Assembly: GCF_002810445.1 (NCBI RefSeq)
Contig: NZ_NEXS01000001.1
Span: 558,001 to 622,000, forward strand
Length of the DNA: 64,000 nucleotides
Direction of reading: 5' to 3'
From: Advenella sp. S44
GTDB taxonomy: Bacteria; Pseudomonadota; Gammaproteobacteria; Burkholderiales; Burkholderiaceae_B
The notes under the pieces were generated by a model. It ran no database searches. It was not told the DNA's origin and worked only from the letters and a program-made list of their open reading frames with translations. The stretch's first letter is position 1, and each line of letters opens with the position of its first letter. Position numbers and translations under genes: made by a program. Positions 1 to 64,000 of the stretch are shown one piece after another.

Positions 1-137
1 AACTCGCCCTTGCTGATGTCCAGGTCGATGTTATCGAGGACAGTCCGGGACCCAAAACGGCGGACCAGGTGCTGTACCGAAACCGCGAGCGCTTTGTCCT
101 GGGGCCGTGTCGTTAATCGTTCAGCGTTTTGCGCCAT
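1..137 (-). CDS. ABC transporter ATP-binding protein, N-terminal fragment (SsuB/TauB-like)
   Basis: Only the first 45 or so residues are inside the window; the gene continues past position 1. Reading from the ATG at 137, the product begins MAQNAERLTTRP and runs into LVRRFGSRTVLDNIDLDISKGEF, the usual beta-strand region just before Walker A of nitrate/sulfonate/taurine importer ATPases. The start lies inside the 3' end of the permease gene (25-base overlap), so the two are translationally coupled. It should energise import of the ligand bound by the protein at 979-2025. The nucleotide-binding motifs cannot be checked because they are outside the window. Confidence 0.75.
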   Translation of the reverse strand, partial: MAQNAERLTTRPQDKALAVSVQHLVRRFGSRTVLDNIDLDISKGE

Positions 138-982
138 TTGAGTACCTTTTTCTGTAGTAAACGGACCAGGCCGTCGGAAGCGAGTCCGAGCACTGCGTAC
201 AGCGCCAGGCCCACGATAATAACTTCAGTTTGTCCGTAGGTTCGGGCCAACTCAATCATGTATCCGATACCGCTGGTTGAGTTGACTTGCTCGACTACCA
301 CTAATGCAAGCCAGGAAGAAGTCACCGCGAAGCGCAGCCCAAGTAGAAAACCGGGCAATGCGCCGGGCAGCACAACGTGGCGTATGAACTGGCCACGAGT
401 GACGCCCAGCGTTTCGGATAATTCAAGATAGCGACTGTCTATACTGCGCAGGCAATCATGTGTCTGAATGTAGATAGGAACCACAACAATCATGGCAATG
501 GCGGTGATTTTCATTGGCTCGCCGATGCCCAGCCAGAGCATGAGCAGTGGAATCAACGCCAGGCTGGGTATGGCGCGCTTGATCTGCACCGGACCGTCAA
601 TGACATATTCTCCGATGCGACTCAGACCGGCAAAAACGCCCAGTATGACGCCAAATATCACACCCCAGAACAGCCCCTGCAACGCCCTGAAAAGAGACAT
701 TTCGAAGTTGCTCCAGAGACGACCGGACTGGATCAGCTCCGCGGCTGTTTGTACCACGACCCATGGTGGTGAAAGCGTTCGGTGGTCTATTATTCCGGTC
801 CAGGACCCGAGCGTCCAGATGACCAGCAGCAGTATGGGGCCGATTGCGGCTCCGTAGCGAATCTCTTTGCCAGGGCCAAGGCGTGAACGACGTGAATTGG
901 CCGGTTTTCTGTCGGTGGCGGCAATAGGCTTGCGGCGACGATCATTGACGGTGTCGGCGGTGAGTGAATTGATTGTATTCAT
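113..982 (-). CDS. ABC transporter permease, sulfonate/nitrate/taurine type
   Basis: The 289-residue inner-membrane protein has a basic cytoplasmic N-terminus of about 45 residues, then about six hydrophobic segments. The EAA-type cytoplasmic loop is visible around residues 185-215 (SETLGVTRGQFIRHVVLPGALPG), which is where the ATPase docks. It resembles SsuC/TauC permeases (binding-protein-dependent transport inner membrane family). Its ATG overlaps the stop of the binding-protein gene by 4 bases and its end overlaps the ATPase start, giving a binding protein, permease, ATPase operon. Substrate is not readable from the sequence; an aliphatic sulfonate or similar anion is suggested by family and by the sulfite dehydrogenase genes next door. 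Confidence 0.85.
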   Translation of the reverse strand: MNTINSLTADTVNDRRRKPIAATDRKPANSRRSRLGPGKEIRYGAAIGPILLLVIWTLGSWTGIIDHRTLSPPWVVVQTAAELIQSGRLWSNFEMSLFRALQGLFWGVIFGVILGVFAGLSRIGEYVIDGPVQIKRAIPSLALIPLLMLWLGIGEPMKITAIAMIVVVPIYIQTHDCLRSIDSRYLELSETLGVTRGQFIRHVVLPGALPGFLLGLRFAVTSSWLALVVVEQVNSTSGIGYMIELARTYGQTEVIIVGLALYAVLGLASDGLVRLLQKKVLKWRKTLND

Positions 983-2025
983 TGTTCGTTTAACGCCTGG
1001 ATGGCGACCTTTTCAAATCGACGATCAAACAGTTTTGCGGCGTCCAGACGCTGGTTACCCGTTTCTGTGGCCAGAAGATCAATGGTCGCTTGCTGGCGGG
1101 CGATCACATCAGTCCAGTCAGCTGGGATATCAGGCTCCCCGGCCGATTGAGCCAGATATTCGCCATCGGACGTTTTCAGTCCCTGATCCTGGACGTAATA
1201 GCCTTCGACCCATTCCTTTGGATGCTCATAGATCCAGCGCGTGGCCTTTGCCCAGGCCTTGACGTAGGCGCGCGCGGCCGCCGCTTTGGCCGGATCGTCC
1301 AGAACAGCCTGCAGGGTATAAAGATGCCAGGCGTCATCACGCAAGCCATGTGAAATGACTCGCGCACCGCTGCTGCCATAGTTGGCCAGGTATCGCGGCT
1401 GGTTGGCTTCGGCGATGGGCGCAGCATCGACCAGTTTGCTGGCAAGGGCGCTCACATATACGTCGCCGGTGCTTGGCATTTCCACCAGGGTGACATCGTC
1501 CTTGGTCAGACCGGCACTCTGAAGGATTCGAAGCACCAGGGCCCCCTGTGCCTGACCAGGGCTGAAGGCGATTTTTCGGTCTTTCAGATCTGCGATGCTT
1601 TCAATATTTGCGCCCGGTGCAATACCCAGCTTGTATATTGGATGTTCAAGCGGCGCTTTGCGAAAGGCCGCGGCAATGATCTGCACCGGCAGGCCGGTCC
1701 AGGTAGCGTGAATCGGCGGAATATCTGCGACTGCACCAATGTCCAGCGCATTGGCGCGGAACGCCTCGGTCGTCCGGGGGCCGCCGCTGATATTTACCCA
1801 TCTGGGCGTGAATGGAAGATTTTTTACTTCACCGGAAAGTTCCAGTGCACGCTGTGTTTTTGGATCGCCAATGGTCAGCGTGGTGCCCGCCGGAACGGTA
1901 TCTGCAATCGGTGCGTGACCTGATTGTGCATTGGCCGGCGATGCGCACATCAGCATGATCGCAATCGTGGCGCAGGCACCCGTGGTGACTGAGGCAAGAA
2001 TACGAATGTGAATTGGGGAAATCAT
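979..2025 (-). CDS. ABC transporter substrate-binding protein, SsuA/NMT1-like
   Basis: The 348-residue protein has a signal peptide of about 33 residues ending ASPANAQ, so it is periplasmic. The body has the NMT1/SsuA pattern: TLTIGDPKTQRALELSGE, then RTTEAFRANALDIGAVADIPP (the ligand-cradle segment common to sulfonate-binding proteins), then ADLKDRKIAFSPGQAQGALVLRIL. It is first in a three-gene operon with the permease and ATPase. Likely role: delivery of an aliphatic sulfonate or related anion. The exact ligand is unknown; nitrate or a pyrimidine precursor cannot be excluded from sequence alone. Confidence 0.8.
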   Translation of the reverse strand: MISPIHIRILASVTTGACATIAIMLMCASPANAQSGHAPIADTVPAGTTLTIGDPKTQRALELSGEVKNLPFTPRWVNISGGPRTTEAFRANALDIGAVADIPPIHATWTGLPVQIIAAAFRKAPLEHPIYKLGIAPGANIESIADLKDRKIAFSPGQAQGALVLRILQSAGLTKDDVTLVEMPSTGDVYVSALASKLVDAAPIAEANQPRYLANYGSSGARVISHGLRDDAWHLYTLQAVLDDPAKAAAARAYVKAWAKATRWIYEHPKEWVEGYYVQDQGLKTSDGEYLAQSAGEPDIPADWTDVIARQQATIDLLATETGNQRLDAAKLFDRRFEKVAIQALNEQ

Positions 2026-2062
2026 GTGCGGGCTCCTGTTTATTGACTCTGTTAGCTTGATC

Positions 2063-2083
2063 GCGCTGTCGTAATGACAGCGC
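2063..2083. repeat. 8-bp inverted repeat upstream of the sulfonate-type binding protein gene
   Basis: GCGCTGTC and GACAGCGC are separated by five bases, 38-58 bases upstream of the minus-strand start at 2025. There is no T-run on the minus-strand exit side, so it is not a clear terminator for that strand. It could be an operator or a 5' leader hairpin. Confidence 0.4.
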
Positions 2084-2158
2084 TTGTTTTGAGTCTAAAG
2101 GAAACCAAATCTCACACGAAGTACATTGTGCTTATATTGTTATGAAGTGCAATTGCAA

Positions 2159-2189
2159 GCGAAGCACAGCGGATCAAATTGTGCTTCGC
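2159..2189. terminator. Possible stem-loop terminator downstream of the SoxD-like gene
   Basis: GCGAAGCACA pairs with TGTGCTTCGC across an 11-base loop, 26 bases beyond the stop of the minus-strand cytochrome gene. The stem is perfect over 10 bp, but no strong U-tract follows, so termination is plausible rather than certain. Confidence 0.4.
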
Positions 2190-2214
2190 CCGAAGCTGCC
2201 GGATCATATTGATA

Positions 2215-2847
2215 TTATTGCGATTGTGCTGCAGGTTTATCGCTGGCGGGCGCCTTGCTGCTGTCAAAGGTTTGGGGAACATCCGGACGAGGATCAGGCA
2301 CAAAGCCATCCCGATTGGGCATCTTGATTGCAGCAAGCGCCTTGGCATCCAGGCGCGCGTCCTCTTTTACAAGTCCGTTCAGGTGAAGAACATAAGCGGT
2401 CACGGCATAAACCTGTTCGTTATTGAGGCTTTGGGGGGCTGTCAGGGGCATGGCGCGTCTGATGTAGTCAAATAATGTGGGCGCGTACGGCCAGTAGCTA
2501 CCCACTGTCATCACCGGCTTTTCGCTAGCCAGCGTCCCAATGCCGCCCGCCAGTTTATCGCCACTGCCTCCTTCTCCCTTGCTGCCATGACAGGACGCAC
2601 ACTGTTGGGCGTAAAGGGCGGCGCCCTGGGCGACCGTGCCGCTGCTATCGGGCAGATTGCTTCCATCGGCGAACACATTAATGTCCCAAGCGGCTATATC
2701 GTCAGGCGTCACGGGATGACCAAAGCCGAATTTCTGTTCAGCATGAGCCACGCCGGCAATTGCGCTCATCAGCACAGTACAGGTTAGCAGCGCTATCTTG
2801 CATTTTGCCGCATATGCTTTCGCAAGCGAATTATCAGGCACGCGCAT
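2215..2847 (-). CDS. SoxD-like cytochrome c subunit of sulfite/sulfane dehydrogenase
   Basis: The 210-residue periplasmic cytochrome has a signal peptide ending near VAHA (residue 36) and one c-type haem motif, CASCH, with Cys83, Cys86 and His87. A likely axial Met lies in RAMPLTAPQSL. The segment WDINVFADGSNLPDSSG ahead of the haem site is typical of SoxD N-terminal domains. Its start overlaps the SoxC-like gene by 14 bases, as expected for the two subunits of one enzyme, and it should pass electrons from the molybdenum subunit to the respiratory chain. As I recall, canonical SoxD is nearly twice as long with two haems; only the first domain is present here, so it may act like a SorB-type partner. 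Confidence 0.75.
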   Translation of the reverse strand: MRVPDNSLAKAYAAKCKIALLTCTVLMSAIAGVAHAEQKFGFGHPVTPDDIAAWDINVFADGSNLPDSSGTVAQGAALYAQQCASCHGSKGEGGSGDKLAGGIGTLASEKPVMTVGSYWPYAPTLFDYIRRAMPLTAPQSLNNEQVYAVTAYVLHLNGLVKEDARLDAKALAAIKMPNRDGFVPDPRPDVPQTFDSSKAPASDKPAAQSQ

Positions 2848-4147
2848 GAGTCACCTTTCCGTCTGATGCGATACGCCAAGGAGTAATCGCGTTGTTGTGA
2901 TAGGTGCCATTGACGCCGCGCACCTCAATGAGGGATTCCAGCGTAGGCTGTATGTATCCGGTTTCATCAATGGCCCGGCTTTGTATTACGACGGGCTCGC
3001 CATTCCATTCCCATGCAAAGAGAAAGCGAGTCAGCGCCTTGCTCAAAACGGGCATCTGCAATCGGGCGGGCTGCCAGGTTTTACCTTCATCAACCGAAAT
3101 CTCTACTTTGGTAATACGTCCTTTGCCGCTCCAGGCAATGCCGCGGATTTCATGAAATCCCTTGCCTCCGATTTGCTGCCCGCCGGATGGACTGGTAATG
3201 ATGGATTTGACTTCCATGACAAATGTGAACTCGCGGGCCTTGCCGTCAGGCAGAATGTCCGTGTATTTTGATGTTTCTTCGCGCGAATGCACCGGCTGGT
3301 CTGCGACCTGCAGACGGCGCAGCCACTTGATACTCATATTGCCTTCATACCCGGGCAGCAAAAGCCTTAGCGGATACCCTTGCTCGGGCCGCAGGCGCTC
3401 TCCGTTCTGGCTGTATACGAGCATGGCGTCATCCAGGCATTTTTCCAGCGGAATGCTGCGTGTCATGCCTGCGCCATCGGCGCCTTCGGCAATCACCCAC
3501 TTCGCCTCGGGATTGAGCCCGGCCTCGTTCAGAATCGTCTTGAGCGGCACGCCGGTCCATTCGGCGCAACTGACCAGGCCGTTGGCTTCGGCTGCCGTCT
3601 TGCCATACACCGTGTACCCAGGGTTACCGGAGCACTCAAGAAAATAAATCTGGGTATGCGAAGGAAAGCGCCGGATATCATTCAGTGTGAATGACAGCGC
3701 ATTGTCGACCAATCCGTGCACGACCAGGCGGTGTTCAACGGGATTGATATCAGGAATGCCATTATGGTGGCGTTCGTAGAAAAGCCCGTTAGGCGTGATG
3801 ATGCCATCGAGCTCCTGAAGCGGTGACCGGGTCGATGAAGAAGAGTACTGCTTGTCTGTCTTGCGAAGATGCCGGATTACGTTATTTTCAAACTGAGAGG
3901 GCGTGCCGTAAGGACGGCTGCCGACCACCGCGCCGGGCTGCTTGGTCCACGGCGGGACGGTCAATGTATTGTCGGCTGCGGCTTCTTTGGCAGTCGATCC
4001 CGATTGAGCCACGGCGGCACTCACCCCGGCGCCGCCGGCTAGAACGCCGGTAACCGCCGTCACGCCATTACGCAAAAATCGCCGACGTCTATGCTGCGTG
4101 TCTGCGTCTGTTACCGCCAAAGCTTCTTCAGTCGATTCGTTAGCCAT
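2834..4147 (-). CDS. SoxC-like molybdenum sulfite/sulfane dehydrogenase subunit
   Basis: The 437-residue protein begins with a Tat-type leader (RRRRFLRNG at residues 20-28, then a hydrophobic stretch ending AVAQ near 48), so it is exported folded. The oxidoreductase molybdopterin domain carries the Mo-ligating Cys172 in FLECSGN. A C-terminal Mo-co dimerisation domain follows (IRGIAWSGKGRITKVEIS; VIQSRAIDETGYIQP). Length and motifs match the SoxC/SorA sulfite oxidase family. It is followed by its cytochrome partner. No soxXYZAB genes are nearby, so I infer sulfite oxidation to sulfate rather than a full Sox thiosulfate pathway. The sulfonate-type importer downstream is a plausible source of sulfite. 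Confidence 0.85.
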   Translation of the reverse strand: MANESTEEALAVTDADTQHRRRRFLRNGVTAVTGVLAGGAGVSAAVAQSGSTAKEAAADNTLTVPPWTKQPGAVVGSRPYGTPSQFENNVIRHLRKTDKQYSSSSTRSPLQELDGIITPNGLFYERHHNGIPDINPVEHRLVVHGLVDNALSFTLNDIRRFPSHTQIYFLECSGNPGYTVYGKTAAEANGLVSCAEWTGVPLKTILNEAGLNPEAKWVIAEGADGAGMTRSIPLEKCLDDAMLVYSQNGERLRPEQGYPLRLLLPGYEGNMSIKWLRRLQVADQPVHSREETSKYTDILPDGKAREFTFVMEVKSIITSPSGGQQIGGKGFHEIRGIAWSGKGRITKVEISVDEGKTWQPARLQMPVLSKALTRFLFAWEWNGEPVVIQSRAIDETGYIQPTLESLIEVRGVNGTYHNNAITPWRIASDGKVTHARA

Positions 4148-4348
4148 TTAAATGGTCTCCCGTGCGAACGTTGATCAGGTCGGTGTGATATCAAACAGTA
4201 TAGGGTTGCAGTGTGAATGCGTCCAGTATTTAGTGTTTATCAATCTGGCGGTTGCGGTTGTGTGTGAAACGCGAACTGGTCAGATGCATGGGCTGGGTCC
4301 CGCAGTTGCAGTAATGGTTATTACTGATAGAGCATGGAAAAATATATG

Positions 4349-4358
4349 CAGTATACTG
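4349..4358. promoter_or_regulatory. PicR box upstream of the TRAP dctQM genes
   Basis: A perfect CAGTATACTG palindrome lies 60 bases before the dctQ start, in the 270-base divergent region between soxC and dctQ. On the complementary strand it reads TCAG-TATA-CTGC, fitting the reported PicR pattern TCAG-N4-CTNN (recalled). It is one of four identical decamers placed at pic-region promoters. On the minus strand a CTGACA -35 with an 18-base spacer to TATACT could also point a promoter toward soxC. Confidence 0.75.
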
Positions 4359-4417
4359 ATTAATATTCAGTCATGTCAGGTCGTCCTGTTCAACCATTTC
4401 GTAGCGGTCCAATTTTG

Positions 4418-5029
4418 ATGAATCTCTTATCTAGTCTATCCAGAGCGATTGATGCGCTCGTCTACACCATTGGGCGAGCTGTCATCTGGCTTACCCTGCT
4501 GGTGGTGCTGATTAGCGCGGGCAACGCGGTGATCCGTAAGACCTTCCATGTGAGTTCCAATGCCTGGCTGGAGATCCAGTGGTATCTTTTTGGCGCCATT
4601 TTTCTGCTGGCTGCGGGTTACACGTTTATGAAGAACGAGCATGTTCGTGTCGATATCATTTCTCAGATGATGAGCAAGCGCACGCAGATTGTGATCGAAA
4701 TTCTTGGCGTGCTGTTTTTTATGTTGCCCGCCTGTCTGCTATTGCTGGACCTGTCCATTCCATTTTTCATGCAGTCTTTTTTGACCAGCGAGCAATCGTC
4801 AAATGCCGGTGGGTTGATCCGCTGGCCGGTGAAACTGCTTATTCCCATTGGATTTTTCCTTCTGGTGCTTGCCGGCGTTTCGCACTTGATTAAATGTGCG
4901 GCCTTTCTTGCCGGCAAAGGGCCAGATCCGCTGGCGCCGGTGCAGGGCAAGACCGCCGAGCAACTGCTAGCCGAAGAGATCGCTAATGAGGCCAGGCTCA
5001 AAGAAATCGAACAAAGGATGGACAAGTAG
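4418..5029 (+). CDS. TRAP transporter small permease (DctQ family)
   Basis: The 203-residue membrane protein has four hydrophobic segments (about residues 20-40, 55-75, 90-115 and 135-155) and a charged C-terminal tail. The segment NAWLEIQWYLFGAIFLLAAGYTFMKNEHVRVDI is characteristic of DctQ proteins of the mannitol/chloroaromatic TRAP group. I chose the ATG at 4418 because an upstream in-frame extension to 4373 has no hydrophobic or conserved content. It sits directly before the large permease, and a PicR box lies 60 bases upstream, placing it in the picolinate regulon. The matching binding protein is not adjacent; it is encoded at 14432-15523. Confidence 0.85.
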   Translation: MNLLSSLSRAIDALVYTIGRAVIWLTLLVVLISAGNAVIRKTFHVSSNAWLEIQWYLFGAIFLLAAGYTFMKNEHVRVDIISQMMSKRTQIVIEILGVLFFMLPACLLLLDLSIPFFMQSFLTSEQSSNAGGLIRWPVKLLIPIGFFLLVLAGVSHLIKCAAFLAGKGPDPLAPVQGKTAEQLLAEEIANEARLKEIEQRMDK

Positions 5030-5030
5030 C

Positions 5031-6764
5031 ATGGAATTCTTTATTAACAATATGCCACCGATCATGTTTATGACATTGATCTGTTTCCTGCTGCTGGGAT
5101 TTCCTGTCGCATTTACACTGGCCGCCAATGGCATACTGTATGCGTTGCTTGGCATTGTTTTCGGTGAATTTACCTTTTCCTTTTTGCAGGCACTGCCGGA
5201 TCGGGTATTTGGCATCGTATTGAATGATTCGCTTCTGGCGGTGCCATTTTTCACGCTCATGGGCCTGATTCTGGAGCGCTCCGGCATGGCAGAAGACCTG
5301 CTGGAAACAATTGGCCAGTTGTTTGGTCCAATCCGCGGCGGTCTGGCCATTGCTGTGGTGGTGGTCGGGGCCATGCTGGCCGCCACCACCGGCGTGGTCT
5401 CGGCATCGGTCATCTCCATGGGACTGATATCGCTGCCCATCATGTTGCGTTATGGCTACGATCGCAAGCTGGCGACGGGTGTTATCGCTGCGTCCGGGAC
5501 GCTGTCGCAGATTATTCCACCCTCGCTGGTATTGATTATTCTGGCCGATCAACTCGGCCGCTCCATTGGGGATATGTACCGTGGCGCGATGGTGCCAGGC
5601 TTTATCCTGGCCGGCGCCTATATTGTCTATGTCGTCATCTGTTCGATCATCAAGCCGTCCAGTGCACCCGCGCTTCCCGAAGAAGCCCGTATCTATCGTG
5701 AACCCAATGGAAAAAGTGGCCTTGTTTCGCTGCTGGTGCTGTCGGTGATCGCTGCTGTGGGTGCGTGGTTGCTCGATACCCTGCTTCTGACGGAAAAGAC
5801 GGCAGCCGACGAAGTGATTGTGCTCAATTTGTTACTCTGGGGTGTTATTGCATTCGTCATTGCGGTAACCAATAAGGCGCTTCGACTGCAGATGCTGTCG
5901 CAAATTGCCGAACGGGTGGTATTCGTAATGATTCCGCCCCTGTTATTGATCTTTCTGGTACTGGGCACGATTTTTCTTGGCGTTGCCACGCCAACTGAGG
6001 GTGGCGCAATGGGCGCGGTCGGCGCGATTGTGATGGCGCTGCTGAGGCGTCGCCTGAGCTGGACGTTACTCAAGCAGGCAATGGATACTACGACCAAGCT
6101 TACCAGTTTTGTGGTTTTCATCCTGGTCGGCTCAACGATCTTTACCCTGACTTTTACCGGCTTCGGCGGACAGCACTGGGTTGAGGGTCTGTTTGCGTCC
6201 TTGCCAGGCGGCGAGACCGGGTTTCTGATCGTGGTTAGCGTAGCAACCTTCTTTCTGGCATTTTTCCTGGATTTTTTTGAGCTGGCCTTTATTATTGTGC
6301 CGCTGCTCGGACCCGTTGCTGACAAAATGGGTATTGATCTGATCTGGTTTGGCGTCTTGCTGGCAGTCAATATGCAGACCTCCTTTATGCACCCACCTTT
6401 CGGGTTCGCGCTGTTTTACCTGCGCTCGGTGGCACCCAAAGAAGATTATGTCGATCGTATTACCGGCAAACTGATCAAGCGGGTCACCACGGGCGAAATT
6501 TATCGTGGTTCCATTCCATTCATTGTGATTCAGCTGCTGATGGTTGCCTCGGTCATGATCTGGCCGGGTATGGTGCTGCATTATAAAGGGGCCGGCACGG
6601 GGACTGATCCGGCCACGGTCAGATTTGACATGGGCGCGTCCTACGATTCGGGCGGCTATAGCACCGATCCGTATGGCAGTGGCGCCGCCCCATCAGAGCG
6701 CTCCGCAACGGATCAGTTTAACGACTCGCAAGAGCAGGAAGATTCAGCCCCGCTGTTCAAGTAA
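5031..6764 (+). CDS. TRAP transporter large permease (DctM family)
   Basis: The 577-residue integral membrane protein begins one base after the dctQ stop. It contains repeated TRAP large-subunit motifs: GLILERSGMAEDLLETIG, GAMLAATTGVVSASVISMGLISLP, ASGTLSQIIPPSLVLIILADQLG and GVATPTEGGAMGAVGAI. It is longer than the usual 425-residue DctM because of a central insertion (about residues 215-300) and a hydrophilic C-terminal tail of about 45 residues rich in Ser, Gly and Asp. This is typical of the mannitol/chloroaromatic subclass. It is expected to carry substrate across the inner membrane using the sodium gradient. The PicR box ahead of dctQ suggests picolinate or a related pyridine carboxylate as cargo. 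Confidence 0.88.
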   Translation: MEFFINNMPPIMFMTLICFLLLGFPVAFTLAANGILYALLGIVFGEFTFSFLQALPDRVFGIVLNDSLLAVPFFTLMGLILERSGMAEDLLETIGQLFGPIRGGLAIAVVVVGAMLAATTGVVSASVISMGLISLPIMLRYGYDRKLATGVIAASGTLSQIIPPSLVLIILADQLGRSIGDMYRGAMVPGFILAGAYIVYVVICSIIKPSSAPALPEEARIYREPNGKSGLVSLLVLSVIAAVGAWLLDTLLLTEKTAADEVIVLNLLLWGVIAFVIAVTNKALRLQMLSQIAERVVFVMIPPLLLIFLVLGTIFLGVATPTEGGAMGAVGAIVMALLRRRLSWTLLKQAMDTTTKLTSFVVFILVGSTIFTLTFTGFGGQHWVEGLFASLPGGETGFLIVVSVATFFLAFFLDFFELAFIIVPLLGPVADKMGIDLIWFGVLLAVNMQTSFMHPPFGFALFYLRSVAPKEDYVDRITGKLIKRVTTGEIYRGSIPFIVIQLLMVASVMIWPGMVLHYKGAGTGTDPATVRFDMGASYDSGGYSTDPYGSGAAPSERSATDQFNDSQEQEDSAPLFK

Positions 6765-6804
6765 TTCCCGTTCAGGGTTGGGGCATGCGCAACAGATTTG
6801 AAAG

Positions 6805-6835
6805 TTGTCGCATGAATATTTAATCAGTATACTGT
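6805..6835 (+). promoter_or_regulatory. Predicted picC promoter overlapped by a PicR box
   Basis: A -35 hexamer TTGTCG (6805-6810) is separated by exactly 17 bases from a -10 hexamer TATACT (6828-6833). The -10 lies inside the palindrome CAGTATACTG (6825-6834; TCAG-TATA-CTGT). A repressor bound there would cover the -10 element, matching PicR as a MarR-type repressor. The picC start is 43 bases downstream of the -10, with AAAGGAC as ribosome-binding site. Confidence 0.75.
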
Positions 6836-6876
6836 AGTAAATTTAGAAAACATCATTTAAAGGACAAGGTTCACGC

Positions 6877-7839
6877 ATGACACTGACGCGCAAGATCGCT
6901 TTCGAGGAGCATTTTAGTGCCGTGGGATTCGATGATTATTCCAAGGCATTTGTAAAACATATCAACACGCAGGCCAGTAGTGAACTGAATGTACGTCTTG
7001 CAGACTTTGACGATACGCGGATTCGGCTCATGGATCAGTACGCGATCGACTATGTGATCCTGTCCCAGACGGGGCCGGGCGTGCAGAATGAACCAGATAC
7101 GGCAACGGCGGTGCATCGCAGCCGCCAGAACAATGACTTTCTTGCTGCACAGATCGATCGCAATCGTGAACGGTTCGGCGGCTTTGCGACGCTGCCCATG
7201 CAGGACCCGGACGCTGCAATCGAAGAGTTGCGTCGGACTGTGAATGACCTGGGCTTCAAGGGCGCGCTGGTCAATGGCCATACGCACGGCGTCTATTATG
7301 ATGATCGAAAGTATGATCCGTTCTGGGCCGAACTGGAAAAGCTGGGTGTTCCGCTTTATCTGCATCCATTTGATGCCTATGATATTCCTCACGCCTATAG
7401 CGGACATCCCGAGCTGGTGGGGGCCACCTGGGGTTGGGGTGTCGAAGCCGGTACCCACGCATTGCGTCTGCTGTTCGGTGGCGTATTTGATCGCTTTCCG
7501 GGAGTGAAAGTCATTCTGGGCCACATGGGAGAGGGATTGCCATTTCAGCGCTGGCGTTTTGACAGTCGCTTTGCCGTCTATCCGCATGGCGTCAGCCTCA
7601 AGCAGCAGCCCTCGCAATACATTGGCAGCAATATCCTGATTACCACCTCCGGGGTTTGTTCCCACGCGGCGTTGCAGGGCGCGATTGCTGAGATGGGACC
7701 ACAGGCGGTGATGTTCTCAGTCGATTATCCCTATGAGTCTATCGAGCTTGCTGCAAATTTCATTGATACCGCACCGCTGGATGAGCAGACCAAGAACATG
7801 GTGTGCTATGGGAACGCAAAAAAATTGTTCAACCTTTGA
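6877..7839 (+). CDS. picC: 3,6-dihydroxypicolinate decarboxylase PicC (amidohydrolase 2 family)
   Basis: The 320-residue cytoplasmic metalloenzyme is related to gamma-resorcylate and aminocarboxymuconate semialdehyde decarboxylases. Visible metal-site residues are the N-terminal FEEHF motif (Glu10/Glu11, His12), His163 in LYLHP, His216 in LGHMGE and Asp283 in SVDYPYE. In picolinate degradation the family member PicC removes the ring carboxyl of 3,6-dihydroxypicolinate to give 2,5-dihydroxypyridine. The assignment rests mainly on context: it heads a run of picC, picE, picD and picF in the order known from Alcaligenes faecalis and has a PicR box in its promoter. Alone, the fold would only indicate an aromatic-acid decarboxylase or hydrolase. 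Confidence 0.85.
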   Translation: MTLTRKIAFEEHFSAVGFDDYSKAFVKHINTQASSELNVRLADFDDTRIRLMDQYAIDYVILSQTGPGVQNEPDTATAVHRSRQNNDFLAAQIDRNRERFGGFATLPMQDPDAAIEELRRTVNDLGFKGALVNGHTHGVYYDDRKYDPFWAELEKLGVPLYLHPFDAYDIPHAYSGHPELVGATWGWGVEAGTHALRLLFGGVFDRFPGVKVILGHMGEGLPFQRWRFDSRFAVYPHGVSLKQQPSQYIGSNILITTSGVCSHAALQGAIAEMGPQAVMFSVDYPYESIELAANFIDTAPLDEQTKNMVCYGNAKKLFNL

Positions 7840-7856
7840 CCTATCCGGAGATACTT

Positions 7857-8699
7857 ATGAGCACGTTTATGTACGGTGCCAACATTCACGCCAATGGGAT
7901 CCGCCAGCATTATTTGCGATTTGGCGGGCAACAGGGCGAGCGCAAGACACGCCCAAGCATTGTGATCATACCCGGCATTACCAGTCCCGCCGTGACCTGG
8001 GCTTTTGTGGGCGAGCGCTTCGGCTTGCACTACGACACCTATATCCTGGATGTGCGGGGCCGGGGATTGAGCGAGGCCGGTGCTACATTGGACTATAGTC
8101 TGGATGCGCAATCGAGCGATGTGATCGAGTTTGCCCGGACTTTGGAGCTGAAAGATTACGTCATTGTGGGCCATTCCATGGGAGCCCGCATCGGCGCCAG
8201 AGCGGCGGCGACCCAGCCCGCTGGATTGAGCCGGTTGGTCATGGTGGATCCGCCGGTATCGGGACCGGGCCGCCGGGCGTATCCGTCCAAATTGCCATGG
8301 TATGTCGATTCCATGGCGCTTGCGCGCAAGGGATGCAGCGCGCAGGACATGAAAGCGTTTTGCCCGACATGGACCGAGGAACAGTTGCAACTGCGCGCTC
8401 AATGGCTTCACACTTGTGATGAGCGTGCCATTGTGGAAAGTTTCGACGGCTTCCATGCCGATGACGTTTTTGCCGATTTCCCGAAGATTCGCGTGCCGGT
8501 GCTGTTGATGACCGCAGAGCGCGGAGATGTAGTGTTGCCTGAGGATGTAAAGGAAATGGAAGGGTTGATCGGCGAACTGGCGCATGTGCGGGTAGATAAT
8601 GCCGGCCATATGATTCCCTGGGATAACGAAGAGGGTTTCTACCAGGCTTTCGGGCCATTTTTAGGGCGGCATCTGACACGCGTAGCGCAGGCTTGCTAG
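7857..8699 (+). CDS. picE: N-formylmaleamate deformylase PicE (NicD-like alpha/beta hydrolase)
   Basis: The 280-residue alpha/beta hydrolase shows nucleophile Ser107 in VGHSMG, Asp131 (VMVDPP) and His251 (NAGHMIP). The spacings, 24 residues Ser to Asp and 144 Ser to His, equal those I recall for NicD of Pseudomonas putida (Ser101, Asp125, His245), including the unusual early position of the acid. It releases formate from N-formylmaleamate to give maleamate. I chose the ATG at 7857 (MSTFMYGANIHANG) because the upstream in-frame extension overlaps picC and lacks conserved sequence. It follows picC by 17 bases and precedes picD. Confidence 0.9.
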   Translation: MSTFMYGANIHANGIRQHYLRFGGQQGERKTRPSIVIIPGITSPAVTWAFVGERFGLHYDTYILDVRGRGLSEAGATLDYSLDAQSSDVIEFARTLELKDYVIVGHSMGARIGARAAATQPAGLSRLVMVDPPVSGPGRRAYPSKLPWYVDSMALARKGCSAQDMKAFCPTWTEEQLQLRAQWLHTCDERAIVESFDGFHADDVFADFPKIRVPVLLMTAERGDVVLPEDVKEMEGLIGELAHVRVDNAGHMIPWDNEEGFYQAFGPFLGRHLTRVAQAC

Positions 8700-8784
8700 C
8701 TTCATGCAGCAGGGGAAGCGAGGGCTGTGATCGTGCTGCTTTCCCAACATTTTTCGATGTGACCATCATTAAAGGAGATTGTCC

Positions 8785-9831
8785 ATGGCCGTTAGCGACT
8801 ATCAACTCATCAGCGCATGGCAGCATGTACTGACCCTGTCCCGACTGGAAAAAGGACAGATTGTTACCATACTGACCAGCGCCAATACACACCCCCAGAC
8901 CTTGTCATGCGCTCTGATCGCTGTGCAATCATTGGGTGCCGTTGTCAACCGGCTGGATCTGCCACCTGTCAATGCCGAGAAGTCCCTGAGTCGCGATCCG
9001 CTGGCCTATTTGGGAACCACAGCGCTGACGGGTAACCCTGCCGCGATCGCCGCGCTCAAGGCGAGCGATCTGGTGCTGGATTTGATGACCTTGCTGTTTT
9101 CGCCGGAACAGATTGATATTCTGGGAAGCGGCACCAAGATACTGTTGGCAGTCGAGCCGCCGGAAGTTCTGGTGCGCTGCCTGCCGACGGCAGAAGATCG
9201 CGAACGTGTGCTGGCGGCTTCTGCGTTAATGGCAAATGCCAGGGAAATGACGGTTGTGTCGGATGCGGGGACCGATCTACGCTGCCCAGTGGGAGAATTT
9301 CCCGCCATCAGTGAATATGGCTTTGTCGATGAGCCCGGCCGCTGGGACCATTGGCCCAGCGGCTTTTCTCTGACCTGGCCCAATGAGGGAGGCGCCAACG
9401 GCACGATCGTCATTGACACAGGAGACATTCTGTTACCGCAAAAATCCTATGTGTCCGCCCCAATTGTGCTTACAGTAGAAAATGGCTATGCCGTAAAAAT
9501 TGAGGGCGGGATTGACGCCGAGCGACTTGCCGAATATATGGAAACGTTCAATGATCCCGAGGGATATGCCATTTCGCATATCGGTTGGGGATTACAGAAA
9601 CGCGCCTACTGGTCGGTGCTTGAGCTGTATGACAAGGAACAGACCATAGGAATGGATGCGCGGGCATTTGCAGGCAATTTTCTGTTTTCGCTGGGCCCTA
9701 ATAATGAAGCGGGCGGTTCGCGCACAACCGCGTGCCACATCGATATTCCCTTGCGCAATTGCACAGTGTGCCTGGACGGTAAAGCAGTCGTGACCAAAGG
9801 CAAATTGCAGGAAAACAAACATGGAAGATAA
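8785..9831 (+). CDS. picD: 2,5-dihydroxypyridine 5,6-dioxygenase PicD (NicX-like)
   Basis: The 348-residue non-haem iron ring-cleavage dioxygenase converts 2,5-dihydroxypyridine and oxygen to N-formylmaleamate. With the ATG at 8785 (ribosome-binding site AAAGGAGA just upstream), the expected iron ligands fall at His265 (AISHIGWG), His318 and Asp320 (ACHIDIPL), the same numbering I recall for NicX (His265, His318, Asp320). The fold is related to leucyl aminopeptidase M29, which automated annotation often reports instead. The gene ends 11 bases inside picF, so the two are translationally coupled. Confidence 0.9.
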   Translation: MAVSDYQLISAWQHVLTLSRLEKGQIVTILTSANTHPQTLSCALIAVQSLGAVVNRLDLPPVNAEKSLSRDPLAYLGTTALTGNPAAIAALKASDLVLDLMTLLFSPEQIDILGSGTKILLAVEPPEVLVRCLPTAEDRERVLAASALMANAREMTVVSDAGTDLRCPVGEFPAISEYGFVDEPGRWDHWPSGFSLTWPNEGGANGTIVIDTGDILLPQKSYVSAPIVLTVENGYAVKIEGGIDAERLAEYMETFNDPEGYAISHIGWGLQKRAYWSVLELYDKEQTIGMDARAFAGNFLFSLGPNNEAGGSRTTACHIDIPLRNCTVCLDGKAVVTKGKLQENKHGR

Positions 9832-10456
9832 CAACGATACGACGATCTACGAGACCCAGGGTTTCGGCGCGGACATTCAATTGAAAGCGCCCTTCGGGCT
9901 GTTGATCGTGGATCTGGTCAATGGCTTTGCCGATCCTGCCGTGTTTGGTGGCGGCAATATCGGGCAAGCTATTGACAAGACGGTGCCATTGCTGGCTGCG
10001 GCACGTCATGCCGGATGGCCAATTGCGCATACGCGCATTGTCTATGCCGAGGATGGTTCCGATCACAATGTATTTAGTGCCAAGATTCCTTCCATGCTGA
10101 CACTGACAGAGCAGGCTCACGCCAGCCAGATTGTTTCCGAGTTGACGCCCCGGGAGGGAGAACTTGTAGTTCGCAAGAATGTGGCATCCGCCTTTTTTGG
10201 TACATCCCTGGCGGCGTGGCTGACACATCGCGGTGTGCATACGTTACTGGTCGCAGGCGCGGTCACCAGCGGATGCATCCGAGCCAGTGTGGTCGATGCC
10301 AGCCAGCTGGGCTTTGTTCCTCTGGTTATCGAGGACTGTGTGGGCGATCGCGCGCAGGGTCCTCACCAGGCCAATCTGTTCGATATGCAGCAAAAGTATG
10401 CGGCGGTCATGAAAAGAGACGAGGCGCTGGCTAAGTTGGGTATTGAAGTGCCTTAA
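9821..10456 (+). CDS. picF: Maleamate amidohydrolase PicF (isochorismatase family, NicF-like)
   Basis: The 211-residue cysteine hydrolase of the isochorismatase-like superfamily shows the catalytic triad as Asp31 (LLIVDLVNGF), Lys119 (VVRKNVASAF) and Cys152 (GAVTSGCIRAS), with the usual cis-peptide region before the Cys. It hydrolyses maleamate to maleate and ammonia, the step that frees the ring nitrogen. It is last in the picC-E-D-F run and overlaps picD by 11 bases. A strong terminator follows about 50 bases after its stop. Confidence 0.9.
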   Translation: MEDNNDTTIYETQGFGADIQLKAPFGLLIVDLVNGFADPAVFGGGNIGQAIDKTVPLLAAARHAGWPIAHTRIVYAEDGSDHNVFSAKIPSMLTLTEQAHASQIVSELTPREGELVVRKNVASAFFGTSLAAWLTHRGVHTLLVAGAVTSGCIRASVVDASQLGFVPLVIEDCVGDRAQGPHQANLFDMQQKYAAVMKRDEALAKLGIEVP

Positions 10457-10503
10457 CGGGCGCGGGCCAGTATGCAAGCGATTGCTCTTCAATATTTGGA
10501 AGT

Positions 10504-10540
10504 AAAAAAAGAGCACGATATGATCGTGCTCTTTTTCTTT
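10504..10540. terminator. Bidirectional intrinsic terminator between picF and picB4
   Basis: GAGCACGAT and ATCGTGCTC form a 9-bp stem with a three-base loop. Seven A on the left and five T on the right extend the stem and supply a U-tract on both strands. It lies between the convergent picF and picB4 genes. Confidence 0.92.
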
Positions 10541-10562
10541 ATCTGCGTCTGCGACCTAGGCC

Positions 10563-11081
10563 TCAGATCGGGTAGACCAGGCTGTTTGCCAGTATCTCCG
10601 TATCGAAGATGGCATGACGCTCTTTGAGCTTGAGCTGTCCGTCCACACGCACATGAGTATCATGATACGTGCCGGCAAGGTGAACGGTAGACGGGCCCTC
10701 GACCAGCGTCTGCATTAACAGGAAATTGGCTTGGGACTCTATCTCGCCGGCAGCAGTTTCTTCCAGGATACGCAGGTTTGAAACAAGATGCAGGGTAAAG
10801 CGCGGCGCATACATTTGCGTGCGCGAAGTCGCTACGGCACGGTCGTGCATCATGTCGCGGCCTTCTGCGTAGATCAGGCCCACAGGCATGCCCAATTCGG
10901 CGTTCTCGCGCGAGGTGGCGCGATAAAGTCCGTCTTCGGCAAAAAAGTCAGGCCACAGTTCGACCTGGTTCTGATCCAGTACAGCACAATATTCCGCATG
11001 GAAATTTTCTATCTCAGGACGCAGTGCCAATACCCTTTCAATTGAAATATTCTGTGCCCGGTAGGCAAACGTATTTTTCAT
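10563..11081 (-). CDS. picB4: Ring-hydroxylating oxygenase small (beta) subunit, PicB4-like
   Basis: The 172-residue SnoaL/NTF2-fold protein of the aromatic-ring-hydroxylating dioxygenase beta-subunit family shows EIENFHAEYCAVLDQNQVELWPDFFAEDGLYRATSREN, then HDRAVATSRTQMYAPRFTLHLVSNLRI. It is structural and stabilises the alpha-subunit trimer. An ATG at 11081 with AAGGAA upstream is preferred over a TTG two codons earlier. It lies 14 bases after the alpha-subunit gene. With the other picB components it forms the 6-hydroxypicolinate 3-monooxygenase; the B4 label follows the published gene order as I remember it. Confidence 0.85.
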   Translation of the reverse strand: MKNTFAYRAQNISIERVLALRPEIENFHAEYCAVLDQNQVELWPDFFAEDGLYRATSRENAELGMPVGLIYAEGRDMMHDRAVATSRTQMYAPRFTLHLVSNLRILEETAAGEIESQANFLLMQTLVEGPSTVHLAGTYHDTHVRVDGQLKLKERHAIFDTEILANSLVYPI

Positions 11082-11095
11082 TCGCAATTTCCTTC

Positions 11096-12385
11096 TTAGA
11101 TGTCCATGACTTTGCGGTAGTATTCATACATAGAGCGTATGGCAGCTTCGGAGATCAGCGTGTCGGATGTGCCAACCTTATTGGCGTCCAACTTGATGAT
11201 GCTGGTATCTGTGGTTGAACGGCGCACGCCCTCCTGAACAAATTTCATCGCTTCATTGTCTTCCAGTCCGAGAAATCCGGCCGGACCCATAAGATTTCCC
11301 TGGCGCAGCCGATGGCGTACGGTTTCCTCGGAGTCGTCTTCATAGCCGAACATGGTCCATTGCATGATCAGGCTGTTGGGCCCGTTAGGGATAATCTGTC
11401 GTACGCCCAGGGTATTCATTTCGCGCTGTACGATCAGGTTGGGCCAGATCGTCTGCATGGTGACCGACCACGGAGAGTCAAACTCCTTAACATAGTTTAG
11501 GAAGCGTTCGTCTTTAAGCCGCATCGTGTCAACGTAGGAACGCATTTCCTTTTTGTTTTCTTCGCTGACACTGGCATATTTGTCCTCGGACTTGGCCGAG
11601 GCCATGTAGCCATGGCGTCCGTGAACGGTATCGACAAACATTTGTGATTTATTGCCGGCCACCAGCAGTCCAAATACCACCAGGAACGAATGCAGCAGCG
11701 TCGCGTGATAGGGATCCTTCAGGTTTTCGTGATACATCTTCCAGTTGCATGGCAGTTCATTGCGATAGTAGCCCACGATCCGCAAGGGTTTGCCCGGAAA
11801 AATGACATTGAAATCCTCCAGAATCTCCGGCGTCAGGTATTCCTCTATCGGTTCAACCTGGTCGCAGTAGGATGCAAAAATCACGCCATGATGAGTGGTC
11901 ACGTGCAGTTTTTTCAAGCCATGGTCCGCGTTTTTGAAGTCGCGCGGCATGCCCCCTTCCTTGTTTACACCTCGTTTGAACGGAATACCCTGCAAGTCCC
12001 CTTTCAGGCTGTAGGACCACTGATGATAAGGGCACACGAATTCGTTGGTATTGCCCTGGTTTTTTCGACAGAATTCGGCACCGCGGTGGGCGCAGCGATT
12101 TTCAAAGACGTTGATGGAGCCGTCCTCTGCGCGTGATACCACGACTGGCGTTGCGCCAACATAGGAGCGTTTGAAGTCTCCTGATTTGGGAATCTCAGCT
12201 TCCAGGGCAACGAAATTCCACGTCTTGCCATGGAAAATGCGTTCCATTTCGCGATCATAAACGGACTGACTGGTGTAGACCCAATCCGGGATGGTATGTA
12301 GTTTGTCTTCGGGCCAGATGCACTGGTCGGCAGCAGTATTCTTGGTGCCCAGCGTTTGGCCGATGACCGTTTGCGACTGAAACAT
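11096..12385 (-). CDS. picB3: Rieske oxygenase large (alpha) subunit of 6-hydroxypicolinate monooxygenase, PicB3-like
   Basis: The 429-residue catalytic subunit has a Rieske [2Fe-2S] domain with Cys98, His100, Cys118 and His121 (NRCAHRG and CPYHQWSY). The mononuclear iron site shows His227 and His232 in KDPYHATLLHSF, with the bridging Asp224, and probably an Asp near residue 370 (GLEDNEAMKFVQEG). It should insert oxygen at C3 of 6-hydroxypicolinate. The function is taken from its place between beta-subunit, reductase and ferredoxin genes inside the pic cluster; the fold alone would fit benzoate- or anthranilate-type dioxygenases. Confidence 0.87.
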   Translation of the reverse strand: MFQSQTVIGQTLGTKNTAADQCIWPEDKLHTIPDWVYTSQSVYDREMERIFHGKTWNFVALEAEIPKSGDFKRSYVGATPVVVSRAEDGSINVFENRCAHRGAEFCRKNQGNTNEFVCPYHQWSYSLKGDLQGIPFKRGVNKEGGMPRDFKNADHGLKKLHVTTHHGVIFASYCDQVEPIEEYLTPEILEDFNVIFPGKPLRIVGYYRNELPCNWKMYHENLKDPYHATLLHSFLVVFGLLVAGNKSQMFVDTVHGRHGYMASAKSEDKYASVSEENKKEMRSYVDTMRLKDERFLNYVKEFDSPWSVTMQTIWPNLIVQREMNTLGVRQIIPNGPNSLIMQWTMFGYEDDSEETVRHRLRQGNLMGPAGFLGLEDNEAMKFVQEGVRRSTTDTSIIKLDANKVGTSDTLISEAAIRSMYEYYRKVMDI

Positions 12386-12420
12386 AATTTTTCTCCTGAA
12401 ATGATCCGGCGGCTCGTCAC

Positions 12421-13707
12421 TTACACGACGGCTGCGGCGGTCGCCTTTTTAACGAATTGCTTGATGGGGATATCGGTGTTGCTGAAGGTCGCAGGTTCAA
12501 TGGCGACTTTCTTTTCCAGAAGGCTGCGGATAGCACGCAACTGACCGGCGGCGTTCACAGCCAGCGCGTAATGAGGTACGTTGTCCTTGAGGCCGAGCAG
12601 CACAAACTGCGGGTTTGCGGCATGCGGATCAATTTCGCCGCGTGCCACAAACTGCAGGCCGGCGACAGACGCGCCCAGCATCTGGATATTGCAGGACAGT
12701 TGATCCGTCCAGAACCACGGAAAGGCGGCTGCTTTTGGCGTGATACCCAATATGGCTTCTGCCGCGATTCGAGCCTGCTCATTGGCGTTCTGCCAGGACT
12801 CCATGCGCACTCGTTCGCCGGTTTGCCGATCAACCTGCGTAGCACAGTCTCCTGCCGCAAATACGTTTGAAATATTGGTACGGCCATGGCTGTCCACCTC
12901 AATACCTCTGGTTTGAGGACAAACCGTCACGCCGGAGCGGGCGGCGATCTCCGAATTGGGATTCATGCCAATGGCAACGATCAGATGATCTACGGCAAGT
13001 TGGTGACCATTGTCCAGTTCAAGTTTTAGCGTGCCGGACTCCGGACACATCTGGCTGGCTGCCACTTTTGTTCCAAGATGAAGCGTGATGCCGGTCAGGC
13101 GGGCGCGTTCCTGCAGCCATTGCGAAAAAAGAACAGGAGCATTGCGCGTCAGAAGCGCGGTCGCCGCTTCTATGACATCGACGGTAGCGCCCAGTTCGCA
13201 TGCGGTCGAGGCAAGCTCCATGCCCAGAAAGCCCCCGCCCAGGATGGCCAAACGTGTCTCGGGCCGTAATGAGTGTCTGAGCCGCAGTGCATCATCGGCA
13301 GTACGGATATAGTGCACGCAGGGGCTGCCATAGGGGTAGGCCGCCAGTTGTCGCGCCTGACCGCCGGTGGCAAATAGACAATAATCGTAGGAAATCTGTT
13401 GCCCATCTTCAAGCATGGCAACGCTTTGCTCAGCCTCGATCCGGGTTACCGATTTGCCCAGGATGAGCTCTATCTTCGCTGTGTCGTAGAAATCCCGGGA
13501 ATGAATACAGATGCTTGGCACATCAGCGACAGGATCGGCAAGCATAGCCTTGGACAGCGGTGGGCGCTCGTAAGCCGGATAAGATTCCTGGCCGACCACT
13601 TTTATGGAACCAGCAAACCCCTGACTGCGCAAATGCTGTACTGCCATGGCTGCGGCCTGTCCGTTGCCGATAATCAATATGGTCTGGTTACTGTTTTGTT
13701 CAGGCAT
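12421..13707 (-). CDS. picB2: Ferredoxin reductase component of the oxygenase, PicB2-like
   Basis: The 428-residue FAD/NAD(P)H oxidoreductase has an N-terminal FAD-binding GxGxxA motif (IIGNGQAAAMAVQHL, residues 12-26) and a second dinucleotide motif, LAILGGGFLGMELAS, near residue 155 for NAD(P)H. A third conserved block, NVFAAGDCA, belongs to the FAD site. It matches BphA4/rubredoxin-reductase-type reductases that feed electrons to a Rieske ferredoxin. It starts 64 bases after the ferredoxin gene and stops 36 bases before the alpha-subunit gene, all co-directional. Confidence 0.88.
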   Translation of the reverse strand: MPEQNSNQTILIIGNGQAAAMAVQHLRSQGFAGSIKVVGQESYPAYERPPLSKAMLADPVADVPSICIHSRDFYDTAKIELILGKSVTRIEAEQSVAMLEDGQQISYDYCLFATGGQARQLAAYPYGSPCVHYIRTADDALRLRHSLRPETRLAILGGGFLGMELASTACELGATVDVIEAATALLTRNAPVLFSQWLQERARLTGITLHLGTKVAASQMCPESGTLKLELDNGHQLAVDHLIVAIGMNPNSEIAARSGVTVCPQTRGIEVDSHGRTNISNVFAAGDCATQVDRQTGERVRMESWQNANEQARIAAEAILGITPKAAAFPWFWTDQLSCNIQMLGASVAGLQFVARGEIDPHAANPQFVLLGLKDNVPHYALAVNAAGQLRAIRSLLEKKVAIEPATFSNTDIPIKQFVKKATAAAVV

Positions 13708-13771
13708 TATTTACCTCTATGGCAGACTGGATATAACGTATGTCCATCAGAATGGGAGGCCTGAAACAGGA

Positions 13772-14080
13772 TCAAGGAAAGGAGACCAGCACCTGCCCCT
13801 CTTCCTGCTTCACCTCATACACTTTGATGTCCACAGTGGCCGGCGCGCTCATCGCCTTGCCGGTTTTCAAACAAAATTGCGCCTGATGCAGCGGACACTC
13901 AATACAGCCGTCTTCCAGAAAACCTTCCGAAAGTAGCGCATATTGGTGCGTACAAATGTTGTCGCTGACATAGAACTGGTCCTCCAGCTTGTGCAGGGCA
14001 AGTTTGTGGCCTTCTATTTCAAAGCCGAGAGATTCTTCATTGTCCAACTCATTTGCCTTGTCGATTTTTACCCAGGCCAT
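13772..14080 (-). CDS. picB1: Rieske ferredoxin component of the oxygenase, PicB1-like
   Basis: The 102-residue soluble Rieske ferredoxin has ligands Cys43-X-His45 (ICTHQ) and Cys62-X2-His65 (CPLHQ). It carries electrons from the reductase to the oxygenase alpha subunit. It is first of the four minus-strand picB genes, and a PicR box lies 84-93 bases upstream of its start. The run of ferredoxin, reductase, alpha and beta is the reverse-strand equivalent of the B4-B3-B2-B1 order described for Alcaligenes faecalis. Confidence 0.88.
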   Translation of the reverse strand: MAWVKIDKANELDNEESLGFEIEGHKLALHKLEDQFYVSDNICTHQYALLSEGFLEDGCIECPLHQAQFCLKTGKAMSAPATVDIKVYEVKQEEGQVLVSFP

Positions 14081-14162
14081 TATTGTTCCTCGCCAAAATG
14101 AATAGAAAAAACTCGTGCGCCCGCCAACGTTTTCCCAGCGTGCGGTGCAGCTGAAATATTGC

Positions 14163-14193
14163 TCAGTATACTGTATTAAATCATACTACAATA
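14163..14193 (-). promoter_or_regulatory. PicR box and likely picB promoter
   Basis: A perfect CAGTATACTG at 14164-14173 (TCAG-TATA-CTGT on the plus strand) contains a TATACT -10 on the minus strand. Possible -35 elements upstream on that strand are TTGTAG (15-base spacer) or TATTGT (17-base spacer). The picB1 start is about 84 bases downstream. The surrounding 350-base divergent region between picB1 and dctP is very AT-rich. Confidence 0.75.
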
Positions 14194-14333
14194 TTTTTCC
14201 GACAACACTAATTTCAGTTGAAATTTTGTTGCTGTGTAAGCCAATTGAATTGAGTTTAAATTTTTCGACAAAAATTTCTCATAAATATCAAGGCATTACA
14301 GAGATGGTTTTTAATTATCAGTATTTACCCTGC

Positions 14334-14366
14334 TTGATCCACAAAAAAATAATCAGCATACTTGCA
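14334..14366 (+). promoter_or_regulatory. Predicted dctP-picA promoter with a degenerate PicR box
   Basis: A -35 TTGATC (14334-14339), an exact 17-base spacer and a -10 CATACT (14357-14362) are present. The -10 is embedded in TCAG-CATA-CTTG, which fits TCAG-N4-CTNN and matches eight of ten positions of the perfect palindromes. The geometry is the same as at picC. It lies about 70 bases before the dctP start. Confidence 0.65.
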
Positions 14367-14431
14367 TAAATATTGCAGGCGGTTGGTAATTGAATATTCC
14401 ATTGACAGTCATTTCGTTCCAGGGGAAAAAA

Positions 14432-15523
14432 ATGAAAAGACGCAGTTTCCTGATTAAATCTGCCGGCGCTGGTCTGGCATCAGTTGCCGCCGCGCCAGCA
14501 GTGGCTCAGACGGCCCAGAAAGTCAAATGGCGCATGTCGGCGGGATGGCCCAAGAACCTGGATGCCATTTATGGTTCGGCGGAAAACATGTGCAAGCGTA
14601 TCGGTCAATTGACCGAAGGAAAATTTCAGATCGACGTGTTTCAGACGGGTGAAATTGTGCCATATTCCCAGAACATGGACGCGGTCTCCAACGGAACAGT
14701 GCAATGCAATCATGTGCTCAGTACCGCTTTCATCGGGAAAAATCCGGCGCTGGCTTTTGATACAGGCCTGTCGTTCGGCATGAATGCGCGCCAGCACTAT
14801 TCCTGGCTGCACTATGGCGGCGGCATGGATCTTTTGCGTGAAATGTATGCCAAGTCCAATATTGTGAATTTTGCCTGTGGCAATGTTGGTGTGCAGATGG
14901 GCGGCTGGTTTCGCAAAGAAATAAAATCAATGGCCGATCTCAAGGGCCTGAAAATGCGTATCGGCGGCATCGGTGGCATGGTGCTGCTTAGGATGGGCGC
15001 TATTGCACAGCAGATTGCGCCCGGCGATATTTATGCATCGCTGGAAAAGGGTACTATCGACGCTGCAGAATGGATTGGCCCCTATGACGACGAAAAACTG
15101 GGTCTGAACAAGGTAGCGCCGTATTACTATACGCCAGGCTGGTTCGAGGGTAGTGCCGCCCTGACCAGTATGGTCAACAAGGCAGCGTGGGAAAAACTGC
15201 CCGATACATTTAAGATCGCATTTGAGACGGCCAGCAATGAGCAGTATATGGCCTGCCTGACGCATTATGATGCGCTTAATCCAAAAGCACTACGTGAACT
15301 CATCGCTCAGGGCGCCAAGCTTAGTCTGTTTCCCAAGGATGTGATGGACGCGGCCTACCAGGCCTCGCAGGAGCTCTGGGATGAACTGGCCGGCAAGAAT
15401 GCTGATTTTGCCAAGATCTATCCGCACTGGAAGGCATATCAGAAAGATCAGGCTGCCTGGTTCCGCGTTGCTGAAAGCCCTCTTGATAACTTTACATTCA
15501 GGCAATTGAACAAGGACCAGTAA
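14432..15523 (+). CDS. TRAP transporter substrate-binding protein (DctP, mannitol/chloroaromatic type)
   Basis: The 363-residue periplasmic protein begins MKRRSFLIKSAGAGLA with a Tat-like or long Sec signal cleaved near AVAQ (residue 26). The body shows the FcbT1-like TRAP pattern: WRMSAGWPKNLDAIYGSAENMCKRI near the mature N-terminus and the DLKGLKMRIGG segment with the ligand-binding Arg. The ATG at 14432 is preferred, with AGGGG upstream, over an in-frame ATG at 14390. It is 31 bases before picA1 and so probably co-transcribed with the hydroxylase. It is the natural partner of dctQM at 4418-6764; together they make a PicR-controlled uptake system. Confidence 0.85.
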   Translation: MKRRSFLIKSAGAGLASVAAAPAVAQTAQKVKWRMSAGWPKNLDAIYGSAENMCKRIGQLTEGKFQIDVFQTGEIVPYSQNMDAVSNGTVQCNHVLSTAFIGKNPALAFDTGLSFGMNARQHYSWLHYGGGMDLLREMYAKSNIVNFACGNVGVQMGGWFRKEIKSMADLKGLKMRIGGIGGMVLLRMGAIAQQIAPGDIYASLEKGTIDAAEWIGPYDDEKLGLNKVAPYYYTPGWFEGSAALTSMVNKAAWEKLPDTFKIAFETASNEQYMACLTHYDALNPKALRELIAQGAKLSLFPKDVMDAAYQASQELWDELAGKNADFAKIYPHWKAYQKDQAAWFRVAESPLDNFTFRQLNKDQ

Positions 15524-15554
15524 GAGTATTGCTGGGCAAGGATTAGGCAAGACT

Positions 15555-17972
15555 ATGAACGACAGCGAAAAGACCTCGGCGACGGTGAAACCACAGGGCG
15601 TAGGAGCGCGACTCCGACGCAAGGAAGACGACCGTCACTTGCAGGGCAAAGGCAACTTTATCGGTAATATGCAAATGCCAGGCTTGCAAGAAGTCGCTTT
15701 TCTGCGTAGCCCTATGGCGCACGCCAGATTGCGGGGTATCACGGTTGACGCCCAGGCGCAGGAAAATGTGATATTGCGAGATGCCATGGATTGCGCTGAC
15801 ATCTTCGCGCCGTCCACACTGCCCGGGTATCAGAATTCCAGCGCGCCGCCTTTGGCCAGCGGCAAGGTGCGCCTGGTAGGTGAGGCCGTTGCCATGGCAT
15901 TCGGGCCTACTCGCGCAGAAGCTGAAGATTTCACGGAAATGGTAGAAGTCGATTACGAAGAACTTCCCGTTTATGCCAATATGCATGAGGCACGTCAGGC
16001 GCAGGACAACTTTGTGCATGACAGCTGGAAGAACAACGTATTTGTACAACTGAGCAGTGACGTGAAGTTTGAACAATATGCGGCCAAGGCGCAGCGTACC
16101 GTCAGTCACCGTGTGAGTTTGTCACGTCAATGCATGCTGCCTATGGAAGGCAAGGCGGTACTGGCGTACTGGGATCATCAGGCCGATCAACTGGTCGTGT
16201 ATTGTGGAAGTCAGATCCCTCACATGCATCGCACGGGCTTTGCCCAATTCCTGAATCTGGATCAGTCACGTATCCGGGTTATTTCTCCCGATGTGGGTGG
16301 CGCTTTTGGCTACAAGTGCGTGCTCCATCCGGAAGAGCTTTGCGTGGCCTGGCTGGCCAAAACCTATAAAAAACCCTTCCGGTACATGGAAGACCGGCGC
16401 GAGCATCTGATCGTGGGGGCTAATACCCGTGAGCACGAGTATACGCTCACAGGTCATATCGATAACACAGGCCGTCTTCTGGCGCTGGATGCCGAAATTA
16501 CGGTCGACGCAGGTGCGTACTCGGTTTGGCCCTTTACTGTAGGACTGGAAGTGGGCCAGGCCCTGGGCAATTTGCCTGGGCCTTATCGCATACAGGGCTA
16601 TCGTTGCACCACAACCGGTGTGGCTACCAACAAGCCCGGCTTTATGCCTTATCGTGGGGTTGCTCGTACTGGTGTGTGCCTGGCGATCGAACAACTCATG
16701 GACGCCATTGCGCGGGAAGTGGGGCGCGAGCCGTGGGAGGTACGCCTGGATAATCTGGTCCGAGCAGCGGATATGCCCTATGTGAACGTCGCTAATAAGC
16801 ACTACGATGGTGGCGATTATCCGGCAGGTTTGCGCCGTGCATTAGAGATGATCAACGTTCAGGATGTGCGAGCGCGGCAGCAGTCCCGCAAGCCAGGCGA
16901 GCCTTTGCTGGGAATCGGGGTGGCGACCTATACCGAACAGTCGGCCCACGGCACTTCTGTGTTTGCAGCGTGGGGAACCGCAGTGATTCCCGGCTTTGAT
17001 CAGGCCATGGCGCGCATCTCTGCCGATGGCAGCCTGGAGCTGAGCGTCGGCGTGCATTCGCACGGGCAGGGTATGGAAACCAGTTTTGCCCAGATAGCAA
17101 ATGAAATTCTGGGAATTGATGTGTCCAGAGTCAACCTGACGCATGGCGACACCGGCCGTACCCCGTTTTCCACCGGGACGTATGCATCGCGCTCTGCGGT
17201 GATGTCTGGCGGTGCCGTGTCCAAGGCCTGTAAGGGCCTGTTACCGCGTCTGTTGCAGATCGGCAGCCATATGCTGGGCGTAACCATGGACGAGGTTGAA
17301 CTGGTCGATGGACAGGTACGCCATGGCCAGCGGCATGTCACGGTCGCTGACATTGCGGATGCGTGGTATATCAATCCCCAGAAGCTACCCGCCGATGTGG
17401 ACCCAAGCGGCCTGGAAATCACTGTTGGCTATAAACCCAAGGTCGATACCGGCAGTTTTACGTACGCATCCTGTGCGGCTGTTATCGCGCTGGACCCGCA
17501 GACCGGCATCGTCAGAATACTGGATTATGCGGTAGTGGAAGATTGCGGCACGATTCTGAATCCACTGATTGTTGAAGGTCAGACGATGGGCGGCACGGCG
17601 CAGGGAATTGGCACAGCATTGTACGAAGAAATGCCTTATGACGACACGGCCCAGCCACTGGCCTCGACGCTGGCCGATTATCTAATGCCTGGCGCGCCGG
17701 AAGTGCCTAATATTCGCATTGAACACACGCAGACACCATCGCCCAATACCGAGTTCGGGGCCAAGGGCATGGGAGAGGGCGGCGCGATCGCACCGCCCGC
17801 CGTTTTGATGTCCGCCATCAATGACGCTTTAAAAGGACAGAACGTGCTGGTCACACGCACACCCATGACGCCCCGGCGCATTCTGCAAGCAATGGCGCAG
17901 GCCGATCTTGCGAATGCCGACCAGGATAGCGGACAGGGGTCAGTCACGGCAAATATCCAGGAGGTCGCATGA
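15555..17972 (+). CDS. picA1: Picolinate dehydrogenase large subunit PicA1 (xanthine dehydrogenase family, molybdopterin)
   Basis: The 805-residue molybdenum hydroxylase large subunit has an N-terminal a/b-hammerhead domain (VGARLRRKEDDRHLQGKGNF), the cofactor-binding motif VGGAFGYKCVLHPEE near residues 250-264, and the catalytic base Glu741 in GAKGMGEGGAIAPPA. The family (CoxL/XdhB-like) hydroxylates heteroaromatic rings with water as oxygen source. Here it should convert picolinate to 6-hydroxypicolinate. Its stop overlaps the FAD-subunit start by 4 bases. The substrate is inferred from the complete downstream pathway around it. Confidence 0.88.
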   Translation: MNDSEKTSATVKPQGVGARLRRKEDDRHLQGKGNFIGNMQMPGLQEVAFLRSPMAHARLRGITVDAQAQENVILRDAMDCADIFAPSTLPGYQNSSAPPLASGKVRLVGEAVAMAFGPTRAEAEDFTEMVEVDYEELPVYANMHEARQAQDNFVHDSWKNNVFVQLSSDVKFEQYAAKAQRTVSHRVSLSRQCMLPMEGKAVLAYWDHQADQLVVYCGSQIPHMHRTGFAQFLNLDQSRIRVISPDVGGAFGYKCVLHPEELCVAWLAKTYKKPFRYMEDRREHLIVGANTREHEYTLTGHIDNTGRLLALDAEITVDAGAYSVWPFTVGLEVGQALGNLPGPYRIQGYRCTTTGVATNKPGFMPYRGVARTGVCLAIEQLMDAIAREVGREPWEVRLDNLVRAADMPYVNVANKHYDGGDYPAGLRRALEMINVQDVRARQQSRKPGEPLLGIGVATYTEQSAHGTSVFAAWGTAVIPGFDQAMARISADGSLELSVGVHSHGQGMETSFAQIANEILGIDVSRVNLTHGDTGRTPFSTGTYASRSAVMSGGAVSKACKGLLPRLLQIGSHMLGVTMDEVELVDGQVRHGQRHVTVADIADAWYINPQKLPADVDPSGLEITVGYKPKVDTGSFTYASCAAVIALDPQTGIVRILDYAVVEDCGTILNPLIVEGQTMGGTAQGIGTALYEEMPYDDTAQPLASTLADYLMPGAPEVPNIRIEHTQTPSPNTEFGAKGMGEGGAIAPPAVLMSAINDALKGQNVLVTRTPMTPRRILQAMAQADLANADQDSGQGSVTANIQEVA

Positions 17973-18817
17973 AGGCCGCTAAATTTGATTACGCCCGTGT
18001 CAATAGCATAGACGAGGCGCTTACGCTGCTTGATGTAAATGATATCAATGTCAAGATACTGGCGGGCAGCCAGTCGCTGGGGCCCATGCTTAACCTGCGC
18101 CTGGCGCGTCCCCAGAAATTGATCGATATCTCTGCTGCATCCGCGTTGCGCACCGTGGAGAAACAAAAAAACAGTATTCGAATTGGTGCTGCGGTGACGC
18201 ATGCGGAGATCGAAGACGGGACGCACGACGCTCTGCGCGGTCATATGATGCACTACGTCGCGGGACGGATCGCCTATCGTGCGGTGCGCAATCGCGGCAC
18301 CATAGGGGGCAGCCTGGCTCACGCGGACCCGGCTGCAGACTGGGTATTGGTGTGCAACGTACTGGATGCACAACTGGAAATTCGTGCAGGCAAGGATGCA
18401 CGCATGGTCCCTGCCACCCGGTATATGCAGGCGGCCTATACCACGGACCTGCAGCCAGAGGAAATGATTGTGGCGGTGCACGTGCCAATGATGTCGTCCG
18501 AAGCGCGCTGGGGGTATTACAAATTTGTGCGTAAGGTAGGCGAATTTGCCGAGGCCAGTTGCGCCTGTTATTTCGACCGTGCAGCCTCGGTGGCGCGCAT
18601 TGTGATCGGCGCGCTCGACGGTTCGCCACAATTGCTGCCGGATCTTTCTGTCAGCGCGGCCCAATACGGTATGGCTGCAGTAACGCCTCAGGCGATTGAC
18701 CAAGCTATTGCGCCCCATATCCAAAACAAAGACGCTGCCGAGCGGATATGGTTTCGCACCGTTGTCGAGCGCAGCTTGCGCCAGGCATTGGGAGAACAAG
18801 GAATGACAAATGAGTGA
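17969..18817 (+). CDS. picA2: Picolinate dehydrogenase FAD-binding medium subunit PicA2
   Basis: The 282-residue CoxM-type flavoprotein has the FAD pyrophosphate-binding motif ILAGSQSLGPMLNLRLA (about residues 31-47) and the second FAD motif RNRGTIGGSLAHADPAADW (about residues 108-126), followed by the CO dehydrogenase flavoprotein C-terminal domain. It accepts electrons from the iron-sulfur subunit and passes them on. It overlaps picA1 by 4 bases and picA3 by 8 bases, indicating coupled translation of the three subunits. Confidence 0.9.
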   Translation: MKAAKFDYARVNSIDEALTLLDVNDINVKILAGSQSLGPMLNLRLARPQKLIDISAASALRTVEKQKNSIRIGAAVTHAEIEDGTHDALRGHMMHYVAGRIAYRAVRNRGTIGGSLAHADPAADWVLVCNVLDAQLEIRAGKDARMVPATRYMQAAYTTDLQPEEMIVAVHVPMMSSEARWGYYKFVRKVGEFAEASCACYFDRAASVARIVIGALDGSPQLLPDLSVSAAQYGMAAVTPQAIDQAIAPHIQNKDAAERIWFRTVVERSLRQALGEQGMTNE

Positions 18818-20009
18818 ACTCGCACTAAAAGTCAATGGCAAGCAAGTAAGCCAAGATGTGACGCCCCGCACCCATCTTGGGGATTTCCTAAGGGATAACC
18901 TGCGTCACACCGGCACCAATTTGAGTTGTGAGCACGGAGTCTGTGGCTCCTGTACTGTCCTGGTCGATGACAAGCCGGTCCGGTCTTGTATTACATTTGC
19001 GGTTGCCTGTGAAGGAAAAAAGGTAACGACCATAGAAGGGTATGACGATGATGCGATCATGCAAATGCTGCGCGTTGCCTTCAATGAATATCATGCCCTG
19101 CAATGCGGATTTTGTACGCCAGGCATGCTGGCGACCAGTCGCGACATTGTGCTGCGGCTGCCTGATGCAGATCAGGAGCGGGTAAGGATTGAGCTGAGCG
19201 GTAATATTTGCCGTTGTACGGGCTACCAGGGCATTACGGCGGCGGTGCTGTCTGTGCTGACCAAATTGAAGGAGCAGCCGGACGAGCAGGTGGAGCAGTT
19301 GCGTGCCCGATTGCGGCAGAATGCACCGCGAGAATTTCCTGTCTTCCAGGCTTTTGAATCGTTTGCCGCAACAAAGCCAGTGAACGATGCGGCGCCCGTG
19401 GTCGCCAGCGAAGCCCCTGCAAGCGACAAGGTCGGTGGCGCCAAGGAGGGCAAGGGCACGACCGTGGAAGGCGGCTTTGACCTGAGATTGCCGGCCGAAC
19501 AAGTATGGACGTTTATGACCGATCTGAAAGCGGTCGCCAGTTGCCTGCCAGGTGCGGTGATTCAGGAACAGGATGGCGACCGGGTCAAAGGTCAGATCGC
19601 GGTCAAATTCGGTCCCATGGCCGCTGCTTTCAAGGGCAACGCCACGCTGGAGCGTCGGGACAACGATCATGTTGCAACGCTGCGCGGCGAGGGCGTGGAT
19701 TCCCTGAGCAATTCGCGGGCCAAGGGTGATGTGACTTATGCCGTTGTGCAAAAAGATGACCATCTGTGCCGGGTCAACGTATCTCTTGCTTATTCTTTGC
19801 AGGGACCACTGGCGCAGTTTTCGCGTTCCGGCCTGGTTCAGGATTTCGTCAAGCGCATGATTGCCGATTTTGGCAAGAACGTGGAGTTCCGGTTACTGAA
19901 CCCGGATGCAGATGCCAGTGATATTCCACAATCACACATCAGCCCGTTCAAGCTAATGATGAGTGTAGTGTGGGGGCGCATCAAGGGAGTATTTGGCGCC
20001 GGACGGTAG
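18810..20009 (+). CDS. picA3: Picolinate dehydrogenase [2Fe-2S] subunit PicA3 fused to a CoxG-type domain
   Basis: The protein has 399 residues where the usual small subunit has about 150-180. Residues 1-165 are a CoxS/XdhC-type iron-sulfur protein: plant-type [2Fe-2S] Cys40, Cys45, Cys48 and Cys60, then the second cluster Cys99, Cys102, Cys134 and Cys136. A linker of about 45 residues rich in Ala, Pro, Lys and Glu follows. Residues 215-375 are an SRPBCC/CoxG domain (VEGGFDLRLPAEQVWTFM, ASCLPGA, VKFGPMAAAFKG). CoxG proteins act in assembly or membrane attachment of molybdenum hydroxylases, so the fusion may bring the enzyme to the membrane or its maturation factors. The linker keeps one open frame. 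Confidence 0.88.
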   Translation: MSELALKVNGKQVSQDVTPRTHLGDFLRDNLRHTGTNLSCEHGVCGSCTVLVDDKPVRSCITFAVACEGKKVTTIEGYDDDAIMQMLRVAFNEYHALQCGFCTPGMLATSRDIVLRLPDADQERVRIELSGNICRCTGYQGITAAVLSVLTKLKEQPDEQVEQLRARLRQNAPREFPVFQAFESFAATKPVNDAAPVVASEAPASDKVGGAKEGKGTTVEGGFDLRLPAEQVWTFMTDLKAVASCLPGAVIQEQDGDRVKGQIAVKFGPMAAAFKGNATLERRDNDHVATLRGEGVDSLSNSRAKGDVTYAVVQKDDHLCRVNVSLAYSLQGPLAQFSRSGLVQDFVKRMIADFGKNVEFRLLNPDADASDIPQSHISPFKLMMSVVWGRIKGVFGAGR

Positions 20010-20092
20010 GCGCGAGTATGGCCGCCAGAGGACGCGCACGATTGCAGATGTATCGGTTTTCCAGTGTTAACACATGACAGGAGCGAGCATTA

Positions 20093-21112
20093 ATGAAAGC
20101 GTTGTTGAGAAAAGCCCGACAGTGCGTCGCGGCAATGGTGGTATGTGGTTGGTTACCCGTTGCCGCAGCAGCCTCGACGGATTTGGTGGTGCGGCTGGAC
20201 TGGACGCCCTGGGCGGTACAGGCGCCGTTTCACCTGGCCATGCAAAAAGGCTGGTTCAAGGCGGCCGGGCTCAATGTCCGGATGGAGGACGGCAATGGCT
20301 CAGTCAGTACCGTGCAGATGCTAGGGGCTGGCGATCATTTCGATGTGGGTCATGCGTCACTGGCAGCGATGATGATCGGTCGCGATAAAGGCATGCCCTT
20401 GAAAGCCATCGCGCCGTTCATGACCAGTACCGACATAGGCGCGCTGGTTCCGTCTGACTCAGATATCGAGGGTCCGGCCCAGCTCAAAGGCAAAAAAGTG
20501 CTGTACACGGCCGGATCGCTCGAGGCTCCGTTTATTGATTTTTTCCTCAAGGCAGGCAAGCTGAGTCGTTCCGACGTGGATTTGCTCAGTGTTGATGCCT
20601 CGGCCAAGGCGGCCACCTATGCCGTCAAACGTGCCGACGCCGTGATTTCCACCATTCCCTTTATTCTGCCCAGCGTCACCCGCCAGCGCCAGTCGCGGCC
20701 CTTGCCGTTTTCCGATTACGGCCTGGACATGGTCAGTTTTGGCCTGTTCACCAATGAGAAAAAGCTGGAAGAAAAGAAAGAGGCCATTGGCAAGTTCGCC
20801 AGTATTGTCGCGTACGGCTGGCAATATATTATGGACGGGCACGAGGCCGAAGCGGTTGACGCAATTGTTGCCCAGCGTCCGCAGGCACGGCTGGACAAGG
20901 GCATTCTTGCCGAACAGCTCAATGCACTCAAGCCCTACTTCCCGCAAGACAGGAAGCAGCAGATTGGCATGGTCAACCCCGATGATTTTAAAAAGTCAGT
21001 CAGTACACTGCATAAAGTAGGGTCGATACGGTACAAGCTTGATCCTGACGAATATTATGTGAAGGATCTGATTCAACCCATCGCAGACGCTGCACCGGAG
21101 ATAGTCAAATGA
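20093..21112 (+). CDS. ABC transporter substrate-binding protein (NMT1/ThiY-like)
   Basis: The 339-residue periplasmic protein has a signal peptide ending VAAAAS near residue 27. The mature N-terminus, LVVRLDWTPWAVQAPFHLAMQKGWFKAAGLNV, is the NMT1/THI5-like pattern. It starts an ABC operon with overlapping ATPase and permease genes directly after picA3, so it may import picolinate or another pyridine or pyrimidine compound. Its ligand cannot be read from sequence. Because the ATPase next to it looks inactive, the importer may be non-functional or may borrow another ATPase. Confidence 0.8.
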   Translation: MKALLRKARQCVAAMVVCGWLPVAAAASTDLVVRLDWTPWAVQAPFHLAMQKGWFKAAGLNVRMEDGNGSVSTVQMLGAGDHFDVGHASLAAMMIGRDKGMPLKAIAPFMTSTDIGALVPSDSDIEGPAQLKGKKVLYTAGSLEAPFIDFFLKAGKLSRSDVDLLSVDASAKAATYAVKRADAVISTIPFILPSVTRQRQSRPLPFSDYGLDMVSFGLFTNEKKLEEKKEAIGKFASIVAYGWQYIMDGHEAEAVDAIVAQRPQARLDKGILAEQLNALKPYFPQDRKQQIGMVNPDDFKKSVSTLHKVGSIRYKLDPDEYYVKDLIQPIADAAPEIVK

Positions 21113-21825
21113 ATGCAGCGGGCGTAATTGCAGAGGATGTATCCAAACAGTACGGCGGAACCAATCAGACGCAGGCGCTGCTCAATGTCAGCGTATCAAT
21201 CCAGCCCGGCCAGTTCGTCAGTATTCTGGGCCCGAGCGGGTGTGGCAAGAGCACATTTCTGCGCTGTGTGGCCGGCCTGGAGAAGCTCACTGCGGGGTCG
21301 TTGCTGGTGGGGCAGGATCCAGTGAAGGGCCCGCCGGATAATATCGGCATGGTATTCCAACGAGATGCGTTGCTGGAGTGGCGCACGATCCGCAATAATA
21401 TTTTGCTGCCGATTGAATTTGCCGGCAAGCGCAAAGAAGATTACCTGCAACGGGTTGATTCGCTGCTGAGTCTGACCGGGCTGGCCGGTTTTGCCGACAG
21501 TTATCCGCATGAGTTGTCCGGCGGCATGCGTCAGCGCGCTTCAATTTGCAGGGCGCTGGATGCGCTTACCCGCGATCAGATGAATGTCGAGATGCAACGG
21601 ATCTGGACGCAAACCCGCAATACCACGCTGTTCGTGACTCACGGAATCGCTGAAGCCATTTTTCTTGGGGATGTAGTGCTGGTGTTCTGTCCGCGTCCGG
21701 GTCGTATCGTGGAGGCTATTCCCATTGATTTTCCAAGGCCTCGTCCGCTGGAAATCAGGGAATCAGCGGCATTCGGACGGCTGTCTGCCCATATTCGCGG
21801 TCTGTTTGAAGGCATGGAGCATTGA
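21109..21825 (+). CDS. ABC transporter ATP-binding protein missing Walker B (probably inactive)
   Basis: The 238-residue TauB/SsuB-type ATPase has Walker A GPSGCGKST (residues 43-51), a Q-loop at MVFQRD, signature LSGGMRQRAS and a switch His in FVTHGIAEA. Between the signature helix and the D-loop the sequence runs RASICRALDALTRDQ. The family normally has about 16 more residues there, including Walker B, the catalytic Glu and the first half of the D-loop. The gap is in frame, and its ends fit a deletion between two GCGCTG repeats (junction at 21553-21558). ATP hydrolysis should be abolished. Start and stop overlap its neighbours by 4 bases, so the operon is otherwise intact. Confidence 0.85.
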   Translation: MNAAGVIAEDVSKQYGGTNQTQALLNVSVSIQPGQFVSILGPSGCGKSTFLRCVAGLEKLTAGSLLVGQDPVKGPPDNIGMVFQRDALLEWRTIRNNILLPIEFAGKRKEDYLQRVDSLLSLTGLAGFADSYPHELSGGMRQRASICRALDALTRDQMNVEMQRIWTQTRNTTLFVTHGIAEAIFLGDVVLVFCPRPGRIVEAIPIDFPRPRPLEIRESAAFGRLSAHIRGLFEGMEH

Positions 21826-22595
21826 TGATGAATGCCATAATGAACTCCGCGCGCAATGGCTTGCATGGCGTGCTTTCCATGATCGTGTTGATGATTATTT
21901 GGGAGATTGTGTGCCGCGCTGGTCTGGTCCCACCCATTATCCTGCCTGCCCCCAGCGATGTATTCGTTGAATTGTTTCGTGAAGCAGGCTGGTACGCCGT
22001 CCAGGCATGGCACACCTTGCTGATCACGCTGGCAGGCTTTGCATGTGCGGTGGCGGGCGGTGTTCTTATTGCCGTTGCACTGGTCAGTTCGCGCTTCTTC
22101 GAGCGCTATTTCTATCCTCTGATTATTGCCTTCAATAGCATTCCAAAGGTCGCTCTGGCACCCCTTTTCGTGATCTGGCTGGGTACCGGTTCCGAACCGA
22201 AGATCCTGATCGCCTTCATGATCGCCGTCTTTGCCGTGATCATCGATACCGTTCACGGACTGCGTTCGGTGCCACCTGACCTGATTGATCTGGGACGTGT
22301 GCTCAAGGGCAGTCCATTGGATTTTTTTCTGAAGGTAAAACTTCCATCGGCGCTGCCCTCAATCGTGGCCGGTTTGAAAGTCGCCTTGTCTTTGGCCCTG
22401 GTGGGCACGATTGTGGGCGAGTTTGTTTCGTCGCAGCAGGGGCTGGGCTACATTATCATGAGCGCGCAGGGAAGTTTTGACACCGTGCGGGTGTTTGCCT
22501 CGTTGTTTATTCTGGCGCTGATGGGGATGGTCCTTTACGGCTTGCTGGCGTGGGTGGAACGCAGGATCATGGGAGGCCGTCGCCGGCACGAGTAA
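21822..22595 (+). CDS. ABC transporter permease, NitT/TauT type
   Basis: The 257-residue inner-membrane permease has about six hydrophobic segments. The conserved cytoplasmic loop is DLGRVLKGSPLDFFLKVKLPSALPSIVAGLKVAL (about residues 148-181), the docking site for the ATPase. It begins with two tandem ATG codons, the first overlapping the ATPase stop. It pairs with the binding protein at 20093-21112. There are no obvious defects in this subunit. Confidence 0.85.
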   Translation: MMMNAIMNSARNGLHGVLSMIVLMIIWEIVCRAGLVPPIILPAPSDVFVELFREAGWYAVQAWHTLLITLAGFACAVAGGVLIAVALVSSRFFERYFYPLIIAFNSIPKVALAPLFVIWLGTGSEPKILIAFMIAVFAVIIDTVHGLRSVPPDLIDLGRVLKGSPLDFFLKVKLPSALPSIVAGLKVALSLALVGTIVGEFVSSQQGLGYIIMSAQGSFDTVRVFASLFILALMGMVLYGLLAWVERRIMGGRRRHE

Positions 22596-22818
22596 GCAGG
22601 CCGACCATTATGCCCCGGCCGTCAGTGATGCATTATCTATAAAGTGATGATAACGGATAAAATCGGGCAAGCGCTGTCATCACGGGCTGGCTGCGGTATC
22701 GTTGTGCCGTGCGGGCGAATATATCATTGCGCAGGATATGACTAAGCTGGCGTGCGCCGAGCTTGTGCATTGCTCACGGGAGCGTCGCAGACATGAAGAC
22801 GGCCTATCCAGGCGTGTG

Positions 22819-23340
22819 CTACATATCCTTTAGCGCCGCCCGGCCATACTGGTTATTTTCTTCCACCAGCTTGCTTAGCAGCCGTACGAAAATTTCCCGC
22901 TCTTCATTGTTCAGCGGTTCCAGTAGCCGTTCCTGTGAGCGAATCATTCCTTTGCGCAATTGCTTCATTATACGAATGCCTTCCTCTGTAATGAAAGACT
23001 GACGCGAACGCCGGTCGACGGGATTGACCCTGCGGCTTACCAGGCCCTTATCAGCCAGACGCTTGATGACATCAGCAGAGGTAGTGCGATCCAATCCTAC
23101 TTTTAGTCCGATGGATGACTGGTCCAGGTATTGCTCGTTCAGCAATACCGATAGCACGCCATGTTGCACTGGGGTGATGTTTTCATTCTTGCATTCTTCG
23201 AAGAACATGGAGTAATGAATCTGATTGAGTCGCCGCACCAGGAATCCCGGTCGCGACCACAGGCCCTGGTCATGAAATTTGGTCTTGATTTCGTCTGAAT
23301 GGTCGGCCGTGGGCAGATCGTCGTTGTCTCTCTTTCTCAT
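22819..23340 (-). CDS. picR: MarR-family repressor PicR
   Basis: The 173-residue winged-helix regulator has its DNA-binding region around residues 60-115 (SSIGLKVGLDRTTSADVIKRLADKGLVSRRVNPVDRRSRQSFITEEG), a textbook MarR HTH plus wing. The ATG at 23340 is chosen over a TTG at 23436 because the MarR fold starts soon after it. A perfect PicR box lies about 137 bases upstream, with a half-matching site (23351-23364) next to the start, so autoregulation is likely. In Alcaligenes faecalis PicR represses the pic operons and is released by 6-hydroxypicolinate (recalled). That the four CAGTATACTG sites here belong to this protein is an inference. Confidence 0.82.
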   Translation of the reverse strand: MRKRDNDDLPTADHSDEIKTKFHDQGLWSRPGFLVRRLNQIHYSMFFEECKNENITPVQHGVLSVLLNEQYLDQSSIGLKVGLDRTTSADVIKRLADKGLVSRRVNPVDRRSRQSFITEEGIRIMKQLRKGMIRSQERLLEPLNNEEREIFVRLLSKLVEENNQYGRAALKDM

Positions 23341-23350
23341 TATGCAGTGA

Positions 23351-23364
23351 ACCTTATACTGAAG
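23351..23364. promoter_or_regulatory. Possible degenerate PicR site at the picR start
   Basis: The minus strand reads CTTCAGTATAAGGT about 11 bases before the picR ATG. The left half (TCAG-TATA) is identical to the perfect boxes, but the right half is not conserved. It may be a weaker autoregulatory site or chance. Confidence 0.3.
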
Positions 23365-23463
23365 TGGCTTGAAGCGCAGTTCAGGATTGCCCGATGGGCT
23401 GCCCTGGCCGCTAAAGTTACCGGTGCTTTTTCGCAATTCTATCGGGAAAATACGGTCTCTGCA

Positions 23464-24369
23464 CTAGCAATAACTACAGTATACTGTCATTTTTTCTGAA
23501 AGGAAATCAAATACCTGTCGTGCGCTGGGTGACAGGTCTCGAATACGCCGGGCGCCAATCAGTATTTTGCGTTCCGCCCACTCTTCATCAAGCCTGACTC
23601 TTACTGTATTGGGCACCCGGTATAGGTCCACACAGCCTTCGGGCAGTATGCCAATACCCATATTGGCGTTGATAAGCAGGCACATGGCGTCATAGCCCGA
23701 TGTCTCAATATCAATCCTGACATTAGTCGACTCTGCTCGCGCTGCATTAATGAGTTGGTAATTGAGCTGGGTGCCTGCTGTAAGCGTAATGTGGCTGTAG
23801 CCAAGCGTATCCCTGAACGACACCCGGTCGTGTTTGGCCAGAGGGTGACCGGTCGGTACCAGAACGATCAGTGTATCCTTGCGAAAATGCGCAACCTCGA
23901 TATCGTCCTGATAGGGAATTTGAGTGAAGATGCCAATGTCCAGTTTGCCAGCGGCCAGCGCCCTCGTAATGGCAAGGCTGTTTTTCTCTTCCAGATGCAA
24001 TTGGATATTGGGATACTTGCCGGTAAAGTCGGCCAGTAATGGGGCCAGAAATTGCGTTATGGCGGTGGGATTGGCCGCCAGCGTGACGCTGCCGCGCTGA
24101 CCTTTGCCAAAGTCGCTCAGTTGGTGTTCCACAGCCTGCACGCTATTGAGAATCGCGCGCCCCCGGTACAGCAGTTCCAGGCCCGCGGGTGTTGGTGTCA
24201 CACCGCGGTTACTGCGGTTCAGCAGCACCAAACCAAGCTTGTCTTCCAGTTCGGAAAGGCGGCGGCTGACTGCGGCCGCCGCGATATTTTCCAGCTCTGC
24301 TGCGCGACTGATCGTGCCTTCATCTACAACCCGTATAAATAATTTTAATGTGAGCAGATCAATTTTCAC
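23464..24369 (-). CDS. LysR-family transcriptional regulator
   Basis: The 301-residue protein has the N-terminal LysR HTH (LKLFIRVVDEGTISRAAELENIAAAAVSRRLSELEDKLG, about residues 8-46) and a periplasmic-binding-protein-like effector domain from about residue 90. It lies between picG (27 bases upstream) and picR on the same strand, so it is probably co-transcribed with picG. It resembles LysR activators of organic-acid catabolism. It may control maleate use through the inverted repeats in front of picG. It is not part of the pic cluster as I remember it from Alcaligenes faecalis. Confidence 0.8.
   Translation of the reverse strand: MKIDLLTLKLFIRVVDEGTISRAAELENIAAAAVSRRLSELEDKLGLVLLNRSNRGVTPTPAGLELLYRGRAILNSVQAVEHQLSDFGKGQRGSVTLAANPTAITQFLAPLLADFTGKYPNIQLHLEEKNSLAITRALAAGKLDIGIFTQIPYQDDIEVAHFRKDTLIVLVPTGHPLAKHDRVSFRDTLGYSHITLTAGTQLNYQLINAARAESTNVRIDIETSGYDAMCLLINANMGIGILPEGCVDLYRVPNTVRVRLDEEWAERKILIGARRIRDLSPSARQVFDFLSEKMTVYCSYC
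23477..23486. promoter_or_regulatory. PicR box upstream of picR, within the end of the LysR gene
   Basis: This is the fourth perfect CAGTATACTG decamer. It overlaps the last codons of the upstream LysR gene and lies 137 bases before the picR start. Flanking bases make it ACAG-TATA-CTGT. The position fits autoregulation or blocking of read-through from the picG-lysR genes. Confidence 0.65.
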
Positions 24370-24396
24370 GGCGCGTTCAGTCGGAGAGCGGACTCG

Positions 24397-25146
24397 CTAG
24401 TTACCCGACAGCAAGAATCCGGCGTTGGGCACCCGCGTTTCCAGGTTGAGAGTTTTCAGCATTTGATAAACCGTGGCTACTGCAGCGGACAGAACGGGTT
24501 TGCCGATCTTGTCTTCAGCTTTCTGGATGGAAGACAGCGACGGCATTTGTACGCAGGCAGACAGAATCACCGCGTCCACACCATCGATATCCAGGCGTGT
24601 GACGTGTTCCAGCAAATTGGCCGGATCCAGGCGACCGACCTCCAGGTTATCAGATACTTCCAGGCTGATGGAGTCATGGACACTGATCCCTTCGGCCTCA
24701 ATGTATTCTATCACGCGCTGTGTGAGCGGCTTCATGTAAGGTGTGATAATAGAGACCTTGCCAAGGTTTTTTTCTTTCAGACTGTCTACCAGCGCCCCGG
24801 CAGAGCTCAGGACAGGAATGTCGGTATTGTTCTGCTGAACCGCTTTTTGCAGACGAGCCTGGGACTGGCGGTGATAGCCGTTGCCCTGAGCCATGATGGC
24901 AACCAGGCAGGCATAAGCCATGACGTCCATGCGGGCATCGCTCAGTTCGATGGCGCAACGGTCGCTGGCCTGATCCATCGCCGCCAGCTCTTCTGGCGTG
25001 ACGCTCATCATGCGCATGCGCGCTGAATGAAAGGTGAAAGTCTCCTGCGGAAACAGCTCGCGGCGCGCGTTCAGCATGGCCGGAATTTCCGTTTCCATGG
25101 TGGTATTGGAACTGGGCACAATCTGGCCGATTCGGTAGTTTCTCAT
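24397..25146 (-). CDS. picG: Maleate cis-trans isomerase PicG (NicE-like, Asp/Glu racemase superfamily)
   Basis: The 249-residue cofactor-independent isomerase has two catalytic cysteines at Cys80 (MAYACLVAIMAQG) and Cys198 (VILSACVQMPS), the arrangement of maleate isomerases. The N-terminal IGQIVPSSNTTMETEIP segment is the conserved substrate-carboxylate loop. It converts maleate from PicF to fumarate, which enters the TCA cycle, so it completes the picolinate route. It is transcribed away from the P-loop gene at 25371, with a repeat-rich promoter region between. Confidence 0.92.
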   Translation of the reverse strand: MRNYRIGQIVPSSNTTMETEIPAMLNARRELFPQETFTFHSARMRMMSVTPEELAAMDQASDRCAIELSDARMDVMAYACLVAIMAQGNGYHRQSQARLQKAVQQNNTDIPVLSSAGALVDSLKEKNLGKVSIITPYMKPLTQRVIEYIEAEGISVHDSISLEVSDNLEVGRLDPANLLEHVTRLDIDGVDAVILSACVQMPSLSSIQKAEDKIGKPVLSAAVATVYQMLKTLNLETRVPNAGFLLSGN

Positions 25147-25159
25147 TTCTGACCCTTTA

Positions 25160-25214
25160 AAATCATTGAAAACTGATTGTAATCAGCCATTTAAATTAAC
25201 CAAATCAATGATTT
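25160..25214. promoter_or_regulatory. Nested inverted repeats in the picG promoter region
   Basis: An outer pair AAATCATTG (25160-25168) and CAATGATTT (25206-25214) encloses an inner perfect palindrome CTGATT-GT-AATCAG (25173-25186). They start 14 bases upstream of the picG ATG. Such dyads are typical operators, and the neighbouring LysR regulator is the obvious candidate to bind them. No PicR box is present here. Confidence 0.5.
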
Positions 25215-25370
25215 ACTATGGCGCCATCGCGTTTCGCGATGGCTGGGCGGACGGGATCGGCGGCGTTAACTGTTTGCAAATGTCCAGCGATCAGCTCGAA
25301 AAATCTGTATATTAGAGCCCCACATACGGGTCGTTTTATCCCAAGTGCAATCCCTCAGGTTTCCGACGCA

Positions 25371-25922
25371 ATGCAAAACACGCTCCCTCTTTCAGCTCTG
25401 GGCCCCAGAATTTGTGTTTTGGGGCCGTCAAACAGCGGCAAATCCACCTTGGCCGTGGCGATAGCCCGCAAATGCAATCTTAAGCCGATACATCTGGATC
25501 AGCTTTTTCATGAGCCCAATACTGATTGGGTCCCTCGTTCTGCAGCAACGTTTGCCGCTTTGCATGATGCGGCGATAGCGGGTGAAGGCTGGGTAATGGA
25601 CGGCAATTATTCGACATATATGCAGCAGCGGCTCGCGCGGGCTACCGGCGTTATTCTATTGAATGTCAATACAGCGACGAGTCTGTTTCGTTACTTGCGT
25701 CGTACACTATTTGAGCGAGAACGCCAGGGAGATTTGGAAGGCGCCCTCGATAGCGTCAAATGGGAAATGATCCGCCATATTGCATTTGTCACGCCAGGAA
25801 ATCACAAGCGTTATACAGAACTGCTCGCGCAAACGGCGTTGCCTACTGTATCGCTTCCATCGGTGCGCGACATCAAGCGTGCTTACCGGCACTGGGGGCT
25901 CGATAGCGGTCGCGGCGGCTGA
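25371..25922 (+). CDS. P-loop adenylate kinase-like protein (DNA topology modulation FlaR-related)
   Basis: The 183-residue cytoplasmic NTPase has Walker A GPSNSGKST (about residues 19-27), then HLDQLFHEPNTDWVPRS and GWVMDGNYSTYMQQRL, the pattern of the FlaR-type kinase family. The ATG at 25371 is chosen because the in-frame upstream extension is unlike the family. The physiological substrate of this family is not known. It stands alone, divergent from picG, and need not relate to the pic genes. Confidence 0.75.
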   Translation: MQNTLPLSALGPRICVLGPSNSGKSTLAVAIARKCNLKPIHLDQLFHEPNTDWVPRSAATFAALHDAAIAGEGWVMDGNYSTYMQQRLARATGVILLNVNTATSLFRYLRRTLFERERQGDLEGALDSVKWEMIRHIAFVTPGNHKRYTELLAQTALPTVSLPSVRDIKRAYRHWGLDSGRGG

Positions 25923-26118
25923 TCTGCGGTCAAATGTGGCTAATGCGTTACCATTGGCCTGTAGCGGACTGCCAATGACGAGATATCGCAATCCCGCCCA
26001 GCCTGCGCGGCGCAAGCCAGGTGTTTAGCGGCAGGATGGTCTCAATTGGACGTTGCTGCGATTGTGGCGGTTCGATTTTCTTTTGCAGTTAATCAATACA
26101 CATTTGCTCGGAGCATTT

Positions 26119-26511
26119 ATGTTCAGAAACCTATTACTGTATTTCGTGGTGGCCAGCACCGTTGTATTCGCATTGACAAATAACGAGAGCCATGCCCAGA
26201 CGCAAAGCGATATGAATCAGCAGGCTAGTGCTGACTACAAAAAAGCGGATGCACAGTTGAACAAGGTATATCGCGAAGTGTTCAAAAAACTCGATAAATC
26301 CCAAAAGGCCGATCTGAAGGCCGCACAGAACGCCTGGATTGAGTTTCGTGATCTTGATTGCCAGTTTCAAAGTTCAGGGTCCGCAGGAGGTTCCGTACAG
26401 TCAATGGTCATCGCTGGGTGTCTGACCGATAAGACGGATGCCAGGGCCAAAGAGCTCAATGCGCTGTTGCAATGTCAGGAAGGTGATGTGTCGTGCGTTA
26501 CTGCACCGTGA
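26119..26511 (+). CDS. LprI-like lysozyme-inhibitor-domain protein (DUF1311)
   Basis: The 130-residue secreted protein has a signal peptide of about 27 residues ending SHAQ. The mature part has the DUF1311 pattern: ADAQLNKVYREVFKKLDKSQKADLKAAQNAWIEFRDLDCQF, with cysteines later in AGCLTDKTDARAKEL and a C-terminal pair that may form disulfides. Some relatives inhibit lysozyme; for this one only the domain is supported. The start at 26119 gives a clean signal peptide. Confidence 0.75.
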   Translation: MFRNLLLYFVVASTVVFALTNNESHAQTQSDMNQQASADYKKADAQLNKVYREVFKKLDKSQKADLKAAQNAWIEFRDLDCQFQSSGSAGGSVQSMVIAGCLTDKTDARAKELNALLQCQEGDVSCVTAP

Positions 26512-26625
26512 TAACCGGCGCAGTCGTGAGCGATTGATAGGCTACTCTGTTTTCGCTTTGGTTTTTGATCCTGTTGTTTGACTCACGGTCGGCCAGGGTG
26601 TTTTCATTCCAAGTCGGGAAGACAC

Positions 26626-27108
26626 ATGCAAAAATCTCTATTGAAAATCGAATATCGTCGGCTTCTGTCTGACGACGCTGCGTTGCTGCGGCAATTAAAC
26701 TTATTGTTTAGCCAGGCGTATGACGATCCGGACAGCTATGAAGGCCGGCCCGCGACTGATGCCTATCTGATGGATCTTCTGGCGAAGGATCATATTTCTG
26801 TCTTTGTGGCATTAAATGAGGGGCGTGTGCTGGGCGGGCTGGTGGCGTATGCGCTGGATAAGTTCGAAATGGCACGGCGCGAATATTACATTTACGATCT
26901 TGCCGTGGATGTCAGACATCGCAGAAAGGGTATCGCTACCGCGCTTATCCAACGTCTATGTGAGTTTGCGACAGAGAATGCAGGCCGGATTGTCTACGTC
27001 CAAGCTGACAATACTGACAAGCCAGCCATCGCCTTGTATGAAAAATGGGGCGTGAGGAAAGATGTGCTGCATTTTGATATCCCGGTGCTGGCTCGCAAGG
27101 CAATCTAG
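26626..27108 (+). CDS. AAC(3)-I-family aminoglycoside N-acetyltransferase homologue (GNAT)
   Basis: The 160-residue GNAT acetyltransferase has acetyl-CoA-binding motif A HRRKGIATALIQRL (about residues 101-114). It shares distinctive stretches with AAC(3)-Ia-type enzymes: DKFEMARREYYIYDLAV, VYVQADNTDKPAIALYEKWG and a C-terminal VLHFDI. Those enzymes acetylate the 3-amino group of gentamicin-type aminoglycosides. It is a single chromosomal-looking gene with no integron, attC or insertion sequence around it, so it is probably an intrinsic homologue. Whether it confers resistance cannot be told from sequence. Confidence 0.8.
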   Translation: MQKSLLKIEYRRLLSDDAALLRQLNLLFSQAYDDPDSYEGRPATDAYLMDLLAKDHISVFVALNEGRVLGGLVAYALDKFEMARREYYIYDLAVDVRHRRKGIATALIQRLCEFATENAGRIVYVQADNTDKPAIALYEKWGVRKDVLHFDIPVLARKAI

Positions 27109-27252
27109 ATGGTCAAACGAAACGATCCAACGAATCAATTACATAGACCGATCAAAAAGTGGAATCACAGCTCGGAAATAGCTGGCCTTTAGCCAAGCGG
27201 CTGCGGAGGCCGTTTCAGTATCCCGGGAACCAATCGTTTACCTATGTACAGC

Positions 27253-27411
27253 TTAGCGTTTTTTGCGAATAAAAATGGTCAGCAGAGTCAGCACCAGAAA
27301 GAGTACGAACAAAATTTGTGCGACCAATGCGCCCCAAGTCAGAAATCCTCCAAACCCGAGGATTGCGGAGATTACTGTCAAAACAAAGAAAAAAACGGTG
27401 TGCCAAATCAT
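27253..27411 (-). CDS. Small YtjA/DUF1328-like membrane protein
   Basis: A 52-residue protein is read from the ATG at 27411 with GGAGG four bases upstream. The sequence starts MIWHTVFFFVLTVISAILGF and has GGFLTWGALVAQILFV and a positively charged RKKR end. Two hydrophobic segments with a central glycine-rich turn match the YtjA/DUF1328 group of small inner-membrane proteins seen near stress genes. Its function is unknown. Confidence 0.8.
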   Translation of the reverse strand: MIWHTVFFFVLTVISAILGFGGFLTWGALVAQILFVLFLVLTLLTIFIRKKR

Positions 27412-27615
27412 TTGCACCTCCTAGTCTAATGACAAATGTCATGTCGGGACGATGTTCAAAAGATGTCTGCAGGCAGCTTCGGGGCCGGCAGGCTCAGCGA
27501 GTTGGCGGAATTTTATTGTGAAGATTGAGACAAGCTTCATTATTACTCGGCAACGCTACCTGGCAAATCTTGTGCCAGAAGGCAGGCACCCGTCAGAGTG
27601 CCCTTGACCACTATT

Positions 27616-27822
27616 TTAGAGTCGATTTTGTTCGGCCCAGAAATCGTTTACCTCGCGCTCGGCGTCTTCGCGTTTTTTGCCATATTTCTCTTGCAATATA
27701 CCGCACATTTTTTGCGCATTGCCGTTGACCTGCGCGATGTCGTCATCCGTCAGATCGCCCCACTTTTCCTTGACGGACCCTTTGAGTTGTTCCCATTTAC
27801 CTTGAGCGATGTCCTGATTCAT
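27616..27822 (-). CDS. CsbD-family small stress protein
   Basis: The 68-residue soluble protein begins MNQDIAQGKWEQLKGSVKEKWGDLTDDDI, the hallmark of CsbD/YjbJ proteins (a short helix bundle rich in Lys, Glu and Trp). Family members are induced by general or osmotic stress, but their molecular role is unclear. A good ribosome-binding site (AGGAGAT) precedes the start. It lies in a run of small stress-type genes. Confidence 0.88.
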   Translation of the reverse strand: MNQDIAQGKWEQLKGSVKEKWGDLTDDDIAQVNGNAQKMCGILQEKYGKKREDAEREVNDFWAEQNRL

Positions 27823-28148
27823 TGTTATCTCCTTTCAGTGCTGACCATTGAAGTGTGAGTGGAACATCCACAAATTCATACTAGCAATTAAAAGCACGGC
27901 TCGCGTATTTCTGTTACATGTTCTTAATAAGTCTAGATATCTGAAATATAAAGGTATTTCTGCGTCTTGCGTCCTACTGCCCATTCCATTGCTGCGGATC
28001 GGCGATGTTACGGACTCGTTGCACGAACTTATTGCGCAAGCAGATATATGCTTTACCAGTATTTACAAATGACGGCAGTTAACATTTGCCTCCCTGCACG
28101 TGGCTGGCAGACAATTGATTTTCCTGAACTGAGAATGGAGATACCAAC
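27823..28148. other. Intergenic region without a recognised gene
   Basis: These 326 bases between divergent small genes (CsbD-like on minus, DUF3008-like on plus) are AT-rich. I see no conserved coding sequence and presume promoters for both genes, but no hexamers stand out clearly. Confidence 0.4.
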
Positions 28149-28331
28149 ATGCCAGCCAAATCCAAAAGTCAGCAACAGGCAGCAGGCGCTGCTTTGTCGG
28201 CCAAAGAGGGCGACAAGAAAGTAGGCGAGCTCAAAGGCGCTTCTAAATCGATGTACAAATCGATGTCAAAAAAGGAACTAAAGGAAATGGCCAGCACCAG
28301 CCAGTCTGACAAGCCCAAACACAAGCATTGA
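28149..28331 (+). CDS. DUF3008-family small basic protein
   Basis: The 60-residue, very basic protein begins MPAKSKSQQQAAGAALSAK and contains ELKGASKSMYKSMSKKELKEMA, the two signatures of the DUF3008 family. It is probably cytoplasmic and largely disordered. It sits with CsbD-like and other small stress-type genes. Function unknown. Confidence 0.82.
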   Translation: MPAKSKSQQQAAGAALSAKEGDKKVGELKGASKSMYKSMSKKELKEMASTSQSDKPKHKH

Positions 28332-28560
28332 TGGCGTGAACGCCCGGCCCGTAAATCATGATGTATTAGATGATGGATCAATACACGATGAATCAATGAC
28401 ATCGATGTTGTAACGAGCGGCGCGTCTGCCAGGGATCTGCGCAAGCGGGACCCATCATGAGGTCGCAGACAACGAGGCCACGAATGATAAGACCGCAAAC
28501 AAAAAAGCCATAAATACGAGTATTAAGGACAAAAGTACAAATCGTTGAGCGTGGAACCCG

Positions 28561-28618
28561 ATCGGCTGCCGCCCGTGGAGAAAAAGCCCCCCGTCGCTGG
28601 CGGCAGCGGCATGCCGAT
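28561..28618. terminator. Long inverted repeat downstream of the CinA-domain gene
   Basis: ATCGGC (28561-28566) and GCTGCCGCC (28565-28573) pair with GGCGGCAGC (28599-28607) and GCCGAT (28613-28618). The structure lies immediately after the stop of the minus-strand gene and is GC-rich. A terminator or mRNA 3'-end hairpin is likely, but there is no long U-tract at its exit. Confidence 0.45.
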
Positions 28619-29119
28619 TTAATCGGGCTCTTTCAGGGCCTTTTGCGCATATGCCGGGATACGGCTAAGGGCGTACAGCGCACTTCGCTTGCGGATTTTC
28701 CGACTGCTTCCTGTAAACCGTTTGGTTTCGGTAAAAACAATCGGCGGGTCGTCGTCGCCGATTTTGAATGCCCACCCAAAGCACTGAGTCCCGGCCTTGA
28801 TCGCCGGGTCAATATTGTCTACCACGCCTGTGTCAGAGACGGCAACGGTGGCACTGCTTCGTGCAAGTGCGCCCACTGCCATTTCAGCGGCCACCTGTTC
28901 GCTTGTCAGGTTAAATTGTTCAATCGTTTCGGCCTTCACGCCCAACAACCGTTCTTTGGCGTGGACGGTGTAGGTAACAAACGCGCAATCGAGCAGCTTG
29001 CCTGCGTTGGGCGCTTCCGACAGGGTAGAGGCGATCAGTCCCGCTGTGCATGATTCGGCAGTAACCAGGGTCAGCGCATGATCTGTCATATATCGGGCAA
29101 CGAACTTGATGGGCAGCAT
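28619..29119 (-). CDS. CinA-domain nicotinamide-nucleotide amidohydrolase family protein
   Basis: The 166-residue stand-alone CinA C-terminal domain has the nucleophile motif AESCTAGLIASTLSE (about residues 20-34) and the FVTYTVHAKERLLGV segment (about residues 48-62) that holds the catalytic Tyr and Lys region. The usual glycine-rich GPGG loop is replaced by SDTGVVDNIDPA. PncC-type members deamidate NMN in pyridine nucleotide recycling. The altered loop makes the exact activity less sure. Confidence 0.75.
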   Translation of the reverse strand: MLPIKFVARYMTDHALTLVTAESCTAGLIASTLSEAPNAGKLLDCAFVTYTVHAKERLLGVKAETIEQFNLTSEQVAAEMAVGALARSSATVAVSDTGVVDNIDPAIKAGTQCFGWAFKIGDDDPPIVFTETKRFTGSSRKIRKRSALYALSRIPAYAQKALKEPD

Positions 29120-29255
29120 TAGGAATTCCGCAGTATTAATTGGAAAAAACGGGCATGCAACGGCCCAAAAATACCCTTTTTATTCTAGAACAGTCGGGTG
29201 TGAATAGATAACAGTCTTGCACTATCAAGAATCTGGTAGCCGATTGAAATAACTA

Positions 29256-29269
29256 TTGATCCTTATCAA
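29256..29269. promoter_or_regulatory. FNR/ANR-type box upstream of cytochrome b561
   Basis: TTGATCCTTATCAA matches the FNR/ANR consensus TTGAT-N4-ATCAA perfectly. It lies in the 426-base gap between the CinA-domain gene (minus) and cytochrome b561 (plus, starting 277 bases later), so control of either gene or an unseen transcript is possible. I see no convincing coding sequence in the rest of the gap. Confidence 0.6.
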
Positions 29270-29545
29270 ACCTGTCGTCATGTTACCGATATATAAATAC
29301 GATATGATTGAAATTGCAAGCTTTTTGCAAGAAGATACGTTCAATATTCAGTAATGTCGGTGCACGCACAAGCGAGGGTAGTCATATTGCGGTGCATTTG
29401 CCCCTAGGCAAGGCGCCACATCGGCCTTCCTTCAGATTTTCGTCCAGGATCTCACATGCACGCCGGCATAACGCCGTCGACCGTGTTCGTTATGGAACGC
29501 GTATCGAAACGCTACAGATCAAATTTTTTTCTCCGGAGGTTGTCA

Positions 29546-30070
29546 TTGTCGATTTTTGATTCTACAGAAAAATATGGTGCGGTTTCGCGTGCATTGCACT
29601 GGTTGATGGCTATCGGCTTTACCTGGATGTTCTTCACCGCTGCGTTGCACTTTTTTGCAGATGAGACGCCAATCACAGAGGCGTTATGGCCAACACACTA
29701 CTTGATGGGCTTCACGATCTTATGTCTGGGCGTAATCAGAGTCATCTGGGCCGCAGTCAATATGTCGCGTCGACCGCCGTCGATCTCGCTCATGGCACGA
29801 TTGGGGCACGGTGTGATGTACTTGCTGATGCTGGTCATTCCGACTCTGGCATTGTTGCGCAACTACGGTGCGGATCGCCCGTTTTCGTATCTGGGCATCC
29901 AGCTCATGGAGCCGACCGGAGAGAAAATCTCCTGGATGGTCGACCTGGCAGGACTGTTGCACGGTGAGCTGGGCTGGACCCTGCTTGCGTTGATTATCGG
30001 CCACATTGGCATGGTATACGTTCACAGAAAAAACACCAGCGCCACAGATGTGCTGCCGCGTATGCTGTAG
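29546..30070 (+). CDS. Cytochrome b561 family protein
   Basis: The 174-residue membrane protein has four hydrophobic segments. Haem-ligand histidines are visible in SRALHWLMAIGF (near the N-terminus), PTHYLMGF, RLGHGVMYLLMLVIP and LLHGELGWTLLALIIGHIG. Bacterial b561 proteins move electrons from quinol, for example to a periplasmic acceptor. The start is probably the TTG at 29546 with GGAGG seven bases upstream; an in-frame start at 29456 would add a poorly conserved leader. Confidence 0.82.
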   Translation: MSIFDSTEKYGAVSRALHWLMAIGFTWMFFTAALHFFADETPITEALWPTHYLMGFTILCLGVIRVIWAAVNMSRRPPSISLMARLGHGVMYLLMLVIPTLALLRNYGADRPFSYLGIQLMEPTGEKISWMVDLAGLLHGELGWTLLALIIGHIGMVYVHRKNTSATDVLPRML

Positions 30071-30300
30071 CAGGCAACGTAGTTTCAAATCAACACGGCG
30101 ATATCAATATAGTCATAAAAAACACAGGTTTGGTGCAGGATTTCCATAGCAGGATCTGTAGACGGCCGGTCTTAGCATTTACAGAGCCGGTCCGCTCATG
30201 GACGGGGCACCCGCCTGGTATCATCGCCCTGAATGTGTAGGTGGGCTGACATTGAGTTTATGCCGGGTGTAATATAGTCCTAGAAACTGGAGCCTGCAAG

Positions 30301-30510
30301 ATGACGAAATTCAAAAAGGGTGATCATGTCAGCTGGAATAGCGAAGCTGGCAGGGTGTCGGGCACGATTATTGCCATTCATACCAGCGATTTTGACTACA
30401 AGGGACATGTGCATCGTGCGTCAAAAGACGAACCACAATACGAAATAAAAAGCGACAAGACCGATCACATCGCAGCGCACAAGGGTAGTGCGTTGCGGCA
30501 TATCAAGTAA
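30301..30510 (+). CDS. DUF2945 (HVA1/Tudor-like) small protein
   Basis: The 69-residue basic protein reads TKFKKGDHVSWNSEAGRVSGTII, then YEIKSDKTDHIAAHKGSALRHI, diagnostic of the DUF2945 family with a small beta-barrel. Function is unknown; relatives occur widely in bacteria and fungi. It is transcribed alone after a 230-base gap with no visible gene. Confidence 0.85.
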   Translation: MTKFKKGDHVSWNSEAGRVSGTIIAIHTSDFDYKGHVHRASKDEPQYEIKSDKTDHIAAHKGSALRHIK

Positions 30511-30649
30511 AGGCGGAACCTGTCTGATTTCAGGGTGTGCCAGACCCTGTCATCGCCTGTTCATATTCAAAATGAAACCGGCCCGATGACCTTTGTCATA
30601 CTGCCAGCGGCATAATGCTACTGCATTGCCTATCCAAGACATTTCGACT

Positions 30650-31297
30650 ATGAGCGACTTTCTCCCAAATAGCGACGATCCTTCATTTGAACAGTTTATA
30701 AGCGATATCCGTAACTGCAGAGTCTGCCATGATCACCCTCGTTATGGTCAGCCCATGGAGCCGGAACCAAGGCCCATTATTCAGGTTTCGCAGACCGCAT
30801 GCATCTGTATTGCCAGCCAGGCGCCCGGCACGCGGGTATATCAAAGTGGAAAGCCGTTCAATGACGCATCCGGTGTTCGGTTAAGGCAATGGATGGGGAT
30901 ATCTGACGAGGACTTTTATGACGACTCAAAAATTGCGATCATTCCGATGGGATTCTGTTTTCCCGGTCTGAGGTCTGACGGCAGCGACTTGCCGCCACGT
31001 CGCGAGTGCAAGGAAATATGGCGTTCGCAATTGTTCGCACGTCTGCCCAATCTGAAATTGCTGCTGACTATCGGCGGCTATGCTCAGCGCTGGCACATGG
31101 GACCGCAAACTGCAAAGCAGGGCGTGACCGAAACAGTGCGAGCCTGGCGTCAATACTATCTTGCCGACCCGTCCCTGCGCGTCTATCCGCTACCGCATCC
31201 TTCTTGGCATAACAATCGGTGGCTTACGCAAAATGTTTGGTTCGAAGACGAAGTGTTGCCGCAATTGCGAAGTGATATCCGTAGTCTGATTGCATAG
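30650..31297 (+). CDS. Uracil-DNA glycosylase superfamily protein
   Basis: The 215-residue protein has the motif ASQAPGTRVYQSGKPFNDASGVRLRQWMGI, the UDG-like active-site loop, and the C-terminal PLPHPSWHNN block equivalent to the HPS leucine-loop region. It may remove deaminated bases from DNA, although this subgroup (often annotated uracil-DNA glycosylase family protein) has little biochemical support. An ATG at 30650 is chosen over an upstream in-frame start because the family begins near FEQFISDIRNCRVC. Confidence 0.8.
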   Translation: MSDFLPNSDDPSFEQFISDIRNCRVCHDHPRYGQPMEPEPRPIIQVSQTACICIASQAPGTRVYQSGKPFNDASGVRLRQWMGISDEDFYDDSKIAIIPMGFCFPGLRSDGSDLPPRRECKEIWRSQLFARLPNLKLLLTIGGYAQRWHMGPQTAKQGVTETVRAWRQYYLADPSLRVYPLPHPSWHNNRWLTQNVWFEDEVLPQLRSDIRSLIA

Positions 31298-31427
31298 TTG
31301 CCGCGATATCACACAGTTGCCACGTCTGACACAGTTGAGTAAGGCGCGGCCGCCTCGCTGTAGCGCAAAGCAACGGAACTCAGCCCACTGGATCACAACG
31401 CAATCGTGCGCCATGGCGCCGCTACGT

Positions 31428-32489
31428 TTACAAATGCAATTGGCTGCTTTCCCTGATTATCAGATCGCATGGCAGCAATGCTTCAACGACATTTTTCTTA
31501 CCAGCCGGCCTGGCCATCAACTGCTCGAGCACTGTTCGCGCCGCATGCTGGCCGATTTGATAGCGTGCCGGGCGCAGGGTCGTCAGGGCGGGGCGCAGCC
31601 TTGCGGAAATGGATGCATCGCCAAACCCTGCGACGGCGCAATCGCGGGGCAGGACAAGCTTACATGAAGGGGCATGCAATATGGCGCCGGCCGCCAGATT
31701 GTCATTGGCAAAAATCAAGGCCTGGGGCCTTGAGCGCGCAGGCAAACGGGACAATGTTTCAATGCCGATGGCGCCGGCTTCGAACTCGTCGTCTTCCGGA
31801 ATAATCTGCACATCCGCTTTCAGTCCGGCGTTCACCATGGCTTCGGCATAGCCTTTTGCGCGCTGCTGGGCGCGGAAGTCTTCGGTGGTCTGCGACATGA
31901 CAAACTGAATACGGGTGGCGCCTTGTTCCAGAAAATGTCTGGCCAATATGGCCCCCGTCTCTATATGCGGAAACCCGACTTGGTGAAATGGCCGGCCCGG
32001 TACCAGCCCCCAGGCCTCGATCACGGGAATGTTTAATGCTCGTAGCATGGCCTCTGCCGCCGGCGTGTGATCGTGACGCGTGAGGATCAGGGCGGTCGGG
32101 TGCCAGCCAACAAAAGTGCGAATCGCCTGTTCTTCCAATTCCTGGGAATACTGGGCGTTGGCCAGTAGCAGTTGCAGCCCCGATGCCTGCAGTTCGTCAG
32201 TCATGCCCTTGACCAGATCGGCAAAGGTGGCGCTGGCAATGTTTTGCATGACCGCACAAACGACACGGCCATGTCCTGAAGCCAGTCCGCCGGCTACCTG
32301 ACTGGGCACGTAGCCGATTCGATCGATGATTTCACGCAAGCGTTCACGTAGCGCTACGGAGACTTTTTCCGGCGAATTGAAGTATCGCGAAACGGTAATT
32401 GAGGAAACGCCGGCCAGCGCGGCCACGTCATGGATAGTGTATGAGCCTGCTTTGCGACGCGTGGTGCGAGATGTTTGTTTTTGAGTCAT
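31428..32489 (-). CDS. LacI-family repressor, GntR-like
   Basis: The 353-residue repressor has an N-terminal LacI HTH and hinge, YTIHDVAALAGVSSITVSRYFNSPEKVS (about residues 17-44), and a periplasmic-binding-protein-like sensor domain. The HTH resembles gluconate repressor GntR of enteric bacteria. A double 12-bp palindromic operator lies 50-78 bases upstream of the start, so autoregulation and control of the divergent sugar-acid genes are likely. The inducer is probably a sugar acid or a product of the dehydratase. Confidence 0.85.
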   Translation of the reverse strand: MTQKQTSRTTRRKAGSYTIHDVAALAGVSSITVSRYFNSPEKVSVALRERLREIIDRIGYVPSQVAGGLASGHGRVVCAVMQNIASATFADLVKGMTDELQASGLQLLLANAQYSQELEEQAIRTFVGWHPTALILTRHDHTPAAEAMLRALNIPVIEAWGLVPGRPFHQVGFPHIETGAILARHFLEQGATRIQFVMSQTTEDFRAQQRAKGYAEAMVNAGLKADVQIIPEDDEFEAGAIGIETLSRLPARSRPQALIFANDNLAAGAILHAPSCKLVLPRDCAVAGFGDASISARLRPALTTLRPARYQIGQHAARTVLEQLMARPAGKKNVVEALLPCDLIIRESSQLHL

Positions 32490-32538
32490 GGTTTATCCCA
32501 ATGGCGTGTTGTTTGACCAGCGCCATACAATTATATCA

Positions 32539-32567
32539 ATGTTACCGGTAACAGTTACCGGTAACAT
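32539..32567. promoter_or_regulatory. Double GntR/LacI-type operator
   Basis: Two copies of the perfect palindrome GTTACCGGTAAC are separated by a single A (12+1+12) and flanked by AT and AT. The whole 29-base block is itself a perfect inverted repeat. The core matches the GTTACC-GGTAAC type of gluconate-repressor operators. It sits between the LacI gene and the sugar-acid genes. A looser AACCGGT occurs about 35 bases further on. Confidence 0.85.
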
Positions 32568-33038
32568 ATCAATTCAGCGAAATGTGCGGGAACAAGCGGG
32601 TAACCGGTGTCCATCTCTATGACCCGGCAGTTCTGGAAGCTCATAGGTCGGCATTTGCGGGCCTGGGTGGTATTGGCCTCTGATTGCAGGCTCACCGCCG
32701 CATGTGTCGTCCATGCCGGATATAGGGGTTGACGATAGTAGGGTTGGGGGTGGCCACCTTTCTTTGGGGTGATTTTCGATGGAGTCATGACTGGCTTCGG
32801 TCGCCCGAATGGGTACTACGCACCGCATGTCAAGAAGGGCCCTGAAAGGACGACCTCGAAATACCTCTGCAATGGCGCGTGCAGCGGCCACGGTTCTTGG
32901 TCCTTGCATGGCCGACGCTTCGGGTAAAACGCCCCAGGCCCTGGCTGCACCGGTGGTAAACAATGTTTTGCAGCATATATCAATGGCAAGTGTCTTATTT
33001 CACTTATGAACTGACCCTATAACAAGCAAGGAGACAAC
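32568..33038. other. Intergenic region without a recognised gene
   Basis: This is 471 bases between the operator and the Bug gene. Short open frames exist on both strands, but none resembles a known protein or has a convincing ribosome-binding site. It may be a long leader or an eroded gene. GGAG stands just before the ATG at 33039. Confidence 0.4.
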
Positions 33039-34031
33039 ATGAAACCATCCCACCTCGTTCGTCGAAGTTACACCATGGTCTTGCTGCTGGTTGGCATGAT
33101 ATTTTTTTCACCGGGTTATGCCCAGGCAGACAAGTATCCCGACAAACCAATCACGTTTGTCGTGCCTTACCCTGCGGGGGGCGTGGCCGATCAGTTTGCC
33201 CGCAGCATGGCTAGCGAGCTGGGAAAGCGTTTGGGGCAATCGGTCGTGGTCAGCAATCGTGCCGGAGCCAATGGAAATATCGGGTCAGCTTATGCTGCCA
33301 AGCAACCTGCTGACGGCTATACCCTGTTGCTGGGGTCGACCAGCACTCTGGCCGTGAACCCGCATATGTACAAAGATATGGGTTACGACCCGATCAAGGA
33401 TCTGCAACCGGTGACGTTAACGCACCAGATGCCAAATGTGTTAATTGTAGGCGCAGGTACTCCATACAAGCGTGTTGAGGATGTCATCAAGGCCGCCAAA
33501 CGCGAACCGGGTCGTATCCCTTTCGGATCTGCCGGCAACGGCAATTCCATGCATCTTGCGGGGGAGTTGTTCCAGAAGCAGAGTGGTACAAAATTGATGC
33601 ATGTCCCGTATAAGGGTGCGCCACCTGCACTCACAGATGTCATGGGAGGCTCGTTACCCATGATGTTTATCAATCTGCCTGCGGTGGTTGGCTATGCCGA
33701 TTCGGACAAGATCCGGATACTTGCGATTACGGCTCCTGCGCGCGCCAAAGTCTTGCCCAACGTGCCAACGTTTGAGCAGGCTGGTGTGTCCGGCGTGATC
33801 TCCAGCGTCTGGAATGGCATTTTGGTTCGCAGCGGCACGCCCGACGAGATCGTGAAAAAACTGAATGAGAACATTGTGGCGATACTCCAATCAGAAGCGT
33901 TTCGCCAGCCGCTGGAAAGTCAGGGTTATGAAGTTCTGTCCTCCACTCCACAGGAATTTGCAGACTTACTGCGAAAAGACACAGAAGTGATGGGCCAGCA
34001 AGTTCGCGATGCGGGTGTTCACATAGACTGA
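33039..34031 (+). CDS. Bug/TctC-family tripartite tricarboxylate-type binding protein
   Basis: The 330-residue periplasmic protein has a signal peptide of about 29 residues ending GYAQA. Bug motifs are present: YPDKPITFVVPYPAGGVADQFAR at the mature N-terminus, QPADGYTLLLGS, and HVPYKGAPPALTDVMGG. Bug proteins bind carboxylates such as citrate, glutamate or aromatic acids and normally work with TctA/TctB, or act as sensors. It precedes a sugar-acid dehydratase by 13 bases, so a sugar acid is the likely ligand. No tctA or tctB gene is in the window. Confidence 0.88.
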   Translation: MKPSHLVRRSYTMVLLLVGMIFFSPGYAQADKYPDKPITFVVPYPAGGVADQFARSMASELGKRLGQSVVVSNRAGANGNIGSAYAAKQPADGYTLLLGSTSTLAVNPHMYKDMGYDPIKDLQPVTLTHQMPNVLIVGAGTPYKRVEDVIKAAKREPGRIPFGSAGNGNSMHLAGELFQKQSGTKLMHVPYKGAPPALTDVMGGSLPMMFINLPAVVGYADSDKIRILAITAPARAKVLPNVPTFEQAGVSGVISSVWNGILVRSGTPDEIVKKLNENIVAILQSEAFRQPLESQGYEVLSSTPQEFADLLRKDTEVMGQQVRDAGVHID

Positions 34032-34044
34032 TTGAGGTATTGTT

Positions 34045-35790
34045 GTGCAGAAAAAACTGGATCAATTGCGCAGCCAGCGCTGGTTTGCAAGCGATGATAT
34101 TCGCGGCTTTGCGCATCGTCAGCGCATGCAGCAGCAAGGGCTTTCGCGGGACGAATTCATGGGGCGCCCTATTGTCGGCATTCTGAATACCTGGAGCGAT
34201 CTGTCGCCCTGCCATGCGCATCTGCGTGATCGCGCCCAGGCAATTAAGCGTGGTGTGCTGCAGGCTGGCGGGTACCCGTTGGAGTTGCCGGCCATGAGCC
34301 TTGGCGAGGTCATGGTCAAGCCCACGACCATGCTGTATCGAAATTTTCTTGCCATGGAGGCAGAAGAGTTGATACGCAGTCTTCCTCTGGACGGCGTGGT
34401 ATTGCTGGGCGGCTGTGATAAAACGACGCCGGGCCTGGTGATGGGGGCCATTTCCATGGATGTGCCGGCGCTGTTCTGCCCGGCCGGATCCATGCTCAAT
34501 GATCGTTATCAAGGGCAGGCAGTCGGGGCGGGAACACACACCAAGAAATACTGGGAGCAGTACACAATCGGCAACATCAGCCAGCCTGAATGGATTAGTC
34601 TGGAAGCCCGGATGACCCGCGCCCCCGGCACATGCAACACGATGGGCACTGCCAGCACCATGACTTCGATTGTTGAAGCCATGGGGCTTGCCCTGCCTGG
34701 TTCGAGCAGCCTGCCGGCCATGGATGCAGCACATACCCGCATGGCCTGGGCCTGCGGCCAGCGCATTGTCTCCATGATCTGGGAAGACTTGCGCCCCTCT
34801 CGTATTCTGACCCGTGACGCATTCCTCAATGGGGTAGCAACCTGGATGGCGCTGGGTGGCTCCACCAATGCGGCTGTCCACCTGCCGGCAATGGCCGGGC
34901 GAGCCGGGGTTCAATTGAGTCTTGATGATTTCGATGCACTGGCACGCCAGGTGCCGGTGCTGGCCAATCTGTTTCCTTCGGGCAACCGACTGATGGAAGA
35001 TTTTTACTACGCCGGTGGCCTGCCCGCATTACTGCAGCGTATTCGCGAATATCTGCATCTGGATGCTCTCACATGTACCGGGACGACACTGGGCGCCAAT
35101 ATCGAAGGGCAGGCCAGTTCCGATGATGATGTTATCCGCAAGCTAGACAATCCGGTAGTTCCCGCCACGGCGCAGTGTCCGCAGGCGGGTATGGCATTGG
35201 CCGTGTTGCGGGGCAACTTGTGTCCGGATGGCGCCGTGATCAAACCGTCTGCAGCGACCCCCACCCTGTTGCGGCATACCGGCCCCGCACTGGTTTTTGA
35301 TTCCAATGCCGAGATGCTGGCCGCTATCAACGATCCGGACCTGGATGTAACCGAAAATACCGTCCTGGTGCTGCGAAATGGCGGTCCTGTGGGCGGGCCG
35401 GGTATGCCGGAGTGGGGCAATTTGCCTATTCCAAAAAAGTTGTTGAAGCAGGGGGTTGGCGATATCGTCCGCTTGTCCGATTCACGCATGAGCGGTACTC
35501 ATTATGGCACTTGTGTATTGCACATCGCGCCGGAGTCGGCCGTGGGCGGTCCCTTGGCGCTGGTGCGCACGGGCGATCTGATCCGTCTGGACATTAGCGC
35601 CAGGACCCTGGATGTCCTTGTGTCCGACAGCGAATTGGCGCAGCGTCGGGCTCAATGGCGTGCCCCGGAGCAAACTTATACGCGCGGCTTCACGCGTATC
35701 TATCAGCACGAGGTGACGCAAGCCAATTTCGGTTGTGATTTCACTTCCCTGGCCGGAAATGACAAGACTCCGGAGCCCCCCATCTACTGA
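34045..35790 (+). CDS. Sugar-acid dehydratase, IlvD/Edd family
   Basis: The 581-residue Fe-S dehydratase probably starts at GTG 34045 (GAGG upstream). Cluster-binding cysteines and neighbours are visible: Cys56 in LSPCHAH, Cys124 in GGCDKTTPG (with Asp125 and the metal-binding Lys126) and Cys197 in GTCNTMG. This spacing matches pentonate dehydratases such as L-arabinonate and D-xylonate dehydratase more closely than biosynthetic IlvD. It should turn an aldonate into a 2-keto-3-deoxy acid, the substrate of the aldolase next to it. The exact sugar acid is not determined. Confidence 0.85.
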   Translation: MQKKLDQLRSQRWFASDDIRGFAHRQRMQQQGLSRDEFMGRPIVGILNTWSDLSPCHAHLRDRAQAIKRGVLQAGGYPLELPAMSLGEVMVKPTTMLYRNFLAMEAEELIRSLPLDGVVLLGGCDKTTPGLVMGAISMDVPALFCPAGSMLNDRYQGQAVGAGTHTKKYWEQYTIGNISQPEWISLEARMTRAPGTCNTMGTASTMTSIVEAMGLALPGSSSLPAMDAAHTRMAWACGQRIVSMIWEDLRPSRILTRDAFLNGVATWMALGGSTNAAVHLPAMAGRAGVQLSLDDFDALARQVPVLANLFPSGNRLMEDFYYAGGLPALLQRIREYLHLDALTCTGTTLGANIEGQASSDDDVIRKLDNPVVPATAQCPQAGMALAVLRGNLCPDGAVIKPSAATPTLLRHTGPALVFDSNAEMLAAINDPDLDVTENTVLVLRNGGPVGGPGMPEWGNLPIPKKLLKQGVGDIVRLSDSRMSGTHYGTCVLHIAPESAVGGPLALVRTGDLIRLDISARTLDVLVSDSELAQRRAQWRAPEQTYTRGFTRIYQHEVTQANFGCDFTSLAGNDKTPEPPIY

Positions 35791-35831
35791 TTCAAACCAT
35801 TGCATTTATATTAACGACAACAGGAGTATGT

Positions 35832-36641
35832 ATGCCCGCAGCAACTGATCTGCTAGAAAACCCGTTTCGCGCCAGGCTTGCCCAGCCGGGGGCGCCGCTA
35901 GGCACCTGGCTTATGTCTGGCACGTCCAGTACCGCTGAGGCAATGGGACGCGCCGGTTTTGACTGGCTGCTGGTGGATCTGGAGCATGTACCGCTTGATG
36001 ACCAGGACGCCCTGCATGTATTGCAGGCTATCGCAGGCACCAATGCCTGCGCGGTTGCACGCCTGGCGGCAAACGATCCTGTTCTGTTCAAGCGCGCCCT
36101 TGATTTGGGTGCCCAGACCGTAATGGTGCCCTTTGTTGACAGCGCCCAGGCCGCGCGGCAGGCGGTCAGCAATGCCAAATATCCGCCGCTTGGGACACGC
36201 GGTTTTGCCGCAGTCCATCGAGCCAGCGGCTATGGCACCGCGACCGATTATGCAAAGCGTGCGAATGATTCGGTCTTCACCATTATTCAGCTTGAAACGC
36301 CCCAAGCGGTGGCGGCGCTTGAAGACATTGCTGCCGTGCCCGGCGTGGATGCTTTGTTTCTGGGGCCCGGAGATCTGTCGGCAAACATGGGACATATCGG
36401 CAACCTGGCCCATCCTGAGGTGCAGCATGCGATTGCTGACGTGGCGCGACGTTGCAAGGCCATTGGCATGCCTTGCGGCATTGTCGGGCCCACACCGGAA
36501 ATGGTGGCCAGCTTTATCAGTTGCGGCTATGCGTTTGTGGCCGTTGCCTCTGACATGGGCATGATGATGCGTCAGGCCTCCGCGTTTATTCAGGCGATCC
36601 GCCCCGCACTGGCAAAAGGTTATGACGGCGGCGTTTATTGA
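35832..36641 (+). CDS. HpcH/HpaI-family 2-keto-3-deoxy acid aldolase
   Basis: The 269-residue class II aldolase has catalytic His52 in VDLEHVPLDDQD, the Arg-containing PLGTRGFAAVHRASGYG loop, and metal ligands Glu155 (IIQLETP) and Asp181 (LGPGDLSANMG). Members (HpaI, GarL) split 2-keto-3-deoxy acids to pyruvate and an aldehyde. It follows the dehydratase by 41 bases, so the pair degrades one sugar acid by dehydration and retro-aldol cleavage. Confidence 0.87.
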   Translation: MPAATDLLENPFRARLAQPGAPLGTWLMSGTSSTAEAMGRAGFDWLLVDLEHVPLDDQDALHVLQAIAGTNACAVARLAANDPVLFKRALDLGAQTVMVPFVDSAQAARQAVSNAKYPPLGTRGFAAVHRASGYGTATDYAKRANDSVFTIIQLETPQAVAALEDIAAVPGVDALFLGPGDLSANMGHIGNLAHPEVQHAIADVARRCKAIGMPCGIVGPTPEMVASFISCGYAFVAVASDMGMMMRQASAFIQAIRPALAKGYDGGVY

Positions 36642-36698
36642 TTGGTGAGCGCCTACGGCAAAGTCACACCGTTGTATTTGAACAATGAGGAGGCAAAT

Positions 36699-37682
36699 AT
36701 GCAATTTGGCATATCGACATCGTATCGAAAAAAGCTTTTCAAATATGCAGTGCTTTTGATTGCTACATCTGTTTTTAGCACTACCGCCAAAGCCCAAAAC
36801 GCTTATCCGGACAATCCGGTGACCATTTTGGTGCCGTTCGGCCCCGGCGGCACCTCTGACATCATGGCCCGGATTCTGGCAAAACATTTGCGCCAGGCAA
36901 TGGGTGGCAATCTCATTATCGACAATAAAGGTGGTGCGGGTGGCGCCATCGGCATGATGCAACTTAAGCGGGCCAAGCCCGATGGCTATACCCTTGGTCT
37001 GTCCGTCATCGGGCCGGAAGTGCTGCAACCTGGTATGCGCAAGACGGGTTACACCTATCAGGATTTCGATCATATTTGCGGCACCTATTCAGTTCCGCTG
37101 ATGATGATGGTGCCCCAGGACTCAGCATTCAAAAGCATGCAGGATGTTGTTGCATTCGCCAGGAAAAATCCGGGGCAATTGTCTTATGGTACGTCGGGCA
37201 CAGGTACGTTGCTGCATATTGCCATGGAAATGCTTATGAAACAGGCAAATGCAACCGCGCTGCATGTGCCTTATAAAAGCTCTGCGGAAATGGTGACGGG
37301 GCTGCTGGGACAACAGGTGATGGTGATCAGCGATACGACAACCGTAGCCAAGCAATACAAATTGCGTCCGCTGGGGATTTTTTCTGATCAACGACTTCAA
37401 TCCAGTCCACAGGTGGCCACAACCCGCGAAAGTGGGTGGCCGATCCAGGCAACGATTTGGGGCGGGTTGATTGCGCCCAAGGGACTGCCGCCTGAAATTG
37501 TCGCCAAACTGGAGGCTGCCTGCGAAAAGGCCGTCAACAGCGAGGGTTATAAAACCGATGTCGAACCGCTGGATACACCTGCCCATTTCATGAATGCCAA
37601 AGCGTTTGGCGCTTTTGCGAAAAGCGAATCGGAGAAATACACCAAACTCATTCAGGATATTGGAATAAACGTAGATAAATAG
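36699..37682 (+). CDS. Bug/TctC-family binding protein
   Basis: The 327-residue periplasmic protein has a strong GAGGAGG ribosome-binding site 6 bases before the ATG at 36699 and a signal peptide ending KAQN near residue 33. Bug motifs present are YPDNPVTILVPFGPGGTSDIMARILA and VPYKSSAEMVTGLLG. It is the second Bug of the operon, closing it after the aldolase. The two Bugs differ clearly in sequence, so they are not a recent duplication. They may bind different ligands, or one may be a sensor. Confidence 0.87.
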   Translation: MQFGISTSYRKKLFKYAVLLIATSVFSTTAKAQNAYPDNPVTILVPFGPGGTSDIMARILAKHLRQAMGGNLIIDNKGGAGGAIGMMQLKRAKPDGYTLGLSVIGPEVLQPGMRKTGYTYQDFDHICGTYSVPLMMMVPQDSAFKSMQDVVAFARKNPGQLSYGTSGTGTLLHIAMEMLMKQANATALHVPYKSSAEMVTGLLGQQVMVISDTTTVAKQYKLRPLGIFSDQRLQSSPQVATTRESGWPIQATIWGGLIAPKGLPPEIVAKLEAACEKAVNSEGYKTDVEPLDTPAHFMNAKAFGAFAKSESEKYTKLIQDIGINVDK

Positions 37683-37740
37683 GGCTGGCTTTACCTGCAC
37701 GCGACCAATGCCATTGGTATGTGCAATAGGGACCAGCCCT
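37681..37740 (+). terminator. Nested stem-loop at the end of the sugar-acid operon
   Basis: Three nested perfect arms: AGGGCTGG with CCAGCCCT (outer), TGCAC with GTGCA (middle) and ACCAAT with ATTGGT (apical, three-base loop). It begins on the last bases of the Bug stop codon. No U-run follows, so it may act as a 3'-end stabiliser or factor-dependent terminator. Confidence 0.55.
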
Positions 37741-37775
37741 AATAGACACATTCTGTCCAAAAGTTATACTTGAAC

Positions 37776-37900
37776 TCATCAAGGGGAGTAGCTTTCCGCC
37801 GTCGCATCGTCATTACGGCAGTCGTGCAGCAGCATGACGCCCGGTGCGCGGGCAACGTCATACGTTGCAAGCAAGACCTTGCCAGCAAAGGGCAAGGTCC
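37776..37900 (+). ncRNA. yybP-ykoY manganese riboswitch upstream of the TerC gene
   Basis: The leader contains AAGGGGAGTAGC (37781-37792), a CGTC/CGTCATTACGG segment (37799-37818) and GCAAGACCTTGCC (37871-37883), the conserved elements of the yybP-ykoY aptamer in the right order. The CCTT of the last element can pair with the opening AAGG to close the aptamer. Alternatively, GACCTTGCC pairs with GGCAAGGTC (37891-37899), giving a competing hairpin. The class senses Mn2+ and typically turns on TerC-type genes. Confidence 0.85.
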
Positions 37901-37921
37901 ATAAATATCCTGATTTAGAAT

Positions 37922-37957
37922 AAATGGCCTGTGTCCTTTACGGAGCAGGCCATTTTT
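37922..37957 (+). terminator. Intrinsic terminator, probable riboswitch expression platform
   Basis: AAATGGCCTG pairs with CAGGCCATTT around a 14-base loop and is followed by a short T-run, between the aptamer and the TerC start at 38074. Likely the switch that stops transcription without Mn2+. Confidence 0.75.
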
Positions 37958-38073
37958 CGTTTCCGCCGGTGCTTTTGCGTACCGGCCGGATCTATTGCAG
38001 TCTTTCATGCAAGCGAAAAGCGCCAATCCGCATTCAATTCAAATTTTTAGATTAACGGATTTCAGGTGAATTT

Positions 38074-38775
38074 ATGCTTGAGTTTTTTCAGACACTGAGC
38101 TGGACGGCAGTTTTTCAAATCATTATGATCGATATTCTGCTTGGCGGAGATAATGCGGTTGTGATTGCGCTGGCTTGCCGTAAACTGCCCAAAAAGCAGC
38201 GCATGCAGGGCATTCTGTGGGGTACGGCCGGTGCGATCATTCTTCGTGTTGTGCTAATTTCCTTCGCATTGACATTATTGACGATTCCATACTTGAAGAT
38301 CGTCGGTGGTTTGCTGCTTATCTGGATCGGTGTCAAGTTGTTGATTCCAGACGATGATGCGCATGACAAGATTGATGGCGGCTCGTCGGTATGGTCGGCG
38401 GTCAAAACAATTATTATTGCCGACTTTGTCATGAGTCTGGACAATGTCATTGCCATTGCCGGCGCCGCCCAGGGCGCGCATGCCAGTCATCAGACGGGCT
38501 TAGTCATTGCCGGCCTGATTATCAGTGTGCCCATTATTATCTGGGGCAGTACGCTGGTCTTGAAGCTTATCGATCGTTATCCGGGCGTGGTGCTTTTCGG
38601 CGCGGCATTGCTGGGATGGATTGCCGGCGGCATGCTGGTCAGCGACCAGGTTATTATTGAGCGTTTCGGCGAAGTCGGCGGTACGGTCAAGATTGCCGTT
38701 GAAGTGGGTGGTGCTCTGCTGGTTGCGTTACTGGGAAGCTGGCTGGCCAGACGCAAGAAGGCAATATCTGCGTAG
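38074..38775 (+). CDS. TerC-family integral membrane protein (probable manganese exporter)
   Basis: The 233-residue protein has about seven hydrophobic segments and the paired TerC motifs IDILLGGDNAVVIALA (about residues 14-29) and DFVMSLDNVIAIAGAA (about residues 115-130), whose acidic residues are thought to bind metal. TerC relatives Alx and YkoY are linked to Mn2+ efflux or metalation of exported proteins. The Mn2+ riboswitch in its leader supports that role here. It ends in a basic RRKK tail. Confidence 0.88.
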   Translation: MLEFFQTLSWTAVFQIIMIDILLGGDNAVVIALACRKLPKKQRMQGILWGTAGAIILRVVLISFALTLLTIPYLKIVGGLLLIWIGVKLLIPDDDAHDKIDGGSSVWSAVKTIIIADFVMSLDNVIAIAGAAQGAHASHQTGLVIAGLIISVPIIIWGSTLVLKLIDRYPGVVLFGAALLGWIAGGMLVSDQVIIERFGEVGGTVKIAVEVGGALLVALLGSWLARRKKAISA

Positions 38776-38808
38776 CGAACATCATGTAGCGCCAGTGGTC
38801 GGTAACCG

Positions 38809-38835
38809 CACAGGCGGCCTGGATGGTCGCCTGTG
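38809..38835 (+). terminator. Stem-loop downstream of the TerC gene
   Basis: CACAGGCG pairs with CGCCTGTG across an 11-base loop, 34 bases after the stop. The T-content after it is modest. Confidence 0.45.
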
Positions 38836-39031
38836 TTAGCATTTCTATGCCTTCTTTGCCCTGAAGCGGCGCAAGTCCTGTCTGGCCGATTCACGATGCG
38901 ACAACCGTCGAGATGATATTGAGCTCAAGACGACTATCTCCTGTTTACGCCTCGCCATTTATCCGTACCGACACATTAAGCCCGTAGCATTCGCTTTTGC
39001 AGCACGCAAAACACGGGTTTGTGCTGCAGAA

Positions 39032-39610
39032 TCAGATTCCCCATTCCGAGCCCACGCCGCACAGGGTGGCAATGCCCAGCGCCAGAAATATACAGGCGGC
39101 GATTGTGTGTACGAGCTTCATGGGAACGCGATGCCCCAGTTGCTTGCCCAGAATGACGGCCGGCACGTCTGCGATCATCATGCCTAGCGTGGTGCCAATG
39201 ACCACTTCAATCGGAAAAGCGCTTTTGGCTGCCAGCGCGACGGTCGCCAATTGTGTTTTGTCGCCCATTTCTGCCAGAAAAAAGGTAACCAGCGTTGCTC
39301 CAAAGACGCCCAGTCTACGGCCGACCGAAGCTTCACTTTCGTCTAGTTTGTCGGGTATCAAGGTCCACACAGCCATGGCAATAAACGAAATGCCCAGTAT
39401 CCAGCGCAAGGTTTGCGGGCTGAGGGCAGTTGTTATCCAGGCGCCGAGCGCGCCGGCCAGTGCATGGTTGATAATGGTTGCAACCAGGATGCCAAGAATA
39501 ATGGGAATGGGTTTTTTGAATCGGGTTGCCAGAATGAAGGCAAGTAACTGTGTTTTGTCGCCGATTTCGGCAAGCGTAACAACGCCAGTGGAAAGCAAAA
39601 GAGTCTGCAT
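39032..39610 (-). CDS. MneA/GDT1-type (TMEM165, UPF0016) manganese exporter
   Basis: The 192-residue membrane protein is built of two homologous three-helix repeats, each with the E-x-G-D-K-T signature: VTLAEIGDKTQLLAF (about residues 11-25) and FFLAEMGDKTQLATV (about residues 110-124). This family exports Mn2+ in bacteria (MneA) and moves Mn2+/Ca2+ in eukaryotes. A second yybP-ykoY riboswitch is in its leader. Together with the TerC gene it forms a convergent manganese-detoxification pair. Confidence 0.9.
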   Translation of the reverse strand: MQTLLLSTGVVTLAEIGDKTQLLAFILATRFKKPIPIILGILVATIINHALAGALGAWITTALSPQTLRWILGISFIAMAVWTLIPDKLDESEASVGRRLGVFGATLVTFFLAEMGDKTQLATVALAAKSAFPIEVVIGTTLGMMIADVPAVILGKQLGHRVPMKLVHTIAACIFLALGIATLCGVGSEWGI

Positions 39611-39640
39611 AAATCAAAACCGCGACCGGACATAGACGAA

Positions 39641-39785
39641 TGATCACCTTTTTTTCCGGCCTACAAAAAAAAGTGATCAAAGGTCTTGCCAGGCGATGTC
39701 GCTGCTTACGCCATGATGCACGCATCAAGTATGTTGACGTAAGCCTCGGGAAACTGAGCGGCTACTCCCCAATGATGGCAGGATT
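39641..39785 (-). ncRNA. yybP-ykoY manganese riboswitch upstream of the MneA-like gene
   Basis: On the minus strand the leader reads ATTGGGGAGTAGCCGC (about 39775-39760), then TTACGTCAACATACTTGATG (about 39742-39723), then GGCAAGACCTTTGATCAC. These are near-consensus yybP-ykoY elements, including the GTCAACATAC core. ATCA..GG at the 5' edge can pair with CC..TGAT to form P1. The same TGATCAC (39679-39673) can instead pair with GTGATCA of the downstream arm (39647-39641), extended by T8 and A7 runs. The two structures exclude each other, as expected for a switch. Confidence 0.88.
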
Positions 39786-40034
39786 ATATCGGACCTGCCC
39801 TTGCACCGCAAGCGGGGAAACCATAGTAACCATGAGCAAAAGATTTGAAATAAGAACCATTATTATTGATCTCGGTGCTCTACCTCATTGTGAAACGCAT
39901 GACTGCCTCTAGGGCGGTTCTTGTCATGCGTCGCCGCATCGTATTTCACCACCTTGGTGGTTGAATGATGGGTTATGAAATCCGCCAGACAATTTTGCAG
40001 ACTTTTGTTCCGGCAGCGCAAGCCGATTCGAAAC

Positions 40035-40061
40035 AAAAAAGACAGGCGATGCCTGTCTTTT
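40035..40061. terminator. Intrinsic terminator-like hairpin
   Basis: GACAGGC-GAT-GCCTGTC is flanked by A-run and T-run, giving a bidirectional terminator shape. It lies in the 364-base gap between the riboswitch and the symporter partner gene, where I see no coding sequence. The same GACAGGC stem recurs at 57513-57532. Confidence 0.8.
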
Positions 40062-40112
40062 GGAAGAAAGGCCCGGCATCTTGTATGCCAGGCTGATCCA
40101 TGCCTGATCTGA

Positions 40113-40151
40113 CCACACCGGCCGTCCACCGTTTGCAGATGGCCGGTGTGG
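40113..40151 (-). terminator. GC-rich hairpin after the symporter operon
   Basis: CCACACCGGCC pairs with GGCCGGTGTGG across a 17-base loop, just beyond the stop of the 44-residue gene on the minus strand. Strong stem, weak U-tract. Confidence 0.6.
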
Positions 40152-40155
40152 GTTG

Positions 40156-40290
40156 TCAGATCATTTCACGGTCGCTTTTGGCGGCATTACGCAAATCGCG
40201 TATCAGTGCAACAACCAGCGTTAACAGGATGGCGGCCGAAATAACAGGCCAGACAAGGATATAGGCGGTCAGTAAAATTCCATTCATCAT
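40156..40290 (-). CDS. Small membrane partner of the sodium:solute symporter (44 residues)
   Basis: The reading frame starts at tandem ATGs (40290) with AGAGAGAT upstream. The product begins MMNGILLTAYILVWPVISAA, has one transmembrane helix, then a charged tail ending RDLRNAAKSDREMI. Such proteins of about 40-50 residues are found directly after symporter genes and are annotated as putative transporter small subunits. It starts 11 bases after the symporter stop. It is probably needed for assembly or stability; no experiment is implied by the sequence. Confidence 0.75.
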   Translation of the reverse strand: MMNGILLTAYILVWPVISAAILLTLVVALIRDLRNAAKSDREMI

Positions 40291-40301
40291 TTATCTCTCT
40301 T

Positions 40302-41999
40302 TCAAGCACGTGCCGGTGCAACATCACCGTCAACGTCTGTCGCGGGTTCATCGGTTGTATCAGTTTTCTTTTGGAATGACGTAACGCGTTCGGCAAGCAG
40401 GGCAAAGTCGAACCGTTCCTTGTTATTCCAGCTCATGGCGATACACACCAGTGCGCTGACCCCGTAAGAGGTGAGCGAGCTAAGCAGTACCGGATACTCG
40501 CGCAGGAAACCAATCGCATTTGGAACAGCGATAACCACAGTCGCAAAAGCAACAAAAATGGCAATCTTGCGGTTGAAAAATGCAAACGTCATCAGGCCAA
40601 GAACGACACCGCCGCCTGCAGAGGCGCATAACTCAAAAAATACCGCAACAACGCCTTCCAGAGGGAGAAGTTCGAACCTTGCCACCGCGAACAAAGTCAC
40701 TGCTAATATCACGGATGTCGTAAAAGCCTTGTTCGTTATCTTGTCCCAGTAAAAACTAACGATCACCGGAAACACAATCGCTCCCCATAATGCGCCAACA
40801 AATACCAGCATAACCAGGATATCAAGCCGCAGGCTGGCAAATATCACGCCGATCATGGTCGCAACGATCATCGTGGCGCGACCCCACCACAGCATGCGTT
40901 TTGGATCCGGCGTACCACGAGCCATATTCTTTCCGTAGATGTCGGTCATCATGATGGATGACAAGGCCGAAAGATCGGAGTCGGCGGTAGAAGACAGAGA
41001 GCCGACAACGAGAATAAAAAACAGCGCAATACCGAAAGGCGGCAGGTAAGTGGAGGCCATTTGCGGAATGATATTGTTCATATCCCCGTCTGCAGGTGTC
41101 AGACCGACAAAGAGCGCTAGCATGCCCAGCATGCCCAATCCGATTACCACTGCGCCATAACCGATAGTGGCGGTCAGGAAGGTTGACTTGATCAGATCTT
41201 CACGAACGGCGAACAGGCGTTGCGCGATCGTTTGATTACCAATGGCATAGGCCAGCACCGCCACAAAATAGGGCGCCCCCTGTTCCAGAATTGCTTTTGT
41301 CGAGAAAAAATCAGCCTGTTCCGATGACAGATTGCCCCAATTGGCCACGAGCATGTCGGTGCCGCCGGCATTGAAGAATATCAGGGGAATAATAACGATG
41401 GCGGCCAGAATCATGGCCACCAGTTGTGCAAAATCGGTCATGACCGAGGCGCGAAAGCCTGACCACAATGTATAGGATAATACCCCCAGGCCGGCAATGA
41501 GCACGCCCTGAATGAACGATAGCGGACTAAGCACGGAAACCAGTGCGCCGGCAGCGGTAAAGTTCACCATCAAGCTGATACAGCTGCCCAGCAAATTGGA
41601 AACGGCCATGATCATCTGACTTGATGTTCCATGGCGTGCATGCATGACTTCAGCAAGAGTATGTGCTTTGGGAGCCAGGGCCCGGAAGCGCCGTCCGTAT
41701 GGATAAATGAACAAAATCATAAGCGCGCCCCAAAAGCCGTAATGGATGGGGCCGGACAGTCCGTACTGGTAACCTGAGGTTGCGCTGGCGTAAAACGACG
41801 CGGCCCAGATCCAGGTGGCAATCATACTTGCAGCCGACAGGCCAAAGCCTACGGCGTTGTTCGATACCATATAGCTGTCGACATTTTCTTTTTTCTTGCC
41901 GATAAATAAAGACATCAGAAAGGTCAGGCCATAAAATCCAACCAGCAGCAGCAATGCTGTGGTCCCTGATAGCTGGTAGAAGGCGGTTTGTTCTTGCAT
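40302..41999 (-). CDS. Sodium:solute symporter (SSS family)
   Basis: The 565-residue membrane protein has about 13 hydrophobic segments, starting at MQEQTAFYQLSGTTALLLLVGFYG. SSS-type features are the GKKKENVDSYMVSNNAVGFGLSAASMIATWIWAASF segment near the first helices and SLSSTADSDLSALSSIMMTDIYGKN in the middle (sodium-site region). An in-frame extension to 42104 has no family similarity. Relatives carry proline, acetate, urea or organic acids; the substrate cannot be told. It is followed by a 44-residue partner. Confidence 0.85.
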   Translation of the reverse strand: MQEQTAFYQLSGTTALLLLVGFYGLTFLMSLFIGKKKENVDSYMVSNNAVGFGLSAASMIATWIWAASFYASATSGYQYGLSGPIHYGFWGALMILFIYPYGRRFRALAPKAHTLAEVMHARHGTSSQMIMAVSNLLGSCISLMVNFTAAGALVSVLSPLSFIQGVLIAGLGVLSYTLWSGFRASVMTDFAQLVAMILAAIVIIPLIFFNAGGTDMLVANWGNLSSEQADFFSTKAILEQGAPYFVAVLAYAIGNQTIAQRLFAVREDLIKSTFLTATIGYGAVVIGLGMLGMLALFVGLTPADGDMNNIIPQMASTYLPPFGIALFFILVVGSLSSTADSDLSALSSIMMTDIYGKNMARGTPDPKRMLWWGRATMIVATMIGVIFASLRLDILVMLVFVGALWGAIVFPVIVSFYWDKITNKAFTTSVILAVTLFAVARFELLPLEGVVAVFFELCASAGGGVVLGLMTFAFFNRKIAIFVAFATVVIAVPNAIGFLREYPVLLSSLTSYGVSALVCIAMSWNNKERFDFALLAERVTSFQKKTDTTDEPATDVDGDVAPARA

Positions 42000-42757
42000 A
42001 TACGTTCTATCGTCCTGGTTAATAAAGCCGCGCAACAACGTGGACGCGGTCGTCCCCTGGCCCGAAGTTCGCGAATCCGGGCACAAGGGATAAAAGAAAC
42101 ACAAAAAGGTGCCTCTGTTGGGTCAAGCGCATGTGATCACGATTGCAATGGCAAGCTATCGAACACGAACATTGAAATCTCCACGCCAATACTCTGACTG
42201 CGGCTCATGTAGCCGTTAGCGATGTGCGTAAGTTCGACGTTGCGATTGTCGTAATCTGCCCTGGCCGGTTGGACAGGGCATGCGCTGGCGGTCAAATGGA
42301 CCAGCCGGGTTGTTCCGCAGTCAGAGACTGGGTGTGTTGTTCGGCAAATGCCGGGCTGCGAAGCAGCCTGATGACGAGGAAAAATTCCCTCTGGAGTAAG
42401 CCTTATGGGCTCGGTCTGCAGCAATGGGCCTGGTCTGGCCACAGCAATGATTGAGATTTGCTGTTGAATATATGCAGACAATTACCGTTAAAAATCGATA
42501 TTTCAACTGTAATTCACGGGGTAGTGTATAGGAATAACCGCGTCAAGTCCAGTCGGGGGATATGGATCATATGGATGACCGGTTTTGGGGCATGTCAAAA
42601 TCGCGCGGTGAAAAGCGCATTTTCAGCGGTGGTAGCCTGAACGGGTTTGGCGATTAGACTGCTACATTTAACTAAAATAGTGTCATTAGAAATGGCTCGA
42701 TCGCAAATTTTTAACTCGTGCGAGAATAACTAATGCAGAAATTTACAGTAATTACTC
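42000..42757. other. Intergenic region without a recognised gene
   Basis: About 760 bases between the divergent symporter and LysR genes. Open frames of 60-115 codons exist on both strands, but none resembles a known protein. From about 42,460 rightward the sequence becomes AT-rich, marking the left edge of the AT-richer block at 42,700-46,750. Confidence 0.4.
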
Positions 42758-43645
42758 ATGATTAAACTTTCAATCAAACAGCTATCCGCCATTCGAGAAT
42801 TAGCTTCTACACGTAGTTTTACAGTGGCGGCCTCGAGTCTTCATACTACCCAGTCCAATCTGAGCATGACGATTCGAGAGGCAGAAGAAATCGTAGGATT
42901 GAGATTATTCGACCGAACAACGAAATTCGTTATTCCAACAGCAGCTGGCGAAGCTTTCGCAGTTTCAATTGGAAGGCTACTCGACGATTTAGATCTGCAT
43001 ATTGCCAATCTGCAGTCGATAGGTGAATTGTCTAATGGCACTTTGTCTATCGGTGTCACTCCTTTATTGGGCAGTACGCTGGTTGCCGAAGCTATCGCAA
43101 CATTTAGTGAACGTTATCCTGGTATTGTTATCCGTATGGAGGATGCGCCCACACACACACTAGTGACACTGCTAATACAACGTGAGATTGATCTGGCTAT
43201 TGGAACTTTTGACGGAAGGGCGGCCGAAATTCAAATGCAACCGCTATTTGAGGATCGTCTTGTGGCGCTTTCTCATCCATCTGTTGGACTAGCAGACACA
43301 GTGAGATGGACGGATTTATCTGATAAAAAAATAATAGGGATTGGCCAAAGTAGCAGTGTCGGGAGAATGATCGAACATGCTTTTTTGAGCGCCACAAAGC
43401 GTGTCGTGCGACCAACGATTGCTTCCCATCATTGGTTGACTGTCATGGCGCTTACGTCATACGCAAAGGGTGTATGCATTGTGCCCAGTTATGCTTGTCT
43501 ATCCGAGTTCACCAATACTCTCGTGCGTTCCGAACTGATTGAACCGAATATGGCTCGCACAATCAGTTTCGCGTCTATCAAGGGCAGAAGTCTATCTCCC
43601 GCGGCAGAAGCTTTCATGAATACACTGATTTGCTTGCAAAAATAA
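42758..43645 (+). CDS. LysR-family transcriptional regulator
   Basis: The 295-residue protein has an N-terminal LysR HTH, KQLSAIRELASTRSFTVAASSLHTTQSNLSMTIREAEEIVG (about residues 7-47), and an effector domain with TLSIGVTPLLGSTLVAEAIATF. It lies 164 bases ahead of the CoA-transferase, crotonase and Bug genes, which it probably activates. Base and codon use is more AT-rich than in genes left of 42 kb, as in the genes it precedes. Confidence 0.85.
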   Translation: MIKLSIKQLSAIRELASTRSFTVAASSLHTTQSNLSMTIREAEEIVGLRLFDRTTKFVIPTAAGEAFAVSIGRLLDDLDLHIANLQSIGELSNGTLSIGVTPLLGSTLVAEAIATFSERYPGIVIRMEDAPTHTLVTLLIQREIDLAIGTFDGRAAEIQMQPLFEDRLVALSHPSVGLADTVRWTDLSDKKIIGIGQSSSVGRMIEHAFLSATKRVVRPTIASHHWLTVMALTSYAKGVCIVPSYACLSEFTNTLVRSELIEPNMARTISFASIKGRSLSPAAEAFMNTLICLQK

Positions 43646-43809
43646 TAAGTTAAGTTATCAAAAAAATTGATATAAAAATCAGATAATTCAATTTTACTCA
43701 TTAGATAGAGTTTCGTAGACTGGCCCTGTCATTTGTCTACGGTTAGTAGATGCGAAAGCGCACAAAGCGCATTTTTTCAATACTCATTCTAATTTTAAAT
43801 TTTGTCTTT

Positions 43810-45003
43810 ATGAACTCAAAGGATAAGCCGTTATCCAATTTCACGATTTTGGATATCACAGTCGCAAGGGCTGGCCCCGTAGCTGTTCGGTTATTGGCCG
43901 ATTGGGGTGCAAATGTCATAAGAATAGAACCCCCGATTCGTCGAGATAGGGGTTCTATTATTGGTAAGAATCGCGGGTCTGATAGCCAAAACCTGCACAG
44001 AAATAAAAGAAGCATCTGTCTTGATCTCAAAAGCCCCGCGGGCCGGGAGGTCCTGTATACCTTTGTTAAACAGGCCGATGTTGTTGTAGAAAATTTCCGA
44101 GCCGAGGTCAAGGAGCGACTGGGCATTGACTATGACCAACTTAAAAAGGTCAATGACAAGATCATTCTGGCAAGCATATCCGGATTCGGTCAAGATGGCC
44201 CTTATAAAGACAGGCCCGGGTTGGATCAGATTTTGCAGGGCATGAGCGGCTTGATGTCGGTCACTGGAGACCCTGAATCAGGCCCAACGAGAACGGGAAT
44301 TGCAATTTCCGACACCACTTCTGGCATGTTTCTCGGACAAGGCATCTTACTGGCCCTGTTACATAGGGAAATAACAGGCCAAGGGCAATGGGTACATACG
44401 TCATTGTTGGAGAGCATGTTGAGTAAATTGGATTTCCAAGGATCCAGGTATACCGTCAACAAGGAAATACCAGTCTCAACCGGAAACTTCCATCCAACGC
44501 TGTCTCCGATGGGAACCTTCCATACCAGGGACGGCTATGTGAACATTGCAGCCAGCACTGACAGAATGTTTGTCACGCTCTGTGAAAAGCTTGGTTGTCC
44601 TGAGAGCGCAATGGATGACAGGTTCAATAGTCCTGAAAAACGACGGCAATACAGACAGGCGCTGGATGTGATCATTGAGGAAAATACCAGAAAATTCTCC
44701 AGCACAGAATTGATTGAATCATTAAATCCATTGGGAATCCCTTGCGGTCCCATATATAACATCAGGGAAGCATTCGAAGATCCACAAGCAAGACATTTGA
44801 AAATGATCATTCCCGCTCCGCATCCAGTGTTGGGAAATATTGACCTGGTTCGTTCACCCATTAATTTGTCTGCTTTCCCTCATGACGATCAATTTCATCA
44901 TGCAGGGCCAGATAACGGCGAGCATACGGCTCAGATAATGAATGATATGGGCTATGACACAAAAGAAATTATTGCGTTAAAAAGCAAAGGGGTTATCCAA
45001 TGA
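43810..45003 (+). CDS. CaiB/BaiF-type (class III) CoA-transferase
   Basis: The 397-residue CoA-transferase shows the N-terminal family signature LSNFTILDITVARAGPVAVRLLADWGANVIRIEPP (about residues 8-42), NRNKRSICLDLKSPAGREV, and GFGQDGPYKDRPGLDQILQGMSGLMSVTG. It moves CoA between carboxylic acids, activating an acid for beta-oxidation-like steps. The ATG at 43810 is chosen over 43750 because the extra 20 residues are hydrophobic and unlike the family. It overlaps the crotonase gene by 4 bases. Substrate unknown. Confidence 0.87.
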   Translation: MNSKDKPLSNFTILDITVARAGPVAVRLLADWGANVIRIEPPIRRDRGSIIGKNRGSDSQNLHRNKRSICLDLKSPAGREVLYTFVKQADVVVENFRAEVKERLGIDYDQLKKVNDKIILASISGFGQDGPYKDRPGLDQILQGMSGLMSVTGDPESGPTRTGIAISDTTSGMFLGQGILLALLHREITGQGQWVHTSLLESMLSKLDFQGSRYTVNKEIPVSTGNFHPTLSPMGTFHTRDGYVNIAASTDRMFVTLCEKLGCPESAMDDRFNSPEKRRQYRQALDVIIEENTRKFSSTELIESLNPLGIPCGPIYNIREAFEDPQARHLKMIIPAPHPVLGNIDLVRSPINLSAFPHDDQFHHAGPDNGEHTAQIMNDMGYDTKEIIALKSKGVIQ

Positions 45004-45758
45004 CAAGCACGGAAACGACCCTGCCGAAATTAAACATAGACGGCCATCTCGCCATCATCACACTCAATAAGCCGCATAAAGCGAACAGCCTGGATTCCAC
45101 TGATTTACTGGAACTCTCAAAGCACATATACACAATCAATCAGCAAGAGGAGGTACTGGTTCTGCAAGTCAAAAGTACTGGAAAATACTTTTGTAGTGGC
45201 TATGACTTGCGAGGATTTGGTGAAAAAAAATACTCTTTTGAAGATATTTCGAACATGCTGGAAGACGCGCGGCCCGTGACAATCGCGGTACTTAACGGTG
45301 GAGTATATGGTGGTGGAACTGACCTTGCCTTGGCTTGTGATTTCAGAATCGGAAACCCAACCGTAAACATGTTCATGCCCGCTGTAAGGCTTGGCCTGCA
45401 CTTCTATGAACGAGGTCTGAAACGTTATGTAGCTCGATTAGGACTAAATGCTGCAAAACAATTATTTCTAACTGCGGAAAAAATCGATGCAAACGAGATG
45501 CTGAAGATTGGATATCTGACACATTTAATCAATGTCGAAGATCAAGAAAAAGTTGTAGACGATCTTAGTCATAAATTAAATCAAATGGCCCCTTTGGCAC
45601 TACTCGGGATGAAAAAACATCTCAATAGAATTGCGCGTGGTTCCTTGGATTTGAACGAGTTAAAAAACGATATTTCTATCGCGGCTAAATCGGAAGACAT
45701 AAGAGAGGGCGCTTTGGCTTGGGCCGAAAAAAGACAGCCTGTATTCAAAGGCAAATAA
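45000..45758 (+). CDS. Enoyl-CoA hydratase/isomerase family protein with altered active site
   Basis: The 252-residue crotonase-fold protein keeps oxyanion-hole motifs KYFCSGYDLRGF and GGVYGGGTDLALACDF. The two hydratase glutamates appear changed: the first position reads Asp (GGGTDLA instead of GGGxELA), and the second reads Ala (MPAVRLGL instead of PEIxLG). This suggests an isomerase, decarboxylase or thioesterase-like reaction rather than hydration. It is coupled to the CoA-transferase, so it acts on the CoA ester made there. Confidence 0.82.
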   Translation: MTSTETTLPKLNIDGHLAIITLNKPHKANSLDSTDLLELSKHIYTINQQEEVLVLQVKSTGKYFCSGYDLRGFGEKKYSFEDISNMLEDARPVTIAVLNGGVYGGGTDLALACDFRIGNPTVNMFMPAVRLGLHFYERGLKRYVARLGLNAAKQLFLTAEKIDANEMLKIGYLTHLINVEDQEKVVDDLSHKLNQMAPLALLGMKKHLNRIARGSLDLNELKNDISIAAKSEDIREGALAWAEKRQPVFKGK

Positions 45759-45778
45759 GTTCCACCCATGGAGGAAAA

Positions 45779-46747
45779 ATGAAGACACAATCAATGCTTA
45801 AATTGGTTTTAGCCTCAATACCGATGTTAGCCGGTTCAACTGCATTTGCAGAATACCCAAACAAGCCGATCACACTGCTTGTCGGTTATCCACCGGGTGG
45901 CGCTGCTGACCTGACAGCCAGACTATTTGCTGAAGAACTAAGTAAACAGTTAAAACAAACGGTTGTTGTCGAAAATAAGCCTGGCGCTGGTGGAACAATT
46001 TCCACTTCGAATCTGGCGCGTGCCAAAGCCGACGGCTATACCCTGGGCATTGGCACTGCAAATTCGTTTGGGGTCGACCAGTTTTTATACAGAGTAAAAT
46101 ATACGCGAGAGGATTTCACACCGATTAGTCAATTGGTTTCCTCGCCGCTTATTCTTGCTGTCAATAAAGATATCCCCGCTGATACTGTGGGTGAACTCAA
46201 GGCACTCATCAAAAAAAGCCCGAATAGTTTTAATTATTCATCTTCTGGTATTGGCGGTTCTCCTCATATAGCCGGACTCATGTTCGAAAAAGCGGTAGAT
46301 GAAAACATTCTTCACATACCGTACAAAGGCGGCTCTGATTCGATGACCGCTATTGTGTCGGGCGAAGTGAAATATTCCTTTGGCACAGCTGCATCTGTCC
46401 TGCCTTTAGGCAGGGCCGGTAGGTATAAGATGATGGGCGTTACTTCGTATGAGAAATCGCCTATTGCTCCAGACTTGCCTTCACTCAATGAATCTGGAAT
46501 GCCGGGATTTACCTATCAAATCTGGTTTGGGCTCCTGGCGCCCAAAGGTCTGCCTGACAATATTGCCGACAAGCTATTCGATGCGACCCAAAAAGCTTTA
46601 AGCGATAAAGAAATGCAGAGAAAACTGTTAGTTGAGGGTAATATCGTCGAAGCTTCGGCTTCTCGGCTCGAGTTCAAGGATTTCGCAATAGAAAAAGGAA
46701 ATGAGTCACTTGACCGCCTAAAAGCATCCGGGATTGAGATTAAGTAG
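45779..46747 (+). CDS. Bug/TctC-family binding protein
   Basis: The 322-residue periplasmic protein starts at ATG 45779 with GGAGG upstream and has a signal peptide ending AFAE near residue 23. Bug motifs are YPNKPITLLVGYPPGGAADLTARL, KADGYTLGIGT and HIPYKGGSDSMTAIVSG. It ends the CoA-transferase group and probably captures the acid that the transferase activates. No membrane partners TctA/TctB are encoded here. Confidence 0.88.
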   Translation: MKTQSMLKLVLASIPMLAGSTAFAEYPNKPITLLVGYPPGGAADLTARLFAEELSKQLKQTVVVENKPGAGGTISTSNLARAKADGYTLGIGTANSFGVDQFLYRVKYTREDFTPISQLVSSPLILAVNKDIPADTVGELKALIKKSPNSFNYSSSGIGGSPHIAGLMFEKAVDENILHIPYKGGSDSMTAIVSGEVKYSFGTAASVLPLGRAGRYKMMGVTSYEKSPIAPDLPSLNESGMPGFTYQIWFGLLAPKGLPDNIADKLFDATQKALSDKEMQRKLLVEGNIVEASASRLEFKDFAIEKGNESLDRLKASGIEIK

Positions 46748-46897
46748 TCGCTTTTCGTTTGTGATATCCATGGATCGATGCGGTAGAAGAGCTCATATTA
46801 GCAGCAGGAATGCGTATCCGGGTCGGCGCCTTTTTAAAGATCCCAGCCCGGCTTTAGGCCTACGAATTATCCTGCAGTTCCATGGATAAATTGATTA

Positions 46898-46916
46898 AAT
46901 AAGAATCATTCTCAAT
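46898..46916. promoter_or_regulatory. Fur box upstream of the AraC-type regulator
   Basis: AATAAGAATCATTCTCAAT resembles the 19-bp Fur consensus in its AGAAT-CATTCT dyad. It lies about 60 bases before the regulator start, so iron repression of the regulator is expected. Confidence 0.7.
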
Positions 46917-46974
46917 TTTGTGCAATAATCGTGTACTGTTACTACCCATTCGGACCTCCCGGCCCGCTGCTCTT

Positions 46975-48072
46975 ATGAAACCCGCCTTTGAAAGCGCTGT
47001 CGACTTCGCCAATCCGCCCTTGCGCCCAACGACGGGCACAAGGCCCTGGCGTGCGCTTGGCATGGTGCGACGGCTTGATTTCGACAGTCCTGGTTACCGG
47101 TTCGAATCCGATTCGGTAGCGGCCAATGAGCCGGTGCTGGAAGGACGTATCCGCAGTCTTGCCCTGCAGCCGGGCTTGTCCATGCACGGCACCGAGGTGC
47201 TTGATCTGCACAATATGGTGTCCCGGGTGAACATAACCGCAGGCTTGCGGGTGGTGCTCGTGCTGGCCGGAGAAGTCGATGTGCGCATCGGCGGACAACG
47301 CGTGCATCTGCATGCGGACGACCCAGCTCTTGCCGCCAAAGCGGCCATTGTCAGCATGCCCGAGGACGCCTTGTTTGAGCGTCGATGGCAGCGCGGGAAG
47401 TGGGAGCGCAAACTTGCCCTGCATGTCACGCCCGAGTGGCTGCAAAGTCACGGCTGGCTACGCTCAACAGATCAACGATATGACCCCCCGGGGCTCCGTC
47501 CGATTGCTGACTTGCGGCCGACCAGTCTGAATTTTCCCGACACGCTGTGCATCAAAGCCTGGAAACCGTCGCCGCATGCGCTTGCGCTGGCCGAGCAAAT
47601 GCTTTGTCACTCTGAAGACCCGACGGACGATCTGAGTCGCTTGCGACTTGCCAGTCGTGCGCTGGAACTACTGTACGAAGCGCTTGCCAGTCAGCGTGCC
47701 GATTTGGGTCCGGCAACCGTGGTCAAGGGCAATCTACGACAACGCGACCAGGACCGCATGCTCAGGCTGCGCAGTTTCATTGACAGCGAGTTACAGCAAC
47801 CGTTTGCGCAACCGACCATGATTCCAGAGCTCGGGCGTCGTTTCGGATTAAGCGCCAGCGCCCTGCAACGGCAGTTTCGTCATGCTTTCGGGACATCGGT
47901 CAATGATTATCGGCGGGCGATGAGATTGCATCAAGCCCGGACCGGTCTGGAGCAGGGGCTCAGTATTACCGAAGCAGCGTATCAGGCGGGCTATTCCAGC
48001 GCGGCCAACTTTGCCACGGCCTTCCGACGCCAATTCGGTCTAAGTCCCAAAAGTCTTTGCTCGCGGCTTTGA
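46975..48072 (+). CDS. AraC-family regulator of siderophore uptake
   Basis: The 365-residue protein has a C-terminal double HTH: MIPELGRRFGLSASALQRQFRHAFGTSVNDYRRAMRLHQA, then SITEAAYQAGYSSAANFATAFRRQFGLSPKSL. The N-terminal two thirds is a sensor domain of the PchR/AlcR type. Members sense the ferric or apo-siderophore and activate the receptor and transport genes. It is Fur-controlled and next to a TonB receptor, so it probably activates the uptake operon. ATG 46975 chosen; an upstream extension overlaps the Fur box. Confidence 0.82.
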   Translation: MKPAFESAVDFANPPLRPTTGTRPWRALGMVRRLDFDSPGYRFESDSVAANEPVLEGRIRSLALQPGLSMHGTEVLDLHNMVSRVNITAGLRVVLVLAGEVDVRIGGQRVHLHADDPALAAKAAIVSMPEDALFERRWQRGKWERKLALHVTPEWLQSHGWLRSTDQRYDPPGLRPIADLRPTSLNFPDTLCIKAWKPSPHALALAEQMLCHSEDPTDDLSRLRLASRALELLYEALASQRADLGPATVVKGNLRQRDQDRMLRLRSFIDSELQQPFAQPTMIPELGRRFGLSASALQRQFRHAFGTSVNDYRRAMRLHQARTGLEQGLSITEAAYQAGYSSAANFATAFRRQFGLSPKSLCSRL

Positions 48073-48150
48073 TTCGAGCCAGTGCATCCCGCCTCGGAAG
48101 GTAAACGCCGGTGGCCTCCGGATCAGCATTAACGGTTAGCTTCAGCATCA

Positions 48151-48226
48151 GCTCATGATCATCTCAGGATGAGCGTCGGCATTGGTATTGGCGTCCACCT
48201 CAGCTGATGATCGGCTCAGGATCAGC
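48151..48226. repeat. Two imperfect repeats forming hairpins with compensating changes
   Basis: GCTCAT...ATGAGC (48151-48174) and GCTGAT...ATCAGC (48203-48226) are two copies of a 24-base unit 52 bases apart. Where one arm changes C to G, the opposite arm changes G to C, so both keep perfect 6-bp stems. They lie in the 450-base gap between the AraC-type gene and the TonB receptor gene, before its Fur box. Confidence 0.5.
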
Positions 48227-48418
48227 TTAGCCTCAGCGGCAACGCCGCCATCGCCACAAGAATGAAATGAATGAGCGCTTCAGGACATGGGTGTTCATGG
48301 TGAACCATTCATATTGCAATCGAGCACAATCGCTGTTTGCAGGCGCTGTGTGATATCCGACGAGTCAGAAACTGACCTGGACGCAAAGAACTTTGCGTGT
48401 TAGCCAAACTTATTTTGT

Positions 48419-48437
48419 AAATGAGAATGATTCAATG
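48419..48437 (+). promoter_or_regulatory. Fur box upstream of the TonB-dependent receptor
   Basis: AAATGAGAATGATTCAATG is close to the Bordetella-type Fur box AATGAGAATNATTCTCATT. It is about 90 bases before the receptor start. Iron-starvation expression of the uptake operon is expected. Confidence 0.8.
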
Positions 48438-48525
48438 TGGTCTTGCTACACCCGAAGGGGCGATGGCGGGCCCCACGTGCCTGAGTGGCGCCCTTCGATC
48501 AGTAAGGAATCACAAGGAATCAATA

Positions 48526-50616
48526 ATGAATATGTCCGGCAAGCATGAGAGCAGTAGACGGTTTGGCATTGGCATGACACACGCGTCCCTGGCGCTGGCG
48601 CTGTTCTTTTCCGGCGCCGTGTATGCGCAGGAAAAAGCGCCGGTTGCCACACTGGATGCGGTGGTCGTGACGGCCAGCGGTGTGGAACAAAGTGCCAGGG
48701 ATGCCCCTGCATCGCTGACCGTCATCACTCAGGACGATATCAAAAAAAGCGGCTATACCTCTGTGGCGCAAGCAGTCAGTAAAGTGGAAGGCGTCTACAT
48801 GGTGGGGGGCGATCCCAATAGCCGCGATATTGCCATTCGCGGCCTGCCCGGCGAATATACACTGATCATGGTTGACGGCAAGCGCCAGAACACGCGCGAG
48901 ACGATGAACCGGGGTACTGGCGGCGTCCAGTACGAGTTCATGCCGCCACTGGCCGCCATTGAGCGTATTGAAGTGGTGCGCGGCCCCATGTCGTCCCTTT
49001 ACGGCTCTGATGCAATGGGTGGCGTGGTCAATATCATCACAAAAGATGTGCCCAAGACGTGGTCGGTCGCCGTGGACAGTTCTGTCACGTTGCAGACGGA
49101 TAACGACTACGGTAATGGGCGCCAAGCCCAGTTCTGGCTGGGCGGGCCGATCAAAGATGAGGTGCTGGGACTGCAGATTTATGGTTCATACGATGACCAG
49201 AGCGAGGGCAATAACTACTTTTCTAACGTGAACGGGCCCTATGGCAGGAACAATAAAAGCATCGGCTTAAAACTGGGGGTCAAGCTGGCAGAGAACCAGG
49301 ATCTTGTACTGGATGTGGCCTCACAGCGCCTGACGACTGAAGGAACACCGGGCAAGTCGATTGGGCCGACCCTGCCGTGGAACAAGGTGCAATATCAACG
49401 CACATCCTTTGGAGTTACTCATACCGGCCGCTGGCGTCTGGGCGACTCGAAAATCTCCCTGTACCGCGAATCCAATGACCAGGAAAACTGGCCCAAAACC
49501 GGCGAATACACTGAAAATCGCCGCATCGTCAACACGACGCTGGATGCGAACTTCAGTATGCCATTTACTTCCCACACCCTGCGTTTTGGGGGCCAGTATC
49601 TGCACAGTCGCCTGGACGGCATTCAGAAAGAAGCCGCATTTGACAATTACCCGACCAATACGAATGAGGTGTCGCTCAGCAACTATGCGCTTTTCATCGA
49701 AGACGATTACTATCTCACCGATAAATTTACGGTGACCGCCGGCGTTCGCATGGACCACGATGAGCGGTTCGGGACCCATTGGTCGCCCCGGCTCTATGGG
49801 GTTTATCATGTGACTGACGCACTCACGATCAAGGGCGGGATTGCCAGCGGCTTTAAGGCGCCGACCATTCGACAGAGTACGCCGGGCTATTGCATGTCGA
49901 CTGGGGGCACCTCAGGGTTCCGTGGTCCGCTTTGCGGCAATCCGGATCTTGAGCCGGAAACCAGCGTGACCCAGGAGCTGGGACTGGTGTATGAATGGGA
50001 GCAGGACAGTCGTCTTTCGGCCACCCTGTTCAACACGAATTTTAAAAACAAGGTCGCCAGCTACGATACCGGCAAGCAAGACCCGCTAAATCCTGGCAGT
50101 AATAACCACTTATATGTGTATGACAATATCGATAAAGTCCAGATCTATGGCCTGGAGTTGGGCCTGAACGTGCCACTGACCGACGCGCTGCGTTTGTCTT
50201 CGAACTACACCTACACCAAGTCCAAGCGCAAAGGCGGTGGTGAGGTCGCCTTCAACGGACGCTCGCTGGATGGCGAACCACTGGAGACAACGCCAGAGCA
50301 TGTGCTCAATACGCGGCTGGACTGGCAGGCCAGTGACAAGCTGTCTGCCTATGTACGCTGGAATCTGACCGGAAAGGCCTATTATGCAGCCTATCGCAAT
50401 GGCGCCATGGATGTGCGCACTCGTCCCGGCGGCTCCACATTTGATGTCGGCGGCAGCTATCAGGTCAACAAGAACCTCGCGCTGCGTCTTGCAGTGCTGA
50501 ACCTGACGGATCACAAGACGCCGCTGGATCTTCGTGATCGCTACGAGGGGCTGGACGGCAACTGGATGGTGGATGAGGGTCGTCGCGTGTGGCTTGGCGC
50601 CAGCATTAATTTCTAG
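48526..50616 (+). CDS. TonB-dependent siderophore receptor (CirA/FepA/IrgA-like)
   Basis: The 696-residue outer-membrane receptor has a signal peptide ending VYAQ near residue 34, a TonB-box-like LDAVVVTASG, a plug domain with APASLTVITQDDIKKSGY and RGPMSSLYGSDAMGGVVNIITK, and a C-terminal 22-strand barrel ending in VWLGASINF with the terminal Phe needed for outer-membrane insertion. The closest pattern is catecholate/colicin-type receptors. It is followed by periplasmic and inner-membrane siderophore transport genes. The upstream in-frame extension to 48421 overlaps the Fur box, so ATG 48526 is chosen. Confidence 0.9.
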   Translation: MNMSGKHESSRRFGIGMTHASLALALFFSGAVYAQEKAPVATLDAVVVTASGVEQSARDAPASLTVITQDDIKKSGYTSVAQAVSKVEGVYMVGGDPNSRDIAIRGLPGEYTLIMVDGKRQNTRETMNRGTGGVQYEFMPPLAAIERIEVVRGPMSSLYGSDAMGGVVNIITKDVPKTWSVAVDSSVTLQTDNDYGNGRQAQFWLGGPIKDEVLGLQIYGSYDDQSEGNNYFSNVNGPYGRNNKSIGLKLGVKLAENQDLVLDVASQRLTTEGTPGKSIGPTLPWNKVQYQRTSFGVTHTGRWRLGDSKISLYRESNDQENWPKTGEYTENRRIVNTTLDANFSMPFTSHTLRFGGQYLHSRLDGIQKEAAFDNYPTNTNEVSLSNYALFIEDDYYLTDKFTVTAGVRMDHDERFGTHWSPRLYGVYHVTDALTIKGGIASGFKAPTIRQSTPGYCMSTGGTSGFRGPLCGNPDLEPETSVTQELGLVYEWEQDSRLSATLFNTNFKNKVASYDTGKQDPLNPGSNNHLYVYDNIDKVQIYGLELGLNVPLTDALRLSSNYTYTKSKRKGGGEVAFNGRSLDGEPLETTPEHVLNTRLDWQASDKLSAYVRWNLTGKAYYAAYRNGAMDVRTRPGGSTFDVGGSYQVNKNLALRLAVLNLTDHKTPLDLRDRYEGLDGNWMVDEGRRVWLGASINF

Positions 50617-50633
50617 GATGGTACGTGCCTGAG

Positions 50634-51755
50634 ATGATAAGAAAGTGGATTTTTGCGACATGGCTGGCCGCTATGTTGCTGATCAGCCTGCCTGCAACCG
50701 CCCAAATCGAAATTACCGATCAGGCGGGAAGAGCGGTGCGCCTGGCACAGCCGGCGCAACGTATCTTTTTTTCCGAGCCCGGCGATTTCACCATCATGGC
50801 CATGCTTGAAGACAATCCTGCCAAACGCATTGTGGCGTGGAACCGATGGCGCCTGGACAAACATACGCTGGAGCATTGGCGCAGCATCGACCCGGTGGCT
50901 TTCGATACAATCAACCAGATGGTGATTGATGGCCCGCAGAATCTGAGTGCAGAAATGCTCATCGCCAATCAGCCTGACCTGGTGGTGCTGGACCGGTATT
51001 TTGGCAACGCAAAGCAGACAATTTCGCGTCTGGAGCAGGCTGGTATTGCAGTTGCCATTCTTGATCTTGAAGCTGATCTGCGCCAGGATAACGCCACGGA
51101 AGGCCTGGAGAAGATGGCCATTCTGATCGGCCGCCAAGAGCGTGGCCAACAAGTGGCCGACTTTATCAATCAACACGTGGACCGTATCACGCAAGGCGTG
51201 GCCAAACTCAAGCAACAGCAATCGAAGCTGCCCACGGTATTGATGGAGCCGCATGCAGGCAGCGGGCCCTGCTGCACGTCCGTCGGCTCTGGTGTGCTAA
51301 TGGGTGATCTGATTGTGATGGCAGGGGGACAACTGCTCGGCAGCGAGATTGTGCAAGGACTGTCCAGCCAGCTGAGTGCCGAATATGTCATTGCCAGCGA
51401 CCCCGAGGTCTATATCGGCACGGGGGGCCGGCACATCGAAGCGCGTGGCGGGCTATTGCTGGGTCCCGGTGTGGAGCCTGCGGCCAGCCGAGCCAGCCTG
51501 CAGCGCGTCACCCAACGGGTTGGTATTGCGCAAACGCGCGCAGCCCGCAATCAGCGTACTTATGGCATTTGGCATAGCGGTTATCCTGTTGTCAATCTGG
51601 AACTGATTGCCACCTGGTTGCATCCCGAACTGTTCGGCGATGTCGATCCGGCAGCCACGCTTGACCAGATCAATAAGCGCTTTATGGCCAAGCCGCTGAC
51701 CGGTACATTCTGGATTACCCCCGACACGACGCAAAAGCACACCGATGCACCTTGA
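50634..51755 (+). CDS. Periplasmic ferric-siderophore/metal-chelate binding protein (FepB/BtuF type)
   Basis: The 373-residue protein has a signal peptide of about 25 residues ending ATAQ and a two-lobe Fe/B12 periplasmic-binding domain (IEITDQAGRAVRLAQPAQRIFF; QPDLVVLDRYFGNA). It follows the receptor gene by 17 bases and its end overlaps the permease gene by 11 bases. A paired-Cys segment (GPCCTSVGSG) is unusual for the family and could bind metal or form a disulfide. It delivers the ferric chelate to the inner-membrane permease. Confidence 0.85.
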   Translation: MIRKWIFATWLAAMLLISLPATAQIEITDQAGRAVRLAQPAQRIFFSEPGDFTIMAMLEDNPAKRIVAWNRWRLDKHTLEHWRSIDPVAFDTINQMVIDGPQNLSAEMLIANQPDLVVLDRYFGNAKQTISRLEQAGIAVAILDLEADLRQDNATEGLEKMAILIGRQERGQQVADFINQHVDRITQGVAKLKQQQSKLPTVLMEPHAGSGPCCTSVGSGVLMGDLIVMAGGQLLGSEIVQGLSSQLSAEYVIASDPEVYIGTGGRHIEARGGLLLGPGVEPAASRASLQRVTQRVGIAQTRAARNQRTYGIWHSGYPVVNLELIATWLHPELFGDVDPAATLDQINKRFMAKPLTGTFWITPDTTQKHTDAP

Positions 51756-52836
51756 ACCCGATATGGCCCGTGAACCGGGTCCACAGAGCATCGCGATCCA
51801 TGCGCGGTGGAAGCAGCACAGACGCATCGCGCGCCGCCGCCAGTTCATTGTGGCGGCACTGGCCTTGCTGGCCATTGCCGCCGCCCTTGCAGACCTTTTT
51901 ACCGGAAGCGCTGCGCTCACGCCGACGCAGGTCTTGCAAGGTTTATGGCATCCCGACTCCCTGACCACACCTATGCAGGTTGTGCTGTGGCAGGTCAGGC
52001 TGCCCGTGGCGCTAATGGCTTTACTGGTAGGAGGCGCGCTGGCGCTGGCCGGGGCCGAAATGCAAACGATTTTGAACAATCCGCTGGCCGAGCCTTTCAC
52101 GCTGGGCGTTTCCTCATCTGCGGCGTTGGGAGCGGCGCTGGCGATTGTGCTGGACTGGGGCGTTATCGGTAACGATGCCGCCTGGCTGGTGCCTGCCAAT
52201 GCCTTTGTTTTTGCTCTGACTTCGCTAATGTTATTGCAGTTTCTGGCGCAATGGCGCGGCGCACAGGCGCAAACCTTGGTGCTTTTCGGGATTGCCATTG
52301 GTTTTTCTGCCGGTGCATTGCTGTCATTACTGCAGTTTATGGCCAGCGAAGAAGCGCTACAGCAGCTAGTGTTCTGGAGCATGGGCAGTCTGGCCCGCGC
52401 TGACTGGCAGAGCGTTGCCATTGTGGCGGGCACGCTGGCCGTGACGCTGCCGTTCTCGTGGCGCGCGGCTGGCCAATTGACGGCGTTGCGCCTGGGCGAG
52501 GAACGTGCCCGCAGTTTTGGTATCGATGTAACTTCGCTGCGACGGTGGGCGTTGGTGCGAATCAGCCTGCTGGCCGCCACTGCCGTGGCTTTTGTTGGCA
52601 CGGTCGGGTTTGTCGGCCTGGTTGCGCCGCACGTGGCCAGAATGATTGTCGGGGACGGACACCGGCATCTGTTGCCGGCGAGTGTGCTGATTGGGGCCGC
52701 GCTGGTTGCGCTGGCGTCCGTGGCCAGCAAGTCATTGCTGCCCGGCGTCACGCTGCCCATTGGCATAGTGACGGCGTTGGTTGGCTTGCCGGTCTTTATG
52801 GGCCTGATCCTGCGCCGCAGCGGGAGCCATTTATGA
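51745..52836 (+). CDS. FecCD-family ABC transporter permease
   Basis: The 363-residue membrane protein has about ten hydrophobic segments and FecCD motifs: VLWQVRLPVALMALLVGGALALAGAEMQTILNNPLAEPFTLG and FVGTVGFVGLVAPHVARMIVGDGHRHLLPAS. It imports the ferric siderophore with the ATPase that follows by a 4-base overlap. A hydrophilic N-terminal region of about 35 residues precedes the first helix. Confidence 0.9.
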   Translation: MHLEPDMAREPGPQSIAIHARWKQHRRIARRRQFIVAALALLAIAAALADLFTGSAALTPTQVLQGLWHPDSLTTPMQVVLWQVRLPVALMALLVGGALALAGAEMQTILNNPLAEPFTLGVSSSAALGAALAIVLDWGVIGNDAAWLVPANAFVFALTSLMLLQFLAQWRGAQAQTLVLFGIAIGFSAGALLSLLQFMASEEALQQLVFWSMGSLARADWQSVAIVAGTLAVTLPFSWRAAGQLTALRLGEERARSFGIDVTSLRRWALVRISLLAATAVAFVGTVGFVGLVAPHVARMIVGDGHRHLLPASVLIGAALVALASVASKSLLPGVTLPIGIVTALVGLPVFMGLILRRSGSHL

Positions 52837-53642
52837 GCGCGGCAGCAGCAATCCTGCATATCCATGACCTGCATGTTCGTTACCGACAGCGCAAAGTGCT
52901 TTGCGGTGTAGATTTGCATGATATTCAGCCCGGTGAACTGGTGGCGCTTGCCGGACCGAATGCTGCTGGCAAATCCACACTTCTGAAGGCGATCGCGGGG
53001 CTGGTGCCGGCCAGTGGTCAGGTTCGCTATGGAAACGACAACTGGTCTGGCTGGTCTGCACGAAAAAGGGTCGAGCATATTGGCTTTATGCCTCAGACGT
53101 CGGCCGAGACCAGCAACCTGACCGTGCTGGAAGCCACGCTGGTGTCATTGCAGTGTGCACGGACCGGCTCGCGCAAAGACGATGAATTGAATGCCTTGCG
53201 GGTTATTGAACACCTGGGGATTGGCGAGCTGGCCCTGCGTGCGTTGCATGAGCTGTCGGGCGGACAGCGCCAACTGGCAGCCCTGGCCCAGGCCGTTGTG
53301 CGGGGCAGCCCGATTCTGTTGCTGGACGAACCGGTCAGTGCCTTGGACTTGGCGCATCAGTGGCAGGTCATGAATGTGGCGCGACGCCTGGCCGATGAAG
53401 GCAGGATTGTAATTGTCGTCTTGCATGACCTGGCGCTTGCGGCGCAATGGGCAGACCGGATTGCGATCCTGCACAGGCAGCGCATCCATGCGTTTGGTCG
53501 CCCTAATGACATTATTACCGATTCGCTGCTGCGAGAGGTATGGGGCGTGCACGCCCGTGTGCGAACCTGCGAGCAGGGTCGCCCTTTTGTACTTGTAGAT
53601 GCAGTCGCGACCGACAGGAACGCTTGCGACACCAGCCAATAA
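52833..53642 (+). CDS. ABC transporter ATP-binding protein, FecE/FepC type
   Basis: The 269-residue ATPase is complete: Walker A GPNAAGKST (about residues 42-50), signature ELSGGQRQ, Walker B ILLLDEP with catalytic Glu, D-loop SALD and switch His in VVLHDLALA. Start ATG 52833 overlaps the permease stop; a longer in-frame reading back to 52458 is antisense-like filler within the permease gene. It powers ferric-siderophore import. Confidence 0.92.
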   Translation: MSAAAAILHIHDLHVRYRQRKVLCGVDLHDIQPGELVALAGPNAAGKSTLLKAIAGLVPASGQVRYGNDNWSGWSARKRVEHIGFMPQTSAETSNLTVLEATLVSLQCARTGSRKDDELNALRVIEHLGIGELALRALHELSGGQRQLAALAQAVVRGSPILLLDEPVSALDLAHQWQVMNVARRLADEGRIVIVVLHDLALAAQWADRIAILHRQRIHAFGRPNDIITDSLLREVWGVHARVRTCEQGRPFVLVDAVATDRNACDTSQ

Positions 53643-53654
53643 TAGGACCTCTTG

Positions 53655-54782
53655 ATGACCGATTTTCAAACAAGCACAACAGTTCGTCATATCGACGCCG
53701 AAAAGGTACTTGCACAGGTACTGGAGCATTTGCGCGAACACGATCTTGTCGCTTCGCGCCGGGACAATGCCTGGCTTGTCGACTATGCTGAATCAAAAAT
53801 TATTTTTTCCGCACAGGCAGATGCCCTGTACGCGCAAGTCACCGCTTCGTCCCAGATGGCCCTGTATGAAGGCCGGATGATGGTTTTTTACCATATTCAG
53901 GAATTTGCCCAATGTGAGCCGCAAGACATTCAATGGCAGGGCGACGGCGTGATCCTTGAGCGCCCGCCGGCTTTTCGTCTGGTCACGGCGCAGGCCGTGT
54001 CCGAGGTTGGCCCGCATATGCGACGCATACGATTCGGTGGTTCGGATCTGGCCCGCTATGATCGCCAGGACAACATCCATTGCAAGCTCATCTTTCCTCA
54101 GCCGGGTATTGAGGATCCGGAATGGCCCACGCTGGGCGCCAACGGCGTGCCGCAATTTCCGAAGGGCGATAAGCGCCTGGATGTGCGCACGTACACGATC
54201 CGGCGCATTAATGCGGCGCAAGGCTGGTTTGACGTTGATTTCGTACTGCATGAGGACGCAGGGCCGGGATCGCGCTGGGCGGCGCAGGCCGTTTGCGGTC
54301 AGCAGATTGGTTTTTCAGGGGTGGGAGGCCGCACGGCAACCCAGGCAGCCTGGATGCTGCTGGCTGGCGATGAAACGGCCTTGCCGGCCATTGCACGCAT
54401 TGGGGAATCTTTACCTGCGAGCACCCACGGCGTCGTGATTGTGGAAGTGCAAACGCCCGCAGACCAGATCCGCCTGACCATGCCCCAGGGCATGACTGTG
54501 CAGTGGCTCTATCGCGAAAACGCCCAGGCCGGTACAACGACGCAGCTTACCGATGCCATACAGGCATGCCCCATTGCCACTGGCGGTGATCGGTTTGTCT
54601 GGGTGGGCGCCGAGTTTTCCACGGCCCAGGCGGTACGCGGCTGGCTGCGTCATACCGTGGGCCTGGGCAGCAAGGAGCAATTGGTTGTCGCCTACTGGCG
54701 TCGTGGCCTGGACGAAACCCAGATGAAAAGTGCGCCAGCCAGACAGGCAGACAACTCGCCAGCGCAGAAGGCGCCGTCATGA
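53655..54782 (+). CDS. Siderophore-interacting protein with N-terminal DUF2218 domain
   Basis: The 375-residue cytoplasmic protein has residues 1-90 in the DUF2218 pattern (STTVRHIDAEKVLAQVLEHLREHDLV; SQMALYEGRMMVFYHIQEF). From about residue 105 there is a SIP/ViuB-type FAD and NAD(P)H ferric-chelate reductase: RTYTIRRI for FAD binding and LAGDETALPAIARI for NAD(P)H. It should reduce imported ferric siderophore to free iron. DUF2218 and SIP genes often occur side by side; here they are one protein. Confidence 0.88.
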   Translation: MTDFQTSTTVRHIDAEKVLAQVLEHLREHDLVASRRDNAWLVDYAESKIIFSAQADALYAQVTASSQMALYEGRMMVFYHIQEFAQCEPQDIQWQGDGVILERPPAFRLVTAQAVSEVGPHMRRIRFGGSDLARYDRQDNIHCKLIFPQPGIEDPEWPTLGANGVPQFPKGDKRLDVRTYTIRRINAAQGWFDVDFVLHEDAGPGSRWAAQAVCGQQIGFSGVGGRTATQAAWMLLAGDETALPAIARIGESLPASTHGVVIVEVQTPADQIRLTMPQGMTVQWLYRENAQAGTTTQLTDAIQACPIATGGDRFVWVGAEFSTAQAVRGWLRHTVGLGSKEQLVVAYWRRGLDETQMKSAPARQADNSPAQKAPS

Positions 54783-56167
54783 GCGAATCGTCTGAAGAAG
54801 GCCCGCCGAATTTATCGGCCAGGCGCAGTGGGCCGGCCCCTGGCAAGCGGCGGCAATGGTCGCGCATGACGCTGGATCTGGATCCGCTATCGCATCCCGC
54901 ATTTCGTAGTCTGTATCTGGCCCGTTCTGTCTCCTTGCTGTCAATCGCGATCCTGGCCGTTGCGGTCGCCTGGCAGGTTTATGCCATTAGCGGGTCTTCC
55001 GTGCATGTTGCCGGCGTCAGTATTGGTCTGGCAGTGGGGTCGCTTGCCGGGCTGGTGTGGGGTGGGGCGCTGGCAGACCGGGCAGATCGCCGGCGTATCA
55101 TGATTTTGGGACGTGCCGCCTATGTGGGCGTGGTCGCCTTGTTGTGTGTCAACAGCCTGCGTACAGAACCGGGGCTGACGGAAATCTATGTGGCTACGTT
55201 GTTGAGCGGCCTGACCAGTGGCATCAGTGCGCCTTCGTTGATGGCAGCTATGCCACGACTGGTGCCTGCGCATCAACTGGCGGCGGCTGGCGCGCTAAAC
55301 GCACTCACGATGGAGCTCAGTCGCCTGATCGGCCCGCTTATCGCCGGGGCGCTGCTGGCAAAGGTTGGGTCAGCCGCCTGTTTTATCGTCGTACTGGTGG
55401 GTGCGTCTCTCGTCCCTGTGTTGCTGGCCCGTCTGCCTCGGGACGTGCTCATGCCCGAGGCCACAAGCCAGCCAGCGACCAAGCCTCCTATCTATTCGCA
55501 ATGGTTCGATGGGCTGCGGTACGTGCGGCACAATCGCATCATTGCCTGTCTGCTGGCACTGGATCTGGTCATGATGCTTTTTGTCAGCGTGCATGTGCTG
55601 ATGCCGCAATTGGCACGGGAAGTGCTGCAGGGCGGACCGCAAATGGTGGGCTATCTGTATGCGGCGCCGGCCTGTGGCGCGCTCCTGGTTGCGTTGACCT
55701 CGGGCTGGACCCGCCAGTTGGCGCGTCCGGGCCGGCTGGTCGTGGCATGCGCACTGTTTTGGGGGGTGGCCATTGCCTTTACTGGTGTAGCGGCCGGCGG
55801 TCTGACCCAGGGATTGCCGTGGGGCGTGTGGCCGATATTGCTGCTTCTTGCGCTGGCCGGGATGGCCGATACGGCTTCAGATATCGTTCGCGGCGCCTTG
55901 CTGCAAATCCATACGCCAGATGCATTGCGTGGCCGTGTTTCCGGCTTGTGGCTGCTGCAGGGATACCTGGGCCCGGCGCTGGGTGGTTTGCAAGCGGGGT
56001 CGCTGGCCACGCTGTGGTCGCCCGGCCGTGCGCTGGTCATTGGCGGCTCTGCGTGTGCCTTGGCGGTCGGCTTATTTGTCGCGGTGCCACGAACGGGGCT
56101 GCGCGATTCATTGTGGCGGGCCGGCATCAAAGACAGCCGACAGTCCAGCACATCGGAAAAAGCGTAA
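54779..56167 (+). CDS. MFS transporter, EntS-like (siderophore export)
   Basis: The 462-residue membrane protein has about 12 hydrophobic segments after a hydrophilic N-terminus of about 40 residues. MFS motif A is GALADRADRRRIMI; the first helix region HPAFRSLYLARSVSLLSIAILAVAVAWQVYAISGS resembles EntS/YbdA exporters. It overlaps the reductase gene by 4 bases and ends the siderophore operon. Exporters of this kind secrete siderophores or return the desferri form after iron release. No siderophore biosynthesis gene is in the window, so a recycled or foreign siderophore is possible. Confidence 0.82.
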   Translation: MSESSEEGPPNLSARRSGPAPGKRRQWSRMTLDLDPLSHPAFRSLYLARSVSLLSIAILAVAVAWQVYAISGSSVHVAGVSIGLAVGSLAGLVWGGALADRADRRRIMILGRAAYVGVVALLCVNSLRTEPGLTEIYVATLLSGLTSGISAPSLMAAMPRLVPAHQLAAAGALNALTMELSRLIGPLIAGALLAKVGSAACFIVVLVGASLVPVLLARLPRDVLMPEATSQPATKPPIYSQWFDGLRYVRHNRIIACLLALDLVMMLFVSVHVLMPQLAREVLQGGPQMVGYLYAAPACGALLVALTSGWTRQLARPGRLVVACALFWGVAIAFTGVAAGGLTQGLPWGVWPILLLLALAGMADTASDIVRGALLQIHTPDALRGRVSGLWLLQGYLGPALGGLQAGSLATLWSPGRALVIGGSACALAVGLFVAVPRTGLRDSLWRAGIKDSRQSSTSEKA

Positions 56168-56228
56168 TATATGCTGGTAGTAAGTGTATATAATCTATTT
56201 CACTGAAATATCCGGCTACCGTTTCATT

Positions 56229-57476
56229 ATGTCTTTGGCTCCTACGCAAATCCGACCGCTTTCTGTATGGCAAATCCTGTTCTGTGGAGGCATGATCGTC
56301 ACCTTCTCCATGGGCGTGCGCCACGGCTTCGGCTTGTGGCTGCAGCCGATAATCCAGGCTAACGACTGGGGGCGCGAGACCTTTTCATTTGCCATTGCCA
56401 TCCAGAACCTGGTCTGGGGAATCACAGGTGTGTTTGCCGGCATGCTCGCTGACCGCTTTGGGGCGTTCAAAGTCATTATTGCAGGTGCACTTTTGTATGC
56501 ACTGGGTCTGCTGGGCATGGCATACACTACCTCGCCGGTCATGTTTACGCTTACGACCGGCGTACTGCTTGGGATGGCGCAGGCAGGAACCACTTATGCC
56601 GTCATCTTCGGGGTGATCGGCCGCAATATTCCGGTCAGTCGTCGCTCGTGGGCCATGGGGGTGGCCGCAGCAGCGGGCTCTTTCGGCCAGTTTCTGATGC
56701 TGCCCACCGAAAACATGCTTATCAACAGCTTTGGCTGGCAGCAGGCGCTTGTCGTGCTCAGCTGCGTCGTGCTCTTGATCGTGCCGCTTGCTTTCGGCCT
56801 GCGCGAGAAAAACCTGAACGCCACAGAGCCTACGCTGCCCGGTGCACCTGCCGCGCCCAGCCAGCAAGGCATTATTCAGGCCATTCGCGAGGCGTTTGCC
56901 TACAACAGTTTTCGTTTACTGGTGCTGGGTTATTTCGTTTGCGGCTTCCAGGTGGTGTTTATTGGCGTTCACATGCCCAGCTATCTGAAAGACGAAGGGC
57001 TCAATGCCGAGGTGGCCAGTTATGCATTGGCGCTTATCGGTCTGTTCAATGTGTTTGGCACGTACCTGGTCGGCTCGCTTGGCCAGGTGTGGCCCAAGCG
57101 CTATCTGCTAGCCTTTATTTATGCGGCGCGCGGAGTCGTCATTGCCATTTTTCTGCTTGTGCCCATTTCGGCGGTAAGCGTTTATATTTTTTCGGCTGTC
57201 ATGGGTTTCCTGTGGCTGTCCACCGTGCCGCCAACCAATGCGATCATTGCCCAGATATTTGGTGTAAGGCACTTTTCCATGCTCGGTGGCTTTGTTTTCT
57301 TCAGTCACCAGATCGGCTCGTTCCTGGGGGTGTGGCTTGGCGGCAAGTTATATGACATCTATGGCAGTTACGATGTGGTCTGGTATCTTGCAATCGCCCT
57401 GAGCATATTTGCCACGCTGATGAATCTGCCGATCAAAGAAACCGCCATTGACCGCAAGGTCGCCGCGGTAACTTGA
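56229..57476 (+). CDS. MFS transporter, oxalate:formate/monocarboxylate-antiporter-like
   Basis: The 415-residue protein has about 12 hydrophobic segments, starting MSLAPTQIRPLSVWQILF. MFS motif A is GMLADRFGAFKVI. The sequence near the N-terminus (FSMGVRHGFGLWLQPIIQANDWGRETFSFAIAIQNLVWG) is typical of carboxylate-carrying MFS proteins in Burkholderiales. ATG 56229 is chosen because the upstream reading begins in the promoter region. It stands alone between the siderophore operon and a convergent TRAP operon. Confidence 0.8.
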   Translation: MSLAPTQIRPLSVWQILFCGGMIVTFSMGVRHGFGLWLQPIIQANDWGRETFSFAIAIQNLVWGITGVFAGMLADRFGAFKVIIAGALLYALGLLGMAYTTSPVMFTLTTGVLLGMAQAGTTYAVIFGVIGRNIPVSRRSWAMGVAAAAGSFGQFLMLPTENMLINSFGWQQALVVLSCVVLLIVPLAFGLREKNLNATEPTLPGAPAAPSQQGIIQAIREAFAYNSFRLLVLGYFVCGFQVVFIGVHMPSYLKDEGLNAEVASYALALIGLFNVFGTYLVGSLGQVWPKRYLLAFIYAARGVVIAIFLLVPISAVSVYIFSAVMGFLWLSTVPPTNAIIAQIFGVRHFSMLGGFVFFSHQIGSFLGVWLGGKLYDIYGSYDVVWYLAIALSIFATLMNLPIKETAIDRKVAAVT

Positions 57477-57504
57477 TGTCCCGAACATGGTGATAAGGAC
57501 GGTA

Positions 57505-57537
57505 CAAAAAAAGACAGGCACAAGGCCTGTCTTTTTC
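57505..57537. terminator. Bidirectional intrinsic terminator
   Basis: AAAAAAGACAGGC and GCCTGTCTTTTT pair around a five-base loop, between the convergent MFS and TRAP dctM genes. The U-tract is good in both directions. Confidence 0.92.
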
Positions 57538-57562
57538 ACGTAAAGCGCAAGTTGCTCTTGCG

Positions 57563-58840
57563 TTATCCCAGCAATTGCGGAAGCCACAAGGAGATGGATG
57601 GTACGTAGGTTACCAGGATCAGGAATCCCAATAGCAGGATAAGCCAGGGAGATGCCGCGCGCATCATCTGCCCAATAGACATCTTGGTAATGCCGGCGGT
57701 CACGAACAAGTTCAACCCAATGGGAGGCGTTACCATCCCGATCTCCAGGTTGACGACCATAATAATGCCCAGATGCACCGGATCGATGCCCAGTTCCATG
57801 GCAATAGGGAACAGGATCGGCGCCAGAATCAGGATAATGCCCGTCGGTTCCATGAACATACCGGCAATCAGCAGCAGAATATTAACAACTATCAGGAACT
57901 GCCAAGCCTGCATGTCCCATGCGATGATCTGTTCTGCAATGATTTGTGGAATACGTTCTGTGGTCAGTACATGGGCGAACAACAGCGCATTCACAACAAT
58001 GAACATCAGCATGATGGTCACTTTGGCCGCATCAAGCAGAACGTCCGGGATTTCGCGCAGGCCGATATCACGATAGATGAAGACGGCAACCAAAAATGCA
58101 TACACAGCACTGACAGCGGCCGCCTCGGTGGGCGTAAAGACACCGCCGTAGATGCCGCCAAGAATGATGAAAATAAGCGCCAGGCCCCATATGGAGTCAC
58201 GGCCCGCAGTCAGCACTTCCTTGAGGCTGGCGCGTTCCTGGCGCGGATAGTTCTTGATTCTTGCCACAATATAAATGGCGATCATCAGCAGTATGCCCAG
58301 GGAGATACCCGGTATGACACCTGCCATGAAAAGCGCACCAACTGAGGTTTCGGTTGCCGCCCCGTACACCACCATAACGATGGACGGAGGAATCAGAATG
58401 CCCAGCGTACCAGCATTACAAACCACGCCCGCGGCAAACGACTTGGGATAGCCTGAGCGCACCATGCCCGCAATGACAATCGAGCCAACCGCAACCACGG
58501 TGGCAGGAGAAGACCCCGATACTGCAGCAAAGAGGCAGCAAGCCATGACCGAGGCGATAGCCAGCCCGCCATGGAAATGCCCGACGGTGGCCACTGCAAA
58601 CCGGATCATGCGCTTGGCCACACCGCCTGTTGTCATGAAGGCGCCGGCCAGCACGAAGAACGGAATGGCCATTAGCGTGAAGTGTTCGGATGTTTCATAC
58701 ATTTTCAGCGACAGCGAAGCCAGCGAATCTGTGCCGAAAAACAGAATGGTCAGTAGCGAGGACAGCCCCAATGCCACTGCAACCGGTGTGCCCATAAACA
58801 TGAACACGAACAGCATGATGAACAGGGCAATGGTAGTCAT
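57563..58840 (-). CDS. dctM: TRAP transporter large permease DctM
   Basis: The 425-residue protein has the standard length for C4-dicarboxylate-type DctM and about 12 hydrophobic segments. Conserved motifs are FFVLAGAFMTTGGVAKRMIRFA, ACCLFAAVSGSSPATVVAVGSIV, GTLGILIPPSIVMVVYG and GVFTPTEAAAVSAVYAFLVA. It overlaps the dctQ gene by 4 bases. It is clearly different from the longer DctM at 5031-6764 and belongs to a complete P-Q-M operon. Confidence 0.92.
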   Translation of the reverse strand: MTTIALFIMLFVFMFMGTPVAVALGLSSLLTILFFGTDSLASLSLKMYETSEHFTLMAIPFFVLAGAFMTTGGVAKRMIRFAVATVGHFHGGLAIASVMACCLFAAVSGSSPATVVAVGSIVIAGMVRSGYPKSFAAGVVCNAGTLGILIPPSIVMVVYGAATETSVGALFMAGVIPGISLGILLMIAIYIVARIKNYPRQERASLKEVLTAGRDSIWGLALIFIILGGIYGGVFTPTEAAAVSAVYAFLVAVFIYRDIGLREIPDVLLDAAKVTIMLMFIVVNALLFAHVLTTERIPQIIAEQIIAWDMQAWQFLIVVNILLLIAGMFMEPTGIILILAPILFPIAMELGIDPVHLGIIMVVNLEIGMVTPPIGLNLFVTAGITKMSIGQMMRAASPWLILLLGFLILVTYVPSISLWLPQLLG

Positions 58841-59385
58841 TTGACCTCCTGAGTGATGACAGAGGTGTCGTCACTGGCATATTTGAGGGCGTCCTCGGCC
58901 TCATCGCCTAGCAACTGAGCTCGACGACCACGCAGCATATCGATCAGGATTTGCGCAAATCGTATGAATAAAAGTAAAAAGCCTATGGGCAGCACCAGTC
59001 GTGGAATCCATTGAGGAACGGGCATGTCCTGAGCCAGAATTCCGATGGTGTACATTTTGTCTACGTAAATCCAGGCACCATAGAACACGATCACGGTGTA
59101 GATCAGGCACAGTATGCATGCAGCAATACCGGTGACACGGGCGGCTCGCTTTGGCAGGGCCTTGATCAGCGCATCGACACCAATGTGTGCCTTGATCCGA
59201 ACGCCATAGGATAGTCCCAGAAAGATCAGCCCGCCAAAGACGAACATGGCCAGTTCAAGCGCCCAGGTAAAGCTGTAGTCGAATACATAGCGCGCCACGA
59301 CCTGAGCGAAGGTGATCAATGTCATGGCTGCCAGCAGAAAGGCAATCAGCCCCTCTTCAAGCCGATGAAACCAGTTAGCGTTCAT
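58837..59385 (-). CDS. dctQ: TRAP transporter small permease DctQ
   Basis: The 182-residue protein has four hydrophobic segments, with VVARYVFDYSFTWALELAMFVFGGLIFLGLSYGVRIKAHIGVDAL, the DctQ signature, in the first half and a charged C-terminal tail. It lies between dctP and dctM and overlaps dctM by 4 bases. It bridges the binding protein and the large permease. Confidence 0.9.
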   Translation of the reverse strand: MNANWFHRLEEGLIAFLLAAMTLITFAQVVARYVFDYSFTWALELAMFVFGGLIFLGLSYGVRIKAHIGVDALIKALPKRAARVTGIAACILCLIYTVIVFYGAWIYVDKMYTIGILAQDMPVPQWIPRLVLPIGFLLLFIRFAQILIDMLRGRRAQLLGDEAEDALKYASDDTSVITQEVK

Positions 59386-59445
59386 TATGATGCCCCTTTT
59401 TTTACCGCGAAAAGCCTGTCGGTCAGGCTGTGTTCATGCAATGGC

Positions 59446-59470
59446 TGCCGGCCCTGATGTCGGGCCGGCA
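59446..59470. repeat. Inverted repeat between dctP and dctQ
   Basis: TGCCGGCCC pairs with GGGCCGGCA across a seven-base loop within the 112-base gap. A strong hairpin here, without a U-tract, could protect the dctP message and give more binding protein than permease. Confidence 0.5.
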
Positions 59471-59497
59471 AGCGGTCAGCGTAAAAGTAAATACAGC

Positions 59498-61352
<1,855 letters not shown>

Positions 61353-62489
61353 ATGAAATATCTCACATCAGGTATCAGCGGATTACTGCTTTTGAGCTGT
61401 ACGGCGGTTGCTGCGCCAAGTACAGAGCCGATCAAAATCGGTGTAATCCAGCCGATGACCGGGTCAGTCGCGTATAACGGCCAGGCCTATGTCAAGGGCG
61501 CAAAACTTGCTGTTGCGCAACGTAATGCACAGGGTGGCGTCAGCGGCCGCCAGGTTCAGCTGCAGGTCGAAGATGGGCAGTGCCAGCCGGCAAACTCCGT
61601 CAATGCCGCCGAAAAGCTGATTCAGCGCAACAAGGTGCCGGTGCTGGCCGGCGCATTCTGCAGCTCGGCAACGGCCGCGGTTATGGCTGTAGCGGAAAAA
61701 TACAAAATACCGCTGTTGTCCGGCGTGTCGTCAAAGGCAGATCTGACCGAAAAAGGCATGAAGTATTTTTTTCGTTCGGCAGAAACGGACCGGGTGATGG
61801 CCAAAACATTCAGCAAAATTCTAGCTGAAGATCTCAAGCTCAAATCTGTGGCGTACATCGGTGTCAATGATGACTGGGGACGCGGCGGTGTTGAAGATTT
61901 TGAAAAGGATTTGAATGAACTGGGTGTCAAATCGGTCATGAAGGAATACTTCGATCACGGAACGACCGATTTCTATACGCTATTGACCAAACTGCGTGCC
62001 CTCAAACCGGACGGCGTTTTTGTCGCAGCCGAAACGCAGGATGGCTCTATCCTGGTGAAACAGCTCAAAGAATTTGGCATCGAAACTAAAGTTTTCGGGG
62101 TCGGTTCATGGGGTACATCCGACTTTATCGGTTTGACCGGAGAAGCCTCGGAAGGCATTTATGCTGCGGTGCCTTATGTGTCCAACATGGAGGGCGAGCG
62201 CAATGCGGGGTTTGTGAAAGATTACGAACAGCAATACCAGCAGTTGCCCGGCAAGTATGATGCCTCCGGCTATAACGCCATGAATATCCTGATGCAGGCG
62301 ATTGAGCGGGCGGGCACAGACGAGCCGGAAAAAATCCGCGACGCACTGTATGAAACAGACTATAAAGCGCCTAACGGACGGTTCCAGTTTACCGACAAAG
62401 GCGAAGGATACGGATTTGACACCGTGCTTGTGCAAATCCGGGGCGGCACAACACATGTGGTCACCCAGGCACGGACCGAAAAGCCGTAA
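61353..62489 (+). CDS. Branched-chain amino acid-type ABC binding protein (LivJ-like)
   Basis: The 378-residue periplasmic protein has a signal peptide ending VAA near residue 20. The mature part starts TEPIKIGVIQPMTGSVAYNGQAYVKGAKLAV, the type I periplasmic-binding (LivJ/LivK) pattern, with AGAFCSSATAAVMAVAEKYKIPLLSGVSS. ATG 61353 is preferred over an in-frame start at 61263. Two LivH/LivM-type permease genes follow. In this order many members carry urea, amides or aromatic acids rather than leucine, so the ligand is open. Confidence 0.87.
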   Translation: MKYLTSGISGLLLLSCTAVAAPSTEPIKIGVIQPMTGSVAYNGQAYVKGAKLAVAQRNAQGGVSGRQVQLQVEDGQCQPANSVNAAEKLIQRNKVPVLAGAFCSSATAAVMAVAEKYKIPLLSGVSSKADLTEKGMKYFFRSAETDRVMAKTFSKILAEDLKLKSVAYIGVNDDWGRGGVEDFEKDLNELGVKSVMKEYFDHGTTDFYTLLTKLRALKPDGVFVAAETQDGSILVKQLKEFGIETKVFGVGSWGTSDFIGLTGEASEGIYAAVPYVSNMEGERNAGFVKDYEQQYQQLPGKYDASGYNAMNILMQAIERAGTDEPEKIRDALYETDYKAPNGRFQFTDKGEGYGFDTVLVQIRGGTTHVVTQARTEKP

Positions 62490-62519
62490 ATACATCGGAT
62501 CACGAAATAAGGAATCGGT

Positions 62520-63392
62520 ATGGAGTTATTACCGCAATATATTGCCAACGGGCTGGTCATTGGGTCTTTTTATGCACTGTCGGCGTTGGGCCTGACATTG
62601 ATATTGGGGTTGATGCGCGTTGTCAATTTCGCGCATGGCGAGCTGTACATGGTGGGCGGCGTCATGGGATGGTGGGCCACCACGCGGCTGGGGCTTGATT
62701 TCTTTTCCGGGCTGCTGCTGGTTGCAGTGGTACTGGGCACGTTTGGCTGGCTGATTGATCGGTTTCTGATTGAACGGATCCGCGATCAGGGCGAAGAGCC
62801 CGGAATCCTGCTCACTATCGGGCTTTCGATATTCCTGGCCAATACCGCTTTACTGCTGGTTGGTACCGCGCCGCTGAAAATTGAATCGGCGGTGGCAGGC
62901 GGGCCGCTATTTCTGGGGCCGATTGTGCTGACCAAGGCCCGGATGTTTGCCGTCGGGGTCAGTATCGTGTTGATGGTCGTCACGTATCTTGTCATCCAGA
63001 AAACGCGGCTGGGTCGTGCGATGCGCGCAACGTTCCAGGATCCGATGGCGGCAAAACTGGTTGGTATCCGAACTGCCAATATCTATGCAGGCACTTTTGC
63101 TATGGGCACAGTAATCGCATCCATGGCGGGCATGTTGCTAGGATCAATTTATTCGACCCAGGTCTCCATTGGCGGACTGGTCAGTATGAAGGCGTTTGTG
63201 GTTGTTGTTCTAGGCGGAATGGGCAGCTTTGCCGGCGCGATTGTTGGCGGATTGTTGCTTGGTCTGGCCGAAGCGCTGTGGGGTGGCTATGTTGCTACCG
63301 GCTGGGTGGATATTATTGGTTTTATTCTTGTGATTCTGACCCTGCTGTTTCGCCCTTACGGATTGTTTGTTAAACGCGCGGAGAGAGCATGA
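62520..63392 (+). CDS. Branched-chain amino acid-type ABC permease (LivH-like)
   Basis: The 290-residue membrane protein has about eight hydrophobic segments. LivH motifs are LPQYIANGLVIGSFYALSALGLTLILGLMRVVNFAHGELYMVGG and RATFQDPMAAKLVGIRTANIYAGTFAMG. It follows the binding-protein gene by 30 bases and overlaps the next permease by 4 bases. Confidence 0.9.
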   Translation: MELLPQYIANGLVIGSFYALSALGLTLILGLMRVVNFAHGELYMVGGVMGWWATTRLGLDFFSGLLLVAVVLGTFGWLIDRFLIERIRDQGEEPGILLTIGLSIFLANTALLLVGTAPLKIESAVAGGPLFLGPIVLTKARMFAVGVSIVLMVVTYLVIQKTRLGRAMRATFQDPMAAKLVGIRTANIYAGTFAMGTVIASMAGMLLGSIYSTQVSIGGLVSMKAFVVVVLGGMGSFAGAIVGGLLLGLAEALWGGYVATGWVDIIGFILVILTLLFRPYGLFVKRAERA

Positions 63393-64000
63393 CTATTCAA
63401 CGCAATTGCCTGGCGGCATTCATGCTGCTGGCGGCAGTACTGCCATTTATCGTACATGACCAGTATATTCTGCATGTGGCTATTATTGTGATGTTCTATG
63501 CAGTTCTGGCCACAAGCCTCAATCTCGTGGTCGGCTATGTCGGTGAGTTTTCCCTTGGGCACACGGCCTTTTTGGGGACCGGCGCCTATGCGGCTGCGTT
63601 GCTATCGACCCAGGCCGGCTGGCCCCTGTGGGCAACGATTCCGGCAGCCGGGCTGTGCGCGGCGATTATGGGAACGATCATTGGTGCGATCACATTGCGA
63701 TTGCACGGTCCGTTTTTCGTCATTATCACCTTGTCATTCTCGGAAGTGCTGCGTCTGATCGCCAATAACTGGGTCGCCGTCACCAAAGGGCCCATGGGAA
63801 TTGCCGGAATCCCTCAGCCGGCGTTCCTGGCGCAGATCGACAATTTGGCGGGCAAACACTTTTATTATGGCGTTGCTTGGCTGCTGTTGGCCATTGCCCT
63901 TTACCTGGCATATCGCTTTGTGAACTCCAATGCCGGTCGTGCTGCCGTGGCGGTCCGCGAGAACCGGTACGTTGCGCAGTCTATCGGCATTCGTCCGCTG
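63389..64000 (+). CDS. Branched-chain amino acid-type ABC permease (LivM-like), cut by the window end
   Basis: The first 204 residues of a LivM-type permease are present, starting MTIQRNCLAAFMLLAAVLPF. The motif ATSLNLVVGYVGEFSLGHTAFLGTGAYAAALLS is typical, followed by ITLRLHGPFFVIITLSFSEVLRLIANNWVAVTKGPMGIAGIP. The start overlaps the LivH-like stop. The gene and probably two ATPase genes (LivG, LivF) continue beyond 64000. Confidence 0.9.
   Translation, partial: MTIQRNCLAAFMLLAAVLPFIVHDQYILHVAIIVMFYAVLATSLNLVVGYVGEFSLGHTAFLGTGAYAAALLSTQAGWPLWATIPAAGLCAAIMGTIIGAITLRLHGPFFVIITLSFSEVLRLIANNWVAVTKGPMGIAGIPQPAFLAQIDNLAGKHFYYGVAWLLLAIALYLAYRFVNSNAGRAAVAVRENRYVAQSIGIRPL

Follow-up and report, generated by a model that had tools for sequence, protein, structure and literature searches.

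A palindromic decamer confined to the picolinate genes of Advenella sp. S44 as the putative operator of the MarR-type repressor PicR

The pic locus

The stretch of Advenella sp. S44 DNA analysed here, 64,000 nt in all and termed the window, has picR together with picC, picB and picA (Table 1). Several names come from position; Pfam gives Amidohydro_2 for picC and Isochorismatase for picF, with no Pfam match for picD, and picE has alpha/beta hydrolase matches; the oxygenase subunits and ferredoxin of picB were identified from matches and its reductase by place and look, while the medium subunit of picA was named by its place between the large and the small. Comparison of start codons by eye indicates that the ATG of dctQM at 4373 is not conserved and that 4418 is likelier. 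The product of picR has a MarR domain (PF01047, 39.7 bits against a cut-off of 24.6), and by best match only is 59% identical to that of the gene adjoining picC in Alcaligenes sp. SORT26. Its closest solved structure by sequence is PcaV (4fht, E 1.1e-21), a MarR protein that represses aromatic catabolism, though with another ligand and another operator.

Table 1. Genes and putative regulatory sites of the locus (window coordinates)
Feature	Position	Strand	Remarks
dctQM, TRAP transporter membrane subunits	4373..6764	+	Pfam DctQ; dctM named by place and look
picC, picE, picD, picF	6877..10456	+	names from gene order and analogy to published pic clusters
picB	10563..14080	-	Rieske oxygenase small and large subunits, reductase, ferredoxin
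dctP, TRAP transporter binding protein	14390..15523	+	Pfam DctP 1.1e-54
picA large, medium, small subunits (molybdenum hydroxylase)	15555..20009	+	large and small by matches
picR, MarR-family repressor	22819..23340	-	173 aa from ATG at 23340; Pfam MarR 4.7e-10
LysR-type regulator gene	23464..24369	-	Pfam; 3' end contains operator 5; not likely binder
picG-like gene	24397..25146	-	Asp/Glu racemase superfamily, probably maleate isomerase; Pfam Amdase and Asp_Glu_race
Operator 1 (putative)	4349..4358	.	GCAG-TATA-CTGA, upstream of TRAP transporter genes dctQM; exact decamer
Operator 2 (putative)	6825..6834	.	TCAG-TATA-CTGT, covers -10 of picC promoter; exact decamer
Operator 3 (putative)	14164..14173	.	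TCAG-TATA-CTGT, 84 bp upstream of picB ferredoxin gene; exact decamer
Operator 4 (putative)	14354..14363	+	TCAG-CATA-CTTG, covers -10 of dctP promoter; degenerate copy
Operator 5 (putative)	23477..23486	.	ACAG-TATA-CTGT, 137 bp upstream of picR ATG, in last lysR codons
Possible extra half-site CTTCAGTATAAGG	23352..23364	-	just upstream of picR ATG; weak
Candidate intragenic site TCAG-TACA-CTGC	21001..21010	+	inside ABC binding-protein gene; matrix score 19.3

The decamer in window, genome and genus

The 10-letter palindrome CAGTATACTG is present at 4349, 6825, 14164 and 23477, just as the original prediction had it, with no further exact copy in the window, and in none of 100 dinucleotide shuffles of the window was four reached (mean 0.00). 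Admitting up to one mismatch adds three copies, at 17513, 21001 and 21219, each within an ORF; all copies with at most one mismatch average 0.84 per shuffled window, the largest number being 5. Is the decamer common outside pic promoters, which would tell against its being a pic operator? The whole genome (4,305,312 bases in 17 contigs) holds the window's four exact copies and none other, all within 20 kb, in or beside the pic (picolinate degradation) cluster with its MarR-type picR, and the reversed pattern used as control has one exact match. The suggested extension of the search to one-mismatch variants had a different outcome, as genome-wide these are not enriched (98 per strand with at most one mismatch versus 99 for the reversed control), and for that reason it is the exact decamer alone that stands out. 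A regulon reaching beyond pic was rejected as there is no further exact decamer in the genome and the one-mismatch copies equal the control. Also rejected, as a genome-wide marker, was the 12-letter TCAGYRYRCTGA, which occurs seven times in its own genome versus six for the control, and is found in 144 of 151 family genomes.

Among ten Advenella genomes, the four with picC and picR matches (in one of them the picR match is split between frames) all have four decamers in the pic stretch, and the six without these have 0 or 1. Strays total six over the ten genomes, including one each in two of the four pic-carrying ones, and the reversed control has 29 matches in total; five of the six strays are in stop-free frames of at least 850 bases and one is in a frame of 267. 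Operators 1 to 5 are all unchanged in the four pic-carrying genomes, the window included, while their flanks differ.

The site among relatives

Of 586 relatives found for the picB large subunit, the best 80 were taken for comparison, with up to 10 kb on either side, gene starts being extrapolated from tblastn matches and genus labels assigned from record titles. The single locus of the window's own genus among them, L005, is included in the 80-locus counts; it was left out of the -35 test described below and of the cross-genus matrix, which was built from 200 sites (153 distinct sequences) found by scanning 79 loci. Upstream of pic genes in these best 80 of 586 loci there are 202 CAG-YRYR-CTG sites in 75,509 bases, compared with a mean of 1.5 and a maximum of 4 in 30 dinucleotide shuffles of the upstream sequence, and the density is 2.68 per kb there versus 0.062 per kb elsewhere. 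At least one canonical upstream site is present in 67 of the best 80 and absent from 13, 12 of them with a picR homologue within the locus; one site-less locus (L076) is just 3.8 kb long, and another (L066) has a matching site, outside the upstream definition and thus uncounted, 107 bp ahead of its picB large-subunit match.

The original prediction had described a stricter site with TATA as the spacer, and this turns out to be a local feature. Among 230 upstream CAGN4CTG sites in the best 80 of 586 loci, CATA/TATG (86) and TACA/TGTA (66) are commoner than TATA (25), and the rule across relatives is CAG-YRYR-CTG, YRYR being an alternation of pyrimidine and purine. The looser pattern reportedly described for PicR, TCAG-N4-CTNN, which all the Advenella sites had been said to fit, is matched at 4349 (on the minus strand), 6825, 14164 and 14354; at 23477 it is not, the sequence being ACAG-TATA-CTGT on both strands. 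In the best 80 of 586 loci pairs of sites 20–23 bp apart are also seen, and three relatives (L037, L039 and L040) have exact decamers 32–59 bp upstream of picR. In all three Alcaligenes loci the picB-side decamer is identical and lies 40 bp ahead of the ferredoxin gene of picB, as a counterpart of 14164. Recognition-helix types of PicR were counted by eye in 57 loci (6 AEV, 50 ADV or MDV, and one AQV left out of the test); canonical sites are missing from 5 of 6 AEV loci versus 7 of 50 ADV or MDV loci, with a Fisher p of 0.0011 for lineages that are not independent.

Promoters and individual sites

Counted by eye, the picC promoter has TTGTCG at 6805–6810 and TATACT at 6828–6833, and that of dctP has TTGATC at 14334–14339 and CATACT at 14357–14362, each with 17 bases between. 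These two are the only sites with a covered -10 and a 17-base spacer, and so the two promoter readings stand as predicted, except that at dctP it is the degenerate copy and not a perfect decamer that covers the -10. Does such overlap hold more widely? In the relatives, a TTG lying 17 bases upstream of the site is enriched for dctP (14 of 37 sites), with no enrichment at picC (1 of 86) or picB (0 of 94), and overlap with the -10 was rejected as a general rule as it fails at the relatives' picC and picB. Placing each decamer at a pic-region promoter is likewise too strong, in that 23477 is inside the 3' end of lysR and not in an intergenic promoter; by eye, no -35 is at the right distance from it.

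The degenerate copy noticed at 14354 is real (CAGCATACTT, two mismatches from the decamer), and scores 12.9 with the cross-genus matrix, for which the top control is 13.7. Because it is unchanged in all four pic-carrying genomes and has a counterpart, TCAG-CACA-CTTA, in three of three Alcaligenes loci, it is on this comparative reading a conserved second operator and not a decayed decamer. Looping between 14164 and 14354 was rejected, since the phasing is not conserved (190 bp, ~18 turns, versus 144 bp, ~13.7 turns, in three Alcaligenes loci). With the matrix from other genera, operator 1 has the top score in the window, 25.8. At 18–24 bp from the window's operators no second site stands out: the highest score, -4.6 at 20 bp below 23477, falls short of the 99.9th percentile for the window (-1.0). 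The half-site near the picR start is present in all four genomes, by eye with a spacer change of T to C in one (G005), and is outside the 30 best matrix scores. The intragenic site at 21001, found likewise in the four pic-carrying genomes, is a weak candidate only: its third codon positions are 7 of 8 identical versus 49% gene-wide in the most distant genome and 6 of 8 versus 82–85% in two closer ones, a conservation with no clear excess.

What binds the palindrome?

That the palindrome marks a PicR regulon, as originally predicted, is strongly supported by three things: the genome-wide exclusivity of the decamers, the genomes of the genus that have or lack them, and the recurrence of the element upstream of relatives' pic genes (67 of the best 80 of 586 loci). 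The decamers are in all likelihood operators of the MarR-type repressor encoded at 22819–23340. We infer that PicR binds them, represses and is autoregulated: with no inducer a PicR dimer would occupy each palindrome, blocking the picC and dctP promoters at their -10, the picB promoter at its start region and, for dctQM, the leader; via the site in the lysR 3' end PicR would repress its own gene. Picolinate, once taken up and hydroxylated, would yield 6-hydroxypicolinate, said from work on Alcaligenes faecalis JQ135 to be the inducer, and release of PicR would then turn on the catabolism and uptake genes together.

Might the palindrome instead be bound by the neighbouring LysR-type regulator, whose gene adjoins picR and has its 3' end overlapped by one decamer? 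An operator of that protein would be expected to accompany its gene, but G007 and G008, which have neither picC nor a picR orthologue, keep lysR at 92–96% identity with no adjoining decamer. These are the two pic-less relatives with lysR that were compared; in both, the homology ends a few bases short of the site, and the one stray decamer of each is on another contig or >280 kb from lysR. Furthermore, at cut-offs of 35% identity and 60% coverage lysR matches are found in 0 of 80 pic loci (best 80 of 586), loci which extend at most 10 kb from picB such that a farther lysR would be missed, and picR at 45% identity or above is in 55. Binding by LysR is very improbable. A narrower doubt concerns only the copy at 23477, which might match by chance within lysR coding sequence, the other copies being PicR operators. 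Its coding position, its lack of T/A flanks and a cross-genus matrix score of 12.7, below the top control, favour chance, which we nevertheless consider unlikely: it is one of no more than four exact copies genome-wide, is unchanged in all four pic-carrying genomes, and is missing where homology ends in the two pic-less relatives.

It is scarcely credible that the decamers are mere -10 elements, palindromic by accident and serving no regulator. TATACT does resemble a -10, and the picC and dctP (CATACT) sites have a -35 at 17 bases, but that leaves conservation of the full CAG...CTG palindrome unexplained; the 17-base -35 is enriched in relatives for dctP only, and sites also occur as pairs 20–23 bp apart. 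Returning to PicR as the binder, a tentative elaboration, which may well prove wrong, is a two-part code in Burkholderiales: a fixed CAG...CTG contact with a YRYR centre that would be tuned per gene and also serve as the -10 where a promoter calls for TATACT or CATACT, with doubled sites in several genera, two helical turns (20–23 bp) apart, holding two dimers on one DNA face. Advenella would then have simplified to single sites, one of them placed in the final codons of the adjoining gene.

Relation to known systems

A search of the available papers found none on the genus Advenella that also mentions picolinate, and the predicted PicR regulon is here extended to that genus. The consensus would replace a loose pattern, reportedly drawn from three footprinted sites, with one from 200 sites (153 distinct) in 79 loci; it predicts that the four bases of the spacer are constrained, that in several genera sites come in pairs two helical turns apart and that recognition helix and site change together, and it would aid the prediction of picR regulons in genomes of organisms whose diet is unknown. 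In Bordetella bronchiseptica RB50 the pic cluster, whose PicC has been characterised (PMC10142695), has the same pathway enzymes and a picR separated from picC; the passages of that paper on PicC give no operators.

From sequence comparison, what Advenella has is very probably a known kind of system in another genus, with a sharper operator definition. The pic cluster of A. faecalis JQ135 is said to include a MarR-type PicR with three footprinted sites, one at picC and shared with picR, and two in the intergenic region from which picB and the transporter genes diverge. The regulator type, the TCAG left half and the layout, 14164 and 14354 between picB and a transporter gene and 6825 at picC, are alike. 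In contrast to JQ135, Advenella picR is apart from picC, adjoining lysR and picG, and does not share the picC site; dctQM has a putative upstream operator, the site near picR reads ACAG...CTGT, and the spacer is TATA in all four exact copies. In the SORT26 locus (L006) TCAGN4CT has a single position between picR and picC and two in the picB–dctP interval, which is the arrangement reported for the JQ135 sites, and another Alcaligenes locus (L007) has a third match between picB and dctP.

The pic cluster and its decamer

Reportedly, a PicR study in Alcaligenes faecalis JQ135 (AEM 2022) footprinted three sites, with the pattern TCAG-N4-CTNN and 6-hydroxypicolinate as ligand; this matches the statement of it in the original prediction, which proposed a PicR regulon here. 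Full-text searches found no further literature on PicR or its motif among the matches listed, and none joining Advenella with picolin-. The proposal that this known repressor also has a regulon in Advenella is well supported by the sequence comparisons below, which define the operator more sharply. The first reading needs correcting on three main points: the TATA spacer, the promoter position of the copy at 23477, which is embedded in lysR, and the -10 overlap, which from the promoter sequences is limited, not general.

ORFs and family matches give TRAP dctQM, picC, picE, picD and picF as plus-strand genes, followed by picB (oxygenase, reductase, ferredoxin) in minus orientation. After picB come dctP, picA and an ABC transporter, again plus-strand, and then picR, lysR and picG, which are minus-strand. 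Genes are named from their domains, their order and their likeness to pic clusters in the literature; for dctM, the picB reductase, the medium subunit of picA and the ABC genes the names are putative, by order or analogy. The cluster is bordered by a sulfite-oxidase-type molybdopterin oxidoreductase (2215-4147) and, downstream of it, a small cytochrome-like protein, named by look.

Decamer copies and the transporter set in the pic region
Feature	Position	Placement
Decamer copy 1	4349	upstream of dctQM
Decamer copy 2	6825	picC promoter
Decamer copy 3	14164	divergent picB-dctP region
Decamer copy 4	23477	upstream of picR, 137 bp from its ATG, inside the final codons of lysR
ABC transporter set (binding protein, ATPase, permease; named by look)	20093-22595	after picA; contains intragenic candidate site 21001

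The four predicted positions of CAGTATACTG were confirmed, and a search found no other copy in the window, as had been judged by eye. The genome scan originally proposed (4,305,312 bases, 17 contigs) gave only these four exact copies, none outside the window; the reversed pattern, used as control, occurs once. By simple product, the probability that three more random sites share one 25-kb stretch with the first is about 2e-7. Widening the scan to one mismatch or fewer gave 98 matches versus 99 for the control, so near copies are background.

Ten Advenella genomes were searched for the regulator, PicC and the decamer. The four with both a picC and a picR match (G000, G003, G004 and G005) each have four decamers in the pic stretch, alike in spacing, plus one stray apiece in G003 and G005; the other six have 0, 1, 0, 1, 1 and 1, and the reversed control totals 29 over all ten. 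In G004 picR is split between two frames (G004:C1:125121-125638) with its four decamers intact, a split that a natural loss of the repressor or a fault in the assembly could explain.

The operator in relatives

The comparison used 80 loci, those of the best among 586 relatives of the picB large subunit. Their 75,509 upstream bases hold 230 instances of CAGN4CTG (mean of 30 dinucleotide shuffles, 20.6), with a YRYR spacer in 202 of the 230 (shuffle mean 1.5); at least one site is present in 67 loci and none in 13. Counting either strand, the spacers of these upstream sites are CATA 86, TACA 66, TATA 25 and CGTA 12. Given these counts and the YRYR bias, TATA, offered originally as a stricter rule, is best read as a local choice, and the reported free N4 looks too loose. 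TCAGYRYRCTGA has 67, 95 and 32 copies in G102, G121 and G139 (three of the five genus g43 genomes searched), possibly as a repeat family; the remaining genomes of that search have between 0 and 25.

In a scoring matrix built on sites of other genera, the core is preceded by T and followed by A, with an AT-rich shell outside these. By this matrix the window's operators take ranks 1, 2, 3, 5 and 6, with 21001 fourth; 14354 and 23477 score 12.9 and 12.7, slightly under the reversed window's best, 13.7.

In the same 80 loci, 43 of 135 neighbour distances are 20-23 bp and none falls from 24 to 72 bp. Such pairs occur in Achromobacter, Bordetella, Cupriavidus and two further lineages, recurring in close species so that independent events are few; at about two helical turns, the spacing suggests two dimers on one DNA face. 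The cross-genus matrix scan found no partner site at this spacing in the window.

Which protein would bind these sites? PicR is a MarR protein by family and structure sequence matches. In the 57 loci where picR matches at 42% or higher, canonical sites are missing from 5 of the 6 whose recognition-helix stretch reads AEV versus 7 of 50 with ADV or MDV (the sole AQV locus, left out, has sites), a suggestive association of helix type with site presence, the lineages not being independent. LysR is a poor candidate binder, judged on the Advenella genomes and on loci that extend only 10 kb from picB. Three genomes of genus g2 (G103, G122, G140) each have two picR homologues, 24-28 kb apart and 62-63% identical to the window's PicR.

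Promoters and individual sites

The picC (TTGTCG-17-TATACT) and dctP (TTGATC-17-CATACT) promoters are as claimed, and by eye both arrangements are kept in the other three pic-carrying Advenella genomes, with the -35 slightly altered. In relatives a -35 at 17 bases is enriched for dctP only (TTG at 14 of 37 sites), and at picB the site seemingly lies, by eye, over the start, immediately after a TATGAT that resembles a -10 (in Alcaligenes, TATAAT).

Of the four decamers, each placed at a pic-region promoter in the first reading, that at 23477 is not plainly intergenic, no good -35 was seen for it by eye, and its flanks, ACAG...CTGT, go against the claimed fit to TCAG-N4-CTNN on both strands. The lysR genes of G007 (92%) and G008 (96%), Advenella genomes with neither a picC match nor a picR orthologue, align with the window to the SEK/SEN codons and diverge a few bases short of the decamer. 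From this divergence the operator probably arrived together with picR's side of the junction, and in pic-carrying strains the end of lysR runs into it. Near its end (23464-23500) the lysR of the window lacks one base relative to those of G003, G004 and G005, and its C-terminal tail is thus read through the operator in another frame than theirs.

An imperfect site does stand at 14354 (TCAG-CATA-CTTG), as predicted, conserved rather than decayed: it is identical in all four pic-carrying Advenella genomes and has an Alcaligenes counterpart, TCAG-CACA-CTTA in three loci, preceded there too, at 17 bases, by a TTG hexamer (by eye). Together with 14164 it matches the two-site picB-side arrangement reported for JQ135; TCAGN4CT occurs in the picB-dctP region at two places in the Alcaligenes loci L006 and L008, and at three in L007. 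Leading into the dctP -35, TATCAGTATTTACCCTGCTTGATC (14316-14339), kept genus-wide except for its last base in G005 and partly in Alcaligenes, could house another regulator's site.
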